From the NCBI RefSeq assembly GCF_000373105.1, contig NZ_KB890422.1, forward strand, positions 1 through 64,000: a stretch of 64,000 bases of DNA, given 5' to 3'. Source of the DNA: Neolewinella persica DSM 23188. Its GTDB lineage: Bacteria > Bacteroidota > Bacteroidia > Chitinophagales > Saprospiraceae. A program made the translations under genes and the position numbers. The notes below the pieces were generated by a model. It had not been told where the DNA came from and did no database searches. It was given only the letters and a program-made list of their open reading frames with translations. The first letter of the stretch is position 1; every line of letters begins with the position of its first letter. Shown here piece after piece: positions 1 to 64,000 of this stretch.

Positions 1-170
1 AGGGGTTGCAGGGTCGCTCTGCTCCGGTTGCAGGGCTATCTCGTTTCTGCAACAACTGCAACAACTGCAACTCCTGCAACGAGAGCGAAGCGAACTCCTG
101 CAACGAGAGCGAAGCGAACTCCTGCAACGAGAGCGAAGCGAACTCCTGCAACGAGAGCGAAGCGAACCAG
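1..170. repeat. GC-rich inverted word repeat with 4 x 24-bp tandem units
   Basis: Four identical 24-bp units (CTCCTGCAACGAGAGCGAAGCGAA, shown here in two parts: CTCCTGCAACGA then GAGCGAAGCGAA) run head to tail over 71-166. The left part (2-45) carries the inverted word GTTGCAGGGTCGCTCTGCTC, so the whole can fold back on itself. The same family appears at 27811-28077. The apparent reading frame across it only reflects a unit length divisible by 3. Confidence 0.85.
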
Positions 171-220
171 GATTAATGTTTGTCGCCTGCCGGCAAACCC
201 TGCTCCTTTTATCCGCTTTC

Positions 221-239
221 TGCACCTGCGGCCCCGCCC
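221..239 (+). repeat. Dispersed 18-mer copy, intergenic
   Basis: TGCACCTGCGGCCCCGCCC, a close copy of the dispersed consensus GCACCTGCGGCCGCGCCC. It lies upstream of the DUF2911 gene. Confidence 0.8.
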
Positions 240-309
240 GAATACTAACCAGGCGGTTTATAACCGACAAATGTAGTATTTTCGCGACCTCAATAACCAA
301 AACCATACC

Positions 310-1407
310 ATGAGAATCAAATTCACCCTGCTTTGCTGCCTTTTCCTGATGGGAGGCCTTACCCTCGTTCAGGCGCAGGAAGTCAAATTTGGCGACCTGG
401 ACAAGAGCCCAATGGATGCTGCTCACTACCCACGCAGTGCTGCCTTTGCCAACTACCTTTCCGCAGATGATCCTGAACGGAACCAGAAGATCAAGGTGCT
501 CTACAGCCGTCCCCTGAAAAAAGAACGCAACATCTTCGGTCAGCTGGAGCCCTTCGGTCGGGACTGGCGCATGGGGGCAAACGAAGCCACAGAAGTTACC
601 TTTTATCAGGCAGTTGAAATCGGAACAACTCAAATACCCGCCGGAACTTACACCATGTTCGCGCAGCTTTATGCCGACCAGTGGATCGTGAAAATCTCAG
701 AAGAACGCTTTATCGGCGGTTCTGAGAACCGTGACGTTGCTAAAGATCTGGTAGCAATCGCAGTGCCTACTATGGTGACTTCCAAAGCTCGTGAATCATT
801 CGTTATCGGTTTCCAGAAGATCGACGAAGGCATGGTGCACATGATTTTCGAATGGGACAAAACCCGTGCGGCACTGCCCATCAACCTGAACCCACCCAGC
901 CTGGCCGGAGACGATGCCAGCCCGATGGACCTGATTCAGTATCCGGACATGAGTCGCTTACGGAACTACGTAGAGGAAAAAGACCTGGCCGCTAACGAGC
1001 CTCAGGTTCGTGTTGTTTACAGCCGTCCGCAAATGAAAGGCCGTAAGATCTTTGGCGAAATGCTCAAGTACGGCGAAATGTGGCGCGTTGGTGCCAACGA
1101 AACTACCGAGTTAACGTTCTTCAAAGACGTTACCATCAACGGAAAAGACGTCAAGGCTGGCCGCTACGGCCTGTTCGCTAAGGTCAATGACGGCAGCTGG
1201 GAATTCATCATTCACAAAGCCGTACAGAGCTGGGGTAATGCCAACTTTGATGAGAAGGATGTCGTAGTAAAAATGACGGCTAAGACCGAAAAGACGCCAG
1301 CGACGCTTGAAGCACTTTCCATGACCTTCGTCGGGAAAGGCGACATGGTCGAACTGGTAGTTGGTTGGGAGAATACTATGGCGCGTTTACCTATTAAAGT
1401 TAAATAG
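310..1407 (+). CDS. Exported protein with two DUF2911 domains
   Basis: Product of 365 aa with a signal peptide (residues 1-22, cleavage after VQA). The mature part is two tandem DUF2911 domains: about residues 55-195, opening KVLYSRPLKKERNIFG, and about 225-365, opening RVVYSRPQMKGRKIFG. Each has the family's W-R-M/V-GANE-TE core and a conserved AG-Y-(T/G)-(M/L)FA strand. DUF2911 is a Bacteroidota-rich exported family of unknown function. A tandem two-domain form suggests internal duplication. The ATG at 310 directly precedes the signal peptide. A strong hairpin terminator follows at 1469-1500, so the gene is probably monocistronic. No enzymatic function can be assigned. Confidence 0.9.
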   Translation: MRIKFTLLCCLFLMGGLTLVQAQEVKFGDLDKSPMDAAHYPRSAAFANYLSADDPERNQKIKVLYSRPLKKERNIFGQLEPFGRDWRMGANEATEVTFYQAVEIGTTQIPAGTYTMFAQLYADQWIVKISEERFIGGSENRDVAKDLVAIAVPTMVTSKARESFVIGFQKIDEGMVHMIFEWDKTRAALPINLNPPSLAGDDASPMDLIQYPDMSRLRNYVEEKDLAANEPQVRVVYSRPQMKGRKIFGEMLKYGEMWRVGANETTELTFFKDVTINGKDVKAGRYGLFAKVNDGSWEFIIHKAVQSWGNANFDEKDVVVKMTAKTEKTPATLEALSMTFVGKGDMVELVVGWENTMARLPIKVK

Positions 1408-1468
1408 TCAAATAGTCCGAGGCAGCTTGCTGCGCTCGTAGGGCTTCGGCCTGGATGGACTAAAACAG

Positions 1469-1500
1469 CGAAGCCCCGGATGTCTTCATCCGGGGCTTCG
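1469..1500 (+). terminator. Rho-independent terminator after the DUF2911 gene
   Basis: Perfect 14-bp stem (CGAAGCCCCGGATG / CATCCGGGGCTTCG) with a 4-nt loop TCTT, followed by TTTGTTTT. Confidence 0.85.
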
Positions 1501-1550
1501 TTTGTTTTAGAATGGCTCGCTGGAAGGTTCCAGAGGGTTTCGATTTCATG

Positions 1551-1665
1551 CTGGTCGGTTGGGGACAAGCCCCGCCCGACCAGCGTCGGGTTTGGAGGCC
1601 ACGTTCGCAAAGCGAACGCGGGATGAATGAATGATTCTAGTAGGGGCGATCCCTTGCGGTTGCCC
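1551..1665. repeat. Composite palindromic intergenic element
   Basis: A fold-back segment at 1551-1583 (CTGGTCGG ... CCGACCAG) is followed by CGTTCGC-AAA-GCGAACG at 1602-1618 and by TAGGGGC/TTGCCCC-type arms up to about 1665. The same three-part composite, in inverted order, occurs at 34429-34550, and a degenerate form at 5883-5999. The convergent gap at 1408-1725 holds only this element and the terminator. Confidence 0.7.
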
Positions 1666-1725
1666 CACTGGTCCTGTCATTTTGGCTTCGCTGCTCCTCT
1701 TGGGCGGCCATATAATGCAAGTGGC

Positions 1726-2985
1726 TTACCGCATCAAAGTAAGGCCAACGGCGGTTCTGGGCTTGAAGCCTTCCCACTTATTGGTATTGGCGTCTTCGGG
1801 CAATTCGAGGTACTTCGCATTGTCCTGGTCTTTTAGCTTGCTGCCGAGGAAGGCGGTAATGAAATGCTGGTTGATGTTATTCATACGACGGGTATCCCAA
1901 ACAGAATCGCCATACCGGAGGTACTCATCAATGTGAAGGCCGGGTGCGAGGGCTTCGGGAGGCGGAGGGTTCGGAGCTACGTTGTGCCGTGCCCCTTCGT
2001 AGGTGAGCAGGTAGCGCTCCGTGTTGGTTGCGCCATCGAAGATGGCTTTTATACCGTCCTCGTATCCGGAAATATCGTCTTCGCTACCGGCAATGAAGAA
2101 GGTGGGGACTGATAGGTTTTTGAGGCCTTCGTCATCCCACACGCGGGCTTTTTTGCCCCATGGAGCAAAGGCGACGACGGCTTTGACGCGCGGATCAGCT
2201 CCGGGGTAAGCTTCGTTGCCGATCAGGTGGCGGTTGATGGCGGTACTGCCGCCGGTCCGGCCAGAGACGAAACCGCCAAAGCCCGGGCTGTAGCCGGCAC
2301 CACCTACGTTGAGGACACCGTAACCACCCATGGAATAGCCGATGATGGCGGTATTATTGGCGTCGGTAAGTCCGGAGAGGAAGGACCCCGAGCCAGACTT
2401 ACTCATGCGCCCCATCTCATCAATAGCGAAACGAATGTCTATCGGGCGGAAGTAGAGCGTAGAAGTAAACGGCCCCGCATTGTCGAAGGTCGATTCGGTA
2501 TGTGCGATGGAGACGACTACGTAACCTTTGGAGGCCAGGTTCTCGGTGAGGTAGGTCATCAGGAACCGGGAGCCGGTGTAGCCGTGGGAGACGACGACCA
2601 GCGGGTAGGGGGCCTTACCTGCCTTTGGTTTGGCATCACGGGTCGCGCGGCCGAGGAAGGTGAAAGGAATAAGCGGCCGGGTGGTATCCGGGAATTGCCC
2701 CATGGTTTCATTGTAGCTGAGGGTTGCAGCGGCATCGGCCTCTGCGGGGTACCAGACCTCGATTTTCAGCGGTCGGTCGTAAGTAGGGATTTCGCCTTCC
2801 TTAAAGGCGGCAATGTTGAGCTGGTCGGGGTTGGTGATGGTTAGGCTGCGGACGCCTACGGCATGTTCACCACGTTCAGACAGTGCGGGCGCATCGGGCA
2901 ATACGTCACCATAGACGAATTGGGCGCGGAGCGCAGGATGCAGGCAAAGGAACAAGAAGAGCAGGGGGAGGAAACGTTTTTGCAT
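1726..2985 (-). CDS. Secreted alpha/beta hydrolase (PAF-acetylhydrolase / dienelactone hydrolase-like)
   Basis: Product of 419 aa with a signal peptide at residues 1-21 (ends ALRA). An alpha/beta-hydrolase core follows: the oxyanion region HGYTGS at about 134-139 and the nucleophile elbow GYSMGG at about 216-221 (Ser218). A likely acid sits in AGSEDD near 303 and a likely catalytic His in ARHN near 330. The layout matches secreted platelet-activating-factor acetylhydrolase, cutinase-like or dienelactone-hydrolase-like esterases. The substrate cannot be told from sequence. It converges on the upstream DUF2911 gene and diverges from the K+ channel gene. The call at superfamily level is secure; the subfamily is a guess. 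Confidence 0.85.
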   Translation of the reverse strand: MQKRFLPLLFLFLCLHPALRAQFVYGDVLPDAPALSERGEHAVGVRSLTITNPDQLNIAAFKEGEIPTYDRPLKIEVWYPAEADAAATLSYNETMGQFPDTTRPLIPFTFLGRATRDAKPKAGKAPYPLVVVSHGYTGSRFLMTYLTENLASKGYVVVSIAHTESTFDNAGPFTSTLYFRPIDIRFAIDEMGRMSKSGSGSFLSGLTDANNTAIIGYSMGGYGVLNVGGAGYSPGFGGFVSGRTGGSTAINRHLIGNEAYPGADPRVKAVVAFAPWGKKARVWDDEGLKNLSVPTFFIAGSEDDISGYEDGIKAIFDGATNTERYLLTYEGARHNVAPNPPPPEALAPGLHIDEYLRYGDSVWDTRRMNNINQHFITAFLGSKLKDQDNAKYLELPEDANTNKWEGFKPRTAVGLTLMR

Positions 2986-3100
2986 TGATCGGGGGGTTGG
3001 TTAAGCAAAATCAGAGCCTGACAACAGGCCGGCTCTAAGAAACGGAATATTCTTGGGGAAATGAGCGGTGTGTGTGTTTTATTAGTTGGTATTTTGCCAC

Positions 3101-4864
3101 ATGCAAGTTATCTATCAAATTCAGAAGCGGGCCAAAAAGGCCCGCCGCGCACTGGGAAGTACCCTGAAATACCGCATCCTTTTTCTTGCCCTGTTCTTGT
3201 TGAGCCTGATGTGTCTGCACATGCTGGCGATGGTCATCTTTGAAGGAATAGGCCTGGGAGACGCTGCCTGGTTGACCATTACTACGGCCACCACCGTCGG
3301 GTACGGCGACATCTCAGCATCGAGTACTGCGGGACGGTGGTCGACGGCTATTCTGATGTATGCTGGCGGAATTTTCGTGCTCGCTCAATTGGCTGGCTTA
3401 ATATTTGAAGCTTCGCAGTGGCGGGTGACCCAACGCCAACAGGGTAAGTTGGCCATCAGGGCTCGGGGACACATCGTGATTTTCGGTTGGCGGGAGGATT
3501 TTTTGGTAAGCGCTATCCGGGAAGTCCGGGAGAGCATCTCTCCCTTGAACGATGAGGACATCGTCATTGTCAGTCCTAACATTGAGCTGTTGCCCGATGT
3601 GTTGCGTGATCTCGACGTGCACCACGTAAGCGGCCCTTTCTACGAAGCTACGGTTTTGGCCAAGGCGAACATCCAACGGGCTGCCCGGCTGGTGATCATC
3701 CCCGATACGGACGAGCCGGAGGCTGATTTCGTGAACCTCGACCTGGTGAACCGGCTACGAAAAGAAGCGCCGGATACGCCGATCATCATGGCCTGCCTAA
3801 GGCAGGAGATGGAGCCGGTAGCCGAAAAAATGGGCGTAACGGAAGTGTTGACTTTTGGCCCCAATTATCCCGACATGCTCACCCGGGCAGTTTTGGCCAT
3901 CGGTGCCGAAAAAGTAGTGGAAGAGCTGATTGTACACGCTGGGGCAGAAATGGTGGTTATACATTTGCCTCTCAGGGGCAGCGTCGGGCAAATCCTCGGC
4001 CTGACCGACAGCCACGCTATCCTGCTGGGATATCGAAAGGACGACGGGCAATATGCCGTCCATCCTGCCCGCGAAGACCAGCTGGAAGACAATGTCATCA
4101 TCTTCCTGGTGGACGTAGACCCTTACGGCTCCGCAGCGGCGGCTGAAAAAACGCTGGTGGCGCTGTTGCAGCCACTGGTGGAAGACCGGACCATTCGCAG
4201 CTTCGATGAACCGAAGAGCCTGGGCATCATCGGCGGCCGTAACCGGGTAAACGCTGCTTATCTGCGTGCCTTACAACGACAACTTGGAACCGTGGAGGTA
4301 AGCCACCTTTGCGAGGACTGTTGGCAGGAAGAAGGCTTATCCACCATGGAACTCAAAGAGCTGGAGGCGGTAATCTTATTGTCTGACGACCCCGGGGCCC
4401 CTGACTCCGATGCCCGGACGTTTGTAACGATCAATTACCTCCGCAGGGAACTTGGCTACACCGGCCGCCTGATCGTGGAAGGCGTACTGACCGAAAACCG
4501 AACCCGCTTCGAGGCAGCTGGTGCGACGGACGTAATCCGTCCCGTAACCCAGAACCTCGATATCCTTGCCCGTTGCATCCTCACCGGAGCAGAGGAGATA
4601 CTGGACAGCCTGTACAGCAGTTACGGCCCGCAGGAATTGATCCGGATGGAGATGGAGTTGAATACGGATTGGCTCACCTTTTGCCGGTCGGTATATTCGC
4701 TGGCACTCCCCCTGGCCTTCGAAGATACACGGGGTAGGGTAGTTGTTCCACCGCCGGATTACCAGCTGGGGAAGGGGCAGGTCTATATGCTGGTGGACCG
4801 GGCTGGGGAGTTGGATTATTGGGAGGTGCGGGAGGCTTTACGGGGAATGGTGTCAGCCCACTAA
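3101..4864 (+). CDS. Two-TM potassium channel with tandem RCK/TrkA-type domains
   Basis: Product of 587 aa from the ATG at 3101. A TTG 15 bases upstream is also in frame but less likely. Two hydrophobic helices (about 26-48 and 78-103) flank the pore loop with the K+ selectivity filter TTVGYGD (residues 64-70). The cytoplasmic part has a first Rossmann-like RCK domain starting VIFGWREDF near residue 122, with a degenerate glycine motif. A TrkA-C-like stretch lies around 265-340. A second nucleotide-binding-like domain starts at SLGIIGGRNRVN near 371. This is the MthK/Kch type of ligand-gated K+ channel with two RCK modules in one chain. Its gating ligand is unknown. Confidence 0.9.
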   Translation: MQVIYQIQKRAKKARRALGSTLKYRILFLALFLLSLMCLHMLAMVIFEGIGLGDAAWLTITTATTVGYGDISASSTAGRWSTAILMYAGGIFVLAQLAGLIFEASQWRVTQRQQGKLAIRARGHIVIFGWREDFLVSAIREVRESISPLNDEDIVIVSPNIELLPDVLRDLDVHHVSGPFYEATVLAKANIQRAARLVIIPDTDEPEADFVNLDLVNRLRKEAPDTPIIMACLRQEMEPVAEKMGVTEVLTFGPNYPDMLTRAVLAIGAEKVVEELIVHAGAEMVVIHLPLRGSVGQILGLTDSHAILLGYRKDDGQYAVHPAREDQLEDNVIIFLVDVDPYGSAAAAEKTLVALLQPLVEDRTIRSFDEPKSLGIIGGRNRVNAAYLRALQRQLGTVEVSHLCEDCWQEEGLSTMELKELEAVILLSDDPGAPDSDARTFVTINYLRRELGYTGRLIVEGVLTENRTRFEAAGATDVIRPVTQNLDILARCILTGAEEILDSLYSSYGPQELIRMEMELNTDWLTFCRSVYSLALPLAFEDTRGRVVVPPPDYQLGKGQVYMLVDRAGELDYWEVREALRGMVSAH

Positions 4865-4888
4865 TAGGCTCCGGAGGAGACAGATTTC

Positions 4889-5032
4889 AATTGCCCCGGT
4901 TGAAAGCTCGCGAAGCGGGCTTTTACCCGGGGTGCCTTAGTAGTCTCAAAATAGCTACGGCGCTGTGCGCCATCATATTTACCTTCCATTCCTTACCCCG
5001 GGTTACGGGGTATCGCCTCACCCGGGGCAATT
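4889..5032. repeat. 144-bp inverted-repeat element (MITE/REP-like)
   Basis: Perfect 11-bp terminal inverted repeats AATTGCCCCGG (4889-4899) and CCGGGGCAATT (5022-5032). Inside are further CCGGGG/CCCCGG palindromes (TACCCGGGG near 4923 and TTACCCCGGGTTACGGGG near 4994) and a GCTCGCGAAGCGGGC hairpin. It fills the gap after the K+ channel gene. No coding content. Confidence 0.7.
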
Positions 5033-5080
5033 AAAATTCGATCCCTTCGGGATCATTAGAACTATTTGATTCAAACGAAA

Positions 5081-5112
5081 AGCGGCAGCCCCCGTTTCCG
5101 AAGACTGCCGCT
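5081..5112 (-). terminator. Terminator of the DUF937-like gene
   Basis: Stem AGCGGCAG/CTGCCGCT. On the minus strand it is followed by TTTTCGTTT. It sits 27 bases past the stop codon. Confidence 0.65.
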
Positions 5113-5138
5113 CATTATGTGAAAGCAGGGTTTAAGCC

Positions 5139-5705
5139 TTACTTGAACATCCCGCCAAGCTTACCAAGCAGTCCGCCACCAGTGCTGCTACCAGCATCTT
5201 TAGCACCGCCTAGCATACTGGCAGCTTTGCCAAGCAAGTCGCCAGCTTCGCCGCCGCCGGCCAGGCCACCGAGGAGGCTGCCTGCGTCGAGGCCAAGGGC
5301 GCTCATCATGGAACCGGCGTCAATGCCGTCGGTATCACCGGCTGCCTGGGTGGCACCGCCGATTTTGCTCATGATCATGGGGAGTGCCAGGCTGGAGATA
5401 GTACTGGCCACGCCTTCGCTGAGGCCAAGGCTGGAGGTTACCTTGCTGATGAAGTTACCAGCAATTCCTTTGTAAACAACATTTTCGAGCAATCCGCCAC
5501 CACCAGAACCGCCGCTTACTGCGCTGGTCAGCATTCCAAGAAGGCCGTCGACGTTACCGCCGCTCAATGCACCGGTAATCCCTTCCGTTACGGATTCCTG
5601 AGCAAGTGGGAGGGCCTTTTCGGCCTGGCCGAGGGGAAGGCCGGTCTTTTCGGCAATGGCGGAAACGACCTGGCCTTTAACGGCGTCCATGATTGAGTCG
5701 AGCAT
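5139..5705 (-). CDS. Glycine-rich DUF937/YidB-like protein
   Basis: Product of 188 aa from the ATG at 5705 (MLDSIMDAVKGQVV). The N-terminal part (1-100) is helical with a DUF937-like layout (GLPLGQAEKALPL, followed by GNVDGLLGMLTS). The C-terminal part is low-complexity Gly/Leu/Ala (LLGGLAGGGEAG, GGGLLGKLGGMFK). There is no signal peptide or clear membrane helix. A slightly longer frame to 5738 exists, but the extra residues look unconserved. The function of the family is not established. It has its own hairpin terminator downstream. Confidence 0.7.
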   Translation of the reverse strand: MLDSIMDAVKGQVVSAIAEKTGLPLGQAEKALPLAQESVTEGITGALSGGNVDGLLGMLTSAVSGGSGGGGLLENVVYKGIAGNFISKVTSSLGLSEGVASTISSLALPMIMSKIGGATQAAGDTDGIDAGSMMSALGLDAGSLLGGLAGGGEAGDLLGKAASMLGGAKDAGSSTGGGLLGKLGGMFK

Positions 5706-5882
5706 GTTATTATGTTTTTTGAGGGGTTGAACTGACAAGACTGCCAGCGGTTAAATTTTCAGGCAAGGATGCCTGCTCAAAAATTGAGACGGAAGATTTA
5801 CGATTTGGTCATGGTCGGGCGAATATTTTTTTGAAATAATCCAAGACGGCCTATTTTTCCGGTGCAGAGTCGGACGGTTGAC

Positions 5883-5999
5883 TAGTGGCGAGGCTTGCCC
5901 TTGCCGCTACGGCGAGTGAATCTCGAATCGTTCGCTGAGCGAACGCGTTAAAGGGTTTCGGGAGATTTAATACGGACGGGGGCGAGCCCCGACCGTACA
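5883..5999. repeat. Degenerate copy of the composite palindromic element
   Basis: Carries CGTTCGC-TGA-GCGAACG (5929-5945) and a TACGGACGGGG/CCCCGACCGTA fold-back (5971-5997). Layout matches 1551-1665 and 34429-34550. The rest of the 5706-6036 gap shows nothing else convincing. Confidence 0.55.
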
Positions 6000-6036
6000 G
6001 AAGGAGATATGAAAACTTAGGTAGTGCACTGTACAA

Positions 6037-7662
6037 CTACTCTTGCAGCCGGTAAATCCCCACCGTCAGGTGTCCTCCGGGGGCAATCTCCACGACCGGA
6101 CGGGCGAAGTGCTCTTCTCTGTCACGGACCATGTAGCGGGTATTGGCCCAGATGAAATTAGTGGCCAGGTAATCGGCCTTGTGCCAGGCACCTTCCAGGC
6201 GTAATTTGGCTTTGGCTTCCGGTGGAAGGGCGTAGAAATTATCGTTGCAGGGCCATACTTCGCACTTGATCGAGCGAACTTCCCCTTCCGGGATTTGATC
6301 AGCCAGCTCCAGAAAAGCTTCCCGGAAACCGACGCCCCAGTAGTCCATGTCGAACCGGGTCATGAGGGGCTTGCCCTGGATGGCAATGTTGAAGTAAACG
6401 TACTGATGCGGATGGTAAATAACCATCGTTAGCGCAGTAAGGGTTAGCCCTGCTCCTAAAATCAGTCCTGGCACCTGCGGCCGCGCCCAAAGTCGGGTTT
6501 TCAGATTATCAGGTTTTCGGGTTGCCCACTTTTGCTGCGCCCACTCAAATCCGACCATCAACAGAAATATTAAGCCGGGATAAACAAAATGTAGATGTCG
6601 CCAGCCGTTGTAGAGCGTGGAGCCGAGGAGAATGACTACCAAAATGGGGCCGGTGGAAAGGCCGAGTTGCGCAAAATCCAACAGTTCCTGGTCGTTGCGC
6701 CAGAAGCGGAATTCCTTTAGGCTGCCAATTATATTTTTCCCCGTGGCGTAGATGCCGGAGAACATAAAGATCAGGTACAGGATGGGGGTGGTAATGATGA
6801 TCCAGGCCGGAATGTAGTAGGCCGGGACGTCGAGTGCGCTGATGCGATCCCCGAAAAGCCATACGTAGCTGTCCCAGTCAAAGGCAGACATTTCAGAAAA
6901 GGCACTAATAAGGCGACTGAACGTATCTTCCCAGAGGTAGGGAAAAAAGGGGACCATAAATGCGATGGAGAGTGGGAGGTAGGCCGCGATCCAGGCGATA
7001 TTTTTACCGTTGCCTTTGCGTTCGCGCAGGAATTCCCAGCCGAGGAGGAGTACGGTAGTGAGTGGAACGATCAGTGCGGGTAACCGGGTATTGAGTGCCA
7101 GCCCGGTGGCAAAGGCATGAAATAGGAGGTTACGCCAGGTCCGGTTTTTCAGGAACCGCAGCAGCGTGAAAATGCTGATGAGATAGAAGACCAGCAGGAC
7201 GTGGTCTTTGGGGTTGTAAAAGCCGTTGGCGAAAATGCGGGGGCTAAGTACAAGGGCCAATGTGCCGAGCAGCGGATACCAATCCTGATCGGGAAACCTT
7301 AGCCGAAGGGTTCGATAAAAGTAGATGCAGGCCAGCCAGAATAGTCCGAAATTCATCCAGTGGCGAAGTTTGTAATATTGGTAAGGGGCGTCTTCATAGC
7401 CTAGGGCCAGCTCAAGTCCGGAGGCGGTGATCTGGTAGATCATGCCGTAGTTGGACCACTGATAATCCTCCAGGTCCCATTTAGGTTCGAGGGCAACGTG
7501 GTCGGTCATCCCCAGTTTTTCCGCTGCATAATCAATAGAAACGCGGCCGTGCCGCCGCTGAATGGACTCGTCCCAGCTGATGCCGTAGTCGTCGAGAATC
7601 CATCCCCCGAGTAACAGAAGGCCGAAGAAAAAAACAACGGGGTACCAGGGCGAGAAAGTCAG
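6037..7662 (-). CDS. GT39/ArnT-like membrane glycosyltransferase, probable non-AUG start
   Basis: The first ATG is at 7509 (490 aa), but the frame stays open another 54 codons up to a stop at 7674. That extension encodes a clear membrane helix (PVVFFFGLLLLGGWIL) followed by DDYGISWDES. This is the first-loop acidic signature expected of dolichyl-phosphate-sugar type (GT39/PMT, ArnT-like) transferases. I therefore extend the gene to a CTG at 7660-7662; an ATC at 7666-7668 is the alternative. Roughly ten further TM helices follow, with the loop SPRIFANGFYNPKDH typical of the family. A copy of the dispersed 18-mer is read in frame as ARPQV near residue 325 of the ATG-started form. It probably transfers a lipid-linked sugar at the periplasmic face; the acceptor is unknown. 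Confidence 0.8.
   Translation of the reverse strand: MTFSPWYPVVFFFGLLLLGGWILDDYGISWDESIQRRHGRVSIDYAAEKLGMTDHVALEPKWDLEDYQWSNYGMIYQITASGLELALGYEDAPYQYYKLRHWMNFGLFWLACIYFYRTLRLRFPDQDWYPLLGTLALVLSPRIFANGFYNPKDHVLLVFYLISIFTLLRFLKNRTWRNLLFHAFATGLALNTRLPALIVPLTTVLLLGWEFLRERKGNGKNIAWIAAYLPLSIAFMVPFFPYLWEDTFSRLISAFSEMSAFDWDSYVWLFGDRISALDVPAYYIPAWIIITTPILYLIFMFSGIYATGKNIIGSLKEFRFWRNDQELLDFAQLGLSTGPILVVILLGSTLYNGWRHLHFVYPGLIFLLMVGFEWAQQKWATRKPDNLKTRLWARPQVPGLILGAGLTLTALTMVIYHPHQYVYFNIAIQGKPLMTRFDMDYWGVGFREAFLELADQIPEGEVRSIKCEVWPCNDNFYALPPEAKAKLRLEGAWHKADYLATNFIWANTRYMVRDREEHFARPVVEIAPGGHLTVGIYRLQE
6471..6488 (+). repeat. Dispersed 18-mer copy inside the GT39-like gene
   Basis: Exact consensus GCACCTGCGGCCGCGCCC, antisense to the gene, so read as A-R-P-Q-V in a loop between membrane helices. 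Confidence 0.9.
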
Positions 7663-7690
7663 CTTGATAGCTCAATGGATTGATAGGCGG

Positions 7691-7698
7691 TAAAGGTA
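7691..7698 (-). promoter_or_regulatory. Candidate -7 element for the GT39-like gene
   Basis: Minus-strand TACCTTTA (consensus TAnnTTTG), 29 bases before the proposed CTG start. If used, the transcript starts too close for any upstream start codon. Confidence 0.35.
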
Positions 7699-7713
7699 CA
7701 ATGTGCGACTTGG

Positions 7714-7822
7714 TTCAGGGCGAAGGATTCAGGATTCAGGATTCAGCGTTCAGGATACAGGATTCTATTTTAGTGTAGTACCCTTGACCCTGAGCTCTGA
7801 CCCCTGATTCCTGTGCCCTGCC
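7714..7822. repeat. GATTCAG-word inverted cluster
   Basis: The left arm (7714-7765) repeats GGATTCAG-type words. The right arm (7785-7822) carries the complementary words CCCTGA, CTGATTCCTG. Same family as 40701-40782 and 53677-53898. Confidence 0.7.
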
Positions 7823-8325
7823 TACTGAAGTAACTCAACAGCCGCCAGCAACACCTCCCGGTCTTCGCCTGGGGCAATATCTCCCTCTTCGGTGAAGGTG
7901 ACTTGCTGCTGGTAGAAGGCGCTCTCGGCGACTACACGGGCGTTCAAAGCTTCGAGTGACCACAGTAGGGACTGGCGCGCGCGGTCACCGCGCGGCGGTC
8001 CGGGCGTGAAGGTGAGTACCAACGTAGGTTTGCCATCGAACTCGCCGGAAGAGGCGAGCCAGTCCAGTGAATTTTTCAATACCCCGGGTAAGTTGTGGAG
8101 GTAAGCTGGGGTGCAGATGACAACGGCCTTTGCGTTGGTCAGATCAGTCCGCCATCGGAGTACGGTCTCTGGCCAGGGGGCTTTGTCCCGGTCAGGCTGG
8201 AAGATCGTTAGATCAGCCAGGTAGTCAGCTGTAACATACTCCTGGCCACTCAGCTTGCCGATGGCGGTAAGAAAACGGGTGTTGGCGCTGTCGGGGTGGG
8301 GAGACCCGGAAACGAGAAGCAGCAC
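7822..8325 (-). CDS. NADPH-dependent FMN reductase-like flavoprotein
   Basis: Product of 167 aa with a flavodoxin-like fold. The phosphate-binding loop SGSPHPDSANTRF sits at about 6-18, and TPAYLHNLPGVLKNSLDWL at about 74-92 is the classic FMN-ring/dimer segment of the YieF/ChrR/SsuE-like NAD(P)H:FMN reductases. It starts with GTG at 8325, overlapping by one base the TAG stop of the upstream acidic protein (TAGTG), so the two are probably translationally coupled. It likely reduces free FMN, quinones or similar acceptors in the cytoplasm. The natural substrate cannot be told. Confidence 0.9.
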   Translation of the reverse strand: MLLLVSGSPHPDSANTRFLTAIGKLSGQEYVTADYLADLTIFQPDRDKAPWPETVLRWRTDLTNAKAVVICTPAYLHNLPGVLKNSLDWLASSGEFDGKPTLVLTFTPGPPRGDRARQSLLWSLEALNARVVAESAFYQQQVTFTEEGDIAPGEDREVLLAAVELLQ

Positions 8326-8684
8326 TAATCCTCGTCATCAATCAGGTCCTCGTCAGAAAGCTCATCGGGGTCAATGTCAGCTTCTTCGATGTCGTCATCG
8401 TCATCGTATTTGTCAGCGTACTCGTCGCGGACATCGTCCAATAGAATACCGTCATCATCATAATCGTCGTCGTCATCGATGATTTCGAGGGCTTCTGTTT
8501 TGGTCATCCGGATGAGGTAGTGCTTTTCTTCGGTCTCGAAGGGGAGGGCACTGGTAAGCCGGCCGTTTACGTCAGTAAAACGAATGAGGGACTTGGCGAA
8601 ACCTTCCGGGTAGAACAGCTTGATCTGTTCCAGGACTTCGTCTTCTAACTTCTCGTAGTTTTTGATTACGCGTGGTTTGCTCAT
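8325..8684 (-). CDS. Conserved acidic Bacteroidota protein (function unknown)
   Basis: Product of 119 aa. The N-terminal 70 residues form a compact conserved-looking domain (KPRVIKNYEKLEDEVLEQIK, then ALPFETEEKHYLIRMTK). The last 50 are overwhelmingly Asp/Glu (DDDDDYDDDG, KYDDDDDIEE). I recognise the N-terminal pattern from uncharacterised Bacteroidota proteins; no function is known to me. The extreme C-terminal charge suggests binding to a basic partner or nucleic-acid mimicry, which is inference. It is the first gene of a two-gene unit with the FMN reductase. Confidence 0.75.
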   Translation of the reverse strand: MSKPRVIKNYEKLEDEVLEQIKLFYPEGFAKSLIRFTDVNGRLTSALPFETEEKHYLIRMTKTEALEIIDDDDDYDDDGILLDDVRDEYADKYDDDDDIEEADIDPDELSDEDLIDDED

Positions 8685-9176
8685 GGGAGTAGCAGATTAA
8701 ATGAGGGTGGCTGGCTTTCCTTTAGAAAGGGTGGTTTACGTCCAGTCACCCGCAACTAGCATTGTGGGTATTTACGCAGCAATATTAGGGTGGTAAATTG
8801 GATTAGCCATGTATTTCTTGCCGAATCTTAGATTTTTTAATCCAATCCTTCCTTTTATTTCGAAGTAAATGATCTGACGGATTGTCTGGTCAGCCTGCTT
8901 TTTGCTATTTGTCTCCAGAGGTTTTTGCTTGATGGAGCGTTTTGTGACGCCCTGCCTGCCGTCAAAATGAATGACAGAAAAGTAGCTAAGAGAAAAGTAA
9001 GCGTGTCAATTCTGAGATCTGCCATACATGTTGATAATCAGTAATTTATGCTTTTTTCTGATGGGTAGGAGTAGGTTTTATCCGTATATAAACGCATATA
9101 AACGTAAGTATTCGTATAAAAAACGACTACTGTAATACCGTGCTTTCATCTTTGAGCCGTACCAAATTTATTAGCT
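8685..9176. other. AT-rich gap of about 490 bp
   Basis: No convincing gene on either strand. At 9083-9125 the words TATATAAACG, CATATAAACG and GTATAAAAAACG recur at 10-20 bp spacing, an iteron-like pattern just upstream of the SSB-like pair. Possibly its regulatory region. Confidence 0.4.
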
Positions 9177-9188
9177 GTGCCCTTTTCC

Positions 9189-9563
9189 TTGAATCAGATA
9201 CAATTGGTTGGCCGTGCTGGTCACGATGTTGACCTTCATACTCTTTCTGACGGCACTCCGCTGTCCCGCCTGCGCTTGTACCAAGATGGTGAGAATCGTG
9301 CCGGAGAACCGGCCTCTTCCGTCTTTATGCTTAATGCCTGGGGCACACTGGCGGCGTCTTTTCATGAACGCGTCAGGCGGGGAGATACGCTTTTCGTTCA
9401 GGGCCGGCTGCATATCCGTAGTTTTCACGAAGGTGGGGCGCAGCATTTTCGGCCGGAGGTCCACGTATCTACTTTTTACATCATGGAACGGACCCATCGC
9501 CGGCCCGTTAATACTTCTTCGGCTAATCATTTACGGCCTAAAAAAACATCTTCATCATCATGA
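9189..9563 (+). CDS. SSB-like OB-fold protein, first of a tandem pair
   Basis: Product of 124 aa from TTG at 9189. I prefer this over the GTG at 9177 because the protein then begins MNQIQLVGRAG, aligning with MNQITLIGRLA of the next gene. An SSB-type OB fold spans about residues 1-100 (LNAWGTLAASFHERVRRGD, LFVQGRLHIRSF). The tail is Ser/Lys-rich (KKTSSSS) and lacks the acidic DDIPF-type tip that canonical SSB uses to recruit partners. It ends in an ATGA overlap with the downstream paralogue. It is probably a small accessory ssDNA-binding protein rather than the housekeeping SSB. Confidence 0.8.
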   Translation: MNQIQLVGRAGHDVDLHTLSDGTPLSRLRLYQDGENRAGEPASSVFMLNAWGTLAASFHERVRRGDTLFVQGRLHIRSFHEGGAQHFRPEVHVSTFYIMERTHRRPVNTSSANHLRPKKTSSSS

Positions 9564-9910
9564 ATCAGATTACCCTCATTGGCCGCCTGGCCTTACCTCC
9601 AACTTATCATTGTACCGGCGAAGGGCAAGACCTGACCAGGTTTGAACTACGTACTGCTTCTACTTCCGGCCCCAACCAAATTGAAGCGCATCATTGCACG
9701 GCCTGGGGACCGGCAGCCCTTGACCTGCATCAACACCTCAACGTTGGAGATCGCTTGCTGATCAACGGCGAGCTCCGCTACCGCCAACGGCGAACTCGAC
9801 AGGGTGGCACGCTGCGCATGCCCGTAATCTATGTACGGGGATATACCTATTTAGGGCGGGGAGAAGTGGTTGCCGGGGGGGATTTGGGGCTTAGGGATAA
9901 GATGGGGTAG
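9560..9910 (+). CDS. SSB-like OB-fold protein, second of a tandem pair
   Basis: Product of 116 aa. It opens MNQITLIGRLA and keeps the SSB core (CTAWGPAALDLHQHLNVGD, LLINGELRYRQRR). It is paralogous to the preceding gene and starts inside its stop codon (ATGA), indicating coupled translation. It again has no acidic C-terminal tip. The C-terminus is Gly-rich and runs almost into the 25-bp tandem array at 9927. Two divergent SSB-like subunits could form a hetero-oligomer; that is inference. Confidence 0.8.
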   Translation: MNQITLIGRLALPPTYHCTGEGQDLTRFELRTASTSGPNQIEAHHCTAWGPAALDLHQHLNVGDRLLINGELRYRQRRTRQGGTLRMPVIYVRGYTYLGRGEVVAGGDLGLRDKMG

Positions 9911-9926
9911 GAGGACTTTTGGGGGA

Positions 9927-10217
9927 ACTACGCTTGTTGCTGTACCTCAGGACTACGCTTGTTGCTGTACCTCAGGACTACGCTTGTTGCTGTACCCCAG
10001 GACTACGCTTGTTGCTGTACCCCAGGACTACGCTTGTTGCTGTACCCCAGGACTACGCTTGTTGCTGAACCCCAAGACTACGCTTGTTGCTGAACCCCAA
10101 GACTACGCTTGTTGCTGTACCCCAAGCCTACGCTTGTTGCTGTACCCCAGGACTACGCTTGTTGCTGTACCCCAGGACTACGCTTGTTGCTGTACCCCAA
10201 GACTACGCTTGTTGCTT
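9927..10217 (+). repeat. Tandem array, eleven 25-bp units plus a partial twelfth
   Basis: Units of exactly 25 bp (ACTACGCTTGTTGCTG then TACCCCAGG, with C/T and A/T variants) start at 9927, 9952, 9977 and so on to 10177, with a 16-bp partial at 10202. Variant units (GAACCCCAAG at 10068-10117 and CCTACG at 10127) cluster in the middle and 3' part. There are no spacers, so it is not CRISPR. It ends about 70 bp before the Y1 transposase gene. Confidence 0.95.
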
Positions 10218-10239
10218 TGCAACTCGCTTCGTCCTGAAC

Positions 10240-10806
10240 TATTGTGGGACAGCTACGCTGTCATCTGTTATGCATATCAACTAACTGAAAATGAATTCTT
10301 ACCATTCCACTACTTATCAGATTGTCTTTGGTACAAAATATCGGAGGAAAGTAATGACTCGTAAAAACCGACTAAAGCTGTTCAAATTCATTTACGGTAT
10401 CTGTAAAAATTATGAATGCCACGTTTATCGCATTAATGGCGTATCGGATCACATTCATATAGTGCTTAGTATCCCTCCTAAAGTTGCTATCTCAGCTCTA
10501 ATCAAAGAGATAAAGAGCTCTTCATCTGGATTCATAAGAAAAGAACGCCTCTTTAAGAACTGGATGGGATGGCAAAAAGGATACTTCTTGGGTTCGTATG
10601 CTGCTGAAGCAAGAGACAATCTGGTGGCTTACGTCAAAAAACAGGAAACACACCACGGTGAAATGAATGAACTAGAAAAAGAATCCTATCATGACGAACT
10701 GGTAAGGTTATTAGGAGAACATCATATCCCCTGGGACGAGGTCTACCTGGAATAGCAGATGACGGTACATACAACGGGAGCACGACGGCGTAGCCGTCCC
10801 ACAATA
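10240..10806. mobile_element. IS200/RAYT-like element (core)
   Basis: The Y1 transposase gene is bracketed by imperfect inverted sequences. On the left, TATTGTGGGACAGCTACGCT begins at 10240 and leads into GTCATCTG. On the right, CAGATGAC (10756-10763) and GGCGTAGCCGTCCCACAATA end at 10806. Each side folds into a small hairpin (ACAGCTACGCTGT; ACGGCGTAGCCGT), as expected for single-strand Y1 transposases. A larger hairpin CCCCGGAC ... GTCCGGGG follows at 10811-10853. Confidence 0.7.
10291..10755 (+). CDS. Y1 (HUH) transposase, IS200/REP-associated family
   Basis: Product of 154 aa. The HUH metal-binding motif is H-I-H in GVSDHIHIVLS at about 50-58. The catalytic tyrosine is in LVAYVKKQETHH at about 113-118. 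The start MNSYHSTTYQIVFGTKYRR is typical of IS200/IS605 TnpA and of RAYT domesticated relatives. It is full length for the family and looks intact. It nicks and rejoins single-stranded DNA at hairpin ends. It has no partner TnpB. The long downstream hairpins and adjacent 25-bp array make RAYT-like behaviour plausible, but that is inference. Confidence 0.9.
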   Translation: MNSYHSTTYQIVFGTKYRRKVMTRKNRLKLFKFIYGICKNYECHVYRINGVSDHIHIVLSIPPKVAISALIKEIKSSSSGFIRKERLFKNWMGWQKGYFLGSYAAEARDNLVAYVKKQETHHGEMNELEKESYHDELVRLLGEHHIPWDEVYLE

Positions 10807-10810
10807 GCCA

Positions 10811-10853
10811 CCCCGGACGAAGGGAGTCGTGAAGCGACGAACGCAGTCCGGGG
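10811..10853. repeat. Hairpin downstream of the Y1 transposase
   Basis: CCCCGGAC at 10811-10818 pairs with GTCCGGGG at 10846-10853. GAAGGGAG and AGTCGTGAAGCGACGAACG-type inner pairing lies between. REP-like. Confidence 0.6.
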
Positions 10854-10984
10854 TTAAACCACGAGAAAAGCAACTAAGTCCCGGCGTTGAACTACGAGCA
10901 ATAACGCCTCAGTCCAGGATTAACCTACACAGAGAGACGGTCGCGGAGTGACTCACTCCTTAAGATCAAGGGGACGAAGTCCCA

Positions 10985-11731
10985 CTATTTACCTCCCACA
11001 GAGGAGCTCAGGTATTCCCGGTTCAACCGGGCAATGTGCTCAACCGAAATCTCCTTAGGGCATTCCGCCTCACACGCAGTAATGTTCGAGCAACGGCCGA
11101 AGCCCTCAGCATCGTGCTGTTCGACCATGCGCCGCGCACGCTGTGCGGCTTCAACCTCACCCTGCGGCATGTGGGCCAAGTGGCTCACTTTAGCAGCGGT
11201 AAACAGCATAGCGGAGGCATTCGGACAAGCGGCGACGCAGGCGCCACAGCCAATACAGGTGGCAGCGTCCATCGCTTCGTTGGCCACTTCCTTCTCGATC
11301 GGGATGGCGTTGCCATCCTGGGCCTGGCCAGTATTTACGGAGATGAATCCGCCAGACTGAATAATGCGGTCAAAGGCGTCGCGGTTAACGACGAGGTCTT
11401 TAACGACGGGGAAGGCAGCTGAACGCCATGGCTCGATGGTGATGGTGTCACCGTCGTTGAAATGACGCATGTGCAACTGGCAAGTCGTGGTACCCTGCAT
11501 CGGCCCGTGTGGGTAACCATTGATGACGAGGCTACAAGTACCACAGATACCTTCACGGCAATCGTGCTCAAAAGCAACGGGCTCTTGCTTATCGGATACG
11601 AGTTTTTCATTCAGCACATCCAGCATTTCCAAAAAGGACATGTGGGTGGATACATTATCGACTTGGTAAGTCTGGAACTGGCCTTTGGCCTTATTTCCTT
11701 TTTGCCGCCAGATTTTTAGGGTGAGTTTCAT
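10985..11731 (-). CDS. sdhB: Succinate dehydrogenase / fumarate reductase iron-sulfur subunit
   Basis: Product of 248 aa from the ATG at 11731 ([11 protein letters not shown]). A second ATG five codons upstream fits the family less well. The N-terminal plant-type ferredoxin domain has [2Fe-2S] ligands in [12 protein letters not shown] and TTTCQLHM. The C-terminal domain has [12 protein letters not shown] ([4Fe-4S]) and [12 protein letters not shown] ([3Fe-4S] plus shared Cys). It passes electrons from the SdhA flavin to the haem/quinone site of SdhC in the inner membrane. Last gene of sdhCAB; a dispersed 18-mer sits in the 127-bp gap between sdhA and sdhB. Confidence 0.95.
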
Positions 11732-11790
11732 GTTATCTGCTCCCATGGTAATTTATGGTTTTGATTCACGGCTCTTGTCCAACCTTCCCT

Positions 11791-11808
11791 TGCACCTGCG
11801 GCCGCGCC
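11791..11808 (+). repeat. Dispersed 18-mer copy between sdhA and sdhB
   Basis: TGCACCTGCGGCCGCGCC with the common flanks CTTCCCT before and AAAAAAA after. It lies inside an operon, so it is unlikely to be a full terminator. Confidence 0.85.
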
Positions 11809-11858
11809 AAAAAAAGTGCGTGCTGGTGAAGGATTGGCCGGAACCGAACCGGCGACTA

Positions 11859-13853
11859 TTATTTGTAAGAACGGGTTTTCAGTTCAACGTTTTCGAAGAC
11901 GAGGTCCTCCTTGTGCAAGATCGGGTCGTGGTCATCCCATTCCCAGGCGGAAACGTAGGTATACTCTTCGTCCCGACGTAATGCTTCACCATCTTCGGTT
12001 TTAAATTCCTCGCGGAAATGACCACCACAGCTTTCGTCCCGGTCCTTGGCATCGACCATCATCAGTTCTCCGAGTTCGAGGAAGTCAGCGACTCTAAGTG
12101 CTTTTTCCAACTCAGGATTGTATTCGTCTGCAGTACCCGGTACAAAAACATCTTCGTAGAATTCCTGGCGGAGACGGCGAATGTCTTCCCTCCCTTTGGC
12201 CAGTCCTTCTTCGCTACGGGACATTCCGCAGTACTCCCACATGATTTTGCCAAGACGGCGGTGGAAGCTTTCGGCGGATTGATTACCTTTTACGTCAAGC
12301 ACCTGGCTTATCCGGTCAGCTACTGCTTTCTCGGCATCCATGAATTCCTTTTGGTCCGGATCGATCATTGGTGTCCGAATCTCATCAGCAAGGAAGGTAC
12401 CGATGGTGTAGGGCAAGACGAAGTAACCATCGGCCAGTCCCTGCATCAGTGCTGAGGCACCAAGGCGGTTGGCTCCGTGGTCGCTGAAGTTGGCTTCACC
12501 GGTAGCAAAGAGTCCGGGTATGTTGGTCTGCAGGTTATAATCCACCCAAAGTCCACCCATAGTATAGTGTACGGCCGGATAAATCTTCATTGGCATCACG
12601 TAAGGATTCTCTCCCGTGATCTTTTCGTACATCTCGAAAAGGTTACCGTATTTTTCTTCAATGACGGCGGTGCCGAGTTCTTTGATACGGGCATCGGAAG
12701 CATCAGGTTCGTGCAGGGTAGTGGCCCGGCTCTTACCGTAACGCATAATGGCGTCGGCGAAGTCGAGGTAAACAGCTAGTCCGGTCGGGCTAACACCCAG
12801 GCCTTCGTCGCAGGCTGTTTTGGCAGCCCGGCTGGCTACGTCCCTGGGGACGAGGTTGCCAAAAGCTGGATAGCGGCGTTCGAGGTAGTAATCGCGTTCT
12901 TCTTCGGAGAGGTCGCGGCCGTTCTTTTTGCCTTCACGGATAGCGATTGCATCTTCCTTTTTCTTAGGTACCCAAACCCGGCCGTCATTCCGGAGGGACT
13001 CCGACATGAGGGTAAGCTTAGACTGGTACTCTCCGGAAACGGGGATACAGGTTGGGTGAATTTGGGTAAAACAAGGGTTGGCCATAAAGGCACCCCTTTT
13101 TACCGTCCGCCAGGCAGCGGATACGTTGGAGTTCATGGCATTGGTACTCAGGTAGAATACGTTACCATAGCCACCGGTACCCAGCACCACCGCGTGTGCG
13201 GCGTGGCGTTCGAGTTCTCCGGTAAGGAGGTTCCTTGCAATGATGCCACGGGCCTTACCGTCAACTTTTACCAGGTCCACCATTTCGTGGCGGTTGTACA
13301 TCGTCACGTTGCCGAGGCTTACCTGGCGGCTGAGGCTTTGGTATGCACCGAGCAGCAGCTGCTGCCCCGTTTGACCTCGTGCGTAGAACGTTCGGCTTAC
13401 CTGCACGCCACCGAAGGAACGGTTAGCGAGCAAGCCGCCATACTCCCGGGCAAATGGAACACCCTGGGCTACGGCCTGATCAATGATGTTGACACTCACC
13501 TCCGCAAGGCGATGTACGTTGGCTTCGCGGCTGCGGTAATCACCGCCTTTGATGGTGTCATAAAACAGGCGGTACACGGAGTCACCGTCGTTTTGGTAGT
13601 TCTTGGCTGCATTAATACCGCCTTGAGCTGCGATGGAGTGTGCACGGCGTGGGCTGTCGTGGAAGGTGAACACCTTCACTTTGTAACCGAGTTCGCCGAG
13701 GGTGGCGGCGGCAGCGCCACCGGCAAGACCGGTACCGACAACGATCACTTCAAGACGGCGCTTATTGTTGGGCGCCACCAGCGGCATCGAAGACCGGTAT
13801 TTGGTCCACTTTTCGCCTAATTCTCCGGGGGGGACGTTGGATTTTAAGGGCAT
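11859..13853 (-). CDS. sdhA: Succinate dehydrogenase / fumarate reductase flavoprotein subunit
   Basis: Product of 664 aa. FAD-binding motif [19 protein letters not shown] at about 38-56. The FAD-linking His is in [17 protein letters not shown] (His72). Substrate-site segments include [11 protein letters not shown] and the capping-domain Arg region [19 protein letters not shown]. It oxidises succinate to fumarate in the TCA cycle (complex II). The sequence follows the Bacteroidota/Bacillus-type complex II. The start codon is 24 bp after the sdhC stop, so co-transcription is expected. Confidence 0.96.
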
Positions 13854-13877
13854 GATTATGCTTTTTGAAGTGTTGGT

Positions 13878-14576
13878 TTACTGATTGAGGTACATCCAGA
13901 TCGGAATAATGGCAAAACCTGCGGCGAGGGCAACGGAGAGCACCCGGCCAACAATTTTGACGAGCGGTGTCCATTTCTCATGGCTGAGACCAAGCGTCTG
14001 AAAAGCAGACTCAAAGCCGTGCCAGAGGTGAAGGCCGACGAAGATCATACAGACCACGTAGAAGACGACCATCCAGATGTTGGTGTAGGTAAAGGCCACC
14101 AGTGCGTAAAGGTCGTTGATGGGTTGATCCCAACCTTCGTAGTCCACCGTCTCTATTTGGCTTCCCCAGTGCGTCTGGTACCAAAACTGGATCAAATGAA
14201 TAACAAGGAAAATAAGGATGATCGAACCGATCGCCCCCATGCGGTAAGAGGCTTTGCTTGCACCCGCGGTTCGGTTAGCCTTTACGGCATAGCCTTGGGA
14301 CCCACGAGCCTGACGGTTCTTTATCCAGAGAAGTATGCCCTGAATAGCGTGCAAAAGAATGGAAGCGTACAGCCCATAGCTTGTTGCCTTAATCAAGGGG
14401 TTGTGCGTCATGAAGTAGGCATACTCATTAAAGGCCTGGCCACCTGCTCCGCTAAGCAACTGGAGGTTGCCTATCAAGTGAATGATTAGAAAGGAGATCA
14501 GAAACAGCCCAGTAAGAGCCATCACCACCTTCTTACCAATGCTCGAAGTTATAAAACGGACAAACCAAGTATTCAT
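13878..14576 (-). CDS. sdhC: Succinate dehydrogenase cytochrome b subunit (b558 type)
   Basis: Product of 232 aa with five predicted membrane helices. His residues able to ligate haem lie in SFLIIHLIGNLQ, ILLHAIQG, LVIHLIQFWYQTHWG and GLHLWHGFESAFQTLG. This is the single-chain diheme cytochrome b558 anchor (SdhC of the Bacillus/Bacteroidota type-B complex II), so no sdhD is expected. It anchors SdhAB and reduces menaquinone. First gene of sdhCAB, preceded by a good -7 element at 14602-14609. Confidence 0.94.
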   Translation of the reverse strand: MNTWFVRFITSSIGKKVVMALTGLFLISFLIIHLIGNLQLLSGAGGQAFNEYAYFMTHNPLIKATSYGLYASILLHAIQGILLWIKNRQARGSQGYAVKANRTAGASKASYRMGAIGSIILIFLVIHLIQFWYQTHWGSQIETVDYEGWDQPINDLYALVAFTYTNIWMVVFYVVCMIFVGLHLWHGFESAFQTLGLSHEKWTPLVKIVGRVLSVALAAGFAIIPIWMYLNQ

Positions 14577-14601
14577 AGACGGTAGATTTTACGTAACGCG
14601 G

Positions 14602-14609
14602 CAAACTTA
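14602..14609 (-). promoter_or_regulatory. Bacteroidota-type promoter of sdhCAB
   Basis: The minus strand reads TTTCG, 20 nt, TAAGTTTG, matching the Bacteroidota -33 (TTTG) / -7 (TAnnTTTG) pattern. The 5' leader would be about 20 nt. Confidence 0.65.
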
Positions 14610-14760
14610 ATGGTTAAAACGCTGAGAAACGAAAGGGTTTTGCGGGGAATCCATCATATGGTCTGTTTAGATTTTGTCTAAAGAATTAATGAGTAGTGTT
14701 TCTGTGGCTATTATTGCTTTTATCGGGAAGGAATAGTGGTTTAATCTGGGGGGGGGGTGA

Positions 14761-14851
14761 GGCGGGGCCGCAGGATGCAATTGGATGTTTTTTGAGCAAA
14801 GGGTGCTGAGATTGCCCTTCACCTCTTCCTTGCACCTGCGCACCGTCGCCC
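14761..14851. repeat. Inverted pair of degenerate dispersed 18-mers
   Basis: GCGGGGCCGCAGGATGCA (14762-14779, one inserted base) faces TGCACCTGCGCACCGTCGCCC (14831-14851), separated by 51 bp. The remainder of the 14577-15123 gap shows no gene. Confidence 0.6.
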
Positions 14852-15123
14852 TCCTGATTATGTAAGCCAGAAGACCGATCAGGAGGTGTTGGCACCGGAT
14901 ATTAACTGCCCACGTACGGATATTAAACGGAGGTTGTAGGTATGGGGCCTTATCACCGATATTCACTTCCAGATAGTTACAAAATCAATGTTGGCCTTAG
15001 TTCAACCTGACCCATAACACGTTTACCTGAATTTTTAGAATTCGCTTAAGTACCTAAGCCTCTATTAACCCGGGATTCCCGGAAAATTGTTTCTTCATTA
15101 AAATTTGAGCGAAATTGGCTCCA

Positions 15124-18100
15124 ATGAAATTGTCGATGCCTTCTTCGTTCTTAGCTGTTATGTTACTATCCTGTTTTTTCACCTGCTGGGTAGGCGGAGT
15201 ACTTTGTGCTCAGTCTACCCAGTTGCATTTTAAGCATTATACGAACGATGATGGTTTGCCCAGCTCAGAAACCTACACCGTTTTAGAAGATGAAATTGGG
15301 TACATGTGGTTTGGCACCGATAACGGTGTTGCCCGCTTTGATGGATACAATTTTGAAGTTTTTGATACGAATGACGGGCTGAATGACGTCGTCGTTTTTA
15401 CACTTCTTTCCGATGATCTTGGGAGAATATGGGCAGGTACTTATTCTGGAGACTTGTACTATTTTGAGGAAGGTCGGTTTCATGCCTATGCCTACAACAG
15501 TGTCTTACAGGAAGCCCGGAATTACAATGAATTTGTTCATTTGGTGGACGTTCGTGACACAGGTGATGTGATCATTCGATTTCAGAAAAGTGGACTCCAC
15601 GCGATCAATAAAAAAGGACAGGTCCGGTCCTTAGAGATCGGTGAGCCAGACGGCCTCTCCTTTTATACTCCGGGATGTTCTGGTCCTGAGGCCTCGAAGG
15701 TCGCCCCCATTTCGCGAAGTTATCCGACAAATATTACGGGGCTGCAAAGTGATTTCAGCAAGGAATTTACCCTGTATGTTGGAAATGAAGATTGTAGTCG
15801 GGAGATTGGCCGAATTAGTCTACCCGTTGCTAAAAGTACAATATGGCCAATAAAGAATTTAGCGTTGATTACGGAAGAGGATGGTGAGGAAAAGCTATTA
15901 TTTTTTTCACCTAGTAAATTATATGTAACTAAAGCTGGCCAGGGGGCCAAAATGATTTACAAACTTGGGAGAAGGGCTAATCATGTTTTACCAATCGATG
16001 CTTCTTCCTTTTGGGTAGGTATGGAGCAAGGCCTGGGCTTATTACGCTTTACCCTCAATGAAGATGATGAAGTTGCTGCTGTAGATACTTTTTTGCGTGG
16101 CAGGTCTATTTCTTTTATCCAGCCAGATTCACATCGGGGCTTGTGGGTAACTACTACCGATGCAGGGGTATACTATTGCCCTTTTCCGGTACAACAAAAG
16201 TACATTCTTGATAACAAGACTTCGCCACTTGCGGTAGCGCCTACCGGAGATAACATGTTCTATGCGAGCTATGCTGATGGATCTTTGTATCAGTATGATG
16301 GCGAAAAGAAACGCTACGTTTATCTGGATGCAAATCGTCCTTTTGGGGCAAGGCATGAGTTCTTAATGTTCGATTCTTTATCTAGCACTTTATTCACTTC
16401 CCAAACAGTTTTAACGCATGAGCCTGAGATAACGAATAACCAAAGCTCCCGAAACTTCTCTCCCTACTTAGCTAAAGGAGTGCCTAGACTTCAGTCCGTA
16501 GACCTCATCACCACTTGCAACAAATTGGGACCACGTAAGGGGTTGTGTACGAACAGCATCCAGTTTGGTATACTGGATATGGACACCCGGGAGGTTGAAT
16601 TCGTAAGCGAAGGGACGGATTATTTTTACGGTGTTGAGACGTTTTTAATCGATTCTCTCAACCGGTATTTGCTTGGTACGCTGAACGGTGTTGTGGTCTA
16701 TGATCCTTCCCGTCCGGATGCAACGCTAACTCCGTTGGACTTAGGCGCGACTGAACTTTCAACCAGAGTAGTAAAAATCGTCGAGCATAAAGGCGGGATT
16801 CTTTTCGCTACCCGGGGAGAAGGAATGGTTTTTTTAAGGAACGGTAATAAGACGGTTCTTAAAGAGAAAGACGGGTTAGCCTCGGATATGATCCGTGATT
16901 TTGAAATATCAGAGGACGGTAATGTTTGGATAGCAACCCTGGCGGGGTTGTCGAAAGTCATTTACAATGACAATGGGGAGGAGGTCCGGACCTACCGGGA
17001 AGAAGACGGTTTGATCAATAATGAGTTGCTCGATGTGGCGATTTACGGAGAACAGGTTTGGCTGGCAACAAACTCGGGAATACAGAAATTTCAGGAAATA
17101 CCGCCGGCTGCCTATTCTGCACCTCCCATCATAAGTCGCTTCGTGGTAGATGCAGCAACTATAAATAACCGAAAAGAGGTGAGCATTAGCTCGGGCAATC
17201 ATAATGTAGAAATCTACTTTGGTACCATCAATTACAGGTTAGAGGATAAAGTGCTTTATCGGTATCGCCTGGGAACTAACGATGCCTGGCGATTTACGAG
17301 AGAAAGAAACGTAACCTTTCCGCGTCTCGGCTCCGGACAGTTTGCATTCGCAGTTGCCAGTCAAAACGAAGCCGGAGTTTGGAGTGTCCCTACGGAAATA
17401 TCATTTAGTATTGCAACTCCCTGGTATGCTACCTGGTGGGCCCGCATTCTAGGCATCCTCCTGATCGTGGGGGCAATAACCTGGTACTTTTTGAGGCGGG
17501 AAAAAAATCGTAAGCGGGAGAACGAGTTTTTATTGCAAATCTCCCGGTTAGAGCACGAGGCACTGCACGCCCAAATGAACCCTCATTTCGTCTTCAATGC
17601 CTTGAATTCCATACAGAATTTCGTAATACATAACGAGGCTAAGCAAGCTGCCATTTACCTGTCACGTTTTGCGCTGGTGGTCCGGCAGACCTTGAATTCT
17701 TCCGTCAAAGGAAAGCATTCACTGGCGCAGGAAATCGAAATGTTGGAGACCTATCTCGTACTCGAAAAACTTAGGTTTAAGGAAGGGTTCGAGTACCAAA
17801 TTGTTGGAGCCGATGATTTACCCCTGGAACAAATCATTCTGCCGCCGTTGCTAATTCAGCCTTTTGTAGAGAATGCTATTTTGCACGGGCTAAAAGAAAT
17901 TGATGCGGGAGGGGTGATTCAAATTTCGTTTAGTGGTAATACCCGGCTGCTGAAGGTAGAAATCGAAGACAACGGAACTGGTATCGAAACAGACCTGGAA
18001 TTCGGAGAGGAGTCTATGGGGATGGCCATTACACGACGACGCCTTGAAATGATGAAAGACGGCAACAAAAATGTTTCGGGTATGAGCGTTAAACCGGTTT

Positions 18101-18183
18101 ATAATGTAGACGGGACTTTATCCGGGACCAAAGTACAATTGTGGATTTACCTTGAAAACGCGGTGATAGAAAGCAATGTCTAA
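15124..18183 (+). CDS. LytS-type sensor histidine kinase with a two-component propeller sensor
   Basis: Product of 1019 aa from the ATG at 15124 (a TTG three codons earlier is also in frame). Signal peptide about 1-29. A periplasmic beta-propeller of two-component-regulator repeats spans about 35-680 (DEIGYMWFGTDNGVARFDG, EDGNVWIATLAGLSK). A Y_Y_Y-like domain follows (YRYRLGTNDAWRFT, near 715-780), then one membrane helix near 785-805 (ILGILLIVGAITWYFL). The cytoplasmic His_kinase domain has NPHFVFNALNSIQNF (phospho-acceptor His821) and a GHKL ATPase with PFVENAILHGLKE and EDNGTG. It is followed 40 bp later by its probable LytTR partner. The sensed signal is unknown; propeller sensors often detect carbohydrates. 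Confidence 0.92.
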   Translation: MKLSMPSSFLAVMLLSCFFTCWVGGVLCAQSTQLHFKHYTNDDGLPSSETYTVLEDEIGYMWFGTDNGVARFDGYNFEVFDTNDGLNDVVVFTLLSDDLGRIWAGTYSGDLYYFEEGRFHAYAYNSVLQEARNYNEFVHLVDVRDTGDVIIRFQKSGLHAINKKGQVRSLEIGEPDGLSFYTPGCSGPEASKVAPISRSYPTNITGLQSDFSKEFTLYVGNEDCSREIGRISLPVAKSTIWPIKNLALITEEDGEEKLLFFSPSKLYVTKAGQGAKMIYKLGRRANHVLPIDASSFWVGMEQGLGLLRFTLNEDDEVAAVDTFLRGRSISFIQPDSHRGLWVTTTDAGVYYCPFPVQQKYILDNKTSPLAVAPTGDNMFYASYADGSLYQYDGEKKRYVYLDANRPFGARHEFLMFDSLSSTLFTSQTVLTHEPEITNNQSSRNFSPYLAKGVPRLQSVDLITTCNKLGPRKGLCTNSIQFGILDMDTREVEFVSEGTDYFYGVETFLIDSLNRYLLGTLNGVVVYDPSRPDATLTPLDLGATELSTRVVKIVEHKGGILFATRGEGMVFLRNGNKTVLKEKDGLASDMIRDFEISEDGNVWIATLAGLSKVIYNDNGEEVRTYREEDGLINNELLDVAIYGEQVWLATNSGIQKFQEIPPAAYSAPPIISRFVVDAATINNRKEVSISSGNHNVEIYFGTINYRLEDKVLYRYRLGTNDAWRFTRERNVTFPRLGSGQFAFAVASQNEAGVWSVPTEISFSIATPWYATWWARILGILLIVGAITWYFLRREKNRKRENEFLLQISRLEHEALHAQMNPHFVFNALNSIQNFVIHNEAKQAAIYLSRFALVVRQTLNSSVKGKHSLAQEIEMLETYLVLEKLRFKEGFEYQIVGADDLPLEQIILPPLLIQPFVENAILHGLKEIDAGGVIQISFSGNTRLLKVEIEDNGTGIETDLEFGEESMGMAITRRRLEMMKDGNKNVSGMSVKPVYNVDGTLSGTKVQLWIYLENAVIESNV

Positions 18184-18223
18184 GCCTTTTTAAACCAACC
18201 TTTTTTACCGAAAAAAAAGATTT

Positions 18224-18925
18224 ATGCCAAGTGCCCTGATAGTTGATGATGAGGCGGACGCACGGAGCGTGCTGAAGAAAATTCTGGAGTTGTTCTGTCC
18301 GCAGGTCACCGATATTGACGAAGCGGCAAATGGCAGGGATGCTTTACGGTTAGCTTCCGGGACGGCCTATGACCTGGCGTTCATTGACATCAAGCTGAAA
18401 AACGAGAATGGTATTGATCTGGCAAAAGGCATCAGTAACTACTGCAATAATATTGTCTTCGTAACGGCTTTCGACGAATATGCCGTCAGAGCTTTTCAAA
18501 CGGAAGCTATTCATTTTTTGCTCAAACCCGTTGATCCGGAATTACTACAGCAGGCTGTCGCCCGGGGATTAGCTGGAAACTACCGGCTCAACCTCCTGAA
18601 AGATCGACTGTTTTTACGGACTAAGGAACGCATCAACGTGCTCAAATACGAGGAGATTCAGTACATCGTTGGAGACGGTAATTACGCTACTTTTCATACG
18701 ACAAACGGAGGGAGTCTGATGGTGTCACGCAACCTGGCTTACTACGAGAAGCTGATTGATTCTCCTGTTTTTGCACGCTCCCATCAGTCTTATTTAATCC
18801 ATTTGCAGTTTATCAGCGAAATAATGGTGGCCAATCACCTGGTGATAATGGATGACGGAACGAAAATACCCATTTCCCGCCGGCTAAGGGACCCTTTCGT
18901 AAAGGCGTTTATGCAGCTGAAATAA
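18224..18925 (+). CDS. LytTR-family response regulator
   Basis: Product of 233 aa. Receiver domain 1-115 with acidic pocket DDEAD at about 8-12, phospho-acceptor Asp55 in LAFIDIKLKN, and the conserved Lys in FLLKPVDPE. The LytTR DNA-binding domain spans about 130-233 (YIVGDGNYATFHT, SHQSYLIHLQFISEI, KIPISRRLRDPF). It probably binds direct repeats at target promoters when phosphorylated by the upstream kinase. A short hairpin (18920-18948) overlaps its stop codon and that of the convergent regulator. Confidence 0.93.
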   Translation: MPSALIVDDEADARSVLKKILELFCPQVTDIDEAANGRDALRLASGTAYDLAFIDIKLKNENGIDLAKGISNYCNNIVFVTAFDEYAVRAFQTEAIHFLLKPVDPELLQQAVARGLAGNYRLNLLKDRLFLRTKERINVLKYEEIQYIVGDGNYATFHTTNGGSLMVSRNLAYYEKLIDSPVFARSHQSYLIHLQFISEIMVANHLVIMDDGTKIPISRRLRDPFVKAFMQLK

Positions 18926-18948
18926 GCCCCGGAACCCACTGCTTATTT
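18920..18948. terminator. Possible bidirectional terminator spanning two stop codons
   Basis: AAATAAGC (18920-18927) pairs with GCTTATTT (18941-18948) around a 13-nt loop. A- and T-rich on both sides. The TAA of each convergent gene lies in an arm. Confidence 0.4.
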
Positions 18949-19443
18949 TATCATTGAGAGCAAAGTCGAGAAGAACCAATTGCTATCTACTTTAACCAGG
19001 GCATCCAACGCCGAATCTGCCTTATGGCTGTAGAGCTTAAGGTCTTTAACTACGTTACGGAAGTCTTCTGCCTCCGCGTCCTTTCCTTCTACCCCGGTAA
19101 GTTCGTCTAAAAGGCGAAGCATTGGCTCCAACTCCCGTTTCTTACGGGCAATGACGATACTCTTTATCACTTTGGACATATCCTTTTCGCCGATGAAGAA
19201 CTCTTTTCGTTCTCCGGGAATGAGCTTTTTATAGGCTAATCCCCAGTCTACGAGCATCCTCATATTGGTGTTTACATTACCTCTGCTGATCTGAAGTTCT
19301 TCCATCACATCATCAGAACTCTTGGGAGTGTTGGAGACTAACAACAGGGCGTGAATCTGCGCCATGGTTCGTGTCACGCCCCAGCTACTACCAAGTGCTC
19401 CCCAGGCTTCAATGAAGCGTTCTTTACCTTCTTCTAGTTCCAT
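18943..19443 (-). CDS. GbsR/MarR-family transcriptional regulator
   Basis: Product of 166 aa. A winged-helix domain spans about 15-90. The recognition region SSDDVMEELQISRGNVNTNM and the wing GLAYKKLIPGERKEFF match the GbsR subgroup of MarR-like regulators. A helical C-terminal dimerisation region follows. The ATG at 19443 is directly preceded by a perfect palindrome CTTTCAGTA-AA-TACTGAAAG (19445-19464), the obvious candidate for an autoregulatory operator. In other bacteria GbsR-type proteins control osmoprotectant or membrane/pigment genes; the target here is unknown. Confidence 0.85.
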   Translation of the reverse strand: MELEEGKERFIEAWGALGSSWGVTRTMAQIHALLLVSNTPKSSDDVMEELQISRGNVNTNMRMLVDWGLAYKKLIPGERKEFFIGEKDMSKVIKSIVIARKKRELEPMLRLLDELTGVEGKDAEAEDFRNVVKDLKLYSHKADSALDALVKVDSNWFFSTLLSMIK

Positions 19444-19444
19444 A

Positions 19445-19464
19445 CTTTCAGTAAATACTGAAAG
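19445..19464. promoter_or_regulatory. Perfect palindrome, candidate GbsR operator
   Basis: CTTTCAGTA (19445-19453) and TACTGAAAG (19456-19464) are exact 9-bp inverted arms with a 2-bp spacer, beginning one base upstream of the regulator's start codon. Binding would block its own transcription or initiation. Confidence 0.65.
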
Positions 19465-19510
19465 CGGGGCAAGGGTTTAGATAAGTCATGGAAATTTCGC
19501 AGATAACGAA

Positions 19511-19542
19511 AAACCCCGGTCAGCATTTGCCAACCGGGGTTT
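19511..19542 (-). terminator. Terminator of groEL
   Basis: AAACCCCGGT (19511-19520) pairs with ACCGGGGTTT (19533-19542). On the minus strand the hairpin is followed by TTCG after extra T residues. It sits 30 bp past the groEL stop. Confidence 0.75.
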
Positions 19543-19571
19543 CCTGAATTTGTTAGTAGCAACTGCCTGAT

Positions 19572-21245
<1,674 letters not shown>

Positions 21246-21251
21246 TTATTA

Positions 21252-21396
21252 CTGAGTTAGCGAGTCACTGAGTTGATGAGTTGCTGCCGCAAGTACCGTT
21301 CGCGGCGCTACGCTTGCTCACCTAAGGCGAAGGAGCGTAGCGAAGTGAGTGGAAACGGCGGTAGCAACTCAGTGACTCACCAACCCACGAACTCAG
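21252..21396. repeat. Inverted-repeat element inserted between groES and groEL
   Basis: The left arm (21252-21290) has words CTGAGTTAGCGAGTCACTGA and GAGTTGATGAGTTGCTGCCGC. The right arm (21358-21396) has GCGGTAGCAACTCAGTGACT and CACCAACCCACGAACTCAG. The middle contains GCTACGC/GCGTAGC-type hairpins. The right arm touches the groES stop codon exactly (21397). Confidence 0.8.
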
Positions 21397-21660
21397 TTAG
21401 ATGACGACAAGAATATCGTCTTCCCGCATGATCAGGTAATCCTGACCTTCCAGGTTTACTTCCTGGCCGGCGTACTTGCCGTACAGGACAACATCTCCTA
21501 CTGCTACGGTCATTGAATTTCCGTCTTTACCCGGGCCAACGGCGATGATTTCACCGCGTTGTGGCTTCTCTTTGGCAGTGTCGGGGATGATGATACCACC
21601 GCTGGTCTTTTCTTCAGCGGGAGCGGGCTTTACCACGACGCGATCGTTGATCGGCTTCAT
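21397..21660 (-). CDS. groS: Co-chaperonin GroES
   Basis: Product of 87 aa from the ATG at 21660 ([12 protein letters not shown]); the frame continues upstream, but those residues are unlike GroES. The mobile-loop region [20 protein letters not shown] and [20 protein letters not shown] are diagnostic. It caps the GroEL ring. A -7-like TACCTTCG lies at 21726-21733 on the minus strand, giving a leader of about 60 nt. No CIRCE palindrome was seen in the leader. Confidence 0.96.
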
Positions 21661-21725
21661 GTGCAATATGTTTTGGTTACTAATTTGGGTGCGTGTTGAT
21701 CGACTTCTGCTGTACAAAAGCCGGG

Positions 21726-21733
21726 CGAAGGTA
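21726..21733 (-). promoter_or_regulatory. Candidate -7 element of groES
   Basis: Minus-strand TACCTTCG, one base from TAnnTTTG. Confidence 0.4.
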
Positions 21734-21831
21734 CATTTAAGTAACCTCGCTCGTGATGGGTACTGCTAAGGACGTGCCAATTGAGAGGAACCGTCAATCT
21801 GTCAGCACATTTTTGGCAGACGTGTCATTTT

Positions 21832-22052
21832 GGGCGCGGTCGCAGGTGCAAGGGAAGGGTAAAAAGAGCAAACGGACCTCGAAGCGTCGCGCAGCGACCT
21901 TTGAGTGTCCGGTGCAGCGACCCTTGAGCGTCCGTTGCTGCGGGGTGGTCTTAGGCCAGATGTACTTCCGTAGAAGTACGGGGAAGGATTTTGAACAGGC
22001 GTAGAACACTCAGCATTGCCTCAAACTTACCTATGCACCCGCGTCCCCGCCC
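21832..22052. repeat. Inverted pair of dispersed 18-mers
   Basis: GGGCGCGGTCGCAGGTGCA (21832-21850) faces TGCACCCGCGTCCCCGCCC (22034-22052). Between them are GACC/GGTC hairpin words (21870-21930) and the 18-bp sequence GTACTTCCGTAGAAGTAC (21962-21979). The gap at 21661-22112 holds no gene. Confidence 0.75.
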
Positions 22053-22056
22053 AAAA

Positions 22057-22094
22057 AAAGCCTGAACACCAACCAAAGTCGATGTTCAGGCTTT
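22057..22094 (-). terminator. Terminator of the ExeM-like nuclease gene
   Basis: Perfect 12-bp stem AAAGCCTGAACA / TGTTCAGGCTTT. On the minus strand it runs into a 7-T tract that merges with the dispersed 18-mer at 22034-22052. Confidence 0.85.
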
Positions 22095-22112
22095 CATTAG
22101 AATATACTGATG

Positions 22113-25100
22113 TTAAGGCAGAATAACCTTAAACGTAGTCATTGCTCCAGCAGGTGCTCGAACGCTGAGCAGGTACAAGCCAGCCGGAAGCTCCGTGCCG
22201 TCTATGTCCAAAACGGCGGTATTGATCTCGCCCTGGCGAATGACCATGCCAGCAGCATTGGAGAACAGGTAATCACTCTTTTCCTCGGCACCAGTCAGTT
22301 GTAAATGACGGGCAGTAACCTGACGCATTTGCATGGCCTGCTCACCGTCAAATTCAATGTTAACCAGATCGCTAAATGCTGTACTGCCATCCAGGTCAAT
22401 GATCCGAAGGCGGTAAATATTCATGCCGGCAAGGGGAGCATCGTCGGTAAATTCATAGCTACGGGACACAAGGCTGTTGCCCTCGGAAACTACCGTGCCA
22501 AGGGTGGCAAAATTACCACGCGAATCCCGGCGCTGAACTTCAAAGCGGTCCGTTGCTTCCTCCGTGGCGGTCCTCCAATCCAGGAGTACGTTCTTACCCT
22601 GGGCCCGACCGCTAAATTCAGCCAGTTCTACCGGTAAAGGCATTCCAAGGTCCATCCCGATCACCACGGGATTATGGTCACTGAATCGGTAAAAATCGTC
22701 TCCGTAAAGGGCGGGGTCGTTGAATTGTGTATCGTAGTCAAGTGCGGTAGGCTCTTCGGCATTGACGCCCCAGGGAATGGATCCGGTAATCTTGCTGGCC
22801 AGGGTAGGGGAGGCCAACGCATGGTCGAGGCTGCCCCATTCTCCACGGAATACGTAGGAGGCCACACTGCCACAGGGGAAACTGCCGGCACCGGCATTAT
22901 CGCGTACGGTGTTGGACCAACCTGCATCCGTAAAGGTCGTTATCGGGCTTTCTTCACTGTAGGCGTTGAGGTCTCCAATAACGAGTTGGTCAGTCACGCC
23001 GGTCCCCGTAGGGTCATCGTTGGTCAGCCAGTCGAGAATCGTTGTAGCGGCAGCGAGGCGAGTCCCATTACAATTCCCTGCTCCACCGGTGTCGTCATCC
23101 GGAGCACCACCACAGTCGCTGCCTTTACTCTTCCAGTGGTTGACACAGACAGTGATCTGCTGGCCCAGGTTCATATTACCCGCTTCTACTACCCGGAACG
23201 TCTGGGTCAACGGGATACGATTACTATTAAAATTACCCGCCGCAACGGTCAGGTTGGCGGCCGTTCCAGACTCCTCCACTACCGAAGGCTTGTAGATTAG
23301 GGCAACTTGAATTCCATCAGAGCCACTGTTGGGGTTAACAACAAAATCGTAAACAATGCCACATTCTGCCTGAATGGCATCCACCAGCGTTTGCAGCGCA
23401 CTGTTTGCACCGAAGCCGTTGTTTTCAATCTCTACCAGGCCCAGAATATCAGCGTCAAGTTCACAAATAGCGGCAACAATTTTTGCCTCCTGGCGATCAA
23501 ATTCGTTCGCATTGTTGGCTCCACGGCTACCCAATGTGGTGAAGTAATTGAGGACATTCATCCCAACTACTTTAACGAATCCACCAACGGCAGGAGCCGT
23601 AGTTGGGCGTGGGTTGTCTACCTGAGTCGTAAACGCTGTAAACTGCAACCGGTAACCGGTGAAACGCTCATCAAGTACGCCGGTCAGGCCAGTAAATACC
23701 GTGCCGGAACGGAGAGAGTTCGTAGCGGTGAGGTTGCTGCCATCCGGTAGAACGATCGGGAAGTTATTGTCTCCTGAACGCCCGTCATCAACCGTCAAAC
23801 GACCGAGGGCAAGAAGATCATTATAGCCTCCGACGGTTCCGGGATCGGGAGTATTACACTCAGAGAACTGAATCTGTCGTTCACTTTCACTGACTACGAA
23901 TTCTCCAAAACGGGCAACGCCGAAAGTCTCGGTAATAACGGCATTGTCGATAAGGGTGGTCAGCATACCTTCAAATGCCTCGTAAACGGCCTCCGAAGCA
24001 ACGGGAAGATCGAGACTGGCAGCCGTAGGCAGGGTATTGCCACTACTGACAATCATGACGGAAGCCCCACCGCCCGTAACGTTGATCTGAGTAAGGTCGC
24101 TGCTTTCTTCCACGGCACCAGTAACCGTGACCAGGTCGCCTACGGCAACATCAGTAGCACCAGTATCATCATATACCCATATGCCTTCGGAAGTGGCCGC
24201 ATCTGCATCTGCATCCGCGTCTTCTTCCTGTACGAAGAATCCGCCGAGGCCGACTCCTGTGCCACCCTGAAAATCACCAACAACGATACCCTGAATGGTT
24301 ACGTCCTGGCCAACTACCGGGCTGGTGGCGCCGTTGCCCTGTACGGCATGGATAAAGAATGTACCGACGGGCTCGTCGTCAAATAGACTTATGGTGGCGC
24401 CGCCACCAAGGGCGAAGGTCGTGGAGGATACTCCAGTCAGCGTTATTTCGATGGATTCCGTTGGCTCAGAGTCTGCGTCATCGAGGACTGTCAGATTAAG
24501 AGGCGCAGAAAGTTGACCGGCAGTAATGGTGACACTGCCACCGTTGGCGTCAGCGTAGTCGAAACCATTTGCGGCGGTGCCACTCAGGGTATAGTTTACG
24601 GTAATGTTGTTGGCATCTGTCTGGGAAAGACTGATGGTAAATCCGCCGTTGGTGCCAGGTTCGGACAAATCACCGTTGCCGGCAGCCGATACGGATGGGC
24701 CGGGAGGGGTGGTCATGTAGGTGCCCAAAGGGACGGTAGTGCCGAGCTGGGCAAGGGTTAATCCGTCGAGCGTGTTATTGTTGCCAACATTCATCCAGTT
24801 GGTGGCAATCCAGCCACCGTCCGGTCCGGTATTATCGACCCGGTAGAGATAACTATCCTGGTAGATGCTCGCGCGTACGTCTCCGCCTGTTTGATCGATT
24901 ACCACGCCATCGCTGATCCTGACCAATCGGAAACGGTCGTCTCCATTTCCGCTTACGAAGTTGGCATCCACAACAACATTGGCAAAATCTCCGGTATTCC
25001 CAAAGGCAGTTACAAAGCTAGGTTCATTGTTGATGGCGTACACAAAAGCATCGGTATACGTCCCACTCAGCGCGAGTGAGGCATCTGGGAAGGCGTTGTT

Positions 25101-25277
25101 GTTGGCCGCACGTTCGAGCCGGTAGTTTGATAGGTCGACAGTTCCCGAAACATATAATTCGATGACTCGGGGAGTTTGTGTCCCGTTGTCCGGGTCAACG
25201 ATCGCAGTCAAAATTACATCCTGTGCAGAAAGCATCAGGGTAAGGCACAAAGCCAATAAGGTAGAAAATAGACGCAT
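22113..25277 (-). CDS. ExeM/NucH-like secreted endonuclease with T9SS sorting domain
   Basis: Product of 1054 aa. Signal peptide 1-18. A lamin-tail-like domain follows (about 20-190: VIELYVSGTVDLSNYRLER), then a Calx-beta-like repeat (about 200-300) and an ExeM-type OB-like region (about 310-560). The endonuclease/exonuclease/phosphatase domain (about 570-880) has NVLNYF, LVEIENNGFG, NHWKSKGSDCGG, GDLNAYSEESP and the catalytic SDHNPV. An Fn3-like segment (LPVELAEFSGRAQGKNVLLD) leads to a type A T9SS C-terminal sorting domain (LPAGLYLLSVRA near the end). It probably degrades extracellular DNA, giving phosphate or nucleosides or remodelling biofilm. Strong terminator downstream; -7-like TAACTTCG at 25340-25347. 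Confidence 0.92.
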   Translation of the reverse strand: MRLFSTLLALCLTLMLSAQDVILTAIVDPDNGTQTPRVIELYVSGTVDLSNYRLERAANNNAFPDASLALSGTYTDAFVYAINNEPSFVTAFGNTGDFANVVVDANFVSGNGDDRFRLVRISDGVVIDQTGGDVRASIYQDSYLYRVDNTGPDGGWIATNWMNVGNNNTLDGLTLAQLGTTVPLGTYMTTPPGPSVSAAGNGDLSEPGTNGGFTISLSQTDANNITVNYTLSGTAANGFDYADANGGSVTITAGQLSAPLNLTVLDDADSEPTESIEITLTGVSSTTFALGGGATISLFDDEPVGTFFIHAVQGNGATSPVVGQDVTIQGIVVGDFQGGTGVGLGGFFVQEEDADADADAATSEGIWVYDDTGATDVAVGDLVTVTGAVEESSDLTQINVTGGGASVMIVSSGNTLPTAASLDLPVASEAVYEAFEGMLTTLIDNAVITETFGVARFGEFVVSESERQIQFSECNTPDPGTVGGYNDLLALGRLTVDDGRSGDNNFPIVLPDGSNLTATNSLRSGTVFTGLTGVLDERFTGYRLQFTAFTTQVDNPRPTTAPAVGGFVKVVGMNVLNYFTTLGSRGANNANEFDRQEAKIVAAICELDADILGLVEIENNGFGANSALQTLVDAIQAECGIVYDFVVNPNSGSDGIQVALIYKPSVVEESGTAANLTVAAGNFNSNRIPLTQTFRVVEAGNMNLGQQITVCVNHWKSKGSDCGGAPDDDTGGAGNCNGTRLAAATTILDWLTNDDPTGTGVTDQLVIGDLNAYSEESPITTFTDAGWSNTVRDNAGAGSFPCGSVASYVFRGEWGSLDHALASPTLASKITGSIPWGVNAEEPTALDYDTQFNDPALYGDDFYRFSDHNPVVIGMDLGMPLPVELAEFSGRAQGKNVLLDWRTATEEATDRFEVQRRDSRGNFATLGTVVSEGNSLVSRSYEFTDDAPLAGMNIYRLRIIDLDGSTAFSDLVNIEFDGEQAMQMRQVTARHLQLTGAEEKSDYLFSNAAGMVIRQGEINTAVLDIDGTELPAGLYLLSVRAPAGAMTTFKVILP

Positions 25278-25339
25278 TTGGTTGGTTTGGTTGAGGCGGA
25301 GAATAATTCCCTCGCCGTACGTAACGTGAAGAAGGAGCG

Positions 25340-25347
25340 CGAAGTTA
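25340..25347 (-). promoter_or_regulatory. Candidate -7 element of the ExeM-like gene
   Basis: Minus-strand TAACTTCG, about 60 nt before the ATG at 25277. Confidence 0.4.
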
Positions 25348-25392
25348 ATTCATCGGCGTAGACTATCAAGTCGGCGGGAGATTAAGCCTGCA

Positions 25393-26250
25393 TTAATTCC
25401 CCGGGGCGGCAGTTTCTTCGGCGGGCTGAGTGACGGGTAGTTCGGTTGGAGTGATTCTTTCTTCCTCCATCTTCATGCGGCGCCCGGTTAGGATACCCAT
25501 CGAAAGCTGTTGGGTGAGCCCAATAACGAATATGGCCATATAGCCACCTATGATTGTACGCCAAAGCCGACCACCAGTTGAGTAGTTAGCCGTTTTGGCA
25601 ATCTGCCAGAACACGAGGAAATCGAAAAAGAGCACCACGAACGAGAAAGGCAGGTAAATTGCTTTATAGGTAGCAAAGGAAATAGGGAGGAGACCTAAAA
25701 CACCAAGGGTGACGATCCCCAGCAGTGTATTCATGGCTAGTAGGAAACTGATGATGATACAGTGCTCCAGGAAATTAAACTTAAGCCTGCGGAATACAAA
25801 GTAGGGAATTATGGCCGCTAACGGAATAGCCGGGATGAACAGGAGTTTCTGGTTGCGCAGTACGGTTTCTACTTCCTCAATGCCAAGGTTGACTGCCCCG
25901 AATGTATTGTTTTTTGCGAGCTGCTCGTTCAAAACCTCTACCATATACTCAGCCGGAGAATTTACGGCCATCTCCCAAAAAATGGCTTCAATCCCCAATA
26001 GAATCAACAGGAAACCGATAAAGTTGAAATACTCTTTACGCTGACCATTCAGGTAATCGGCAATGGCGTAACCCGGTCGGTAGAACATGGCCTTACAGGT
26101 ATGCAGGAAGCCCCGGTCGAAGTTAAACGTATCCGCCAGGAAATCACGGGTCAGGAGGTGCTTAAAAGTGAAGCGCTGCGTACTCGCCCGCTGGGCACAG
26201 TTGGGGCAGAATTTTCCTTCGAATTCGGTGGCGCAGTTGAGACAGGTCAT
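25393..26250 (-). CDS. DUF3667 membrane protein with N-terminal zinc ribbon
   Basis: Product of 285 aa. The N-terminal CLNC-x9-CPNC ribbon (residues 3-18) is followed by the DUF3667 core (FTFKHLLTRDFLADTFNFDRG, KAMFYRPGYAIADYLNGQR). Four to five hydrophobic helices come next (for example FIGFLLILLGIEAIFW and FIPAIPLAAIIPYF). The C-terminal tail is Pro/Glu/Thr-rich. The family is common in Bacteroidota and of unknown function. It is preceded by the 3-hydroxyacyl-CoA dehydrogenase gene on the same strand with a 56-bp gap. Confidence 0.85.
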   Translation of the reverse strand: MTCLNCATEFEGKFCPNCAQRASTQRFTFKHLLTRDFLADTFNFDRGFLHTCKAMFYRPGYAIADYLNGQRKEYFNFIGFLLILLGIEAIFWEMAVNSPAEYMVEVLNEQLAKNNTFGAVNLGIEEVETVLRNQKLLFIPAIPLAAIIPYFVFRRLKFNFLEHCIIISFLLAMNTLLGIVTLGVLGLLPISFATYKAIYLPFSFVVLFFDFLVFWQIAKTANYSTGGRLWRTIIGGYMAIFVIGLTQQLSMGILTGRRMKMEEERITPTELPVTQPAEETAAPGN

Positions 26251-26306
26251 GGGGTAGTAGGTTGTTATCTTGCAACCTGCAAGATAATTGGTTACGCTAA
26301 ATTTGA

Positions 26307-27191
26307 CTACACAAAAGAACCGCTAACCACCAATTCTTTGCCTCCTCCTGAGTAATCGTAAAAGCCTTCGCCCGATTTACGTCCCAGTTTGCCGGCCATG
26401 ACCATATTAACAAGTAGCGGACAGGGCTGAAAATGGGCACGACCAAAACCGTCTTTCATCACTTCCAGAATGGCCAGGCAGGTGTCCAGGCCAATATAAT
26501 CTGCCAGCTGCAACGGCCCCATTGGGTGGGCCATGCCGAGCTTCATTACGGTATCGATTTCTGCTACACCTGCCACGCCTTCAAATAAGGTAGTGATGGC
26601 CTCGTTGATCATCGGCATCAGAATCCGGTTGGCCACAAAGCCTGGGTAATCGTTCACTTCTACGGGCACTTTGCCTAGTTCCCGACTGAGGTTCATCACC
26701 AGTTCCGTCGTTTCGTCGCTAGTGGCGTAGCCACGAATCACCTCCACCAGTTTCATTACCGGAACTGGATTCATGAAGTGCATCCCGATCACCTTGTCCG
26801 GGCGATCCGTTGCTGCGGCGATGCGGGTGATGCTGATGCTTGACGTATTTGTAGCAAGAGGCGCGGCCGCAGGTGCAAGGGAAGCTAATTGAGCAAAGAT
26901 CTTAAGCTTCAGGTCAACGTTTTCCGTCGCTGCTTCTATAACCAGGTCTGCCTCCTGCGTCCCCGCCCCCATATCGGTAAAGCCGGTAATATTTGCTAAC
27001 GCGGCTGCTTTTTCTGCTTCCGTGATGCGTTCTTTCTTAACGATCCGGTCAAGACTGTTGCCAATGGTGGCAATGCCCCGGTCCAGAGCGGTCTGGTTTA
27101 TGTCTACAAGGCTGACCTGATGGCCTCCGGTGGCGAAAACCTGGGCAATGCCCGCACCCATTTGGCCGGCGCCGATTACTGAAATATTCAT
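26307..27191 (-). CDS. 3-hydroxybutyryl-CoA / 3-hydroxyacyl-CoA dehydrogenase
   Basis: Product of 294 aa, typical of the short stand-alone enzyme. NAD site GAGQMGAGIAQ at about 7-17, ATNTSSISI at about 113-121, catalytic His138 in GMHFMNPVPVMKLVE, and the C-terminal domain with PGFVANRILMPMINEA and GMAHPMGPLQLADYIGLD. It oxidises (S)-3-hydroxyacyl-CoA in beta-oxidation or butanoate metabolism. A perfect copy of the dispersed 18-mer is read in frame as A-P-A-A-A-P (106-111), in the variable loop just before ATNTSS. The enzyme still looks intact. A -7-like TACTTTCG lies at 27227-27234. Confidence 0.94.
   Translation of the reverse strand: MNISVIGAGQMGAGIAQVFATGGHQVSLVDINQTALDRGIATIGNSLDRIVKKERITEAEKAAALANITGFTDMGAGTQEADLVIEAATENVDLKLKIFAQLASLAPAAAPLATNTSSISITRIAAATDRPDKVIGMHFMNPVPVMKLVEVIRGYATSDETTELVMNLSRELGKVPVEVNDYPGFVANRILMPMINEAITTLFEGVAGVAEIDTVMKLGMAHPMGPLQLADYIGLDTCLAILEVMKDGFGRAHFQPCPLLVNMVMAGKLGRKSGEGFYDYSGGGKELVVSGSFV
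26860..26877 (-). repeat. Dispersed 18-mer copy inside the hydroxyacyl-CoA dehydrogenase gene
   Basis: On the coding strand TGCACCTGCGGCCGCGCC, translated A-P-A-A-A-P, with the usual CTTCCCT-type 5' flank. Same orientation as the gene. Confidence 0.9.
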
Positions 27192-27226
27192 TGGTTAAAT
27201 GCTTGGTCGGTTAGGAAAATCTGGCG

Positions 27227-27234
27227 CGAAAGTA
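27227..27234 (-). promoter_or_regulatory. Candidate -7 element of the hydroxyacyl-CoA dehydrogenase gene
   Basis: Minus-strand TACTTTCG, 35 nt before the ATG. Confidence 0.4.
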
Positions 27235-27248
27235 CGAAGAAGCAATGA

Positions 27249-27782
27249 TCAGCTGATCCACTTGACTTCCTCAACCCCTTCAATTCGCGCTAAATGACGC
27301 CCCAAAACAAAGAAATAATCACTCAGGCGATTGAGGAAAACGATGATGCTTTCATCCAACTCCACTTCACCAGCCAGTTCTACGGTGCGGCGCTCCGCAC
27401 GCCGGCAGACCGTCCGGCAAATATGCGTATGGCTAACGGCAAGGGAACCGCCCGGAAGAATAAAGTGCGTCATCTTCGGTAGCTCCTCGTTCATGGTGTC
27501 CATCGCGGTCTCCAGGTCCGTCGCAGCATTTTGCGGCAATTGATATGCCTGGCCAGGGCGGTCATCGGCCATGGCGGCTCCCAGCGCAAAGAGGTGGTGT
27601 TGTTGGGCCAGCAACTGTTCCCGTACCGCTTCGTCCGTAACGTGGTCACGGAGCAACCCGACGCAGGCATTCAGCTCATCAACGGTGCCATAGGCCTCTA
27701 CCCGGGGATGGGCTTTACTGAGTCTCTTACCTGAATACAGGCCGGTTTGGCCTTTGTCTCCGGTTTTGGTATAAATCTTCAT
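27249..27782 (-). CDS. Cob(I)alamin adenosyltransferase, PduO/MMAB type
   Basis: Product of 177 aa. The N-terminal ATP-binding segment KIYTKTGDKGQTGLYSGKR, EAYGTVDELNACVG, FILPGGS and the C-terminal CRRAERRTVEL ... LNRLSDYFFVLGR are the PduO-type signature. It transfers adenosine from ATP to cob(I)alamin to make adenosylcobalamin, for example for methylmalonyl-CoA mutase, which would fit propionate metabolism alongside the adjacent acyl-CoA gene (inference). A large inverted repeat begins 28 bp upstream of the start. Confidence 0.94.
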   Translation of the reverse strand: MKIYTKTGDKGQTGLYSGKRLSKAHPRVEAYGTVDELNACVGLLRDHVTDEAVREQLLAQQHHLFALGAAMADDRPGQAYQLPQNAATDLETAMDTMNEELPKMTHFILPGGSLAVSHTHICRTVCRRAERRTVELAGEVELDESIIVFLNRLSDYFFVLGRHLARIEGVEEVKWIS

Positions 27783-27810
27783 GGGGAGGTAACGCCTGTG
27801 GAGTTGGAGG

Positions 27811-28077
27811 GTTCGCTATGCTCACGTTGCAGGGGTTGCAGGGTTCGCTATGCTCACGTTGCAGGGGTTGCAGGTTCGCTATGCTCACGTTGCAGGTGTT
27901 GCAGGGTTCGCTATGCTCACGTTGCAGGGGTTGCAGGTTCGCTATGCTCACGTTGCAGAAAAGGGATAGTCGTAACGATTGTAAACATGCAACCCTTGCA
28001 ACAGGGAGCGAAGCGACCCTGCAACAAAGAGCGCTAGCGACCCTGCAACAAGGAGCGCTAGCGACCGCTACAACGCC
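27811..28077. repeat. Large inverted array of GCAGGGTTCGC words
   Basis: The left arm (27811-27958) has five units alternating 32 and 31 bp, starting at 27811, 27843, 27874, 27906 and 27937 (GTTCGCTATGCTCACGTTGC then AGGGGTTGCAGG). The right arm (27989-28077) carries the complementary words GCAACAGGGAGCGAAGCGAC and GCAACAAGGAGCGCTAGCGA. It lies between two minus-strand genes and matches the family at 1-170. Frames that read through it on either strand are not genes. Confidence 0.9.
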
Positions 28078-28093
28078 TAAGGCGCGGAGCGCC

Positions 28094-28834
28094 TTAAAGG
28101 CTAAGCCCCTGCTTATACCGGTGCTCAGGATCACTGGCGAGTCTGATCATCTCATTTCTTTCGTCAACTTCTACTACACCGTCCCGCAGACGAACGATTC
28201 GGTGGGCATGCTCGGCAATGTCTGGCTCGTGGGTTACTACGATAACGGTATTACCCGCAGCCTGAATTTTTTCGAAAATTTCCATGATTTCAATACTCGT
28301 CTTGGTGTCCAGGTTACCAGTAGGTTCATCCGCAAGGATAATGGCAGGATTGTTGACCAGTGCCCGGGCGATGGCTACGCGCTGGCGCTGGCCACCAGAG
28401 AGTTCGTTCGGTTTGTGGTCCGTCCGGTCACCAAGGCCGACCGAGGCCAGGACTTCGTGGGCCCGAGCTTCCCTTTCCTTGCGGCTCACTCCGGCATACA
28501 CCAGTGGTAGAGCGACGTTTTCCAGGGTTGATTGGCGGGGTAGAAGGTTGAACGTCTGAAATACAAACCCGATCTTTTCATTACGGATCTTAGCGAGCTC
28601 CGTGTCATCCATTTTACTGACGTCTTTGCCGTCTAATTCGTAATTACCATCGGTTGGCGTATCGAGGCACCCCAAAAGGTTCATCAACGTCGATTTGCCG
28701 GAACCAGAGGGCCCCATCAGGGCAACGTACTCGTTGGTATTGATGATCAGATCAATACCGCGAAGGGCGTGGACCTTGGTTTGGCCCATTACGTAGGTCT
28801 TTGTAAGGTCCTTGATGTTGATTACGGGGTGCAT
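28094..28834 (-). CDS. ABC transporter ATPase, LolD/MacB type
   Basis: Product of 246 aa. Walker [10 protein letters not shown] (41-49), Q-loop [16 protein letters not shown], signature [15 protein letters not shown] near 143, Walker [15 protein letters not shown] near 164, and the switch His in VVTHEPDIA. This is the MacB/LolD subfamily, which powers lipoprotein release or macrolide/peptide export across the envelope. No permease gene is adjacent in the window, so the partner is encoded elsewhere. The C-terminal extension (about 15 residues) runs close to the repeat array. Confidence 0.92.
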
Positions 28835-28927
28835 ACTTGGTTTTTTAATCGGTTAGTTCTTGTTAAGAGGACGATTTTGTCCCGATGGTTGGTGTGACAG
28901 ATGGAACAAATAACAGGAAGTAGTCTG

Positions 28928-29218
28928 CTAAATAACCCTCGGAACCCGGAAGAATCCGCCTTCCTCATCCGCGTCTGGTGCGTTTTTTAACGCTTGCTCC
29001 CGGTCAATATGACCGCTTGCCTTATCTGGGCGTAAAACGTTTTCCACGCCGGTAACGTACCGCAGAGGTTCTACGGCATCCAGCTTCAACTCATCCAACT
29101 TTTCCACCATCCCAAGGATTTTTTTTAAATCCTGTTGCAGTTTTATCGATTGCGCCGGGCTGGGGTCAAGGCGGGAGAGTTTTGCTAAACGCGATATTAG
29201 CTTATCGTCTACTGTCAT
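28928..29218 (-). CDS. gatC: Asp-tRNA(Asn)/Glu-tRNA(Gln) amidotransferase subunit C
   Basis: Product of 96 aa. LISRLAKLSRLDP at the N-terminus, DLKKILGMVEKLDELKLDAVEPL in the middle, and the C-terminal LRPDKASGHIDREQALKNAP ... GGFFRVPRVI are the full GatC signature. It stabilises GatA in the GatCAB complex that makes Gln-tRNA(Gln) or Asn-tRNA(Asn). gatA and gatB are not in the window. A perfect -7 element lies at 29233-29240. Confidence 0.95.
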   Translation of the reverse strand: MTVDDKLISRLAKLSRLDPSPAQSIKLQQDLKKILGMVEKLDELKLDAVEPLRYVTGVENVLRPDKASGHIDREQALKNAPDADEEGGFFRVPRVI

Positions 29219-29232
29219 GGTATTCTTTTCGA

Positions 29233-29240
29233 CAAAAGTA
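29233..29240 (-). promoter_or_regulatory. -7 element of gatC
   Basis: Minus-strand TACTTTTG, a perfect TAnnTTTG, 14 bases before the start codon, giving a very short leader. Confidence 0.5.
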
Positions 29241-29385
29241 GGGTATAGATTGATAGACAGCGCTCCGCGCTTTGATAGATGGTCGCTTCGCTCATTTGGT
29301 ATTAGGTAGTGAGTAGCCTACCTACTACCTTCTACCAAGGGCGAAGCCAGACTACGAAGAAAAGAGCAAAGCGATTTTCCGTCTG

Positions 29386-29880
29386 CTATCCGCGGCTTCC
29401 GAGTTCAATTGCCTCAAGGTTTTCTACCCGCCCGGCCTGTATGTCGAACCGAAGAAGGGTCCGGACCTGGTGGAACCCATGCTTCCCGCAGGCACCAGGG
29501 TTCATATGAAGTATCCCTCGTTTTTTATCCATCATTACTTTAAGGATGTGGCTGTGGCCACAGATGTAGAGCCCGGGCTTCGTATCGTCCAGTAATTGCC
29601 GTACCCGGGATGTGTATCGGCCTGGGTACCCACCGATGTGGGTGATGAATACGTGAAGCCCCTCAACGGTGAATTCCAGATTGAGTGGCCAGCGCCGACG
29701 CACGTCAGTATCATCGATGTTTCCATAAACGCCCCGGGTGGGCTTAAAGGCTTCAAGCTCGTCGAGTAGGGAGACGTCCCCAAGATCACCGGCGTGCCAG
29801 ACCTCATCGCAGTCCTTGAAATAATCGAAGACTTTGGGGTCGAGGTAAGAGTGGGTATCGGAGAGGAGGCCGATTTTCAT
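29386..29880 (-). CDS. YfcE/MJ0936-type metallophosphoesterase
   Basis: Product of 164 aa. The five metal-binding blocks of the calcineurin-like fold are visible: LSDTHSYLD (Asp8, His10), HAGDLGD, GNIDD, THIGGYPG and GHSHIL. It belongs to the small YfcE/phosphodiesterase family acting on phosphodiesters with two divalent metals. The physiological substrate is not known. Stand-alone minus-strand gene. Confidence 0.92.
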   Translation of the reverse strand: MKIGLLSDTHSYLDPKVFDYFKDCDEVWHAGDLGDVSLLDELEAFKPTRGVYGNIDDTDVRRRWPLNLEFTVEGLHVFITHIGGYPGRYTSRVRQLLDDTKPGLYICGHSHILKVMMDKKRGILHMNPGACGKHGFHQVRTLLRFDIQAGRVENLEAIELGSRG

Positions 29881-30173
29881 AGTTGGGTGGTCAAGTAACT
29901 GGAGATGAACTGGTAGGGATCTCTTGCATTGTTGCCGGAAAGAAAAAATGCTACGCAGTAGTCGGTTGTCATAGAGGACAGCACACAGGTGTGGTATGTA
30001 GAGGAAGGAGCAATACGTAAAGTGGGGTACAACCAGCCAAAGTTAATCAGCTGGTTGTACCCCACGAGCGGAGTGAGCAAAGCAGTGCGGTAGCCTATCT
30101 CCTGCCAGCGCGAAGCGCATCTACCGATGGAGCGCAGCGAACGTCTACCGAAGCCGCGCAGCGGCTGTCTATT
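29881..30173. repeat. Gap with a 16-bp perfect stem and GCGAAGCGC-type hairpins
   Basis: GTGGGGTACAACCAGC (30022-30037) pairs exactly with GCTGGTTGTACCCCAC (30050-30065), with no T-run after it. Short hairpins follow (GCGCGAAGCGC, GCCGCGCAGCGGC). No convincing gene. Confidence 0.55.
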
Positions 30174-30410
30174 TTACAGCGAGAGCTGTAAATCTGGTCC
30201 GAAGGCGTAGTTACGAACTACATTCAGTAGTCTCCGCCGTGCGTTGAACCGCACTTTGGGGACCGACGCCTGGGCCTGAGTGAGCTCCGTCAGCTCTCCG
30301 CGCAGAACCGGGTCAGCAGCCAGGGCTGCTTCCGTCGCCCGCGTCTGGGCTGGGGTGCTTTCGCCGTACAAATAGGCGACCATGTCAATTTGAGTAGAAG
30401 TTTGATCCAT
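30174..30410 (-). CDS. Small conserved protein, anti-sigma-like N-terminus
   Basis: Product of 78 aa. Acidic N-terminal half (IDMVAYLYGESTPAQTRATE, followed by AALAADPVLRGELTELTQAQ) resembles the helical start of zinc-less anti-sigma factors in Bacteroidota. The C-terminal half is basic (RFNARRRLLNVVRNYAF). It has no membrane helix and no sigma-factor neighbour. It looks like a real gene because of the compact helical pattern and Bacteroidota-style start. The function is unknown. Confidence 0.6.
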   Translation of the reverse strand: MDQTSTQIDMVAYLYGESTPAQTRATEAALAADPVLRGELTELTQAQASVPKVRFNARRRLLNVVRNYAFGPDLQLSL

Positions 30411-30494
30411 GATTCGATTTAAGTATGAAAAAAATTGGGTTTGTCTTTATGATGCTTCAAGCCTTGGTTGTGTTGTCTTACCAAGGCCGGTAAA

Positions 30495-30932
30495 TTATTT
30501 TTTTCGCTTCCAGGTTTGCGTGCGGTAGATGCCCGTCCAGTGCTTACCACGAATGAATAGTGTTTCAGAATCACTGTTCTCAAACCAGGCGGAGAGCTTG
30601 TAATCTGCCCCCTTTTTCGGGTCTAGAATGGTGCCGCCTTTCCAGTAATCTCCGGACTTTTCCAGGTTCTCGATGATGACCAGGCCCTTGATTGGCTGGT
30701 CCTTCTTTGCGCCAGAGCACTTAGTGCAAAGGGCATTCTTATTATCTGTCAGGATTTCAACGATCCGGCCGAAGTACTTGCCGTCCTGCTCATAGATTTC
30801 TATAATGGAATTGGTCTCGCCAGTTTCATCATCTAAAGTTTGCCAACGCCCGGTCGGGACATCAGTGCTTTGCGCGCTGAGACCTAAAGTGAAAACTGCG
30901 ATGAAAAGTAGGAATGTGTAGCGTTTAGCCAT
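30495..30932 (-). CDS. Exported DUF2147 protein
   Basis: Product of 145 aa with a signal peptide (about 1-20, ending LSAQ). The DUF2147 domain follows: GRWQTLDDETGE, YFGRIVEI, a paired CTKC motif, GLVIIENLEKSGDYWKGGTI, LDPKKGADYKLSAWF and the basic end. A lipocalin-like beta-barrel is expected for this family. Members are periplasmic and of unknown function. Monocistronic by position. Confidence 0.88.
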   Translation of the reverse strand: MAKRYTFLLFIAVFTLGLSAQSTDVPTGRWQTLDDETGETNSIIEIYEQDGKYFGRIVEILTDNKNALCTKCSGAKKDQPIKGLVIIENLEKSGDYWKGGTILDPKKGADYKLSAWFENSDSETLFIRGKHWTGIYRTQTWKRKK

Positions 30933-31017
30933 TCAGCTCTTTTTGGTATGATTGGCAAGATAACGATTGGTTGGCAGGTTTTCTTATTTGTTAAACTGTT
31001 AAATTCAGCAAAAGGAG

Positions 31018-31141
31018 GGGCGCGGTCGCAGGTTGCAGGAATCGGAACGAGTAAGAGCAGGGGTGGGGTAGCGGCCCGATTTTATACGGTCGTCAGCTGT
31101 TTTTGCGCTTTTAAACCATTTTTTGCACCAGCGGCCGCGCC
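31018..31141. repeat. Inverted pair of dispersed 18-mers
   Basis: GGGCGCGGTCGCAGGTTGCA (31018-31037, one inserted T) faces TGCACCAGCGGCCGCGCC (31124-31141), separated by 86 bp. Together with the promoter of the downstream gene this explains the 30933-31287 gap. Confidence 0.8.
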
Positions 31142-31257
31142 ATGGAAACAGTTGGCCAAGCGCCCAAACAGCCCAAAAACCATAAAGCTTAATGTGAGAT
31201 AGTGTACAAGTAACAGTAAGTTAACATCAGACTGGGATGCAGTTAACCGTGTCGGGT

Positions 31258-31265
31258 GACCTTTG
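31258..31265 (+). promoter_or_regulatory. Candidate -7 element (GACCTTTG)
   Basis: GACCTTTG, one base from TAnnTTTG, 22 bases before the ATG at 31288. The same octamer precedes the TonB-dependent receptor gene (34896-34903). Confidence 0.4.
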
Positions 31266-31287
31266 CGGCAGAAATCAACTCCAACAG

Positions 31288-34200
31288 ATGAAAACTAAAT
31301 TTACCCTACTTTTTGCTGCGCTCTTTTTGGGCTTTTTTGCCACCGCAGCTGATATTCGGATCACTGACGCCGACCTGGTTGGCGACATGACTTATAACTG
31401 GACTAACGACAACGTATACATTCTGGATGGCCTCGTTTACCTCGAAACTGGCGGTGTGCTCAACATCCAGGAAGGTACCGCGATCAAAGGTGCCGCTATG
31501 ATCACCACCGGTGACAATACCTCCGCCCTGATCATTACCCGTGGTGCGCAGATATTTGCCCGCGGCACTTCCGGCAACCCCATCATTTTTACCGCAGAAG
31601 ATGATGACCTGACGGACAACGGCGACTTCACCGCTCAGGATCGTGGTGAGTGGGGTGGTTTAATCCTTCTCGGTAATGCCACTATTGCACGTCCCGGAGG
31701 AGAAGACGGTATCGAAGGCATCGATGCAGACGAAGCCCGTGCCCGCTTTGGTGGTGCTGACGCACCTGATGATACAGACAATTCCGGTGTGCTACGCTAC
31801 GTCTCCATTCGCCACGGTGGAGCCCAATTGTCTACCGACAACGAAATTAACGGCCTTACCCTCGGTGGTGTAGGCTCCGGTACTGAGATGGACTACATTG
31901 AAGTTTTTGCCAACGAAGACGATGGCATCGAATTCTTCGGTGGTACCGTATCCATCAAACATGCCTCCGTTGCCTTCTGCGGAGACGATGGCTTTGACTA
32001 CGACTTCGGCTGGCGCGGTAATGGCCAATTTTGGTTTGCGATTCAGGCACCGAACACCGGTACTGGCCGTTCCGGTGAGCACGATGGCGCTAACCCCGAC
32101 GGGCAGGCACCCTTCAGCCAGCCTACCATTTACAATGCTACTTACGTTGGTATTGGTAACGGTGCCACTGCTTCCGGTGGTGATGCCAACCGTGCTATTC
32201 CATTGTCTGTCCTACTGCGTGACAACGCCGGTGGTTTCTACAATAACTCCGTCTTTACCGGTTTCAACGGCTCTGCCATTGCGGTCGAAGACCGTGATGA
32301 TACAGAAGTTGATGCCTACACCCGTTTTGCCGAAGGCGACCTGACCTTCAACGGTAACGTATTCGAAGACTTTGGTGCAGGAACTACTGCCGGGGATCTC
32401 TTCCTGGCCATTGACCAGGGTGAAGTGAAGGTTGACGCAAGTTCCTCCACTTTTGCAGCTGCGATGGCGACCAACAATACAGTTGGTGCAACCGGTATCG
32501 CCGGTATCAGCCGTACCGATGACGGTGGGCTGGACCCACGCCTCAACGCTACTTCCGGTATCCTCGCCGGTGCTACGCCTTCTGATGACGATTACTTCGA
32601 CGGTGTATCCTACCGCGGCGCCTTCGGCAACAGCGAGAACTGGCTTCAGGGCTGGACGGCATTGAGCGAGTACGGCTACCTTGGTGACCTCGTTACTCCA
32701 ATTGACACAGAAACCTGTACCACGATCACCGATGCTGACTTAATCGGCGGTGAAACCTACAACTGGAACGGTGGCTGCTACGTCCTTGACGGACTGGTGT
32801 ACCTCGAAGCAGATGCTACCCTCAACATTGGGGCAGGTACAGTAATCCGCGGAGCTGCTGACATCACCTCCGGAGACAACACCTCCGCACTGATCATCAC
32901 CCGCGATGCGACCATCAACGCTGTTGGTACCGCCAATGCCCCCATCATCTTCACTGCCTTTGACGACGATCTGGAAGATGCAGGCGACTTCACCGCCCAG
33001 GATCGTGGTGAATGGGGTGGCCTGATCATCCTCGGTAATGCGACCATTGCCCGCCCCGGCGGCGAAGATGGTATCGAAGGCATTGACGCCGACGAAGCCC
33101 GTGCCCGTTTCGGCGGTGGGATGACCCCCGACGATACCGATAACTCCGGTATTCTTAAATACGTATCTATCCGCCATGGCGGTGCCCAGCTGTCTACCGA
33201 CAACGAAATCAACGGCCTTACGCTCGGTGGTGTAGGCTCTGGTACGACAATCGACTACGTCGAAGTATTCGCCAACGAAGATGACGGCATCGAATTCTTC
33301 GGCGGTACCGTACGGGTCGACCATGCAGCAGTTTCTTTCTGCGGAGACGATGGTTTCGACTACGACTTCGGCTGGCGCGGCGGTGGCCAGTTCTGGTACG
33401 CCCTCCAGGGCCCTAACTCGGGTACCGGTCGTTCCGGTGAGCACGACGGCGCCAACCCCGACGGCCAGGCACCCTTCAGCCAGCCAACGATTTACAACGC
33501 TACTTACGTAGGTATCGGCAACGGACAGACGGCTACCGGTGGTGACGCCAACCGTGCCCTGCCATTATCCATTCTCTTCCGCGACAATGCTGGTGGCTAT
33601 TACCGCAACTCCATTTTTACAGACTTCAATGGCGCAGCCATCGCCGTCGAAGATCGGGATGATACTGAGGTAGACGCTTTCGCTCGCTTCGAGGCCGGAG
33701 ACCTGGAGATGAAGGACAACATCTTCTTCGGTTTTGGTGCCGGCTCGGAGGCTGCTGATCTTTTCCTGGCAGTAGATCAGGGAGAAGTGAAAGTAGATGC
33801 TTCTTCCGCTGCATTCGCTGCGGCCATGACAATGGCCAATAACCAAATCATCAACCCTGCTCTTATCGATATGGATCGGAGTACCGATGGAGGAGAGATC
33901 GATCCGCGTCCGAATGAGTTCGGCCCAGCCGGCCAGGACGCTCCTGCTGCGGTAGACGGCTTTGAGTCTGTCGTTTACTATGGTGCTTTTGCTCCCGGAA
34001 ATGGAACTCGTGCACAGAACTGGCTCACGGGCTGGTCGGCACTGGAGACCACAGATATTGTACAGAACGGGACTACCGGCGTCGGTGAAGTCGTCAGCAA
34101 CGGTATGCGCTTAGATGCTCCGGTTCCAAACCCTGCCTTCCAGTCAACGCGCGTTGCCTTCACCCTACCACGTGCGGCGGAAGTAACGCTGACCATCGTC

Positions 34201-34359
34201 GATATGCTCGGTCGTCCACTGGCGCGCCGTACCCGCAACTACACGGCTGGTGAGCAGTTCGAAACGGTCAGCGTAGCTAATCTGCCCAACGGAACTTACT
34301 TCATCGTTCTTGATGCGGAAGGTGGTCGCCTCCTACAGAAAATGGTGGTTAGTAAGTAA
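31288..34359 (+). CDS. T9SS-secreted protein with a large internal duplication
   Basis: Product of 1023 aa from the ATG at 31288, where a signal peptide begins (MKTKFTLLFAALFLGFFATA). Two long tandem repeats of about 440-470 aa follow, from about residue 20 and about residue 475. They share near-identical blocks such as GGEDGIEGIDADEARARFGG, VSIRHGGAQLSTDNEINGLT and CGDDGFDYDFGWRG. The repeats look like beta-helix or parallel-strand modules. The C-terminal about 80 residues (PVPNPAFQSTRVAFTLPRAA ... LPNGTYFIVLDAEGG) are a type A T9SS sorting domain, so the protein is exported and probably surface-attached. It is followed by a TonB-dependent receptor with the same promoter octamer; the pair may act together on an unknown ligand (inference). 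Confidence 0.88.
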   Translation: MKTKFTLLFAALFLGFFATAADIRITDADLVGDMTYNWTNDNVYILDGLVYLETGGVLNIQEGTAIKGAAMITTGDNTSALIITRGAQIFARGTSGNPIIFTAEDDDLTDNGDFTAQDRGEWGGLILLGNATIARPGGEDGIEGIDADEARARFGGADAPDDTDNSGVLRYVSIRHGGAQLSTDNEINGLTLGGVGSGTEMDYIEVFANEDDGIEFFGGTVSIKHASVAFCGDDGFDYDFGWRGNGQFWFAIQAPNTGTGRSGEHDGANPDGQAPFSQPTIYNATYVGIGNGATASGGDANRAIPLSVLLRDNAGGFYNNSVFTGFNGSAIAVEDRDDTEVDAYTRFAEGDLTFNGNVFEDFGAGTTAGDLFLAIDQGEVKVDASSSTFAAAMATNNTVGATGIAGISRTDDGGLDPRLNATSGILAGATPSDDDYFDGVSYRGAFGNSENWLQGWTALSEYGYLGDLVTPIDTETCTTITDADLIGGETYNWNGGCYVLDGLVYLEADATLNIGAGTVIRGAADITSGDNTSALIITRDATINAVGTANAPIIFTAFDDDLEDAGDFTAQDRGEWGGLIILGNATIARPGGEDGIEGIDADEARARFGGGMTPDDTDNSGILKYVSIRHGGAQLSTDNEINGLTLGGVGSGTTIDYVEVFANEDDGIEFFGGTVRVDHAAVSFCGDDGFDYDFGWRGGGQFWYALQGPNSGTGRSGEHDGANPDGQAPFSQPTIYNATYVGIGNGQTATGGDANRALPLSILFRDNAGGYYRNSIFTDFNGAAIAVEDRDDTEVDAFARFEAGDLEMKDNIFFGFGAGSEAADLFLAVDQGEVKVDASSAAFAAAMTMANNQIINPALIDMDRSTDGGEIDPRPNEFGPAGQDAPAAVDGFESVVYYGAFAPGNGTRAQNWLTGWSALETTDIVQNGTTGVGEVVSNGMRLDAPVPNPAFQSTRVAFTLPRAAEVTLTIVDMLGRPLARRTRNYTAGEQFETVSVANLPNGTYFIVLDAEGGRLLQKMVVSK

Positions 34360-34364
34360 TTTCT

Positions 34365-34386
34365 TTAGTGGTTAAACAACCACTAA
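34365..34386 (+). terminator. Weak hairpin after the T9SS protein gene
   Basis: TTAGTGGTT / AACCACTAA with a 4-nt loop, 5 bases past the stop codon. Only a short TTTT lies several bases downstream. Confidence 0.4.
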
Positions 34387-34428
34387 GGCACTTTTACCCA
34401 ATAGGACATTGTACTTTAAGTTCCGGAT

Positions 34429-34550
34429 AAGTAGGGGCGGGGGCAAGCCCTGCCCCTACTTGGTTAACGTCAGGTCATTCCGCGTTCGCGAAGCGAACGC
34501 GGCCTCCAATCTAAGCACTGGTAGGGCGGGGCAAGCCCCGCCCTACCAGT
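34429..34550. repeat. Composite palindromic element
   Basis: AAGTAGGGGC ... GCCCCTACTT (34429-34461), CCGCGTTCGC-GAA-GCGAACGCGG (34480-34502) and a perfect 16-bp-arm palindrome ACTGGTAGGGCGGGGC / GCCCCGCCCTACCAGT (34517-34550). Same modules as 1551-1665. The rest of the 34360-34940 gap has a degenerate 18-mer at 34787-34805 and the receptor promoter. Confidence 0.85.
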
Positions 34551-34786
34551 ATCAGCTCGATGATTTTTGGTGGCACTAATTAGTACATTTTAACCTAGTG
34601 GTCTGTCAAGCCTAAACCTTATAGTAACTAAGTCAACAAACTACAATTACACCAACAAGCATTATTGGATGCTTTGTGCTGATAGTTGATAATAAAGCCA
34701 TTGTTTCTGCGCTTAGTGTAACTTTTACACCAATTGCTAACCCTAGATGTTAACATAGGCTTTACAATGCTTTGTTGTTTTTTCAT

Positions 34787-34805
34787 TGCACCGGCGTTCG
34801 CGCCC
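34787..34805 (+). repeat. Degenerate dispersed 18-mer
   Basis: TGCACCGGCGTTCGCGCCC, with mismatches at the centre relative to the consensus. Confidence 0.45.
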
Positions 34806-34895
34806 GGAAAACCTTGCGTAGATACCCTTTCGAGGTGGCGTAAAACTTAACCTTAAAGTAATCTGATATTGTGGAGTCTGCTTATTGTATGGGCC

Positions 34896-34903
34896 GACCT
34901 TTG
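34896..34903 (+). promoter_or_regulatory. Candidate -7 element (GACCTTTG) of the TonB-dependent receptor gene
   Basis: GACCTTTG, 37 bases before the ATG; identical octamer to 31258-31265. Confidence 0.4.
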
Positions 34904-34940
34904 CAGCATCTAGTGCAAAAACAATTTCAATTCCCTATTT

Positions 34941-37856
34941 ATGCTCAATCGCATTTTTATCCTTGCTGCGTTGCTGGTATTGGCAACGACGGTATTTGCT
35001 CAAACAGGAGCAATTTCTGGAACAGTTTATGACGAAGATGGCTTCCCGATGCTCGGCGCCAATGTCGTCATTCAGGGCACCACGATTGGTGCGCAAACGG
35101 ACTTTATTGAAGGAAAGTACCAATTCAAAGCAGACCCCGGGACCTATATACTGGTGGCTTCTTACGTTGGCTACGGAGATCAGCTCATTGAGGGCGTGGT
35201 CGTGAAAGCAAATGAAACAACTATTCTGGACGTCAATTTCTCAGGAGATACTGGCGTGGAGCTGGAGCTTGACGTTACGGTTACGGCTAAGGCAATTAAC
35301 TCCGGCGAAGTAGCCGTGATGAAACTCCGCCAAAACGACATCAACGCCAAGGATATGATTTCCTCTCAGGAGATCAAGAGCCTTGGTTCAGGAACTGCCG
35401 CAGCAGCATTGACCAAGGTCACCGGAACTACCGTTGTTGACGGCAAGTACGTCTACGTCCGTGGCCTGGGGGACCGCTACTCCGCTACCACCATCAATGG
35501 CCTCCGCCTCCCAAGCATCGATCCTTACCGGAACAGTGCCCAGCTGGACCTGATCCCTACCAGCATCCTCGACAACATCTCCGCCTCCAAGACTTTCACC
35601 CCTGACTTGCCCGGTGACTTCACCGGTGGTAGTGTGGACATCAAGATCAAGGCGCTCCCCGAGCGTTTTACCTGGGGTATTTCTGCCTCCGGCGGCTACA
35701 ACGGTCAGGCTAACCTGCAGGACAACTTCGTAACTTACGATGCTGGTGACGGCATTGGCCTTGGTTATAACGATGGTACGCTGGACCGTCCGGCCAGCCT
35801 GAACCAGTACGCTGATGGAGAACTTGGCGTATTGGAGAGCAATGCTGGCCGTCGGGCCCGCCGGGACGATGACTTAGCGGCTGGCGTTGACCAGGTCGCT
35901 AACGAATTAGGAAATGGTTTTGACCTCAACAGTAAGAACTCTGGCCTAGACTACAACCTGAGTGCCAATATTGGTAACCAATTTAAGATCGGTTCCATGC
36001 CAGTAGGCGTGTTTGCAACCGCAAGCGTAAGCCAGGATTTCAGCCAGTATAACAATGGTCGTCGTGGAAACTTTGTTAACCCCGGCGACGGTGGACCACT
36101 GCAGGAAATCTACGATGTCCGTGATGATAAGAGTACCCAGGCGGGTAAAGTTGGCGGTATGCTTGGCCTAAGCTTTAAGCCCAGCCCTTCCAACGAAATT
36201 ACCCTTTATAGCCTCTACAGTCATCAAGGGTTTACCGAAGGCCGTGTCCTGCAGGGCTCAAATGAAAACAAAGGCGCTAGTGGTGATGCCGATAACTTTT
36301 ACCGTTCCCAGGCTTCAACGTTCCTGGAACGTGAACTCATTAACTACGTTGCTCAGGGTGAGCACGTACTTACCGGCCTCGGTGGGGTGAAAATTGACTG
36401 GACGGCGAACTACGTAAACAGCGAGCAGAACGAACCAGACTTGCGCTTTGCAGAATACATCCAGCAAGGGGAGAACTTTATTATTGACCCTTCCCAGTTC
36501 TCTCGTCCGAGCCGTTTCTTCCGGGAACTGGCCGATGATTCTTACCAGGGGAAACTGGACATTACGATCCCTTTCCTTCAGTCCAAGAGCCGAGCTAATA
36601 ATTTCAAGATTGGCGGTCAGTACCAAACGAAGGAGCGTAACTTCAACGAAAATATCTTCGCTTACGATAACCGTTCCGGAATTTCTTTCAGCCAGGCTGG
36701 CGGAGATTTCGGTACCTGGCTTGGCCCTGACAATCTGGGCATCATTGGAGGAGAGTCTGGACGGAATGAAATCGGTGTCTTTGTCTTTGACAACTCCAAC
36801 CTGGCCAACAGTTATACTGGCACCTTCGACGTAGCGGCTGCCTACGGCATGTTCACTTACGAAGTAACCCCTCGCCTGAAAGCGGTGGCTGGTCTTCGTA
36901 CGGAGCAGACGACTATTCTGGTAGAAAGCGCCGTGGTACCTAACGAAATTGCCATGGCTACCGAGAATATGCGGGAAGTGGACCAGGACCGAATCGATGA
37001 TAACACCGCGAATATTGACGAGACGAACTTCATGCCTGCGCTGAACCTGATCTTTAAAGCAACGGAAAAGTCAAACCTGCGCTTGGGCTTCTCTCAAACG
37101 ATTGCCCGCCCGAATATGCGTGAAGTAGCGCCCTTCGGTAGCTTCGGCTTCCTCGGTGAGCCGACCGTATTCGGTAACCCGGATCTGGAGCTTACCAACA
37201 TCGATAACTTCGACTTGCGTTACGAGATCTTCCCCAACGCCGGTGAAGTGATCGCTTTCTCTGCTTTCTACAAGCAGTTTACCAACCCAATCGTAACCAC
37301 CTTCCGCCTTTCCGGAGAGCAGCAGTTTACCTGGACGAACTCTGAGAGTGCAGATCTCTATGGTATCGAACTCGAATTCCGTAAGTCACTGGGTTTCCTA
37401 AGCGAGAAGCTGCAGAACTTCACCTTTAGCAGCAACCTGGCGTACATCCAATCCAGCCAGGAAATTGATGCGCGTGAGGTGGAACTTGGGCAGGCAGTTG
37501 ATCCTGAATTCAGCGGTGACCGTGTTTTCAACGGTCAGTCTGACATCGTAGCCAATGCTAACCTGGCTTTCCGCACCCCGGAAACCGGTTGGGATGCCAT
37601 CATCGCCTACAACTACTTCAGCGATCGTTTGCAGTCCATCGGTGCCGTTGGTTCCCCCGACATCTTCGAGCAGGGCCGCAGTCAGCTGGACATTTCCGTT
37701 TCCAAGACCATCAACAACTTCAAGTTCAGCTTCCGCGCCCGGAACCTGCTGAACCCTGACTTCAAGACTTTCTCCGACTTTAAAGGCCAGGAATACATCT
37801 TCAGCCAGTACACGCGTGGTCGTGATATTAGCCTTGGTGTTAGTTACAGCCTTTAG
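34941..37856 (+). CDS. TonB-dependent outer-membrane receptor
   Basis: Product of 971 aa. Signal peptide 1-21 (ends VFAQ). A CarboxypepD_reg-like domain spans about 24-110 (GAISGTVYDEDGFPMLGANV). The plug domain spans about 120-220 (VAVMKLRQNDINAKDMISSQ ... KYVYVRGLGDRYSATTINGL). A 22-strand-type barrel runs to the C-terminal aromatic-containing strand (ISLGVSYSL). It transports an unknown large substrate using TonB-ExbBD energy. It is not SusC-type: there is no SusD partner; the neighbour is the duplicated T9SS protein. A rho-independent terminator follows at 37981-38005. Confidence 0.93.
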   Translation: MLNRIFILAALLVLATTVFAQTGAISGTVYDEDGFPMLGANVVIQGTTIGAQTDFIEGKYQFKADPGTYILVASYVGYGDQLIEGVVVKANETTILDVNFSGDTGVELELDVTVTAKAINSGEVAVMKLRQNDINAKDMISSQEIKSLGSGTAAAALTKVTGTTVVDGKYVYVRGLGDRYSATTINGLRLPSIDPYRNSAQLDLIPTSILDNISASKTFTPDLPGDFTGGSVDIKIKALPERFTWGISASGGYNGQANLQDNFVTYDAGDGIGLGYNDGTLDRPASLNQYADGELGVLESNAGRRARRDDDLAAGVDQVANELGNGFDLNSKNSGLDYNLSANIGNQFKIGSMPVGVFATASVSQDFSQYNNGRRGNFVNPGDGGPLQEIYDVRDDKSTQAGKVGGMLGLSFKPSPSNEITLYSLYSHQGFTEGRVLQGSNENKGASGDADNFYRSQASTFLERELINYVAQGEHVLTGLGGVKIDWTANYVNSEQNEPDLRFAEYIQQGENFIIDPSQFSRPSRFFRELADDSYQGKLDITIPFLQSKSRANNFKIGGQYQTKERNFNENIFAYDNRSGISFSQAGGDFGTWLGPDNLGIIGGESGRNEIGVFVFDNSNLANSYTGTFDVAAAYGMFTYEVTPRLKAVAGLRTEQTTILVESAVVPNEIAMATENMREVDQDRIDDNTANIDETNFMPALNLIFKATEKSNLRLGFSQTIARPNMREVAPFGSFGFLGEPTVFGNPDLELTNIDNFDLRYEIFPNAGEVIAFSAFYKQFTNPIVTTFRLSGEQQFTWTNSESADLYGIELEFRKSLGFLSEKLQNFTFSSNLAYIQSSQEIDAREVELGQAVDPEFSGDRVFNGQSDIVANANLAFRTPETGWDAIIAYNYFSDRLQSIGAVGSPDIFEQGRSQLDISVSKTINNFKFSFRARNLLNPDFKTFSDFKGQEYIFSQYTRGRDISLGVSYSL

Positions 37857-37980
37857 TAATAGGTAGAGTCTATAGTCCATCGTGAGAAGTAAAGCCTACC
37901 TGCTATGGACTAAGAACTATTGACAATGAACGACCTACTCCCAAAGACTTTGCACTAGATTACTTTGTAATCAATTTTCA

Positions 37981-38005
37981 ACGCCTTCCGCTTTTGTGGG
38001 AGGCG
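37981..38005 (+). terminator. Terminator of the TonB-dependent receptor gene
   Basis: ACGCCTTCC / GGGAGGCGT stem (one mismatched pair) followed by seven T. Between the stop codon and it, short inverted words (ATAGTCCAT / ATGGACTA at 37874-37911) are seen. Confidence 0.75.
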
Positions 38006-38042
38006 TTTTTTTGTGGTTGATCTTTATTGAAGGGGCTTTTTT

Positions 38043-38060
38043 GCGGGATCGCGGGTGCCA
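38043..38060 (-). repeat. Degenerate dispersed 18-mer
   Basis: GCGGGATCGCGGGTGCCA, resembling GGCGCGATCGCAGGTGCA at 46431 with a few mismatches. Confidence 0.35.
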
Positions 38061-38140
38061 TCAATTGTTGAAACGGCAGAGATCGTTGCTAGATAGCTAT
38101 GTCTTATTAACGAATAGCTTAAAGATAAAATTCCTCCCCC

Positions 38141-39169
38141 CTAAAACTCAAACAAAGTCCCCACCGTCCCTGGCGGCGTAGCCCCAATGTGGTGGTAAGC
38201 CTTCTCCGTGGCCTGCCGGCCACGCGGCGTCCGCTGCAGGTAGCCTTCCATGATGAGGAAGGGCTCATGCACTTCCTCAACGGTGCCGGCGTCTTCGCCG
38301 ACGGCAGTAGCGATGGTGGTAAGCCCAACGGGCCCACCCTTGAATTTGTTGATGATGGCGTCCAGGATCTTGTTGTCCATCTCGTCCAATCCGCCTTCAT
38401 CGACGTTGAGGGCAGAAAGCCCGTAATCGGCGATCTTTTTATCGATGATGCCGTCGCCCTTTATCTGGGCGAAGTCCCGGATACGGCGCAGGAGGGCGTT
38501 AGCAATCCGGGGGGTGCCGCGGCTGCGCCGCGCAATCTCATTGGCCCCGTCTTCCGTTACGGGGATGTTCATGATCTGGCAGCTGCGCTTGATGATCTTG
38601 ATCAGGGTAGCGGTGTCGTAATAATCCAGCAAACAGTTGATGCCGAAGCGCGCGCGCATCGGCGCGGTCAGGAGCCCCATGCGGGTGGTCGCACCCACGA
38701 GGGTGAAGGGTTCCAGGCTGATCTGTACGGAGCGGGCGTTGGGCCCGCTGTCGATCATGATGTCGATGCGGTAATCCTCCATGGCGGAGTAGAGGTATTC
38801 CTCCACAACGTTGTTCAGCCGGTGGATCTCGTCGATGAAGAGGACGTCTCCTTCATTGAGGTTAGTCAGCAGGCCAGCCAGGTCGCCGGCCTTTTCCAAT
38901 ACTGGACCGGAGGTGAGTTTGAGTTCTGCACCTAATTCATTGGCAATAATGTGACTGAGGGTTGTTTTACCCAAGCCCGGAGGGCCATGCAGTAATACAT
39001 GGTCAAGACTGTCCCCTCGCTGTACTGCCGCCTGAATGAAGACCTTCAGGTTCTCTACAATCTTAGGCTGCCCACTGAAATCATCCAGGGAGTCGGGCCG
39101 TAAGGCCCGCTCCATGGCCCCGTCTTCGGGTTGAAGGTTCTCCGCAGAGGGGTCGAGGTGCTCATTCAT
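38141..39169 (-). CDS. ruvB: Holliday junction DNA helicase RuvB
   Basis: Product of 342 aa, normal length. [14 protein letters not shown] start, Walker [10 protein letters not shown] (62-70), Walker [10 protein letters not shown], sensor region [19 protein letters not shown], Arg finger region [20 protein letters not shown], and the C-terminal winged helix with [18 protein letters not shown]. It drives branch migration with RuvA. ruvA and ruvC are not adjacent. The -7-like TAAATTCG at 39175-39182 is only five bases from the ATG, implying a nearly leaderless mRNA. Confidence 0.98.
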
Positions 39170-39174
39170 TGGGG

Positions 39175-39182
39175 CGAATTTA
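39175..39182 (-). promoter_or_regulatory. Candidate -7 element abutting ruvB
   Basis: Minus-strand TAAATTCG followed by CCCCA and the ATG. The udk gene has the same arrangement (TATCTTCG-CCCC-ATG). Confidence 0.4.
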
Positions 39183-39293
39183 CTACTTACAATTTATAAT
39201 TTACCATTTTAAATAGCAGAGAAGATTGTTTTCAACTTTTGTTTGGGCCTTTTGACTGGAAGTAGTTGAATTACAGCAGGGTAAATAAAAAAT

Positions 39294-39914
39294 TCAGGCT
39301 TCTACCGAGGGTGGGTCCACCCCGGTGGATTTTCCGTGCCAGTAACAAAGTGGTCCCAGGAGGCTGTAGATCATGCCCGGAACGCCGAACCGCATGCCGA
39401 TACTAAAGGTTGCCAGCAAAATAGATAAGATGCCGATCCCGAAAAATATTAAAAAATGTCGCTTCCAATAGTGGAGATAAGCGGCGCTGGCCAGTTCTTT
39501 TTTAGCAGCGCGTCGGTAGAGTAGGGCAACGAAAAGGAAAACGAGGCTGAACCCCAGGCCATATAACTGGAAGAGTTCCATCATTTCCATGTGGTTGTTG
39601 ATCGTTGCACCACCAAACGTCAGTTTCGCCAGGAACTTCAGCGGGAAAATGTAACAGAGCATTACAAACAGCATGCCGAAGTTGTAGGCAATAATCCAAC
39701 CGTCGATTATGGTGGTCCGGCGAAAGAAGTTGTAGTGGGTGACCCACAGCATCACTAAAGCAATAAAACTTACGGCGAAGCTACCAACATCCGCAAAACT
39801 GGCGCGGAGTTCAGCGTAACTGTCCGGAACGTCCAGGCTTACAACAACAAGGGTAGCTGCGAAGGCGAAAATACCGTCACTTATGGCTTCGAGACGGGCT
39901 TGGGATTGCATCAT
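39294..39914 (-). CDS. TMEM175-family (DUF1211) membrane protein
   Basis: Product of 206 aa with six predicted helices. The hallmark first-helix motif RLEAISDGIFAFAATLVVVS corresponds to the R-x3-(F)SD signature of bacterial TMEM175 K+ channels; here Ile replaces the Phe. SFIALVMLWVTHYNFFRR is also typical of the family. It probably forms a cation (K+-selective) channel in the inner membrane. The gap upstream (39915-40078) is full of short hairpins (TAAGGGCGTAGCCCTTA, AAGCCTCCGGCTTTA). Confidence 0.88.
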   Translation of the reverse strand: MMQSQARLEAISDGIFAFAATLVVVSLDVPDSYAELRASFADVGSFAVSFIALVMLWVTHYNFFRRTTIIDGWIIAYNFGMLFVMLCYIFPLKFLAKLTFGGATINNHMEMMELFQLYGLGFSLVFLFVALLYRRAAKKELASAAYLHYWKRHFLIFFGIGILSILLATFSIGMRFGVPGMIYSLLGPLCYWHGKSTGVDPPSVEA

Positions 39915-40078
39915 GACACTAATATAAGGGCGTAGCCCTTATCAGGTGCCAGGTCGCTTCGCTCCTTGCTCAATACAAGCGCTATGCGCATTAGCAAATT
40001 AATAGATTAACAGGCTGCCGCAGGCCACCAAGGAAGAAAGGGAGCGCAGCGACTTTTCGTCTATAAAAGCCTCCGGCT
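39915..40078. repeat. Gap made of short hairpins
   Basis: TAAGGGCGTAGCCCTTA near 39923, GTCGCTTCGCTCCTT near 39952 facing AAGGGAGCGCAGCGAC near 40037, GCTGCCGCAGGC and AAAGCCTCCGGCTTT near 40066. Not coding. Confidence 0.5.
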
Positions 40079-40564
40079 TTATACCATCCGGGAATGCCAG
40101 CTGTCCTCCAGCGGCCGTTCAAATATCTGGCGCAATTCGCCCAGTTCTTTCACGAGCGGATCGAAGACGATGGTATCGTTCTCAAGGGTGCCGTTCTTAT
40201 AAAGGACTTTGAATTCGTCGCGGGAGACCGTATGAATGTTGTTTTGGGTATCCCGGTAGCTGAACCGCATCCGGTTGAAAAAATCGATACTCATTTCTGC
40301 ACCGAGTTCCTGCAGGAAATGGACGGAGCCGTCGATGGAGCAGCCACTGGCTTCTGCCTGTGACTCATCTACGCCAATGACCAGGAAGCGATTATGGAGG
40401 ATATCGGTGGCGGCGCTGAGCTCTTTACGATGGCTCACCCAACCGGCAACAAACTCCTGAAGGCGTTGCTTAATGGTTGTGGTTTCATTTTCGGTCAGCG
40501 CGCGCTCAGCGCCGTAGATCCAGATGCGGCTTTCGGAGGGGAGGCGGTCAAGGGGAGAAGACAT
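40079..40564 (-). CDS. Conserved Bacteroidota protein (function unknown)
   Basis: Product of 161 aa. The pattern ESRIWIYGAERALTENE, FLVIGVDESQAEASGCSIDG, VHFLQELGAE and the C-terminal DSWHSRMV recurs in Bacteroidota proteins that databases often label ABC transporter ATPase. No Walker motifs are present, so I do not accept that name. It is cytosolic with no signal peptide. A perfect minus-strand TACCTTTG -7 element lies at 40605-40612. Confidence 0.8.
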   Translation of the reverse strand: MSSPLDRLPSESRIWIYGAERALTENETTTIKQRLQEFVAGWVSHRKELSAATDILHNRFLVIGVDESQAEASGCSIDGSVHFLQELGAEMSIDFFNRMRFSYRDTQNNIHTVSRDEFKVLYKNGTLENDTIVFDPLVKELGELRQIFERPLEDSWHSRMV

Positions 40565-40604
40565 AGAAAATTAACTTTGATGAGGAGGTTTTGGGATAAC
40601 GGCG

Positions 40605-40612
40605 CAAAGGTA
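40605..40612 (-). promoter_or_regulatory. -7 element of the 40079-40564 gene
   Basis: Minus-strand TACCTTTG, perfect TAnnTTTG, about 40 bases before the ATG. A dispersed 18-mer (40635-40652) sits where the -33 region would be. Confidence 0.5.
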
Positions 40613-40634
40613 GTTAGTACTTGCTTCATATTTT

Positions 40635-40652
40635 GGCGCGGCCGCAGGTGAA
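40635..40652 (-). repeat. Dispersed 18-mer copy, intergenic
   Basis: GGCGCGGCCGCAGGTGAA, one mismatch at the end of the core. Confidence 0.8.
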
Positions 40653-40700
40653 AGCGAAAGGATAAAGGAGCAAAGGAAGAAAGAACCGCTATTTCCTAAT

Positions 40701-40782
40701 GGCTGATTCTTGATTCCTGACCGCTGAGCACTGACCGCTGAGCACTACATACTGAATCCTAAATCCTGCGTGCTGAATCCAG
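40701..40782. repeat. GATTCAG-word cluster upstream of the atp operon
   Basis: Words CTGATTC, TTGATTCCTGACCGCTGAGC, ACTGACCGCTGAGCAC, ACTGAATCCTAAATCCTG. Same vocabulary as 7714-7822 and 53677-53898. Confidence 0.7.
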
Positions 40783-40851
40783 CGCATTAAATGACCTGCT
40801 CAAAAGAGTAAAAAACCCTAAGGTTAACTTCCATAATAAGATGGAACAGTG

Positions 40852-40859
40852 TACCTTTG
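40852..40859 (+). promoter_or_regulatory. -7 element of the atp operon
   Basis: TACCTTTG, perfect TAnnTTTG, 35 bases before the atpB ATG at 40895. No clear -33 TTTG at the usual spacing. Confidence 0.55.
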
Positions 40860-40894
40860 CGGCTCAATTGGGGAAGCCCCAAAAATTTCTACTT

Positions 40895-42175
40895 ATGAAA
40901 TTGGTCTTGCGTCTGCTGTTTTTGCTTGTTTTAAGCACCGGATTTGTCTTCGCCCAGGAGGCGGATCATAACGATGATGATAAGCGCGTTGAAGCTGATG
41001 GTAGCCACGGTGAGGAAGGTAGTCATGAGGCATACGAGCCGGTGACCGAAATCATGAACCACATCTCCGATGCGAACGAGTTTCACCTTTTCGGACATTA
41101 CGCTATTCCCCTCCCGATTATTCTTTATGCACCTGAGCACGGCTTCAAGTTTGGGCTTAGTAACATGTTTCACCACGGCAAAACTGCCGTTGACGGTTAC
41201 GTACTTAACCACGGCCGGGTAAACCGCGTTGCGGATCCTGCCTTCCCGGAAGGACATATTGAGTTAGCGGCTAACGATCATGATCTTCATGATGTTATCG
41301 AAATGACAACGCACGAAGTAGACGGTAAAACCCGCGACCTCGGTTTGCTTAGCTACGGCGGTGAAGAATACAAGCTTGATAAGCCTTCTACGCTTGATGG
41401 CGGTCTTGCCGGCGGTGGCATCACCAGCTTCTACGATTTCAGTATTACAAAGAATGTCTTCACTATGATGCTGGCGGCGTTGCTGCTTTGGATCGTTTGG
41501 GTAATGATCATCAAGAAGAAATACATTAACGGTGCCGGTAAAGCCCCTAGTGGTTTACAGAGCCTGATGGAGCCGGTTTTTGTTTTTATTCGTGATGAAG
41601 TAACCAAGCCAATGATCGGTGAGAAGCACTACGAGCGCTTCCAGCCCTTCATCATGTCCTTATTCTTCTTCATTCTCTTCTGTAACCTCTTTGGCCTTAT
41701 CCCGCTCTTCCCCGGAAGTGCTAACGTGACCGGCAATATCGCCGTTACGCTCGGCCTTGCGTTGTTGGTAATGCTGGTGACCAACTTTAATGGTAATAAA
41801 GACTATTGGATGCACATCCTGTGGATGCCAGGGGTGCCGGTTTTTGTTAAGCCGATTCTGACCATCGTCGAAGTACTGGGCATCATCATTAAGCCCTTCT
41901 CCCTGATGATTCGTCTGTTTGCCAACATCTCAGCCGGACACATCATTATCCTGAGCCTTATTGGTCTGATTTTCGTCTTTGGCGAAAGCGGTCAAAACCT
42001 CGCCGGCGCAGGTGTCGGTGCCGTAGTAGGCACTGCCTTCACCGCATTCATGAACCTGATCGAACTGCTGGTAGCCTTCCTGCAAGCGTTCATCTTCGCC
42101 ATCCTGGCAGCCAGCTACATTGGTGCTGCGGTGGAAGAACATGATCACCATGATGAGCACGCCTCGGCCCACTAA
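40895..42175 (+). CDS. atpB: F0F1 ATP synthase subunit a
   Basis: Product of 426 aa from the ATG at 40895, where a signal-peptide-like helix begins (MKLVLRLLFLLVLSTGFVFA). A frame extending to 40841 crosses the promoter and is rejected. A His/Asp/Glu-rich periplasmic segment (about 20-190) is the Bacteroidota N-terminal extension. The core membrane domain follows, with KPFSLMIRLFANISAGHI carrying the essential Arg of the proton half-channel. The tail is His-rich (EEHDHHDEHASAH). First gene of atpB-E-F-H-A-G. Confidence 0.95.
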   Translation: MKLVLRLLFLLVLSTGFVFAQEADHNDDDKRVEADGSHGEEGSHEAYEPVTEIMNHISDANEFHLFGHYAIPLPIILYAPEHGFKFGLSNMFHHGKTAVDGYVLNHGRVNRVADPAFPEGHIELAANDHDLHDVIEMTTHEVDGKTRDLGLLSYGGEEYKLDKPSTLDGGLAGGGITSFYDFSITKNVFTMMLAALLLWIVWVMIIKKKYINGAGKAPSGLQSLMEPVFVFIRDEVTKPMIGEKHYERFQPFIMSLFFFILFCNLFGLIPLFPGSANVTGNIAVTLGLALLVMLVTNFNGNKDYWMHILWMPGVPVFVKPILTIVEVLGIIIKPFSLMIRLFANISAGHIIILSLIGLIFVFGESGQNLAGAGVGAVVGTAFTAFMNLIELLVAFLQAFIFAILAASYIGAAVEEHDHHDEHASAH

Positions 42176-42179
42176 ATAA

Positions 42180-42446
<267 letters not shown>

Positions 42447-42487
42447 ACAACGGTTGGTGGATGTTGATCCGCAATACAACCAACAAC

Positions 42488-42528
42488 GGCACCGAACCCG
42501 AACCGCGCTTGGCGGCGGTTTCGGTGCC
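42488..42528 (+). terminator. Attenuator-like hairpin between atpE and atpF
   Basis: GGCACCGAA (42488-42496) pairs with TTCGGTGCC (42520-42528), with inner CGC/GCG pairing, then AATTTTTAG. It lies inside the operon, so it is probably a partial terminator or 3'-end stabiliser for atpBE mRNA. Confidence 0.6.
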
Positions 42529-42568
42529 AATTTTTAGCTTTTAGCAAGCGACAGAAAATTCACGAACT

Positions 42569-43081
42569 ATGTACTCAATGCTTCTTGCCGACTTCAACGT
42601 ACTTATGCCAGATCCGGGACTCTTGTTCTGGACCCTGCTCGTTTTTGCGTTTGTCTACTTCTTCGTTGGCCGTGCCGCCTTCAAGCCCATTCAAAACGCA
42701 CTGAAGAAGCGTGACACTGAAATCCAGGAGTCTATCGACGAAGCCAAGCGTGTTCAAGCGCAGATGGCCCAGATGAAAGACGACAACGCTAAATTGCTGG
42801 CCGAGGCCCGCGAAGAAAGCACCCGCATCATCGGCGAAGCCGAAGCCTTCGCAAAGAAGCGCCGCGATGAAGCCGTTACTGAAGCTAAGGAAGCTGCCCA
42901 AAAGGTATCTGCTAATGCACAGCGGGACATCGCCAACATGCGCGACAGCGCCATGGCGGACCTGAAGAAAGAAGTTGGCACCATGGCCATCGACATCGCC
43001 GAGAAAGTCCTCCAGAAGGAACTCAAGAGCGACGTTAACCAGGTGGCACTCGTCAACGAACTGGTGAAGAACCTCAACTAA
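42569..43081 (+). CDS. atpF: F0F1 ATP synthase subunit b
   Basis: Product of 170 aa. One N-terminal membrane helix (DPGLLFWTLLVFAFVYFFVG) followed by a long charged coiled coil (ALKKRDTEIQESIDEAKRVQ onward) that forms the peripheral stalk. The stop is 7 bp before atpH. Confidence 0.95.
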   Translation: MYSMLLADFNVLMPDPGLLFWTLLVFAFVYFFVGRAAFKPIQNALKKRDTEIQESIDEAKRVQAQMAQMKDDNAKLLAEAREESTRIIGEAEAFAKKRRDEAVTEAKEAAQKVSANAQRDIANMRDSAMADLKKEVGTMAIDIAEKVLQKELKSDVNQVALVNELVKNLN

Positions 43082-43088
43082 ACCTCGC

Positions 43089-43631
43089 ATGACCAATCAA
43101 CAAGTAGCTACGCGCTACGCCAAATCATTGTTGGATCTTGCCATGGAACGCAACGAGCTCGCCGCCATCAAAGGTGACGTCGACGATCTCATTGCTATGG
43201 GGGCCAACCGTGACCTGGCGCTGGTGCTGCAAAGCCCGGTGGTCAACGCCACTAAAAAGAAGGCCATCTTCAAGGAACTGCTCGATAAAGCAGGCGCCAC
43301 AGAGCTGACTAAAACCTTCGTGAACGTACTGATTACCAAAGGCCGTGAATCCGATTTGATCGGTATCCTGGGGGCTTTCGATGATCAATACAAACACCTC
43401 AATAAGATCACTACCGTGAAGGTAACCAGTGCTACTGCCCTCAACGCAGCCAGCCTGGACGCCATCAAAGCACAGCTTATCGCTGCCGGTATGACTGAGG
43501 CTTCCATTGAGCTACACACCAAGGTAGACCCCTCCATCATGGGTGGTTTTATCCTGGAGTTTGACGGTAAAGTGTACGACGCCAGCGTTGCGCACAAACT
43601 TAACCAAGTCAAGAAGGAGCTCGCCCACTAG
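43089..43631 (+). CDS. atpH: F0F1 ATP synthase subunit delta
   Basis: Product of 180 aa, all-helical N-terminal domain (ATRYAKSLLDLAMERNEL) and the conserved C-terminal end (VDPSIMGGFILEFDGKVYDA). It links stalk subunit b to the top of F1. Tightly spaced between atpF and atpA. Confidence 0.95.
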   Translation: MTNQQVATRYAKSLLDLAMERNELAAIKGDVDDLIAMGANRDLALVLQSPVVNATKKKAIFKELLDKAGATELTKTFVNVLITKGRESDLIGILGAFDDQYKHLNKITTVKVTSATALNAASLDAIKAQLIAAGMTEASIELHTKVDPSIMGGFILEFDGKVYDASVAHKLNQVKKELAH

Positions 43632-43690
43632 TCCGCTGACCGGACGCCCCAACAACAACTATAACTAAGCATTTTTAAAGTATAGCAACC

Positions 43691-45274
43691 ATGGCTGGAA
43701 TCAAGCCCGACGAAATCAGCGGAATCATCAAGCAGCAGCTAGCTGGCGTTACCAGCGCCACGGAGCTGGAAGAGTACGGTACTGTACTCCAGGTTGGTGA
43801 CGGTATCGCCCGTGTATACGGCCTCGAGAACGCACAGGCCGGTGAACTCGTAACGTTCGATAACGGTACGGAAGCAATTGTACTTAACCTCGAAGAAGAC
43901 AACGTCGGTGTTGTACTCATGGGTACCTCTATCGGTATTCAGGAGGGTAGCCGCGTTTCCCGGACAGGCCGTATTGCCAGCCTTGAGGTTGGTGAAGGTC
44001 TTGTTGGCCGTGTAGTAAACGCACTTGGTCAGCCTATCGATGGTAAAGGCGAGGTAACCGGAACAACGTACGAGATGCCCCTGGAGCGCAAAGCCCCCGG
44101 TGTAATCTTCCGCCAGCCGGTAACCGAACCACTCCAGACGGGTATCAAGGCCATCGATGCCATGATTCCTATCGGCCGTGGCCAGCGGGAATTGATCATT
44201 GGTGACCGCCAGACTGGTAAGTCTGCCATCGCTATCGATACGATCCTCAACCAAAAAGAATTCTACGATCGCGGTGAACCCGTTTACTGTATCTACGTAG
44301 CGTGTGGCCAGAAGTCCTCCACCGTAGCCCAGATCGCTAAGACCCTGGAGGAAAACGGTGCCATGGCTTACTCCATCATCGTCTCCTCTTCTGCTGCGGA
44401 CCCCGCTCCACTGCAGTTCTACGCACCCTTCGCCGGTGCCGCCATTGGCGAATTCTTCCGAGATACAGGCCGTCCTGCACTGATCATCTACGATGATCTC
44501 TCCAAGCAGGCCGTTGCTTATCGTGAAGTATCCCTCTTGCTTCGTCGCCCTCCGGGACGTGAAGCTTACCCCGGTGACGTATTCTACCTACACAGCCGTC
44601 TGCTGGAGCGCGCCGCCAAAGTCATCGATGATGACGCGATCGCTCAGAGCATGAACGACCTTCCCGAGAGCCTTAAAAATGCTGGTATCGTAAAAGGTGG
44701 CGGTTCCCTGACGGCCCTGCCGATCATCGAAACCCAGGCCGGTGACGTATCTGCTTACATCCCAACTAACGTGATCTCCATCACCGATGGCCAGATCTTC
44801 CTTACTTCCAAGCTGTTCAACAACGGTATCCGCCCCGCGATCGACGTAGGTATCTCCGTTTCCCGTGTAGGTGGTAACGCCCAGATCAAGCCGATGAAGA
44901 AAGTATCTGGTACACTGAAGCTCGACCAGGCTTCTTACCGGGAATTGGAAGCATTCGCCAAATTCGGTTCTGACCTTGATGCTTCTACCCAGAGTATCCT
45001 CGAAAAAGGCAAGCGTAACGTGGAAATGCTCAAGCAGCCACAATACAGCCCCGTTGCCGTGGAGAAGCAGATCGCCATCATCCACCTCGGCACCAACAAC
45101 CGTATGGCTGATGTTCCCGTAAACAAGATCAAGGAGTTCGAAACCCTCTTCCTCAGCGAAGTAGAGCGTCAACTTCCTGAAGTACTGGAGAACTTCCGTG
45201 CAAAGAAATACGATCCGGCTGACCTTGCTAAGCTCGATGAAGTCGCTGCTCAGCTTGTACCACAGTTTGCATAG
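43691..45274 (+). CDS. atpA: F0F1 ATP synthase subunit alpha
   Basis: Product of 527 aa. N-terminal beta-barrel, P-loop GDRQTGKSA near 175, the conserved [20 protein letters not shown] and [20 protein letters not shown], and the Arg finger region [10 protein letters not shown]. Non-catalytic nucleotide-binding subunit of F1. The stop codon runs straight into an inverted-repeat element that separates it from atpG. Confidence 0.98.
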
Positions 45275-45389
45275 TCGAGTTGTCAGGTTGTCAGGTTGCA
45301 GTCACTGACCAAACAACTTGAAGGCGTGATAACTAGACAACCAGATAACTCGACAACAGATAACTAGACAACCAGATAACTTGAATAAT
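45275..45389. repeat. Word-repeat element between atpA and atpG
   Basis: Left words GTCGAGTTGTCAGGTTGTCA (from 45274). Right words GATAACTAGACAACCAGATA, ACTCGACAACAGATAACTAG and ACAACCAGATAACTTG (45328-45383). The arms are complementary (GAGTTGTC / GACAAC...CTCG). The element occupies essentially the whole 116-bp gap. Confidence 0.8.
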
Positions 45390-45390
45390 C

Positions 45391-46284
45391 ATGGCTAATC
45401 TTAAGGAAGTACGGGAACGGATCGGAGGGGTGCAAAACACCAAGCAGATCACCTCTGCGATGAAGATGGTTTCTGCTGCCAAGATGTCGCGTGCCTCACA
45501 GCGCATCACGGAATTGCGTCCTTACGCATTGAAACTGAACGATATGCTCACGAACATCCTCTCCAATCTGGAGGGTGATGCTGCCACGGTGTTCAATAAG
45601 GTACGTCCGGTAAACAAAGCCTGTATGGTGGTGATTACCTCCAGCCGTGGTCTGGCCGGTGCCTTTAACACCAATGTGATTAAGGCAGCCGTTGCAACTA
45701 TCGAGAGCGATCTGAAAGGCTTTAAGGAGCTTGATATAATCTGTATCGGTAAAAAAGGCGCTGAATTCTTCCGTCGTAATTACGGAACTACACCTGGCGT
45801 GACCATCGAAACAAAGTACCAGGAACTGCTGGCAGACCTTTCTTTCGAGGTAACTAAGGTCGTTCCTGAGTTACTCATGAATCGCTTTGCCGGTGGTGCT
45901 TACGACCGGGTAGATGTGGCTTACGCCCGTTTTCGTAATGCTGCCATGCAGTTTGCGATCTCGGAGCAATTTTTGCCCGTTGTTGACAATAAGACAGAGA
46001 AAGACGAGCATAAGACTAAAGCGGACTATATCTTCGAGCCAAGCAAGGAGGTGCTGTTGAAAGAACTGGTGCCAACCATTCTAAAGACCCGTTTCCAATC
46101 CTTCCTGCTGGATACTAACGCCTCTGAGCACGGTGCCCGAATGACGGCGATGGATAAGGCCACGGAGAATGCTACTGAACTGTTGAAAGACCTGAAGATC
46201 AGCTACAACAAAGCACGCCAGGAAGCCATTACCACAGAAATCCTTGAGATTGTTTCTGGTGCGGCAGCGCTGGAAGCAGGGTAG
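45391..46284 (+). CDS. atpG: F0F1 ATP synthase subunit gamma
   Basis: Product of 297 aa. N-terminal EVRERIGGVQNTKQITSAMK MVSAAKM helix and C-terminal ARMTAMDKATENA followed by LKISYNKARQEAITTEILEI are the two antiparallel helices of the central shaft. Last gene of the cluster. atpD and atpC (beta, epsilon) do not follow; in Bacteroidota they usually form a separate operon. Terminator at 46350-46382. Confidence 0.96.
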   Translation: MANLKEVRERIGGVQNTKQITSAMKMVSAAKMSRASQRITELRPYALKLNDMLTNILSNLEGDAATVFNKVRPVNKACMVVITSSRGLAGAFNTNVIKAAVATIESDLKGFKELDIICIGKKGAEFFRRNYGTTPGVTIETKYQELLADLSFEVTKVVPELLMNRFAGGAYDRVDVAYARFRNAAMQFAISEQFLPVVDNKTEKDEHKTKADYIFEPSKEVLLKELVPTILKTRFQSFLLDTNASEHGARMTAMDKATENATELLKDLKISYNKARQEAITTEILEIVSGAAALEAG

Positions 46285-46349
46285 GAGTTGGTCTAATGGT
46301 CTGTTGGACCATTGGCGCGCTTAACCTTAACCAAAACTGAACTACTTCG

Positions 46350-46382
46350 AAGCCTCGTTTCCTCACCCCGGAGACGAGGCTT
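46350..46382 (+). terminator. Terminator of the atp operon
   Basis: AAGCCTCGT (46350-46358) / ACGAGGCTT (46374-46382), followed by TGACTTTTT. Confidence 0.7.
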
Positions 46383-46430
46383 TGACTTTTTAAGAGTGGA
46401 AGAGAGGAGAAACTTGTTGCTTTTGATGCA

Positions 46431-46448
46431 GGCGCGATCGCAGGTGCA
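46431..46448 (-). repeat. Dispersed 18-mer copy, intergenic
   Basis: GGCGCGATCGCAGGTGCA; the variable centre here is ATC. Confidence 0.85.
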
Positions 46449-46543
46449 GGGACTGTTGATCGAGTACTGCTTATCCGTACTTACCTGATTTCCTCGAAAG
46501 GCTTTGGAAAACGAGGTGGGCCAATTACTGGCAAGGTCAAAGG

Positions 46544-47665
46544 CTATTGAAACTGCTCCAGGGTAAACATTTCTCCGGTTCTACCATCCGTCACGCCGAA
46601 GGTTCTCACTTTTTCTGGCAGCCTTGTGTCGAAGAAGTCTACGGGGAAACCGTGAGGTACTGTTGTTTTTATCCGCGCATCCATTCTACGGGCCCGATCT
46701 ACGTCAATGCTGGGAGAAGGTAAAAGGATCTTTACTTCTGAAATGAGGTTTCGCCAGTGCCTCCAGCTGGTGGCCACGTAATTTACGGGCTCAAGGTACT
46801 GGTCCCGACAGAACCCAGCAACACAGCGACCGGTGATCTGGTGGTAGCGATTAGCTTCCACTGTTTGGTCAAACATGAGCATCGCACTGTTGGCCAGCAT
46901 ACCCGTAACCCCCAGAGGATTGCCCGCTGCTTCCGGGCGGCGCCATACGCGCGCAGATCCCGATAGGGGAGAATAGGTAATGGCAACAGGTATACCACCA
47001 ACGATGTCATTAACAATTTCATGTGCTGCAAGAATTGGTGCAGGGTAAAGCCGGGTGTCTCCGTTCAGGCTGACCCCGATCATAATATCGTCTTCTTCGA
47101 TGCCTTCAGGAATGTCTTCTGTTCTCCTGTTGTAATCCATAAATTCGGGGTTGTCCAATGTTGCAATGATGCCGAAACCGGCACCAGTAAACAGGCTATT
47201 GATGGGGATGTCATAGGTGGCATTGTACCGAAGTTCCAGGGTATCCGGTATTACAATGGGAGCGTTGTCCAGAGGTGCACCAGGAAAGAGGCCTCCAAAA
47301 ACCAGCCAAAAGGCAGTTCCTTGTGGAATGGCTTTTAGTAGGAGTCCATCATTCTCCCCGCCACGCCCGTAGCCGAATATGTCATATGATGTTCCCGTAC
47401 CGTCTCTTAGTATTTCCTGTGTGCGCCCATTGTCCAGAGGAGTAAAATCCAGGGAGCTTCCTTCCTGCTGCCGTTGAAAGGCCGTAAGGATACCTCTTCG
47501 GCCATTACTAAAAATAACGTAATCCGTTGTTCCAACCGTTTCATTTAAGATAAAAGCACGGTCCTCTGGCATAATACCTGGGGTGACCACAATCTGGTCG
47601 TCATCCGGGCAACCAAGCAGGAATAGGAAGGCGAAAAGGAGGGAAGGAGTGATTAGTTTATGCAT
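46544..47665 (-). CDS. DUF3179 lipoprotein
   Basis: Product of 373 aa from the ATG at 47665. Lipoprotein signal peptide with lipobox LFLLGC (Cys19). The DUF3179 core is visible as RLYPAPILAAHEIVNDIVGG IPVAITYSPLSGSARVW. Family members usually have Y-C-P-L-C here; both Cys are Ser in this protein. Late conserved SWRHWRNLISE and FPVDFFDTRLPEKVRTFGV. The function of the family is unknown. It lies downstream of susCD on the same strand, but a strong terminator separates it from susD. Confidence 0.85.
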   Translation of the reverse strand: MHKLITPSLLFAFLFLLGCPDDDQIVVTPGIMPEDRAFILNETVGTTDYVIFSNGRRGILTAFQRQQEGSSLDFTPLDNGRTQEILRDGTGTSYDIFGYGRGGENDGLLLKAIPQGTAFWLVFGGLFPGAPLDNAPIVIPDTLELRYNATYDIPINSLFTGAGFGIIATLDNPEFMDYNRRTEDIPEGIEEDDIMIGVSLNGDTRLYPAPILAAHEIVNDIVGGIPVAITYSPLSGSARVWRRPEAAGNPLGVTGMLANSAMLMFDQTVEANRYHQITGRCVAGFCRDQYLEPVNYVATSWRHWRNLISEVKILLPSPSIDVDRARRMDARIKTTVPHGFPVDFFDTRLPEKVRTFGVTDGRTGEMFTLEQFQ

Positions 47666-47690
47666 GCCTGGATAAAATATCAAAAAAAAT

Positions 47691-47719
47691 GGGAGACGAA
47701 GCTTACAGCCTCGTCTCCC
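47691..47719 (-). terminator. Terminator downstream of susD
   Basis: GGGAGACGA / TCGTCTCCC 9-bp stem. On the minus strand it is followed by A and then eight T. Confidence 0.85.
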
Positions 47720-47779
47720 AAAGAAATTGGAGTAGTAAGTATCAGCAATACCTACGGAAGGTATACCTGATAAAGACTA

Positions 47780-49252
47780 CTAGTCAACGTCCCACCAAAC
47801 GCGCTGGTCGAGCTTGTCTTCGTCCGTATTCCACTGACGCATGAGAGCGTCCAGGTAGTTTAGGTTATTGAGGCTAAACTCATTGTCTGGGTAACCACGA
47901 CGCGTAGGAATAGTTGTGATCTGGATAGCGTCTGGAGCGGGAGCCAAAGTCGGGAACCCAAGACGGCGCCATTCAGACCATGCTTCCATACCCTGGAAAA
48001 AGAGAGCAACCCACTTCTGCTCGCCGATCAGCTGCTCGAAGTTGGCAGCGTTGTAATCAACACCTGCCTGGTTTACAAAGGCATCGATAGCCGTTGCGTC
48101 CGTTATACCGTGCTGGTTCATGCTAGCCGCGATGGCAGCATCATAAAGTGCTTCAGCGTCACCGCTGACCCATCCACGCTGAGTTGCCTCGGCACGGTTG
48201 AATAGTACTTCACTGTAAGTAAGCATTACTGCTGGGGAGTTGATACCCACGAAAGCAGTACCGGGGTAAGAGATGTCAGCAACGGGAATACCACCTGCTA
48301 CACTTTCAGTCACACCGTAAACCATACCGATGTATGCTTCTGTACCACCAGCTACGCTGGTAGCTGTGGGTTGGGCGTAAACCGGGATACGAGGATCGTC
48401 TTGCGCGGTCATAAAGTCTACCAGCGGCTCGCTGATGGCATAATCTGTACGCGTCAGGAAGTCGGTGTAAAAAGTGTTGTTGGCAAATTCACCACCACCG
48501 ATGTAGCTTAGCTGAACATTATCATCGTTGCTTTCCAATACCCCACGGCTAATGCCGAGGTTGGCCCACTCGTTGCCGAGGGCTGGCGCTGCGTCGGAGA
48601 CACGGATACCGGCACGTAGAATCAGGCTGTTGGCAAACTTGCGCACGAGCTGCATGTCACCGCCAAAGATGATGTCACCTTCAACACCGGCAGCGCCGGC
48701 GGTGATCATGTCACCAGCTTCAACGAGGGTAGCAACGATACCCCGGTAGACTTGCTCTTGCTCGTCATACTTAGGGTTGAGGTTGGCTACTCCTTTGAGT
48801 GCTTCGCTGTAAGGAATGTCTCCCCAGAAGTCAGTCATTGACATAAACGCCCAGCTCTGCAGGATCTTAGCCAAAGCAATCTGGCTTGAATTAGGACCGG
48901 AAGCGGAAATGGCGTCGCGGGTAGCTTCGTCAGTATTCAATTCGATTACTCGCTCGAGATCGATTAGGCCGCCGTTGTAGAAGCCGTAGAATGAAGTACG
49001 GATATCGTCGTAGCGGGTTACGTCAGTGTACTGCGTCTGCGACAGGTGCTGGATGTAGTGTTGGCCGTAAGTGCCTACACCCGCAAAGCCTTCACCGACG
49101 ACGAGGTCAACGAGTGCGCGCTGCGCCTGGGTTACCAGGTAAGAAGAAGGAACAGCGACTGGGCTGTTTGGGTTGGTATTGATGGCTTCGAAATCATCCG
49201 TACAAGCGGTGAATCCGAGCATGATCATACACGCAAAAAGAATGCGATTCAT
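47780..49252 (-). CDS. SusD/RagB-family nutrient-binding lipoprotein
   Basis: Product of 490 aa. Lipoprotein signal with GFTAC (Cys17). SusD-like helical repeats: LVTQAQRALVDLVV, LAKILQSWAFMSMTDFWGDI PYSEAL, YRGIVATLVEAGDMI, VMLTYSEVLFNRAEATQRGW and the C-terminal EAWSEWRRLGFP. It caps the partner SusC barrel and captures oligosaccharides or peptides. Substrate unknown. It sits 136 bp after susC with a long intercistronic hairpin between them. Confidence 0.94.
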   Translation of the reverse strand: MNRILFACMIMLGFTACTDDFEAINTNPNSPVAVPSSYLVTQAQRALVDLVVGEGFAGVGTYGQHYIQHLSQTQYTDVTRYDDIRTSFYGFYNGGLIDLERVIELNTDEATRDAISASGPNSSQIALAKILQSWAFMSMTDFWGDIPYSEALKGVANLNPKYDEQEQVYRGIVATLVEAGDMITAGAAGVEGDIIFGGDMQLVRKFANSLILRAGIRVSDAAPALGNEWANLGISRGVLESNDDNVQLSYIGGGEFANNTFYTDFLTRTDYAISEPLVDFMTAQDDPRIPVYAQPTATSVAGGTEAYIGMVYGVTESVAGGIPVADISYPGTAFVGINSPAVMLTYSEVLFNRAEATQRGWVSGDAEALYDAAIAASMNQHGITDATAIDAFVNQAGVDYNAANFEQLIGEQKWVALFFQGMEAWSEWRRLGFPTLAPAPDAIQITTIPTRRGYPDNEFSLNNLNYLDALMRQWNTDEDKLDQRVWWDVD

Positions 49253-49319
49253 GGTTATTATTTTTATAATTGTTCTGGCGTAGCCAGAGAATAGTTGTAG
49301 TTATTATAGTAGCGGCAGG

Positions 49320-49362
49320 GTACAATTATTGCTGAAGATTAAGACCTCTGCAATAATTGTAC
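49320..49362 (-). promoter_or_regulatory. Intercistronic hairpin between susC and susD
   Basis: Perfect 13-bp stem GTACAATTATTGC (49320-49332) / GCAATAATTGTAC (49350-49362), loop 17 nt, no U-tract. Probably an mRNA processing or stability element rather than a terminator. Confidence 0.5.
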
Positions 49363-49388
49363 TCCACTACCACTGTTGGCATTGCTGT

Positions 49389-52300
49389 TTAGAAACCAAG
49401 TTTTACGTTAACACCGATACTGCGAACAGACGGGTTTTGACCGTTTTCGAAACCTTGAACGTTGCTGTTAGATACAGCGCTTTCGGGATCGATGTTCGGC
49501 GTATTCTTGCTCAGAATAGCAAGGTTACGTCCAAATACACTAACGGTAGCACTACCAATGAAAGTATTGCCCAGTACACTGGCGGGAATATCGTAACCAA
49601 GGCTTACTTCGCGGAGCTTGATGAAGCTGGCGTCGTAAGTGAAGGCTTCACGGAAGTTACGCAGACGACCAAAGTGCGTCTGAGCTTCAACGTAAGTATC
49701 GTTTTGTGTTCCGTCAGCACGGACACCTTCAACAATGATACCACCTCCGTCAGCTACTGGCTGGCGAATGTCTACTCCATTGGCGTTCAGGCCAACAGTG
49801 TTAGAGAACTGACCAGAGTAAGTGCCCCAACGGTTAGAAACAGAATAGAGCGTACCTCCTTTACGGAAATCGATCACTGAACCCAGGCGGAAGCCTTTGA
49901 AGGTGAAGTCGTTGATGAAACCACCTGTGAAATCGGGGAATACGCTGCCCATGTTGATGTTAGAAGCGAGTACGGGGAAACCGGTTTCGTCGATGAGGAT
50001 TTCGCCAGCATCGGTGCGCTCGTAACCGAGGCCGATGAGTGTACCGTAAGGTTGGCCAACCTGAGCGACGAACTGAGTGCCGTAGCTACCCAAAGAAAGC
50101 AGGTCCTGGCCTTCGGCCAACTCAACTACTTCGTTGCGGTTAGAGGCAAAGTTGATTGCGGTGTTCCAGGTGAAGTTCTGGCCTTGGACGGGCGTACCGT
50201 AAAGCTTCAGTTCCACACCTTTGTTGGTGACCAATCCGGCGTTGGTAGATACGTTGGAGAAACCAGTTGTACCGGAAACGCCAAGGTTGATGATCAGGTC
50301 CTTGGACTCGATGTCGTAGTAAGTAAGGTCAAAACCAATGCGGTCGTTGAGGAAACGCATGTCCAAACCTACTTCGTAAGTAGTGATGGACTCCGCAACC
50401 AGGTTACGGTTGGCCTGGGTGTTAGGCACGGCGAAGGTTGGGTTAGAACCGTAAGGATCGGTAGCACCGAAACCATCACGCGTCTGGTAAGCACCAGGGT
50501 CATTACCCACGGTAGCAAAACCACCACGTAACTTACCAAAGCTGACAATACCATCGTCACCAAGCAATTCGCTGAACACGAAACTGGTGGATACGGAAGG
50601 GTAGAAGTAGCTGTTGTTGCCTTCTTCCAGGGCGGAAGACCAGTCATTACGACCGGTTACGTCAACGTAGAGCAAGGAGCGCCAGCCGAAGCTTGCGCGG
50701 CCAAATACAGACTGTACTTCTTTTTCGCTCATGAAGTCAGAGCGGGAAGGACGGTCAACGGAAGCTTCGATCGTGTACAAACCGGGAACGCTGAGACCAC
50801 CACTGGTCTTGGAGTTGCTGCTACTGTACTCGTCCTGGCGGAGGTTACCACCAACGGTTGCGTCGAGGGTGAAGTCGCTACCAAGAGTAGTATTGTAGTT
50901 GGCGAGGAGCTCAAAGTTGTTCTCACGGTTGGAAACAGTCAGGCGTTCAGCGTAGGCGATGTTCGCCGCAGAGCGGGAGGCCAGGCGGTCGTTTACCTGG
51001 AAGTTATAGACGTCCGTACGGGCACTACCAACGATGGAGAGACCAGGAAGGATGTCATACTTAAGGCTAACGTTACCGAAAATACGGTCACGGTTGTCGT
51101 TACCACGATCGTTGTTAACTACCCAAAATGGGCTTTCCCAGAAAAGTGCGCGGGTATCTTCAGGGCCACGAATGTTCCATGTACGGGGTGAGCCATCGGG
51201 GTTTTCGTAGTTCCGGAGACGGTCAGTATCCAACTGGCGCTGGTACCATTCGTTGAAATTGGTCTGTACGTTTACGGCATCGCCGAAACCACCGTAACCG
51301 ATGGCGGGGCGGCCATCACCCTTGGTGTTCACGTAGTTACCATTAATGGTAGCCGTGAATTTGTCACCCAGTTTCTGGCTGGCATTGATGTTTACGGTAT
51401 TACGGTTCAGCGTAGACTCGGGGAATACACCGTTGGTAGAGCTGTTGGTATAAGACATCCGGAACGACGAAACGTCGTTACCGCCGGAGATGGCAATGTT
51501 GTTGTCAATTGCTACACCTGTGTCGTAGAAGTCCTTGATGTTGTCGGGGTTAGCGCTCCAGGGGCGGAGGTTACCAAACTCTTCGCCGGGCAACCAACTG
51601 TCCCAGTGACGAACATTCTGTCCGAGGAGCTCGGGTCCCCAACTTTCGTCGGCGTAGTACTCGGGCATCTGCTGACCATCGAAAGAAGACCATTCTGCAG
51701 GGTGAACTGCTGGGTCAAATTCGAAAGTAGCGAAATCAAGGCTGTAGCCACCACCATACTTATTCTGGTAGTCGGGCAGTACGGCCACGTTGTTAAACGT
51801 CATGCCGGAACTGATAGAAACACCAAGACCTTTCCGGTTAGAACCAGACTTGGTGGTGATCAGGATAACACCGTTAGAGGCGCGCGAACCGTAAAGTGCG
51901 GCAGCAGCACCACCTTTCAGTACGGATACTGTAGCGATGTCGGCGGGGTTAATATCCTGTGCAGTTGTACCGTAGTCACGACCGGAAGCGGCGACACTGG
52001 CTCCAGAACCATTGTGGGTGTTGTTGGCGATTGGAATACCATCAACAACAAAAAGTGGCTGGTTAGTACCAGTCACGGAAGTAGCACCACGCAGGATGAT
52101 GTTGGCAGAACCACCCAAACCGGAGTTAGAGTTGTTGATCTGCGCACCAGCGATACGACCAGAGAGCGAGCTGACCAAGCTGTTTTCAGCGGTCTTGGTC
52201 AGGTCGGAACCGTCTACCTGGGCTACAGCGTAACCAAGGGACTTTTCCTCCCGGCTGATACCGAGCGCGGTAACAACAACATCGGAAAGTTGAACACCCT

Positions 52301-52583
52301 CAGAAAGAGTGATGGCGTAAGTAGAAGCTGCGGTTAGCGGTACGTCTTGTGTAGCGAATCCGGTGTAGCTAACTACGAGCATTTCAGCATTGGCAGGAAC
52401 GGACAACGAGAAGTTACCGTCAAAATCGGTCACAGTACCCGTGGTGGTACCCTTTACAAATACGGAAGCGCCAATTAACCCTTCGGCACTGGCGTCCGTT
52501 ATTGTACCCGTAATGGAGCGTTGAGCCAGCATAGTGCCGACTCCTCCTACTACGAGCAGAAATAGAAAAATAAACTGTTTCAT
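49389..52583 (-). CDS. SusC/RagA-family TonB-linked outer-membrane protein
   Basis: Product of 1064 aa. Signal peptide 1-20. The CarboxypepD_reg-like domain follows (SITGTITDASAEGLIGASVF), then the SusC-specific plug (GISREEKSLGYAVAQVDGSD, VDGIPIANNT, VLKGGAAAALYGSRASNGVI), and a large barrel ending with VRSIGVNVKLGF. It imports a glycan or peptide with SusD. No glycoside hydrolase, peptidase, anti-sigma or SusR-type regulator lies beside the pair, so the substrate cannot be inferred. Confidence 0.95.
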   Translation of the reverse strand: MKQFIFLFLLVVGGVGTMLAQRSITGTITDASAEGLIGASVFVKGTTTGTVTDFDGNFSLSVPANAEMLVVSYTGFATQDVPLTAASTYAITLSEGVQLSDVVVTALGISREEKSLGYAVAQVDGSDLTKTAENSLVSSLSGRIAGAQINNSNSGLGGSANIILRGATSVTGTNQPLFVVDGIPIANNTHNGSGASVAASGRDYGTTAQDINPADIATVSVLKGGAAAALYGSRASNGVILITTKSGSNRKGLGVSISSGMTFNNVAVLPDYQNKYGGGYSLDFATFEFDPAVHPAEWSSFDGQQMPEYYADESWGPELLGQNVRHWDSWLPGEEFGNLRPWSANPDNIKDFYDTGVAIDNNIAISGGNDVSSFRMSYTNSSTNGVFPESTLNRNTVNINASQKLGDKFTATINGNYVNTKGDGRPAIGYGGFGDAVNVQTNFNEWYQRQLDTDRLRNYENPDGSPRTWNIRGPEDTRALFWESPFWVVNNDRGNDNRDRIFGNVSLKYDILPGLSIVGSARTDVYNFQVNDRLASRSAANIAYAERLTVSNRENNFELLANYNTTLGSDFTLDATVGGNLRQDEYSSSNSKTSGGLSVPGLYTIEASVDRPSRSDFMSEKEVQSVFGRASFGWRSLLYVDVTGRNDWSSALEEGNNSYFYPSVSTSFVFSELLGDDGIVSFGKLRGGFATVGNDPGAYQTRDGFGATDPYGSNPTFAVPNTQANRNLVAESITTYEVGLDMRFLNDRIGFDLTYYDIESKDLIINLGVSGTTGFSNVSTNAGLVTNKGVELKLYGTPVQGQNFTWNTAINFASNRNEVVELAEGQDLLSLGSYGTQFVAQVGQPYGTLIGLGYERTDAGEILIDETGFPVLASNINMGSVFPDFTGGFINDFTFKGFRLGSVIDFRKGGTLYSVSNRWGTYSGQFSNTVGLNANGVDIRQPVADGGGIIVEGVRADGTQNDTYVEAQTHFGRLRNFREAFTYDASFIKLREVSLGYDIPASVLGNTFIGSATVSVFGRNLAILSKNTPNIDPESAVSNSNVQGFENGQNPSVRSIGVNVKLGF

Positions 52584-53039
52584 TATAGTGAATATTGGTT
52601 AGAAAAATGAGTGTGCGTTAGATACTTGTAGAGTATCTATTAAAAAAACCTCAAACGACAAATGTTGATCCAACTGCCGAATGATGGCGTAGCAAGAAAC
52701 TGGTAGATTTCTTGCTGGAATAATCTTGAGAATTGAAGACAGAATTTTTAGGTGGGCGTTTAGATAGGCTGAAAAGGCAAATAGCCAGTTATATAGACGA
52801 AACGTCTTTTGCCAACAGTTCGCTGCTTTTCGGTCGCAATTTAGGCAATAAATCATTGCCTGTGAAACATGGTACTTGACAAGCTTTGCTTCTCGTAAAC
52901 AAACTTGCACCTGCGGCCCCGCCCAGCTATCCTAAATGGGGACCCTGGTTCAGAAATAGGTTTGGAAAACGTACAACCGCGATTACCAGCAGCCTACGTA
53001 ACGCAGAAGGGCTTCGACTTTTCTGTGTTCAAGTCAGCA
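52584..53039. other. Gap upstream of susC
   Basis: Contains a small hairpin AGATACT-TGTAG-AGTATCT (52619-52637) in the presumed susC leader and a dispersed 18-mer at 52906-52924. No convincing gene. Confidence 0.5.
52906..52924 (+). repeat. Dispersed 18-mer copy, intergenic
   Basis: TGCACCTGCGGCCCCGCCC; same variant as at 221-239. Confidence 0.85.
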
Positions 53040-53660
53040 TTACTTCTGGAGTAACTTCTCAACAAAGGCCCGCACCACCCGCAGCCCCATACTAAAGTCA
53101 GTATTGTTGTTGACGATGATGTCGGCCTTCTCCTTATAAGGTTCCACGTACTTCTCATACGCGGGTAAAACGTGGTGTTCGTAGCGGTACAGTACGTCTT
53201 CCAGGGGGTAATTGCGCTCTACCCGATCACGCTTTATCCTGCGAACAACCTTCAGGTTATCCTTGGCGTGCAGGAAAATCCGTAAATCAAGCATTTGCCT
53301 CAACTCCTTATAGTGGAACACAAAGAGCCCTTCGACAATGATGACTGGCGCGGGCTGAAAGATCAGCATTTTGGGCTCCGCTAATTCATTGTTGAACACG
53401 TATTCCTTACGTCTTACTGTTTTGCCCTTATAGAGCTTCTTCAAGTCGCGAACAAACTCCTCACGGTAAATCGACTTCGGGCGGTCAAAATTATGGACGC
53501 CTAATTTATCGACTTTCTGGTCCTCGCGCGGTACGTAATAATCGTCCATACTCAGGTAACTGACCTGACTTTCATCGAGTCCTTCCCGGAGCTGACGGAT
53601 AAAAGTGGTTTTGCCAGAGCCGGAGCCGCCGGTTATGCCGATAAGGAAAGGGTGTTTCAT
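53040..53660 (-). CDS. udk: Uridine kinase
   Basis: Product of 206 aa. P-loop GITGGSGSGKTTF near residues 8-20, SYLSMDDYYVPR, NFDRPKSIYREEF, VIIVEGLFVFHYKELRQMLD, and the lid RRIKRDRVERNYPLEDVLYR. Phosphorylates uridine and cytidine to UMP/CMP for pyrimidine salvage. Divergent from nupC, the nucleoside transporter, so uptake and phosphorylation are encoded side by side. TATCTTCG lies four bases before the ATG. Confidence 0.93.
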   Translation of the reverse strand: MKHPFLIGITGGSGSGKTTFIRQLREGLDESQVSYLSMDDYYVPREDQKVDKLGVHNFDRPKSIYREEFVRDLKKLYKGKTVRRKEYVFNNELAEPKMLIFQPAPVIIVEGLFVFHYKELRQMLDLRIFLHAKDNLKVVRRIKRDRVERNYPLEDVLYRYEHHVLPAYEKYVEPYKEKADIIVNNNTDFSMGLRVVRAFVEKLLQK

Positions 53661-53664
53661 GGGG

Positions 53665-53672
53665 CGAAGATA
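53665..53672 (-). promoter_or_regulatory. Candidate -7 element abutting udk
   Basis: Minus-strand TATCTTCG followed by CCCC and the ATG. Confidence 0.4.
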
Positions 53673-53676
53673 GTTT

Positions 53677-53898
53677 TCAGGGTTCAGTAATTAGTATTCA
53701 GCGGAGAGTAATCAGTGGTCAGTATTCAGTAATCAGGATTCAGCGGACAGGATTCAGGATTCAGCCATCAGGATTCAGTGCGCTACAATAAAGAACGCGC
53801 CCTAAACGAGGGGAGTAGCTGCTAAAACCTGCAAGCTGTCCCCTGAGACCTGAAACCTGAGCCCTGAACACTAAATCCTGAAAGCTGAATACTGAAAC
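53677..53898. repeat. GATTCAG-word inverted element between udk and nupC
   Basis: The left arm (53677-53778) repeats TTCAG/GATTCAGG words about a dozen times. The right arm (53828-53898) repeats CCTGAAACCTGAGCCCTGAA and CTGAATACTGAAACC. It fills the divergent promoter region. Confidence 0.85.
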
Positions 53899-53940
53899 CC
53901 GAACTCTTCACCCTATCTTGCGCCGTACCCAAACATCAAC

Positions 53941-55353
53941 ATGACCTTCGCCTACGATCTCTTCCGCTGTGTACTCGGCCTTGCCGTAATGATTGGTGTA
54001 TGCTATGCTTTTAGCCGTAACCGTAAAGCCATCGATTGGCGCCTGGTTGGTATTGGCCTGACGATGCAGTTCATTCTAGCCATACTTATTCTTAAAGTGA
54101 AAGGCGTTTCGATTATTTTCGATTATATCGCTACCGGTTTTCGTAAAACGCTTGAGTTTACTGCCGCGGGTTCAGAGTTCCTATTCGGCAGCATCGTCAA
54201 CGATATGGATAGTTTCGGCTATATATTTGCCTTCCAGGTGTTACCGACAGTCGTTTTCTTCTCCGCCTTAACTGCGGTCCTCTACTATCTCGGCATACTC
54301 CAAAAGGTGGTCTACGGACTTGCTTGGTTACTGAGTAAAGCCATGGGGCTCAGTGGTCCGGAAAGTTTAGCGGTTGCTGCTAATGTCTTCATTGGCCAAA
54401 CGGAAGCTCCGCTAGTGGTGAAGCCTTACCTCGAAAAAATGACGCGCTCCGAATTGCTTAGCGTGATGGTTGGCGGGATGGCCACCATTGCCGGCAGCGT
54501 ATTTGTGGCCTATGTCGGTTTCCTGGGAGGGAGTGATCCTGAAATGCAACAGTTTTTTGCCAAGCACCTGCTTACGGCAAGTATGATATCGGCTCCTGCA
54601 GCCATCGTTTGTGCTAAAATGCTGCTTCCGGAAACCAGCGAGGAACTTGCTGCCGTTACCGGGGCAGACTCCGAGGATCCGCATACGGCACATACACCCC
54701 AAAAAGACAAGCGCCTGGAAATGGCAGCTGATGACAGCAACAACCTCCTTGATGCCATTAGCCGTGGAACGACCGATGGGCTGAAGCTGGCCGTCAACGT
54801 AGGTGCAATGCTGCTCGTGTTTACGGCGCTGATCTTCATGCTTAATGAAATCTTTTTGGGGGTAACCGACATTGTCAACTGGTTGGCCATGGGGGCCAAC
54901 AGCGAGGTATGGGATAGTGCCGAGGCTATGGGTAATACCTGGAATCAAACGATCGCGGCTGCTACTGGCGGCCGTTTCGAAGGCTTTAGTTTTACCTATT
55001 TACTTGCTTTGTGTTTCGCGCCCGTTGCCTGGATCATCGGTGTGCCCGGCCAGGACATTACCGTTGTAGGGCAATTGCTGGGCCTCAAAACGGTGATCAA
55101 TGAATTTGTGGCCTATGATACCTTTCGGGTTGTTCAGGAAAGTGGTGGCAGACTGAGCCCCAAAGCAACGCTCATTGCGGCCTACGCACTGTGTGGCTTT
55201 GCTAACTTCGCGAGTATCGGCATTCAGGTTGGCGGCATCAGCGCCATCGCGCCGGGGCAGCGCAAGAACCTGACGGACCTGGGCATGATTGCTTTATTGG
55301 GTGGCACCATTGCCTGTTTGATGACGGGGGCGATTGCCGGACTGTTTTATTAG
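53941..55353 (+). CDS. nupC: Concentrative nucleoside transporter (NupC/CNT family)
   Basis: Product of 470 aa with 9-10 hydrophobic helices. CNT motifs: GPESLAVAANVFIGQTEAPL VVKPYL (first hairpin/TM4) and FVAYDTFRVVQESGGRLSPK ATLIAAYALCGFANFASIGI (second hairpin). A hydrophilic insert at about 238-270 (EDPHTAHTPQKDKRLEM) is seen in Bacteroidota homologues. It imports nucleosides with H+ or Na+. Divergent from udk. A dispersed 18-mer starts on the last base of its stop codon. Confidence 0.93.
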   Translation: MTFAYDLFRCVLGLAVMIGVCYAFSRNRKAIDWRLVGIGLTMQFILAILILKVKGVSIIFDYIATGFRKTLEFTAAGSEFLFGSIVNDMDSFGYIFAFQVLPTVVFFSALTAVLYYLGILQKVVYGLAWLLSKAMGLSGPESLAVAANVFIGQTEAPLVVKPYLEKMTRSELLSVMVGGMATIAGSVFVAYVGFLGGSDPEMQQFFAKHLLTASMISAPAAIVCAKMLLPETSEELAAVTGADSEDPHTAHTPQKDKRLEMAADDSNNLLDAISRGTTDGLKLAVNVGAMLLVFTALIFMLNEIFLGVTDIVNWLAMGANSEVWDSAEAMGNTWNQTIAAATGGRFEGFSFTYLLALCFAPVAWIIGVPGQDITVVGQLLGLKTVINEFVAYDTFRVVQESGGRLSPKATLIAAYALCGFANFASIGIQVGGISAIAPGQRKNLTDLGMIALLGGTIACLMTGAIAGLFY

Positions 55354-55371
55354 GGCGGGGACGCAGGTGCA
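55353..55371 (-). repeat. Dispersed 18-mer copy touching the nupC stop codon
   Basis: GGGCGGGGACGCAGGTGCA; its first base is the last base of the TAG. A GGACGT/ACGTCC hairpin and the 18-bp GTACTTCTACGGAAGTAC (55416-55433) follow, as they do in inverse order at 21832-21979. Confidence 0.85.
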
Positions 55372-55459
55372 AAGGGGGAGGACGTTGAGCATTTGACGTC
55401 CTAACGGGGTAACCCGTACTTCTACGGAAGTACATTCCAGTTAGAGCAGAACGCAATTA

Positions 55460-56377
55460 TCAGTCTGACTTCCGCCAGCAAAGTATCCGCCGAAGTTTCC
55501 CTCCCTGACCGATGCGGATGGTTTTAGTGGTCGTAATCCCCAGTCGTCCGAACTCGATCTCCGCAATCCTGAGGTACCCCTTCTTAGACACCAGGGTGGT
55601 AAACCAACCTACCTGGTTCGCATAATCAACGGATTCCCGAATCATTTGTCGGAGGAAGGCAGGTTCCCCGCCGGCTGTCCACAACTCATTGGACTGGCCT
55701 CCGAAATTAAGGGTAGGGGAGGGGCCGGTTGTTTTACCCAACTTCTCCCACTTCAACCGGGCGGCCGCCCCGGCGGCTTCAGCAGATTCAAAAAATGGCG
55801 GATTGCACATCGTAAAGTCAAACCATTCTCCCTGCCTTATTACGTTGTGAAAAATTCTTGCAGTATCCGGTTGGCGGCGCAAAGCTACTTTCTTTACCAG
55901 CGCGGGGTTGAACCTCGCAATGGCCCCCGCTACTTTCATTGATCGTGTTGAAACGTCGGTAGCAACGAAGTTCCACGCATATTCTTTTATTCCAAGGATG
56001 GGGTATATGAGCGAGGCACCGGTGCCGATGTCAAGACCGGTAATTTTCGTTTGTCCCTTCCCGCTTTGCTCCTTCGTCTCTTTTCCATGCACCTGCGTCC
56101 GCGCCTGATCGCCTTCCAATAGTTCGGCCAGGGCATGGATGTAATCCAACCGGCCCGGAACCCCCGGGCAAAGGTTGCCCTCGGGGATGTCCCAGAACTT
56201 CAGGTCATAATCTTGCAGTAACAAAGCCTGGTTGAGGAGCCGAACCGCCATTGGAGCGGCGAAGTTGAGGCTGGTACGGCCATCCGGCGTTGTGACCAGG
56301 TAATCCGCAAGACCGGGTACCACTTTCGTAAGGGCAGGAAAATTGTGCGGCTTTGCGTAGCGATTTCTGGGATGCAT
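55460..56377 (-). CDS. rlmF: 23S rRNA adenine(1618)-N6-methyltransferase
   Basis: Product of 305 aa. HPRNRY start, GLDIGTGASLIYPILG (SAM loop, near 114-129), catalytic-type NPPF in MCNPPFFESAEAA, and GGQSNELWTAGGEPAFLRQM are the RlmF signature. It methylates A1618 of 23S rRNA (E. coli numbering). Between LAELLEG and GLDIGTG sits an extra Lys/Gln-rich stretch of about 25 residues (89-113) that includes the dispersed 18-mer read as A-R-T-Q-V-H (92-97). The catalytic parts are intact. Confidence 0.93.
   Translation of the reverse strand: MHPRNRYAKPHNFPALTKVVPGLADYLVTTPDGRTSLNFAAPMAVRLLNQALLLQDYDLKFWDIPEGNLCPGVPGRLDYIHALAELLEGDQARTQVHGKETKEQSGKGQTKITGLDIGTGASLIYPILGIKEYAWNFVATDVSTRSMKVAGAIARFNPALVKKVALRRQPDTARIFHNVIRQGEWFDFTMCNPPFFESAEAAGAAARLKWEKLGKTTGPSPTLNFGGQSNELWTAGGEPAFLRQMIRESVDYANQVGWFTTLVSKKGYLRIAEIEFGRLGITTTKTIRIGQGGKLRRILCWRKSD
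56088..56105 (+). repeat. Dispersed 18-mer copy inside rlmF
   Basis: TGCACCTGCGTCCGCGCC, antisense to the gene; within the extra linker before the SAM-binding motif. Confidence 0.9.
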
Positions 56378-56492
56378 GAGCGAATTATGGAATTAGCAAA
56401 TTAGGGACGGGGCTAATCGGGCGGGCGAGTTTTCCGGCTGATGCTTTCTATAACTTCAAGTTTGGCGAAGGGGCTTTGTTTTAAGGGTTGTT

Positions 56493-56566
56493 GTAAATAT
56501 GTAGAAGTACGACAAGGGCTTTATACAAGGTGCGTATAAACTGCCGTAAATATGTAGAAGTACAAC
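56493..56566. repeat. Direct 21-bp repeat pair
   Basis: GTAAATATGTAGAAGTAC plus GAC or AAC at 56493-56513 and 56546-56566, 53 bp apart, with TATACAAGG/CGTATAAA between. The rest of the 56378-56680 gap has only the terminator. Confidence 0.7.
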
Positions 56567-56620
56567 ACCGGCAATCCCTTACAAACTAAAACGATATCAT
56601 AAAAACAAGCATACCCAAAA

Positions 56621-56657
56621 AAGAACGCCACGCAAATAGGCTTCGCGTGGCGCTCTT
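56621..56657 (-). terminator. Terminator of the TlpA-like gene
   Basis: AAGAACGCCACGC / GCGTGGCGCTCTT (one mismatch). The minus strand continues with six T. Confidence 0.8.
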
Positions 56658-56680
56658 TAGCTAAAATGCGGTGACTTAGT

Positions 56681-57796
56681 CTAAATTATTTTCTGCAGTG
56701 CGGCTTCGATTGAGCTTGCACCACGGAGGCCGACGGCAGCGATTTTGCCGTCCCGGTCAATGAGGAAGGTTTTCGGAATCCCGCGTACACCGTAGAGCTG
56801 GCCAGCCTGGCTTTCCCACTTCTTGAGCTCGCTTACGTGGTATGGCCAGATGAGGTTGTCCTTAGCGATTGCATCCGTCCAGCGCTGCTTCTGCCCCTCA
56901 TTGGCCTGGGCAATCTGCTCGGCAGACAAATTAGCTGTACGCCGTGAATCAAGGCCGTCAAGTGAAACGCTGAAGATGGTAAAGCCTTCATCTTTGTACT
57001 TTTTGTACACCTGAACTACGTTCGGATTCTCCCGTCGGCAAGGACCACACCAGCTGGCCCAGAAATCAAGCAGAACCACCTGACCTTTCAGTTCGTCGAG
57101 GGAGTATTGCTTACCGCTGGGGCTGGGAAGAGAGATGTTTGGAGCAGGCATTCCTACTTGAATCAGTTCAGCACTACGCTGCTGCGCCAACTGACCTTCC
57201 ATAGCCTGAACGAAGGCTAAGTAGGTCGGCTTCATGGTTGAACCGTCAGACAAACGAGCAACGGCTGCCTTGTGAACGGGTAAACCCTGCTCGCCGGCAC
57301 GGGACAAAGTGTTGAAGGCAATGAAGGCCCCTATTTCCGGGTTTTTGACCTCCTCGACAATCTTCTGGATATCTCCGACTGAAACGGTGCCTTGACGGAG
57401 CCCTTTCATGGCTCCAACCATTTCCTGTGCCTCATCTGAGCCAGTAACGGTGAATTGGTACTCTCCGAAAGTGGAGACATCTCCCTTGATATCCACCAGG
57501 TTATCGCCTTCACCAATGGCAATGATCGCCTTCTGGGCACCTACGCGTAATTGGTAGATGCCGGGCTTCAGGCCATCGACGAAACCAAGGGCAAAGTTGC
57601 CATTACCGTCGATGGGCGCATTGGCCAGGACTTCATTGGCAGAATTAACCGACACCCGGTCAAGATAGACTTTCAGATTAGCGGCGTTGGTCAGTTCACC
57701 TCGAATGAGGGTGCCTTCAGTTGGTGCACCACCTGACTGGCAAGCAAAGAAACTCAGGCTAATAATAACGAACGCAAGGAGTTGAGAAATTTTCAT
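56681..57796 (-). CDS. TlpA/ResA-like thioredoxin lipoprotein with DUF4369
   Basis: Product of 371 aa. Lipoprotein signal LSFFAC (Cys19). An N-terminal DUF4369-like beta domain spans about 28-120 (LIRGELTNAANLKVYLDRVS). A helical linker leads to a C-terminal thioredoxin fold (about 228-371) with active site FWASWCGPCRRENP and the cis-Pro loop GIPKTFLIDRDGK. It is a periplasmic thiol-disulfide reductant, as in cytochrome c maturation or general redox repair in Bacteroidota. Stand-alone with its own terminator. Confidence 0.93.
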   Translation of the reverse strand: MKISQLLAFVIISLSFFACQSGGAPTEGTLIRGELTNAANLKVYLDRVSVNSANEVLANAPIDGNGNFALGFVDGLKPGIYQLRVGAQKAIIAIGEGDNLVDIKGDVSTFGEYQFTVTGSDEAQEMVGAMKGLRQGTVSVGDIQKIVEEVKNPEIGAFIAFNTLSRAGEQGLPVHKAAVARLSDGSTMKPTYLAFVQAMEGQLAQQRSAELIQVGMPAPNISLPSPSGKQYSLDELKGQVVLLDFWASWCGPCRRENPNVVQVYKKYKDEGFTIFSVSLDGLDSRRTANLSAEQIAQANEGQKQRWTDAIAKDNLIWPYHVSELKKWESQAGQLYGVRGIPKTFLIDRDGKIAAVGLRGASSIEAALQKII

Positions 57797-58083
57797 GACT
57801 TACAATTTTTCGATTAAGGCACAAGAACGGCCTTTTGTTGATCTTTAACGGTAAAGATAAGGCATTTCGTTTAAATACGACACTTGTAGTTTTAAAAAAT
57901 TATCTCAGATTTTTGCCTGCTTGAACTGTAACTAACCGTAAAGGCCGGTAATTATCGTGGCTTTCATGAAAAACGCGGAGTCTTTTTTAATAGCCCTCAC
58001 CCGTCGGGAGGTGTGGTAGGGAGCGTACGAGTAGTCCTCTTCAAGTTGCCGTACCTTGCAGCCTAATTAATTCCCCCGGTATT

Positions 58084-58803
58084 TTGCACCTACTTATTGT
58101 CGAAGATGAAGCCAGTATGGCCCGTCGCCTCCAACGGTTGTTGGAGGAAATATTAGGGGACCGAATCACCTCTTTGGTTAGGGTACCTGGTGTTGCAGCC
58201 GCATTAGACCATCTCAGTAAGAAAACCATTGACTTGATGTTTTTGGATCTCAACCTAAACGGTAAGGATGGTTTTACCGTACTGCAATCGCTTCTTGCCG
58301 GGTCTTTTGACGTCATTGTCGTCTCTGCTTATCGAGATCGGGCGCTGGAAGCATTTGACTACGGCGTACTCGATTTTGTCGCCAAACCCTTCAGCGGGCA
58401 ACGCCTGGGACAGGCGGTGGACCGTTACCTGAATCATCAGGGACATCCCGACCGGCCTTTGAGCAAGCTCGCCATAAAAAAACAGGGGAAGCTAACCTTG
58501 ATTGACGTCAGCGACATACTCTTTGTGCAGGGAGCGGATATCTACACCACCCTGCACCTGCGCCCGCGCCCAAAAAATGTAAATATTCATCCAACGGAAC
58601 TGTCGGATAAGTCACTGGAAAGCCTGTCCCGTTTACTCCCTCCAGATTTTATTCGGGTACACAAGTCATTTATCGCCAACATCAACGCCTGCCAGGAATT
58701 GCGCATTGAGGGAGGTGGGCGATATGCGTTGTTGCTGAAAGATGGGCGGAAAATTCCGGTCGGACGTACCCGGTACCAGGAGGTTCGGGATCGGTTTTTA
58801 TAA
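58084..58803 (+). CDS. LytTR-family response regulator carrying a dispersed-repeat insert
   Basis: Product of 239 aa. TTG start at 58084, chosen because the receiver's first strand (LLIVEDEA) begins at once; the next ATG would remove the acidic pocket. Receiver 1-115: Asp55 in MFLDLNLNGKDG, Lys in DFVAKPFSG. LytTR domain about 130-239 (ILFVQGADIYTTLH, FIRVHKSFIANIN, KIPVGRTRYQEV). The dispersed 18-mer is read in frame as L-H-L-R-P-R-P (157-163), in the loop after LytTR strand 2, so the DNA-binding fold should tolerate it. The likely kinase is the LytS-type protein at 60441, with an S33 hydrolase gene between them. Confidence 0.9.
   Translation: MHLLIVEDEASMARRLQRLLEEILGDRITSLVRVPGVAAALDHLSKKTIDLMFLDLNLNGKDGFTVLQSLLAGSFDVIVVSAYRDRALEAFDYGVLDFVAKPFSGQRLGQAVDRYLNHQGHPDRPLSKLAIKKQGKLTLIDVSDILFVQGADIYTTLHLRPRPKNVNIHPTELSDKSLESLSRLLPPDFIRVHKSFIANINACQELRIEGGGRYALLLKDGRKIPVGRTRYQEVRDRFL
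58553..58571 (+). repeat. Dispersed 18-mer copy inside a LytTR regulator gene
   Basis: TGCACCTGCGCCCGCGCCC, sense orientation, translated L-H-L-R-P-R-P, followed by the common AAAAAA flank. Confidence 0.9.
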
Positions 58804-58851
58804 AACCCATCCCGAACCTGCTTTGGTAGAGTAGAACCACTTTTCCAGCAT

Positions 58852-60318
58852 CTACTCAGGCAGTACCCATTCAACCGGAGGCAAAACGATGCGCTCGTCC
58901 TTGATGTCTTTTCCTTCGAAAAAGTCACGCATTACTTCCAGAATCCGTGGCGAAGACAAGAACAGCGGATCACTGTGTCCTGCCCCTTCGATGACCAGAT
59001 GGTGCCCATTTTTGAGGTGCTTCAGGGTTTCAACAGCATTCTCTGCTGACGTTCGTCCGTCCAGTGTCCCGCTGATGCAGAGCACAGGTAGTTTGGTGGG
59101 GTAGGGAGCACGGAAGGCCTTTCCAGCATCCAGTTCGGTCAGCTCATCGTACTGATCCAGGTAAGGGAAGTTGATGGCAGCTCCCAACAGAGTAGTTTTG
59201 GCCTGCTTTTCAACGAGTTTTCTGCGGGCCGGAGAAATGCCCGAGGCTATGTCCATAGCCATTGACATGCCGTTAAATTGACCCATTTTTACGTAAAATG
59301 CATAGGGCGTCACAATAGAAAAATCACCACGCAACATGGATTGTACCATAAAGGGCAGGTCACTAAAATTTTCTGGCCCGGCCAGCGACCAACTCACCAG
59401 CTGCTGCATGTCATGCTTGCCGATAGCTACCAGCATCGTGTCTCCGGTAACCGGATGTTTAGCTGGGATCATAGCGGGTGCCTTGTCGAGTTTTTTTAGT
59501 AGCCGGTCAATGTCTCCGAGAAAGTCAGGATAAACGGCTGCAGTTGCTGGATTGGCCTTGATGCGCCTATCGATGTCTTCGAGTAATTGCTGTTGATGAA
59601 TGGGTAGTTTCACCGTATGATCGTATCCTTCGATGCCGGCGATCACTATCCGGTCCAGGTGTTTTTCATGCCGCTTTATGGCCGTGAGGGAGAGGTGGGA
59701 CCCGTAACTAATCCCCCAAAGACTGATCTTTTCAGCACCGAGGGCCAACCGTAAATCATTCAGATCATCAGCACTTTCGTTGGTGTTGTAGCCACTGAGG
59801 TCACAATCATTGTCGGCGAAAAAATCAGCAGCCTCGCGGGTGGCCTTCTGTATGATCTGGCGGATTTCCTTTTGGGTCATCACCTTAGCAGGGTCAACGG
59901 ACCAAAAACCAGGGTAGCGAGGCGGTCCATCGGAGAGGCCGGTTCCCCGCTGGTCGTAGGCAATTACGTCGGCAACGGCGCGCAACGCTTGAAAGAGGTC
60001 ATGTCGAGTGCCTCTGGCCGTACCAATGCCGGAGCCGCCAGGCCCGCCCGCCAGGTAAACAATCGGGGAACCTGGATTAGGGTTGGTGCTTTTGAACCTG
60101 ACGAAACGTAGAGTGAGCTTTTTCCCGGAGGCTTTAGTTCGGTTTTCGGGTACGGAAAAGGAGCCCATTTCTGCCTCCGTTTTTCGTCCGTCCTGAGTAA
60201 TGAATTCGTAGGGCTCCAGGGTAAGTTTCGGTGCTTGCTGGCTCATCAGGGCGGGGCCGCAGGTGCAGGTTAGGGTTAGTAGGCAAAGTAGCGGTAAGCG
60301 TAAGAACATGGTTTTCAT
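58852..60318 (-). CDS. Alpha/beta hydrolase, S33/TAP-like peptidase
   Basis: Product of 488 aa from the ATG at 60318; a longer frame to 60498 runs into the opposite promoter and is rejected. Signal or lipoprotein-like N-terminus LRLPLLCLLTLTCTCGP; its Cys18 and Cys20 are encoded by a dispersed 18-mer. Oxyanion motif LAGGPGGSG near 90, DQRGTGLSDG, nucleophile WGISYGSHLS (Ser near 204), and a C-terminal TAP-like part with CISGTLDGRTSAENA and the catalytic His in IEGAGHSDPLF. It probably cleaves N-terminal residues, or small esters/amides, outside the cytoplasm. Confidence 0.88.
   Translation of the reverse strand: MKTMFLRLPLLCLLTLTCTCGPALMSQQAPKLTLEPYEFITQDGRKTEAEMGSFSVPENRTKASGKKLTLRFVRFKSTNPNPGSPIVYLAGGPGGSGIGTARGTRHDLFQALRAVADVIAYDQRGTGLSDGPPRYPGFWSVDPAKVMTQKEIRQIIQKATREAADFFADNDCDLSGYNTNESADDLNDLRLALGAEKISLWGISYGSHLSLTAIKRHEKHLDRIVIAGIEGYDHTVKLPIHQQQLLEDIDRRIKANPATAAVYPDFLGDIDRLLKKLDKAPAMIPAKHPVTGDTMLVAIGKHDMQQLVSWSLAGPENFSDLPFMVQSMLRGDFSIVTPYAFYVKMGQFNGMSMAMDIASGISPARRKLVEKQAKTTLLGAAINFPYLDQYDELTELDAGKAFRAPYPTKLPVLCISGTLDGRTSAENAVETLKHLKNGHHLVIEGAGHSDPLFLSSPRILEVMRDFFEGKDIKDERIVLPPVEWVLPE
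60249..60267 (-). repeat. Dispersed 18-mer copy in the S33 hydrolase signal-peptide region
   Basis: The coding strand reads TGCACCTGCGGCCCCGCCC, translated C-T-C-G-P-A around residues 18-23. Confidence 0.9.
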
Positions 60319-60428
60319 TTGTATTGATTTGAAGCAAAAATGAGGTCCAATTACCTCCTCGTCAAGGCATTCCTTGCCAACTGCACTCAGGGAGAGGCCA
60401 ACGACATTTTTCGCTCCGGTAAGCAGCC

Positions 60429-60436
60429 TACCTTCG
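60429..60436 (+). promoter_or_regulatory. Candidate -7 element abutting the LytS-like kinase gene
   Basis: TACCTTCG, four bases before the ATG at 60441, implying a leaderless mRNA. Confidence 0.4.
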
Positions 60437-60440
60437 TAAT

Positions 60441-62099
60441 ATGAAACACTGCTGGCTGATGCTATTCGCTTTTTTTTGGTGTGGTTGTTCCTTCGCACTT
60501 CCCCCCGAGACTTTCAGGGTGGATATCCTTAAGTTTGAGCACCAGCTTGTGGGAGCGCCAGATTGGGAAACTGGCCCGCCTCGGTCGGTCGGTCATTTCC
60601 AGCTCAGGATCGAAGTGGAGGTAAATGGCAAGCCGGTTGCCTACAAACCCTACGGACTATTGATATCTATGCTGGCCAGCTCTGAAGCGTACTGGGACGG
60701 AAACAGTCTGGGAGCCAACGGTAGCGTAGGGCAATCGGCCGATACGGAAATTCCGGGCCAGCTTGATTATGTTTATTATTTGCCAGATTCATTACTTGCG
60801 CCGGGTAAACACTTACTGAATTTGGAGGTGTCAAATTTTCACGCCGACGGGAAAGTCAGGTTCTACGGTATTTTAGTCGCAGGTTATTTGGACCCGATTG
60901 TTAAGCCCATCATCACCGCCGCTTATCTGCACATCTACGCAGGTTGTTTCCTGATTATCGGCTTATACTTTGGATTCAGGTTTGTCACCAACCGTAAGGA
61001 TTTCTCCTTACTGGTATTCGCGGCTACTTGCCTGTCCTTTTTTGCCTTGCTTATTATGGAGTACATTCGGAGTTATTACTTCTATCCCTACCCCTGGCAC
61101 TTTCCCCGCTTGTGGACCATCCTTATCCTAAGCTATTTGATCAGTGCCTGCTTGCCGATCTTCTTTTCCATACGCTTTAGATTTAGGTGGTTGTATCTCG
61201 TGGTCATTGCCCAATTGGGCCTATTTGTTCTGTTGCTAACCTTCAATACTTACGGATTAGACCCCACAACAAATTTTGGAATGATCCTTGGCTTTGTACT
61301 CGCTTCAGGCATCTGTTTGTGGGCAGTTCTTACCCGGCAAAAAGGTGCGCGCCTTGCCTTCTTCGGCGTACTACCGGTAACCATAGCACTAATTGTCGGT
61401 TACAAAAATTACGACATGGTACTCTACGCAGGCTTTAGTTATTTGGTCCTGACCAGTATGGGGTCACTTGCGATAAAGGAGCGAAATGATCGCCAGGAGC
61501 GAGAGGAAGCCTTACTATTATCGAGTAGGTTGCGATTAGAGCTGCTTCAAAAAAGTATACAACCTCACTTCTTAATGAATTCAATCGCTTCGGCGATCGA
61601 CTGGATCGAGGAACATCCACCAAAAGGTGTAGAATTGCTATTGTCCCTAAGCGAAGAATTTGACCTCTTGCTTGAGGTGTCTGAGCGCCAGCTGATCCCC
61701 ATGGAGCAGGAGTTAGCGCTCTGCCGAGCCCATCTAAAAGTGATGGGATTCCGTAAACTCCAACAGTATGAATTGATTACTGAGAATTGCGATCCGGCAG
61801 ACCACATTCCCCCTGCCATCATATTAACGCTAATTGAAAATGGCATCAGCCACCATTCCGGAGTGGTCCTAGAGGGGAGCAACGTAATCTTTCGTCTACG
61901 CCAGGAATCAACCGATTTTGGAAAGCTGTTCCGCTTTCTAGCCGTCGATGAGCAAGGGGTACCTACTGCTGAAAATATTGTGAAAGGTACTGGCCTGCGC
62001 TATGTCGAGGCTCGCCTGAAGGAAAGTTATGGGAATAATTGGAGCCTGAATTCCAGACCAGTATTGGAAGGTTGGGAGACTACCATCAGGATTACTTAG
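60441..62099 (+). CDS. LytS-type sensor histidine kinase with 7TM-like sensor
   Basis: Product of 552 aa. Signal peptide about 1-19. A periplasmic beta domain of about 130 residues (jelly-roll-like: VGHFQLRIEVEVNGKPVAYK) follows. Then come about seven membrane helices (for example IYAGCFLIIGLYFGF, LWTILILSYLISACLPIFF), as in 7TMR-DISM sensors. A cytoplasmic His_kinase domain has SIQPHFLMNSIASAIDWIEE (His376) and a short GHKL ATPase (IPPAIILTLIENGISHHS, GTGLRYVEARLKESYG). It probably signals to the LytTR regulator at 58084. Its stop codon overlaps the convergent nusB stop by 3 bp. Confidence 0.9.
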   Translation: MKHCWLMLFAFFWCGCSFALPPETFRVDILKFEHQLVGAPDWETGPPRSVGHFQLRIEVEVNGKPVAYKPYGLLISMLASSEAYWDGNSLGANGSVGQSADTEIPGQLDYVYYLPDSLLAPGKHLLNLEVSNFHADGKVRFYGILVAGYLDPIVKPIITAAYLHIYAGCFLIIGLYFGFRFVTNRKDFSLLVFAATCLSFFALLIMEYIRSYYFYPYPWHFPRLWTILILSYLISACLPIFFSIRFRFRWLYLVVIAQLGLFVLLLTFNTYGLDPTTNFGMILGFVLASGICLWAVLTRQKGARLAFFGVLPVTIALIVGYKNYDMVLYAGFSYLVLTSMGSLAIKERNDRQEREEALLLSSRLRLELLQKSIQPHFLMNSIASAIDWIEEHPPKGVELLLSLSEEFDLLLEVSERQLIPMEQELALCRAHLKVMGFRKLQQYELITENCDPADHIPPAIILTLIENGISHHSGVVLEGSNVIFRLRQESTDFGKLFRFLAVDEQGVPTAENIVKGTGLRYVEARLKESYGNNWSLNSRPVLEGWETTIRIT

Positions 62100-63004
62100 A
62101 TCAATCCCTCCTTTTCCAGCGCCTTGCGCAAATTATCAAGCACGCCATTCACGAATTCCCGGCTTTTATCGGTAGAGTAAACTTTGGAAATATCGACGTA
62201 TTCGTTCATCGTTACTTCTGGAGCAATTTTGGGAAATTGCAGAAACTCCCCCATCGCCATTTTTATGAGGATCATATCGATAATGGCTACACGCTCTGCA
62301 TCCCAATTTTGAAGTACGGTCTTGATACGATCCAGTAACTGAACGTCGGCTTCAACGACGAACTTCAAAAGCGGTCGGCCAAAGTCTACAATGGCTTCGC
62401 TGTGTGCTTCGTAGGTCAGGTAAAAGTCCTGTTCGAGTGGCATCGCCTTCACCGTCTTTTTAATGGCGCCAACGATCAGGCTTTTGTCTCCTTTCCATAA
62501 AGGAAAGTGATCTTCGACCATATTGAGGAACAGCTCCTGCCCCTGCAACCACTTATACAATTTCAGCAATACGGCAACGGTTGGTTCCCTGCCCATATCG
62601 TCGGCGGCCTGGTAGACCTGGTGGTCTTCGGTTTGCAGAAATTCCCGGTAGAGGGATTGAATCTGATCGGCATCGACCATACCACGAATACCGTACTCAT
62701 CGTATTTACGAGATAACTCCAGGTTATCGGAAAGCGAGCGGATGGCTAGGTTGTCGGCCAGGATAGACTTGAAGACTTTATCTTCATCCAAAGGCCGCAA
62801 CTTCGCCCGGCGCGTGGCCAGGTCATGCTTAGCGTACTCACACACCCGTTGAATGATCAGCAAATTCAGCAGATAAAGCTGAAAGGAATTGCGTACGAAT
62901 TGCAGCAACAGAGAATCGTAGGCCTTTGCGCTGACCAACTCTTGCCGCTGGGCGGCATAGAGGACCTGCATTATTTTGATGCGAACGTTGCGACGACTGA
63001 GCAT
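62096..63004 (-). CDS. nusB: Transcription antitermination factor NusB (long Bacteroidota form)
   Basis: Product of 302 aa from the ATG at 63004 (MLSRRNVRIKIMQVLYA). The N-terminal RNA-binding helix and the C-terminal NusB core (ERVAIIDMILIKMAMGEFLQ, PEVTMNEYVDISKVYSTDKS, REFVNGVLDNL) are clear. A central insert of about 150 residues makes it twice the proteobacterial length, as usual in Bacteroidota. Works with NusE/S10 on boxA in rRNA transcription. Confidence 0.94.
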   Translation of the reverse strand: MLSRRNVRIKIMQVLYAAQRQELVSAKAYDSLLLQFVRNSFQLYLLNLLIIQRVCEYAKHDLATRRAKLRPLDEDKVFKSILADNLAIRSLSDNLELSRKYDEYGIRGMVDADQIQSLYREFLQTEDHQVYQAADDMGREPTVAVLLKLYKWLQGQELFLNMVEDHFPLWKGDKSLIVGAIKKTVKAMPLEQDFYLTYEAHSEAIVDFGRPLLKFVVEADVQLLDRIKTVLQNWDAERVAIIDMILIKMAMGEFLQFPKIAPEVTMNEYVDISKVYSTDKSREFVNGVLDNLRKALEKEGLI

Positions 63005-63149
63005 AAACGGGCGAATTTTCAAGGGAGATGCCAGAAAGGCCTGCCTCCGGCTGCAAAGCAACGAAAAAGATTCGGGCTGAAGCGATTTTTTTGAGAATAC
63101 TTGCTCGATTCAGCACCGTCTGAGGGACTGTCGACTATTGAACTACGTA

Positions 63150-64000
63150 CTACCGTATTTCTTCCATCTCCTCAAAAGCTGGCAACCGGCTGTGGTGCCA
63201 TTTACCGAGGATCACGCCATCTTTCATCAATACCACACCTGGATTGGACCGGATGATGGTCTTAAGCATGATGTCATCTCCCCGCCAGAAGGGGTAGTCC
63301 GCACCGATGTTTTTCCGGAAATCATCGATGGAAGCTTCGTCGTTGAATTTCGTCAGTCCTACCACCTTGTGGCCCGCTGCAAGGGCTTTGGTAGCCAGCG
63401 GCTGAATGTCTTCTTTCCAGTTATTCAGGTAACTGGATTTCCAATTGCCCTTTTCACCTTTGAGTTTGAAGGCAACGATGAGGAAGGTGTAGCCATCGTC
63501 TTCCAGCAAAGCAGGAATCGGGTCGTCTCCATTTGTATCTGACATCTCAAAATCACTGATCTTGGTTGGCTCAATGGACGGTTCAGATACTTTGGTGTCG
63601 TACGACCAATCGGTTTCAGGGTAGTCTTTATAGACTTTCAGAAATTCTTCCGTAGAAAGCTCTTTGACGGTACCATCCACCTTATTCGTCAGGATGTATC
63701 CCAGCGTGGTAACGGCTGAAGCGGCATCGGATTCAGCCTGTTTGACGGCAGCTACGTCAGTATTTACTTTGAACGGACGGAAATCCTGACCAGGTATGTT
63801 CCAAACATAATTGCTCATACAGTATACGAGGGTACCTACGGTCAGAATACCAATGATCACCAAGCGGGCGGTCTTTTCCTTTAGTTTACTTAGCTTCGGA
63901 AAGCCCAGACCATAGACTGCACTGGTAGCTACCGGGATGAAAGAACCCATCAGCAGACCTGCGGGCGCGGTAAGGACACCTGCTGCAATGGTGCTGGATT
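63150..64000 (-). CDS. DoxX/BT_3928-like membrane protein, N-terminus beyond the window
   Basis: The frame is open to the right edge (the codons before the ATG at 63950 read SSTIAAGVLTAPAGLL), so only the C-terminal part is present. Visible: membrane segments around IAAGVLTAPAGLLMGSFIPV and LVIIGILTVGTLVYCM. Then a periplasmic part with DGYTFLIVAFKLKGEKGNW, ATKALAAGHKVVGLTKFND and KTIIRSNPGVVLMKDGVILG K. This resembles the thioredoxin-like C-terminal domain of BT_3928-type DoxX proteins, but the redox CxxC is absent. The function is unknown. Confidence 0.75.
   Translation of the reverse strand, partial: SSTIAAGVLTAPAGLLMGSFIPVATSAVYGLGFPKLSKLKEKTARLVIIGILTVGTLVYCMSNYVWNIPGQDFRPFKVNTDVAAVKQAESDAASAVTTLGYILTNKVDGTVKELSTEEFLKVYKDYPETDWSYDTKVSEPSIEPTKISDFEMSDTNGDDPIPALLEDDGYTFLIVAFKLKGEKGNWKSSYLNNWKEDIQPLATKALAAGHKVVGLTKFNDEASIDDFRKNIGADYPFWRGDDIMLKTIIRSNPGVVLMKDGVILGKWHHSRLPAFEEMEEIR

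Follow-up and report, generated by a model that had tools for sequence, protein, structure and literature searches.

What explains the recurrence of a GC-rich word of 18 bp along the window, i.e., the whole stretch of 64,000 nucleotides of Neolewinella persica DSM 23188 that was analysed? The motif is genuine and far above chance: 16 matches with at most 3 mismatches of 18 were found (nine on the plus strand and seven on the minus strand) against a mean of 0.04 expected, and none of 100 shuffles reached 16. All 15 close copies reported in the initial annotation, as well as the degenerate one at 34787, were recovered no more than 1 bp from the positions given there. Two other degenerate copies (14762 and 38043) lie on the minus strand and differ from the motif at 3 of 17 positions, while the one placed at 14831 does exist on the plus strand, but at 14834 and in a different spacing class, ACCTGCGC-ACCGT-CGCC, which is 2 bp longer. 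Matches at 11228 and 24205 (3 mismatches, inside genes) were left out of the copy count. The copies are as follows:

222..239, plus strand: motif copy GCACCTGCGGCCCCGCCC, 1 mismatch of 18, intergenic
6471..6488, plus strand: exact motif copy, antisense within a PMT_2-domain gene (6037-7509, minus strand)
11792..11809, plus strand: motif copy, intergenic
14761..14777, minus strand: intergenic weak copy with 3 mismatches of 17, in the opposite orientation to the copy at 14834
14834..14850, plus strand: copy with the plus-2 spacing, ACCTGCGCACCGTCGCC, the form prevailing in G001 and G006
21832..21849, minus strand: intergenic motif copy, forming an inverted pair with 22035
22035..22052, plus strand: intergenic motif copy with 3 mismatches of 18, forming an inverted pair with 21832
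26859..26876, minus strand: motif copy, in frame in the 3-hydroxyacyl-CoA dehydrogenase gene (26307-27191, minus strand), encoding LAPAAAP
26951..26967, plus strand: weak copy, 2 mismatches of 17, antisense in the same dehydrogenase gene
31018..31035, minus strand: motif copy between divergent genes, with 3 mismatches of 18, forming an inverted pair with 31125
31125..31142, plus strand: motif copy, divergent intergenic, inverted pair with 31018
34788..34805, plus strand: intergenic motif copy with 3 mismatches of 18
38042..38058, minus strand: weak copy, 3 mismatches of 17, intergenic
40634..40651, minus strand: motif copy, divergent intergenic
46430..46447, minus strand: motif copy between convergent genes, with 3 mismatches of 18
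52907..52924, plus strand: motif copy, intergenic
55353..55370, minus strand: motif copy, convergent intergenic
56089..56106, plus strand: motif copy, intergenic according to a home-made gene finder; a 305-aa ORF (55460-56377, minus strand) covers the site
58554..58571, plus strand: motif copy, within a weakly scoring ORF
60249..60266, minus strand: motif copy; the gene finder set the start of the alpha/beta-hydrolase gene (58852-60498, minus strand) downstream and classed the copy as intergenic; in our reading, in the frame of that gene it encodes the signal-peptide-like stretch LTCTCGPALMSQ

The site is bipartite, with the layout 5'-(pyrimidine-rich, ~20 bp)-TGCACCTGCG-[4 or 6 bp]-CGCCC-(A-rich)-3', and with its flanks amounts to about 24-34 bits of information. 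Base frequencies were taken from 136 of 160 sites, the 24 with 3 mismatches being left out. The part TGCACCTGCG, initially described as invariant, is less strict than that: its T (the sixth base of GCACCTGCG) is kept in 82% of the 136 sites. The base following GCG is free, and the one preceding CGCC is G in 67% and C in 27%. The flanks were described correctly at the outset: the 5' side is pyrimidine-rich over ~20 bp, and bases 2-6 past CGCC are A-rich.

Genome-wide (G000, 7.08 Mb), 1659 copies were counted against a single one for the reversed control, so the word exceeds what composition predicts, and it is present outside the window both across the genome and in genomes of the same genus. 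As many as 17 of the 20 other genomes of the genus hold 244-1316 copies (e.g., 1119 in G018 and 511 GC-type copies in G017); G001 holds 7, and genomes of other genera hold 0-6 copies each (n = 39). Motif discovery recovered the motif in six genomes, at a density of one site per 2.6-5.2 kb. The early guess of a Lewinella-like distribution agrees with the loci listed, 57 of 80 of which are Neolewinella, Lewinella or Saprospiraceae/Bacteroidia records (among them N. aurantiaca, agarilytica, marina, lacunae, aquimaris, and antarctica), while the remaining 23 are single matches in other bacteria.

The motif is likely (probability roughly 0.7) to be a DNA uptake sequence, i.e., a genus-wide signal of self-DNA read in natural transformation. 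Properties of this class that were found are over-representation, absence of strand polarity, origin by substitution, dialects that follow the phylogeny, and regular spacing; the abundance, the limit to the genus, the dialects, the even spacing and the substitution origin favour the uptake-like signal among the candidates first proposed. A further trait of uptake-sequence users, the type IV pilus assembly ATPase (PF00437), was not convincingly found in the genus. The ATPase is a trait of the known users' machinery, and not of the sequence class.

Several dispersed words are available for comparison. HIP1 of cyanobacteria is dense, GC-rich, of unknown role, and occurs in coding sequence; it is an 8-bp perfect palindrome, unlike the long, asymmetric and lineage-variable motif described here. 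The bipartite core of 16-20 bp, with two spacer lengths and pyrimidine-rich and A-rich flanks, also sets the motif apart from the DUS of Neisseriaceae, of which longer forms exist, as does the lack of a convincing type IV pilus ATPase in Neolewinella-group genomes. The reader of the DUS is the type IV minor pilin ComP. According to the part of Frye et al. 2013 (PMC3630211) that concerns dialects, the DUS resembles the motif in being a dispersed over-represented word with intergenic enrichment and with dialects along the phylogeny that share a short common part. As far as the passages on known systems in PMC7811141 go, Neisseriaceae and Pasteurellaceae have documented uptake sequences and take up DNA with type IV pili, and the DUS is a 10-bp word. 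The USS of Pasteurellaceae (Haemophilus influenzae) likewise combines a core with AT-rich flanking segments, and its 1465 core copies given in the same passages (PMC7811141) are similar in number to the 1659 found here, whereas it occurs about once per kb against once per 2.6-5.2 kb, and the sequences are unrelated. No uptake sequence described for Bacteroidota was found in the literature searched. In Riemerella columbina, a member of the Bacteroidota, own DNA outcompetes heterologous DNA in transformation, and the k-mer search in the relevant part of that report (PMC7965970) gave A/T-rich words only, with nothing comparable to the present motif.

The sites are enriched about threefold in intergenic regions (2.97, 2.81 and 2.98 in G000, G019 and G010, respectively), with 46/136, 51/101 and 27/54 of them in coding sequence. 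In divergent gaps they point to the nearer gene in 25/34, 14/21 and 5/6 cases, a polarity due in part to inverted pairs; sense and antisense sites in tandem gaps number 18/25, 13/10 and 12/9. A transcription or translation signal (promoter, operator, terminator or 5' leader element) might produce the intergenic enrichment and the nearer-gene bias, and the word of G010 includes TACTTTG, which resembles the Bacteroidota -7 promoter box, TAnnTTTG. Such a signal is nevertheless very unlikely, as the distances to start codons are broad, the orientations in tandem gaps are mixed, many sites fall in coding sequence, and 1659 copies are too numerous for an operator. The G010 word was considered as a promoter in its own right and rejected, there being no fixed distance to starts.

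Spacing was assessed in 464, 400 and 220 kb of G000, G019 and G010. Its coefficients of variation are 0.58, 0.60 and 0.60 against 0.88, 0.89 and 0.83 in simulations, of which 0, 0 and 16 of 2000 were as even as observed. A longest gap as short as that of G010 is not unusual (474/2000 simulations). In G000, no gap exceeds 12 kb in 464 kb, and the five gaps above 8.5 kb contain, by eye, no obvious mobile island. The even spacing, the genome-wide spread, the occurrence on both strands, the substitution origin and the codon conservation would be equally expected of a binding site for a chromosome-organising, segregation or recombination protein present once every few kb, and the two spacers suggest a dimeric or two-domain binder. 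This is the main rival to the uptake sequence, but an improbable one. That the wording changes inside a single genus would be surprising for an essential site of which more than 1000 copies all need to function. The nucleoid or recombination site proposed initially fits the spacing, spread and conservation, but explains the lineage-specific wording less well. The lack of strand polarity also speaks against it. Chi and KOPS are strand-polar signals, and the original argument against them holds for the genome as a whole, where the motif, evenly oriented as first reported, splits 830/829 by strand. A plus-strand excess in G019, considered as a polar signal, was an effect of the listing: the strands split 50/48 in 400 kb of one contig (contigs are draft).

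At orthologous places, sites appear and vanish by substitution, not by insertion. Across 549 comparisons, which derive from 67 of 369 sites and are dominated by three query genes (duplicate loci, i.e., the same place in the same genome, were left out), the net length difference was 0 in 496 and near the motif's own length in two (-18 and -15). Outside the three query genes, 28 sites gave 84 comparisons, of which the motif was kept in 45 and 60 were gap-free. Of 11 orthologues of the gene holding the copy at 26859..26876, nine show a recognisable copy at those codons, while G010 and G015 lack it. In genomes selected for carrying the motif, its codons showed higher conservation than the remaining fourfold columns of hisS (p 0.009), mtaB (p 0.00015), and hbd (0 of 20000).

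The substitution origin speaks against mobile repeats, including REP-like elements mobilised by a RAYT (Y1 transposase), which were among the early candidates. The likeness lies in short, dispersed, many-copied units and in RAYT-type genes in most genomes of the genus: Y1_Tnp matches occur in 20/21 of them, one being in the window at 10291-10755. In addition, 20 close inverted (-,+) pairs are present in G000 against 3.7 expected. REP elements, however, are extragenic and palindromic, whereas at least a third of the sites lie in coding sequence (46/136 in G000), the recurring stem is only the 3-bp GCG/CGC, and eight window sites folded as DNA gave z from -1.57 to +1.54, with no notable hairpin. 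Orthologous empty sites show substitutions instead of insertions; no Y1_Tnp (PF01797) match was found in G018 (a draft, 95% complete) with its 1119 copies, while G001 has four such matches and only 7 motif copies. The REP/RAYT explanation is thus mostly refuted. The 20 pairs were also considered as a MITE or insertion element with inverted ends; this was rejected because their interiors share only 13-24 bp near the ends and no precise empty sites were seen.

The three same-genus exceptions (G001, G006, and G010) bear other words in a similar layout. The words of G001 (TACCTGCGCTCCGCCGCC, 25 copies in 140 kb) and G006 (ACCYGCGCNCCGGCGCC, 18 copies in 120 kb) have the plus-2 spacing, with a control of 0 in both. 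G010 carries 1024 copies of TGCTACTTTGNYAGYC (497/527 by strand), or RCAYTGCTACTTTGNYAGYC+AAAA with its flank, while the 59 other genomes have 0-7 each, which is at the level of the reversed control (0-11); it is labelled a dialect from its layout, density and spacing, with no clear sequence homology. The preferred form also differs between G019 (GCACCCGCG, 72/102 sites) and G000 (GCACCTGCG, 118/149 sites). In a two-protein tree of 20/21 genus genomes, with G010 chosen by us as the root, G001 and G006 are sisters (support 0.998) nested in GC-type genomes, and G013 and G019 are sisters (1.0); the dialects fit this phylogeny. In G000, a minority of sites have the plus-2 form (7 in 464 kb, control 0), which makes for a plausible intermediate in the spacing change. 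G017 is mixed: a 100-kb sample has six plus-2 sites and three of the GC form, despite the 511 GC-type copies genome-wide.

Motif discovery seeded with the top word recovered no motif in G017 and G008, and in G006 it required a seed from the sister's motif; some rows low in the logos of G006 and G001 look like chance. The best z of the word test was 32.7 in G000, 25.7 in G010, and 11.2 in G001. In other genera it reached 10.9 in G021 (229 kb, several contigs of which were picked for holding the motif or other search matches), 7.9 in G022 (140 kb), and 6.8 in G026 (70 kb), none near G000 or G010. As the best word of G001 is no stronger than that of G021, and the G006 motif falls outside that genome's own top 14 words, weak dialects in the outgroup genera may have gone undetected.

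A wording that differs between lineages is what specificity drift typically produces, and might point to a site recognised by a defence system such as restriction-modification or phage exclusion. Recognition sites of this kind are usually short and not enriched, whereas the motif carries ~24-34 bits with its flanks, is codon-conserved, and is evenly spaced; a defence site is accordingly hardly to be expected.

If the motif is an uptake sequence, a putative surface or periplasmic DNA-binding receptor would favour site-bearing fragments, which would recombine into the chromosome via ComEC and the usual recombination proteins. Such biased import could spread new sites wherever sequence constraint permits (molecular drive, perhaps with selection for kin exchange). 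As receptor specificity drifts, the entire site set would follow, giving rise to the dialects GCACCTGCG, GCACCCGCG, the plus-2 spacing, and perhaps TGCTACTTTG. The receptor would be other than the pilus-based kind. The evidence leans slightly towards this being the first uptake-sequence system beyond Neisseriaceae and Pasteurellaceae, namely a self-DNA code of Bacteroidota that spans a genus and forms dialects, with a putative non-type-IV-pilin receptor and a bipartite site, the spacer length and wording of which changed genome-wide at least twice in one genus. If so, natural transformation would have acquired self-recognition on more than one occasion and with different machinery, and the spacing change in G001 and G006 and the word of G010 would be natural steps of a specificity switch. 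The system would then allow a direct test of receptor specificity co-evolving with a thousand or more sites (drive versus selection), and the species' own word on donor DNA would offer a practical handle for transforming Neolewinella.

No paper linking Lewinella with natural transformation was found. ComEC is present in 21/21 genus genomes, although the G000 protein scores under the full ComEC/Rec2 cut-off; it also occurs in 20/24 genomes of other genera and is thus no proof of competence. The type IV pilus ATPase PF00437, the sole pilus family searched, gave no convincing match in the genus: matches are weak and partial (no more than ~25 bits, covering about 80 of 370 positions, best E 1.3e-5), a few lying just above the cut-off of 24.9 bits, while full-length matches occur in G046 (1.4e-126) and G041 (8e-123). 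The pilus machinery of known uptake-sequence users is therefore probably missing from the genus, and the reader protein would be new and of another kind. DUF5689, which occurs in one Riemerella transformation protein, has no match in 20/21 genus genomes. An operon of G023 was dropped as a Riemerella counterpart because it carries a PLD nuclease-fold domain. A Riemerella-type outer-membrane pair was likewise rejected as the reader: the DUF5689 gene of G010 adjoins TonB receptor, MbnP and CCP_MauG genes, and this locus perhaps serves metal uptake.

The dispersed GC-rich 18-mer is present in 16 copies in the window at ≤3 mismatches, as compared to 0.04 expected from shuffled sequence. Throughout the genome of Neolewinella persica (G000; a draft assembly of 7.08 Mb in 84 contigs, contig 10 of which begins with the window), GCACCTGCGNCCSCGCC occurs 830 times on the forward and 829 times on the reverse strand at ≤1 mismatch, and the reversed pattern, serving as control, occurs once. 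A consensus was derived from 136 sites in 464 kb with ≤2 mismatches, leaving aside another 24 that had 3. Its core, GCACCTGCG-N-CC-S-CGCC, has a T before it in 88% of sites and a pyrimidine-rich stretch of approximately 20 bp on the 5' side, in which the positions near -4, -8/-9, and -15 to -18 stand out; on the 3' side lies a short A-rich stretch. As the flanks fade to background at about -25 and +23 (counted from the first G), the motif unit spans approximately 45 bp. AT-rich flanks contribute to uptake in the uptake signal sequences (USS) of Pasteurellaceae, according to part of PMC7811141.

The survey covered 60 genomes, 21 of them from the genus (G000 and 20 congeners) and 39 from other genera of the same order. 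The motif is found in 244–1316 copies in 17 of the 20 congeners, the remaining three being motif-poor (53 copies in G006, 8 in G010, and 7 in G001), and in 0–6 copies in each genome from other genera. Among the matches listed in a scan of named genomes, 57 of 80 loci belong to Neolewinella, Lewinella or Saprospiraceae/Bacteroidia records, and the other 23 to bacteria outside these groups. Four exact copies also lie on a 38.7-kb contig from a viral collection (IMG/VR 3300012037_000001; pieces L181 and L183), which may represent a phage, a plasmid or misbinned host DNA.

Word counting turned up replacement words in all three motif-poor genomes. The G001 word, TACCTGCGCTCCGCCGCC-aaaa, and its close relative in G006 both have a distance between ACC and CGCC that is 2 bp longer than in the GC form of the motif; in fixed-pattern counts this longer form reaches 17.9 (G001) and 15.0 (G006) per 100 kb, with controls at 0. 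In G000 it accounts for a minority of sites: 464 kb contain 7 copies (control 0), one of which is the window copy at 14834. Fixed patterns in 100 kb of G017 matched it 6 times versus 3 for the GC form. Hence the site is made up of two parts, between which either of two spacer lengths is permitted. The G010 word, RCAYTGCTACTTTGNYAGYC-AAAA, was found at 66 places in 180 kb and in 1024 copies genome-wide (497 and 527 on the two strands); the 59 other genomes contain 0–7 copies each, the reversed control giving 0–11 there. It resembles the GC form in density and spacing as well as in layout, with a core followed by an A-tract, and we infer a relation by descent between them. Finer preferences are also visible among genomes of the GC type: G019 favours GCACCCGCG (72 of 102 sites) and G000 favours GCACCTGCG (118 of 149), and the base before CGCC is C in G011 (23/29) and G017 (12/14) and G in G019 (94/102).

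A two-protein tree of 20 genomes was built after the motif columns had been taken out; G009, which is 55% complete, yielded no orthologue. Rooted by choice on G010, its longest branch, it places G001 and G006 as sisters (support 0.998) nested among GC-type genomes, and G013 with G019 (1.0); support is low at some inner nodes close to G000 (0.19, 0.69). In Neisseriaceae, dialects of the DNA uptake sequence (DUS) are described in part of PMC3630211 as following the core-genome tree.

Gene calls from a home-made finder place 90 of 136 G000 sites between genes in a sample that is 78% coding, an enrichment of 2.97 (2.81 in G019 and 2.98 in G010). Coding copies adopt frames that yield mild peptides (APAAAP, GAxAGA) or signal-peptide-like starts (e.g., LLCTCGPAQ). 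Several sense in-frame copies near gene starts in the G000 sample read as CTCxxAQ-like ends of what look like signal peptides, and the motif thus seems to have been absorbed into these. Tandem intergenic gaps of G000 hold 18 sense and 25 antisense sites, at widely varying distances from start and stop codons; within divergent gaps, 25 of 34 sites are oriented to the nearer gene.

After merging of sites <400 bp apart, spacing is more even than random in G000, G019, and G010: the coefficients of variation are 0.58, 0.60, and 0.60 versus 0.88, 0.89, and 0.83 in simulations, and such evenness was reached in 0, 0, and 16 of 2000 simulations per genome. The longest gap is shorter than simulations would predict in G000 (6/2000) and G019 (0/2000), and not in G010 (474/2000). 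Close inverted (-,+) pairs number 20 in G000 (3.7 expected) and 5 in G019 (2.4 expected); G010 has 5 pairs in the opposite order (+,-), with 1.1 expected. A pair acting as one element was considered and rejected: the interiors of the 20 G000 pairs are alike only in short stretches near the ends, so each pair consists of two neighbouring sites. Part of PMC2397512 reports that DUS spacing matches conversion fragments and that DUS sit in permissive core regions.

Three genes, namely hisS and mtaB (NCBIfam names) and the 3-hydroxyacyl-CoA dehydrogenase gene of the window, carry the site at identical codons in much of the genus, and orthologues without it have other codons, often other residues, and mostly no gap (e.g., LAPAAAPLATNTS where the site is present versus AAPADCILATNTS in G010). 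Orthologous comparisons were available for 67 of 369 distinct sites; among all 549, many of them stemming from these three query genes, the motif is kept in 357, missing without a gap in 126, and accompanied by a gap in the compared window in 66. Net length is unchanged (difference 0) in 496, and the difference comes close to motif length in two (-18 and -15). Outside the three genes, 28 sites gave 84 comparisons (45 with the motif kept, 60 gap-free). In the three genes, codons within the motif show higher conservation than the remaining fourfold columns (p = 0.009, 0.00015, and 0 of 20000) among 7, 11, and 9 genomes picked because they carry the motif. Concerning DUS, part of PMC2397512 argues that many arose via recombination rather than point mutation.

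Abundance, absence of strand polarity, lineage-restricted words, permissive placement, even spacing, origin by substitution, and dialects together constitute the signature of DUS and USS; on this combination the motif is probably a DNA uptake sequence (a probability of roughly 0.7). The main rival explanation is a binding site that organises the chromosome. Among the papers listed in searches of the open-licence PubMed Central literature, none describes an uptake sequence for Bacteroidota or this genus; in part of PMC7965970, the Bacteroidota member R. columbina is reported to prefer its own DNA, the words listed there being only A/T-rich.

One mobile-element gene of the window was compared with the motif positions:

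10291-10755, + strand, IS200-like Y1 transposase (RAYT-type; PF01797, E = 2.2e-27)

It is not motif-flanked, as the nearest listed copy (11792) is approximately 1 kb away. Other words are over-represented in the G000 sample (L031-L050), namely TGCAACCCCT/AGGGGTTGCA, GATTCTCGATT, and AGCGAAGCGA; they fall outside the top 14 once copies <400 bp apart are merged and therefore look like clustered repeats. Repeated words were likewise seen in G006 (TTAGTCTTTT; L236-L241), G001 (GGAGCTCCAG; L222-L228), and G019 (GATAGCTATC and CTACCGCCTA; L326-L345). The outgroup genus member G021 (L353-L358, L382-L387) has two mildly over-represented spread words, CAACCCCAA (14 versus 1.3) and AGGTCTTCG (12 versus 1.3), which could be due to chance or coding bias, or could form a weak dispersed motif.

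Regarding candidate uptake machinery, ComEC (PF03772) is present in 21/21 genomes of the genus and 20/24 others; the G000 protein scores above the cut-off of the ComEC N-terminal model and below that of the full ComEC/Rec2 model. The pilus ATPase family PF00437, the sole pilus family searched, gave weak short matches in the genus, a few just above the cut-off. According to part of PMC8459023, a transformation protein of Riemerella carries the domain DUF5689, which has no match in 20 of the 21 genus genomes. The exception, G010, encodes a triple-DUF5689 protein clustered with MbnP, CCP_MauG, and a TonB receptor (L379:2194-10601), perhaps involved in metal acquisition. The receptor of an operon in G023, from another genus, has near-full-length matches in at least 8 of 50 genomes (≥47% identity, G023 included), other matches being fragmentary, and nothing comparable in the 21 genus genomes among the matches listed. 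This operon (L399:4276-10725; domains checked by Pfam) encodes a lamin-tail-domain protein with a T9SS signal, the TonB-dependent receptor, and a DUF5689 and phospholipase-D-fold protein with a T9SS signal. Related genes occur on L400 (G042) and, in a different order, on L401 (G047); the operon could represent a scavenging system for extracellular DNA or lipid.
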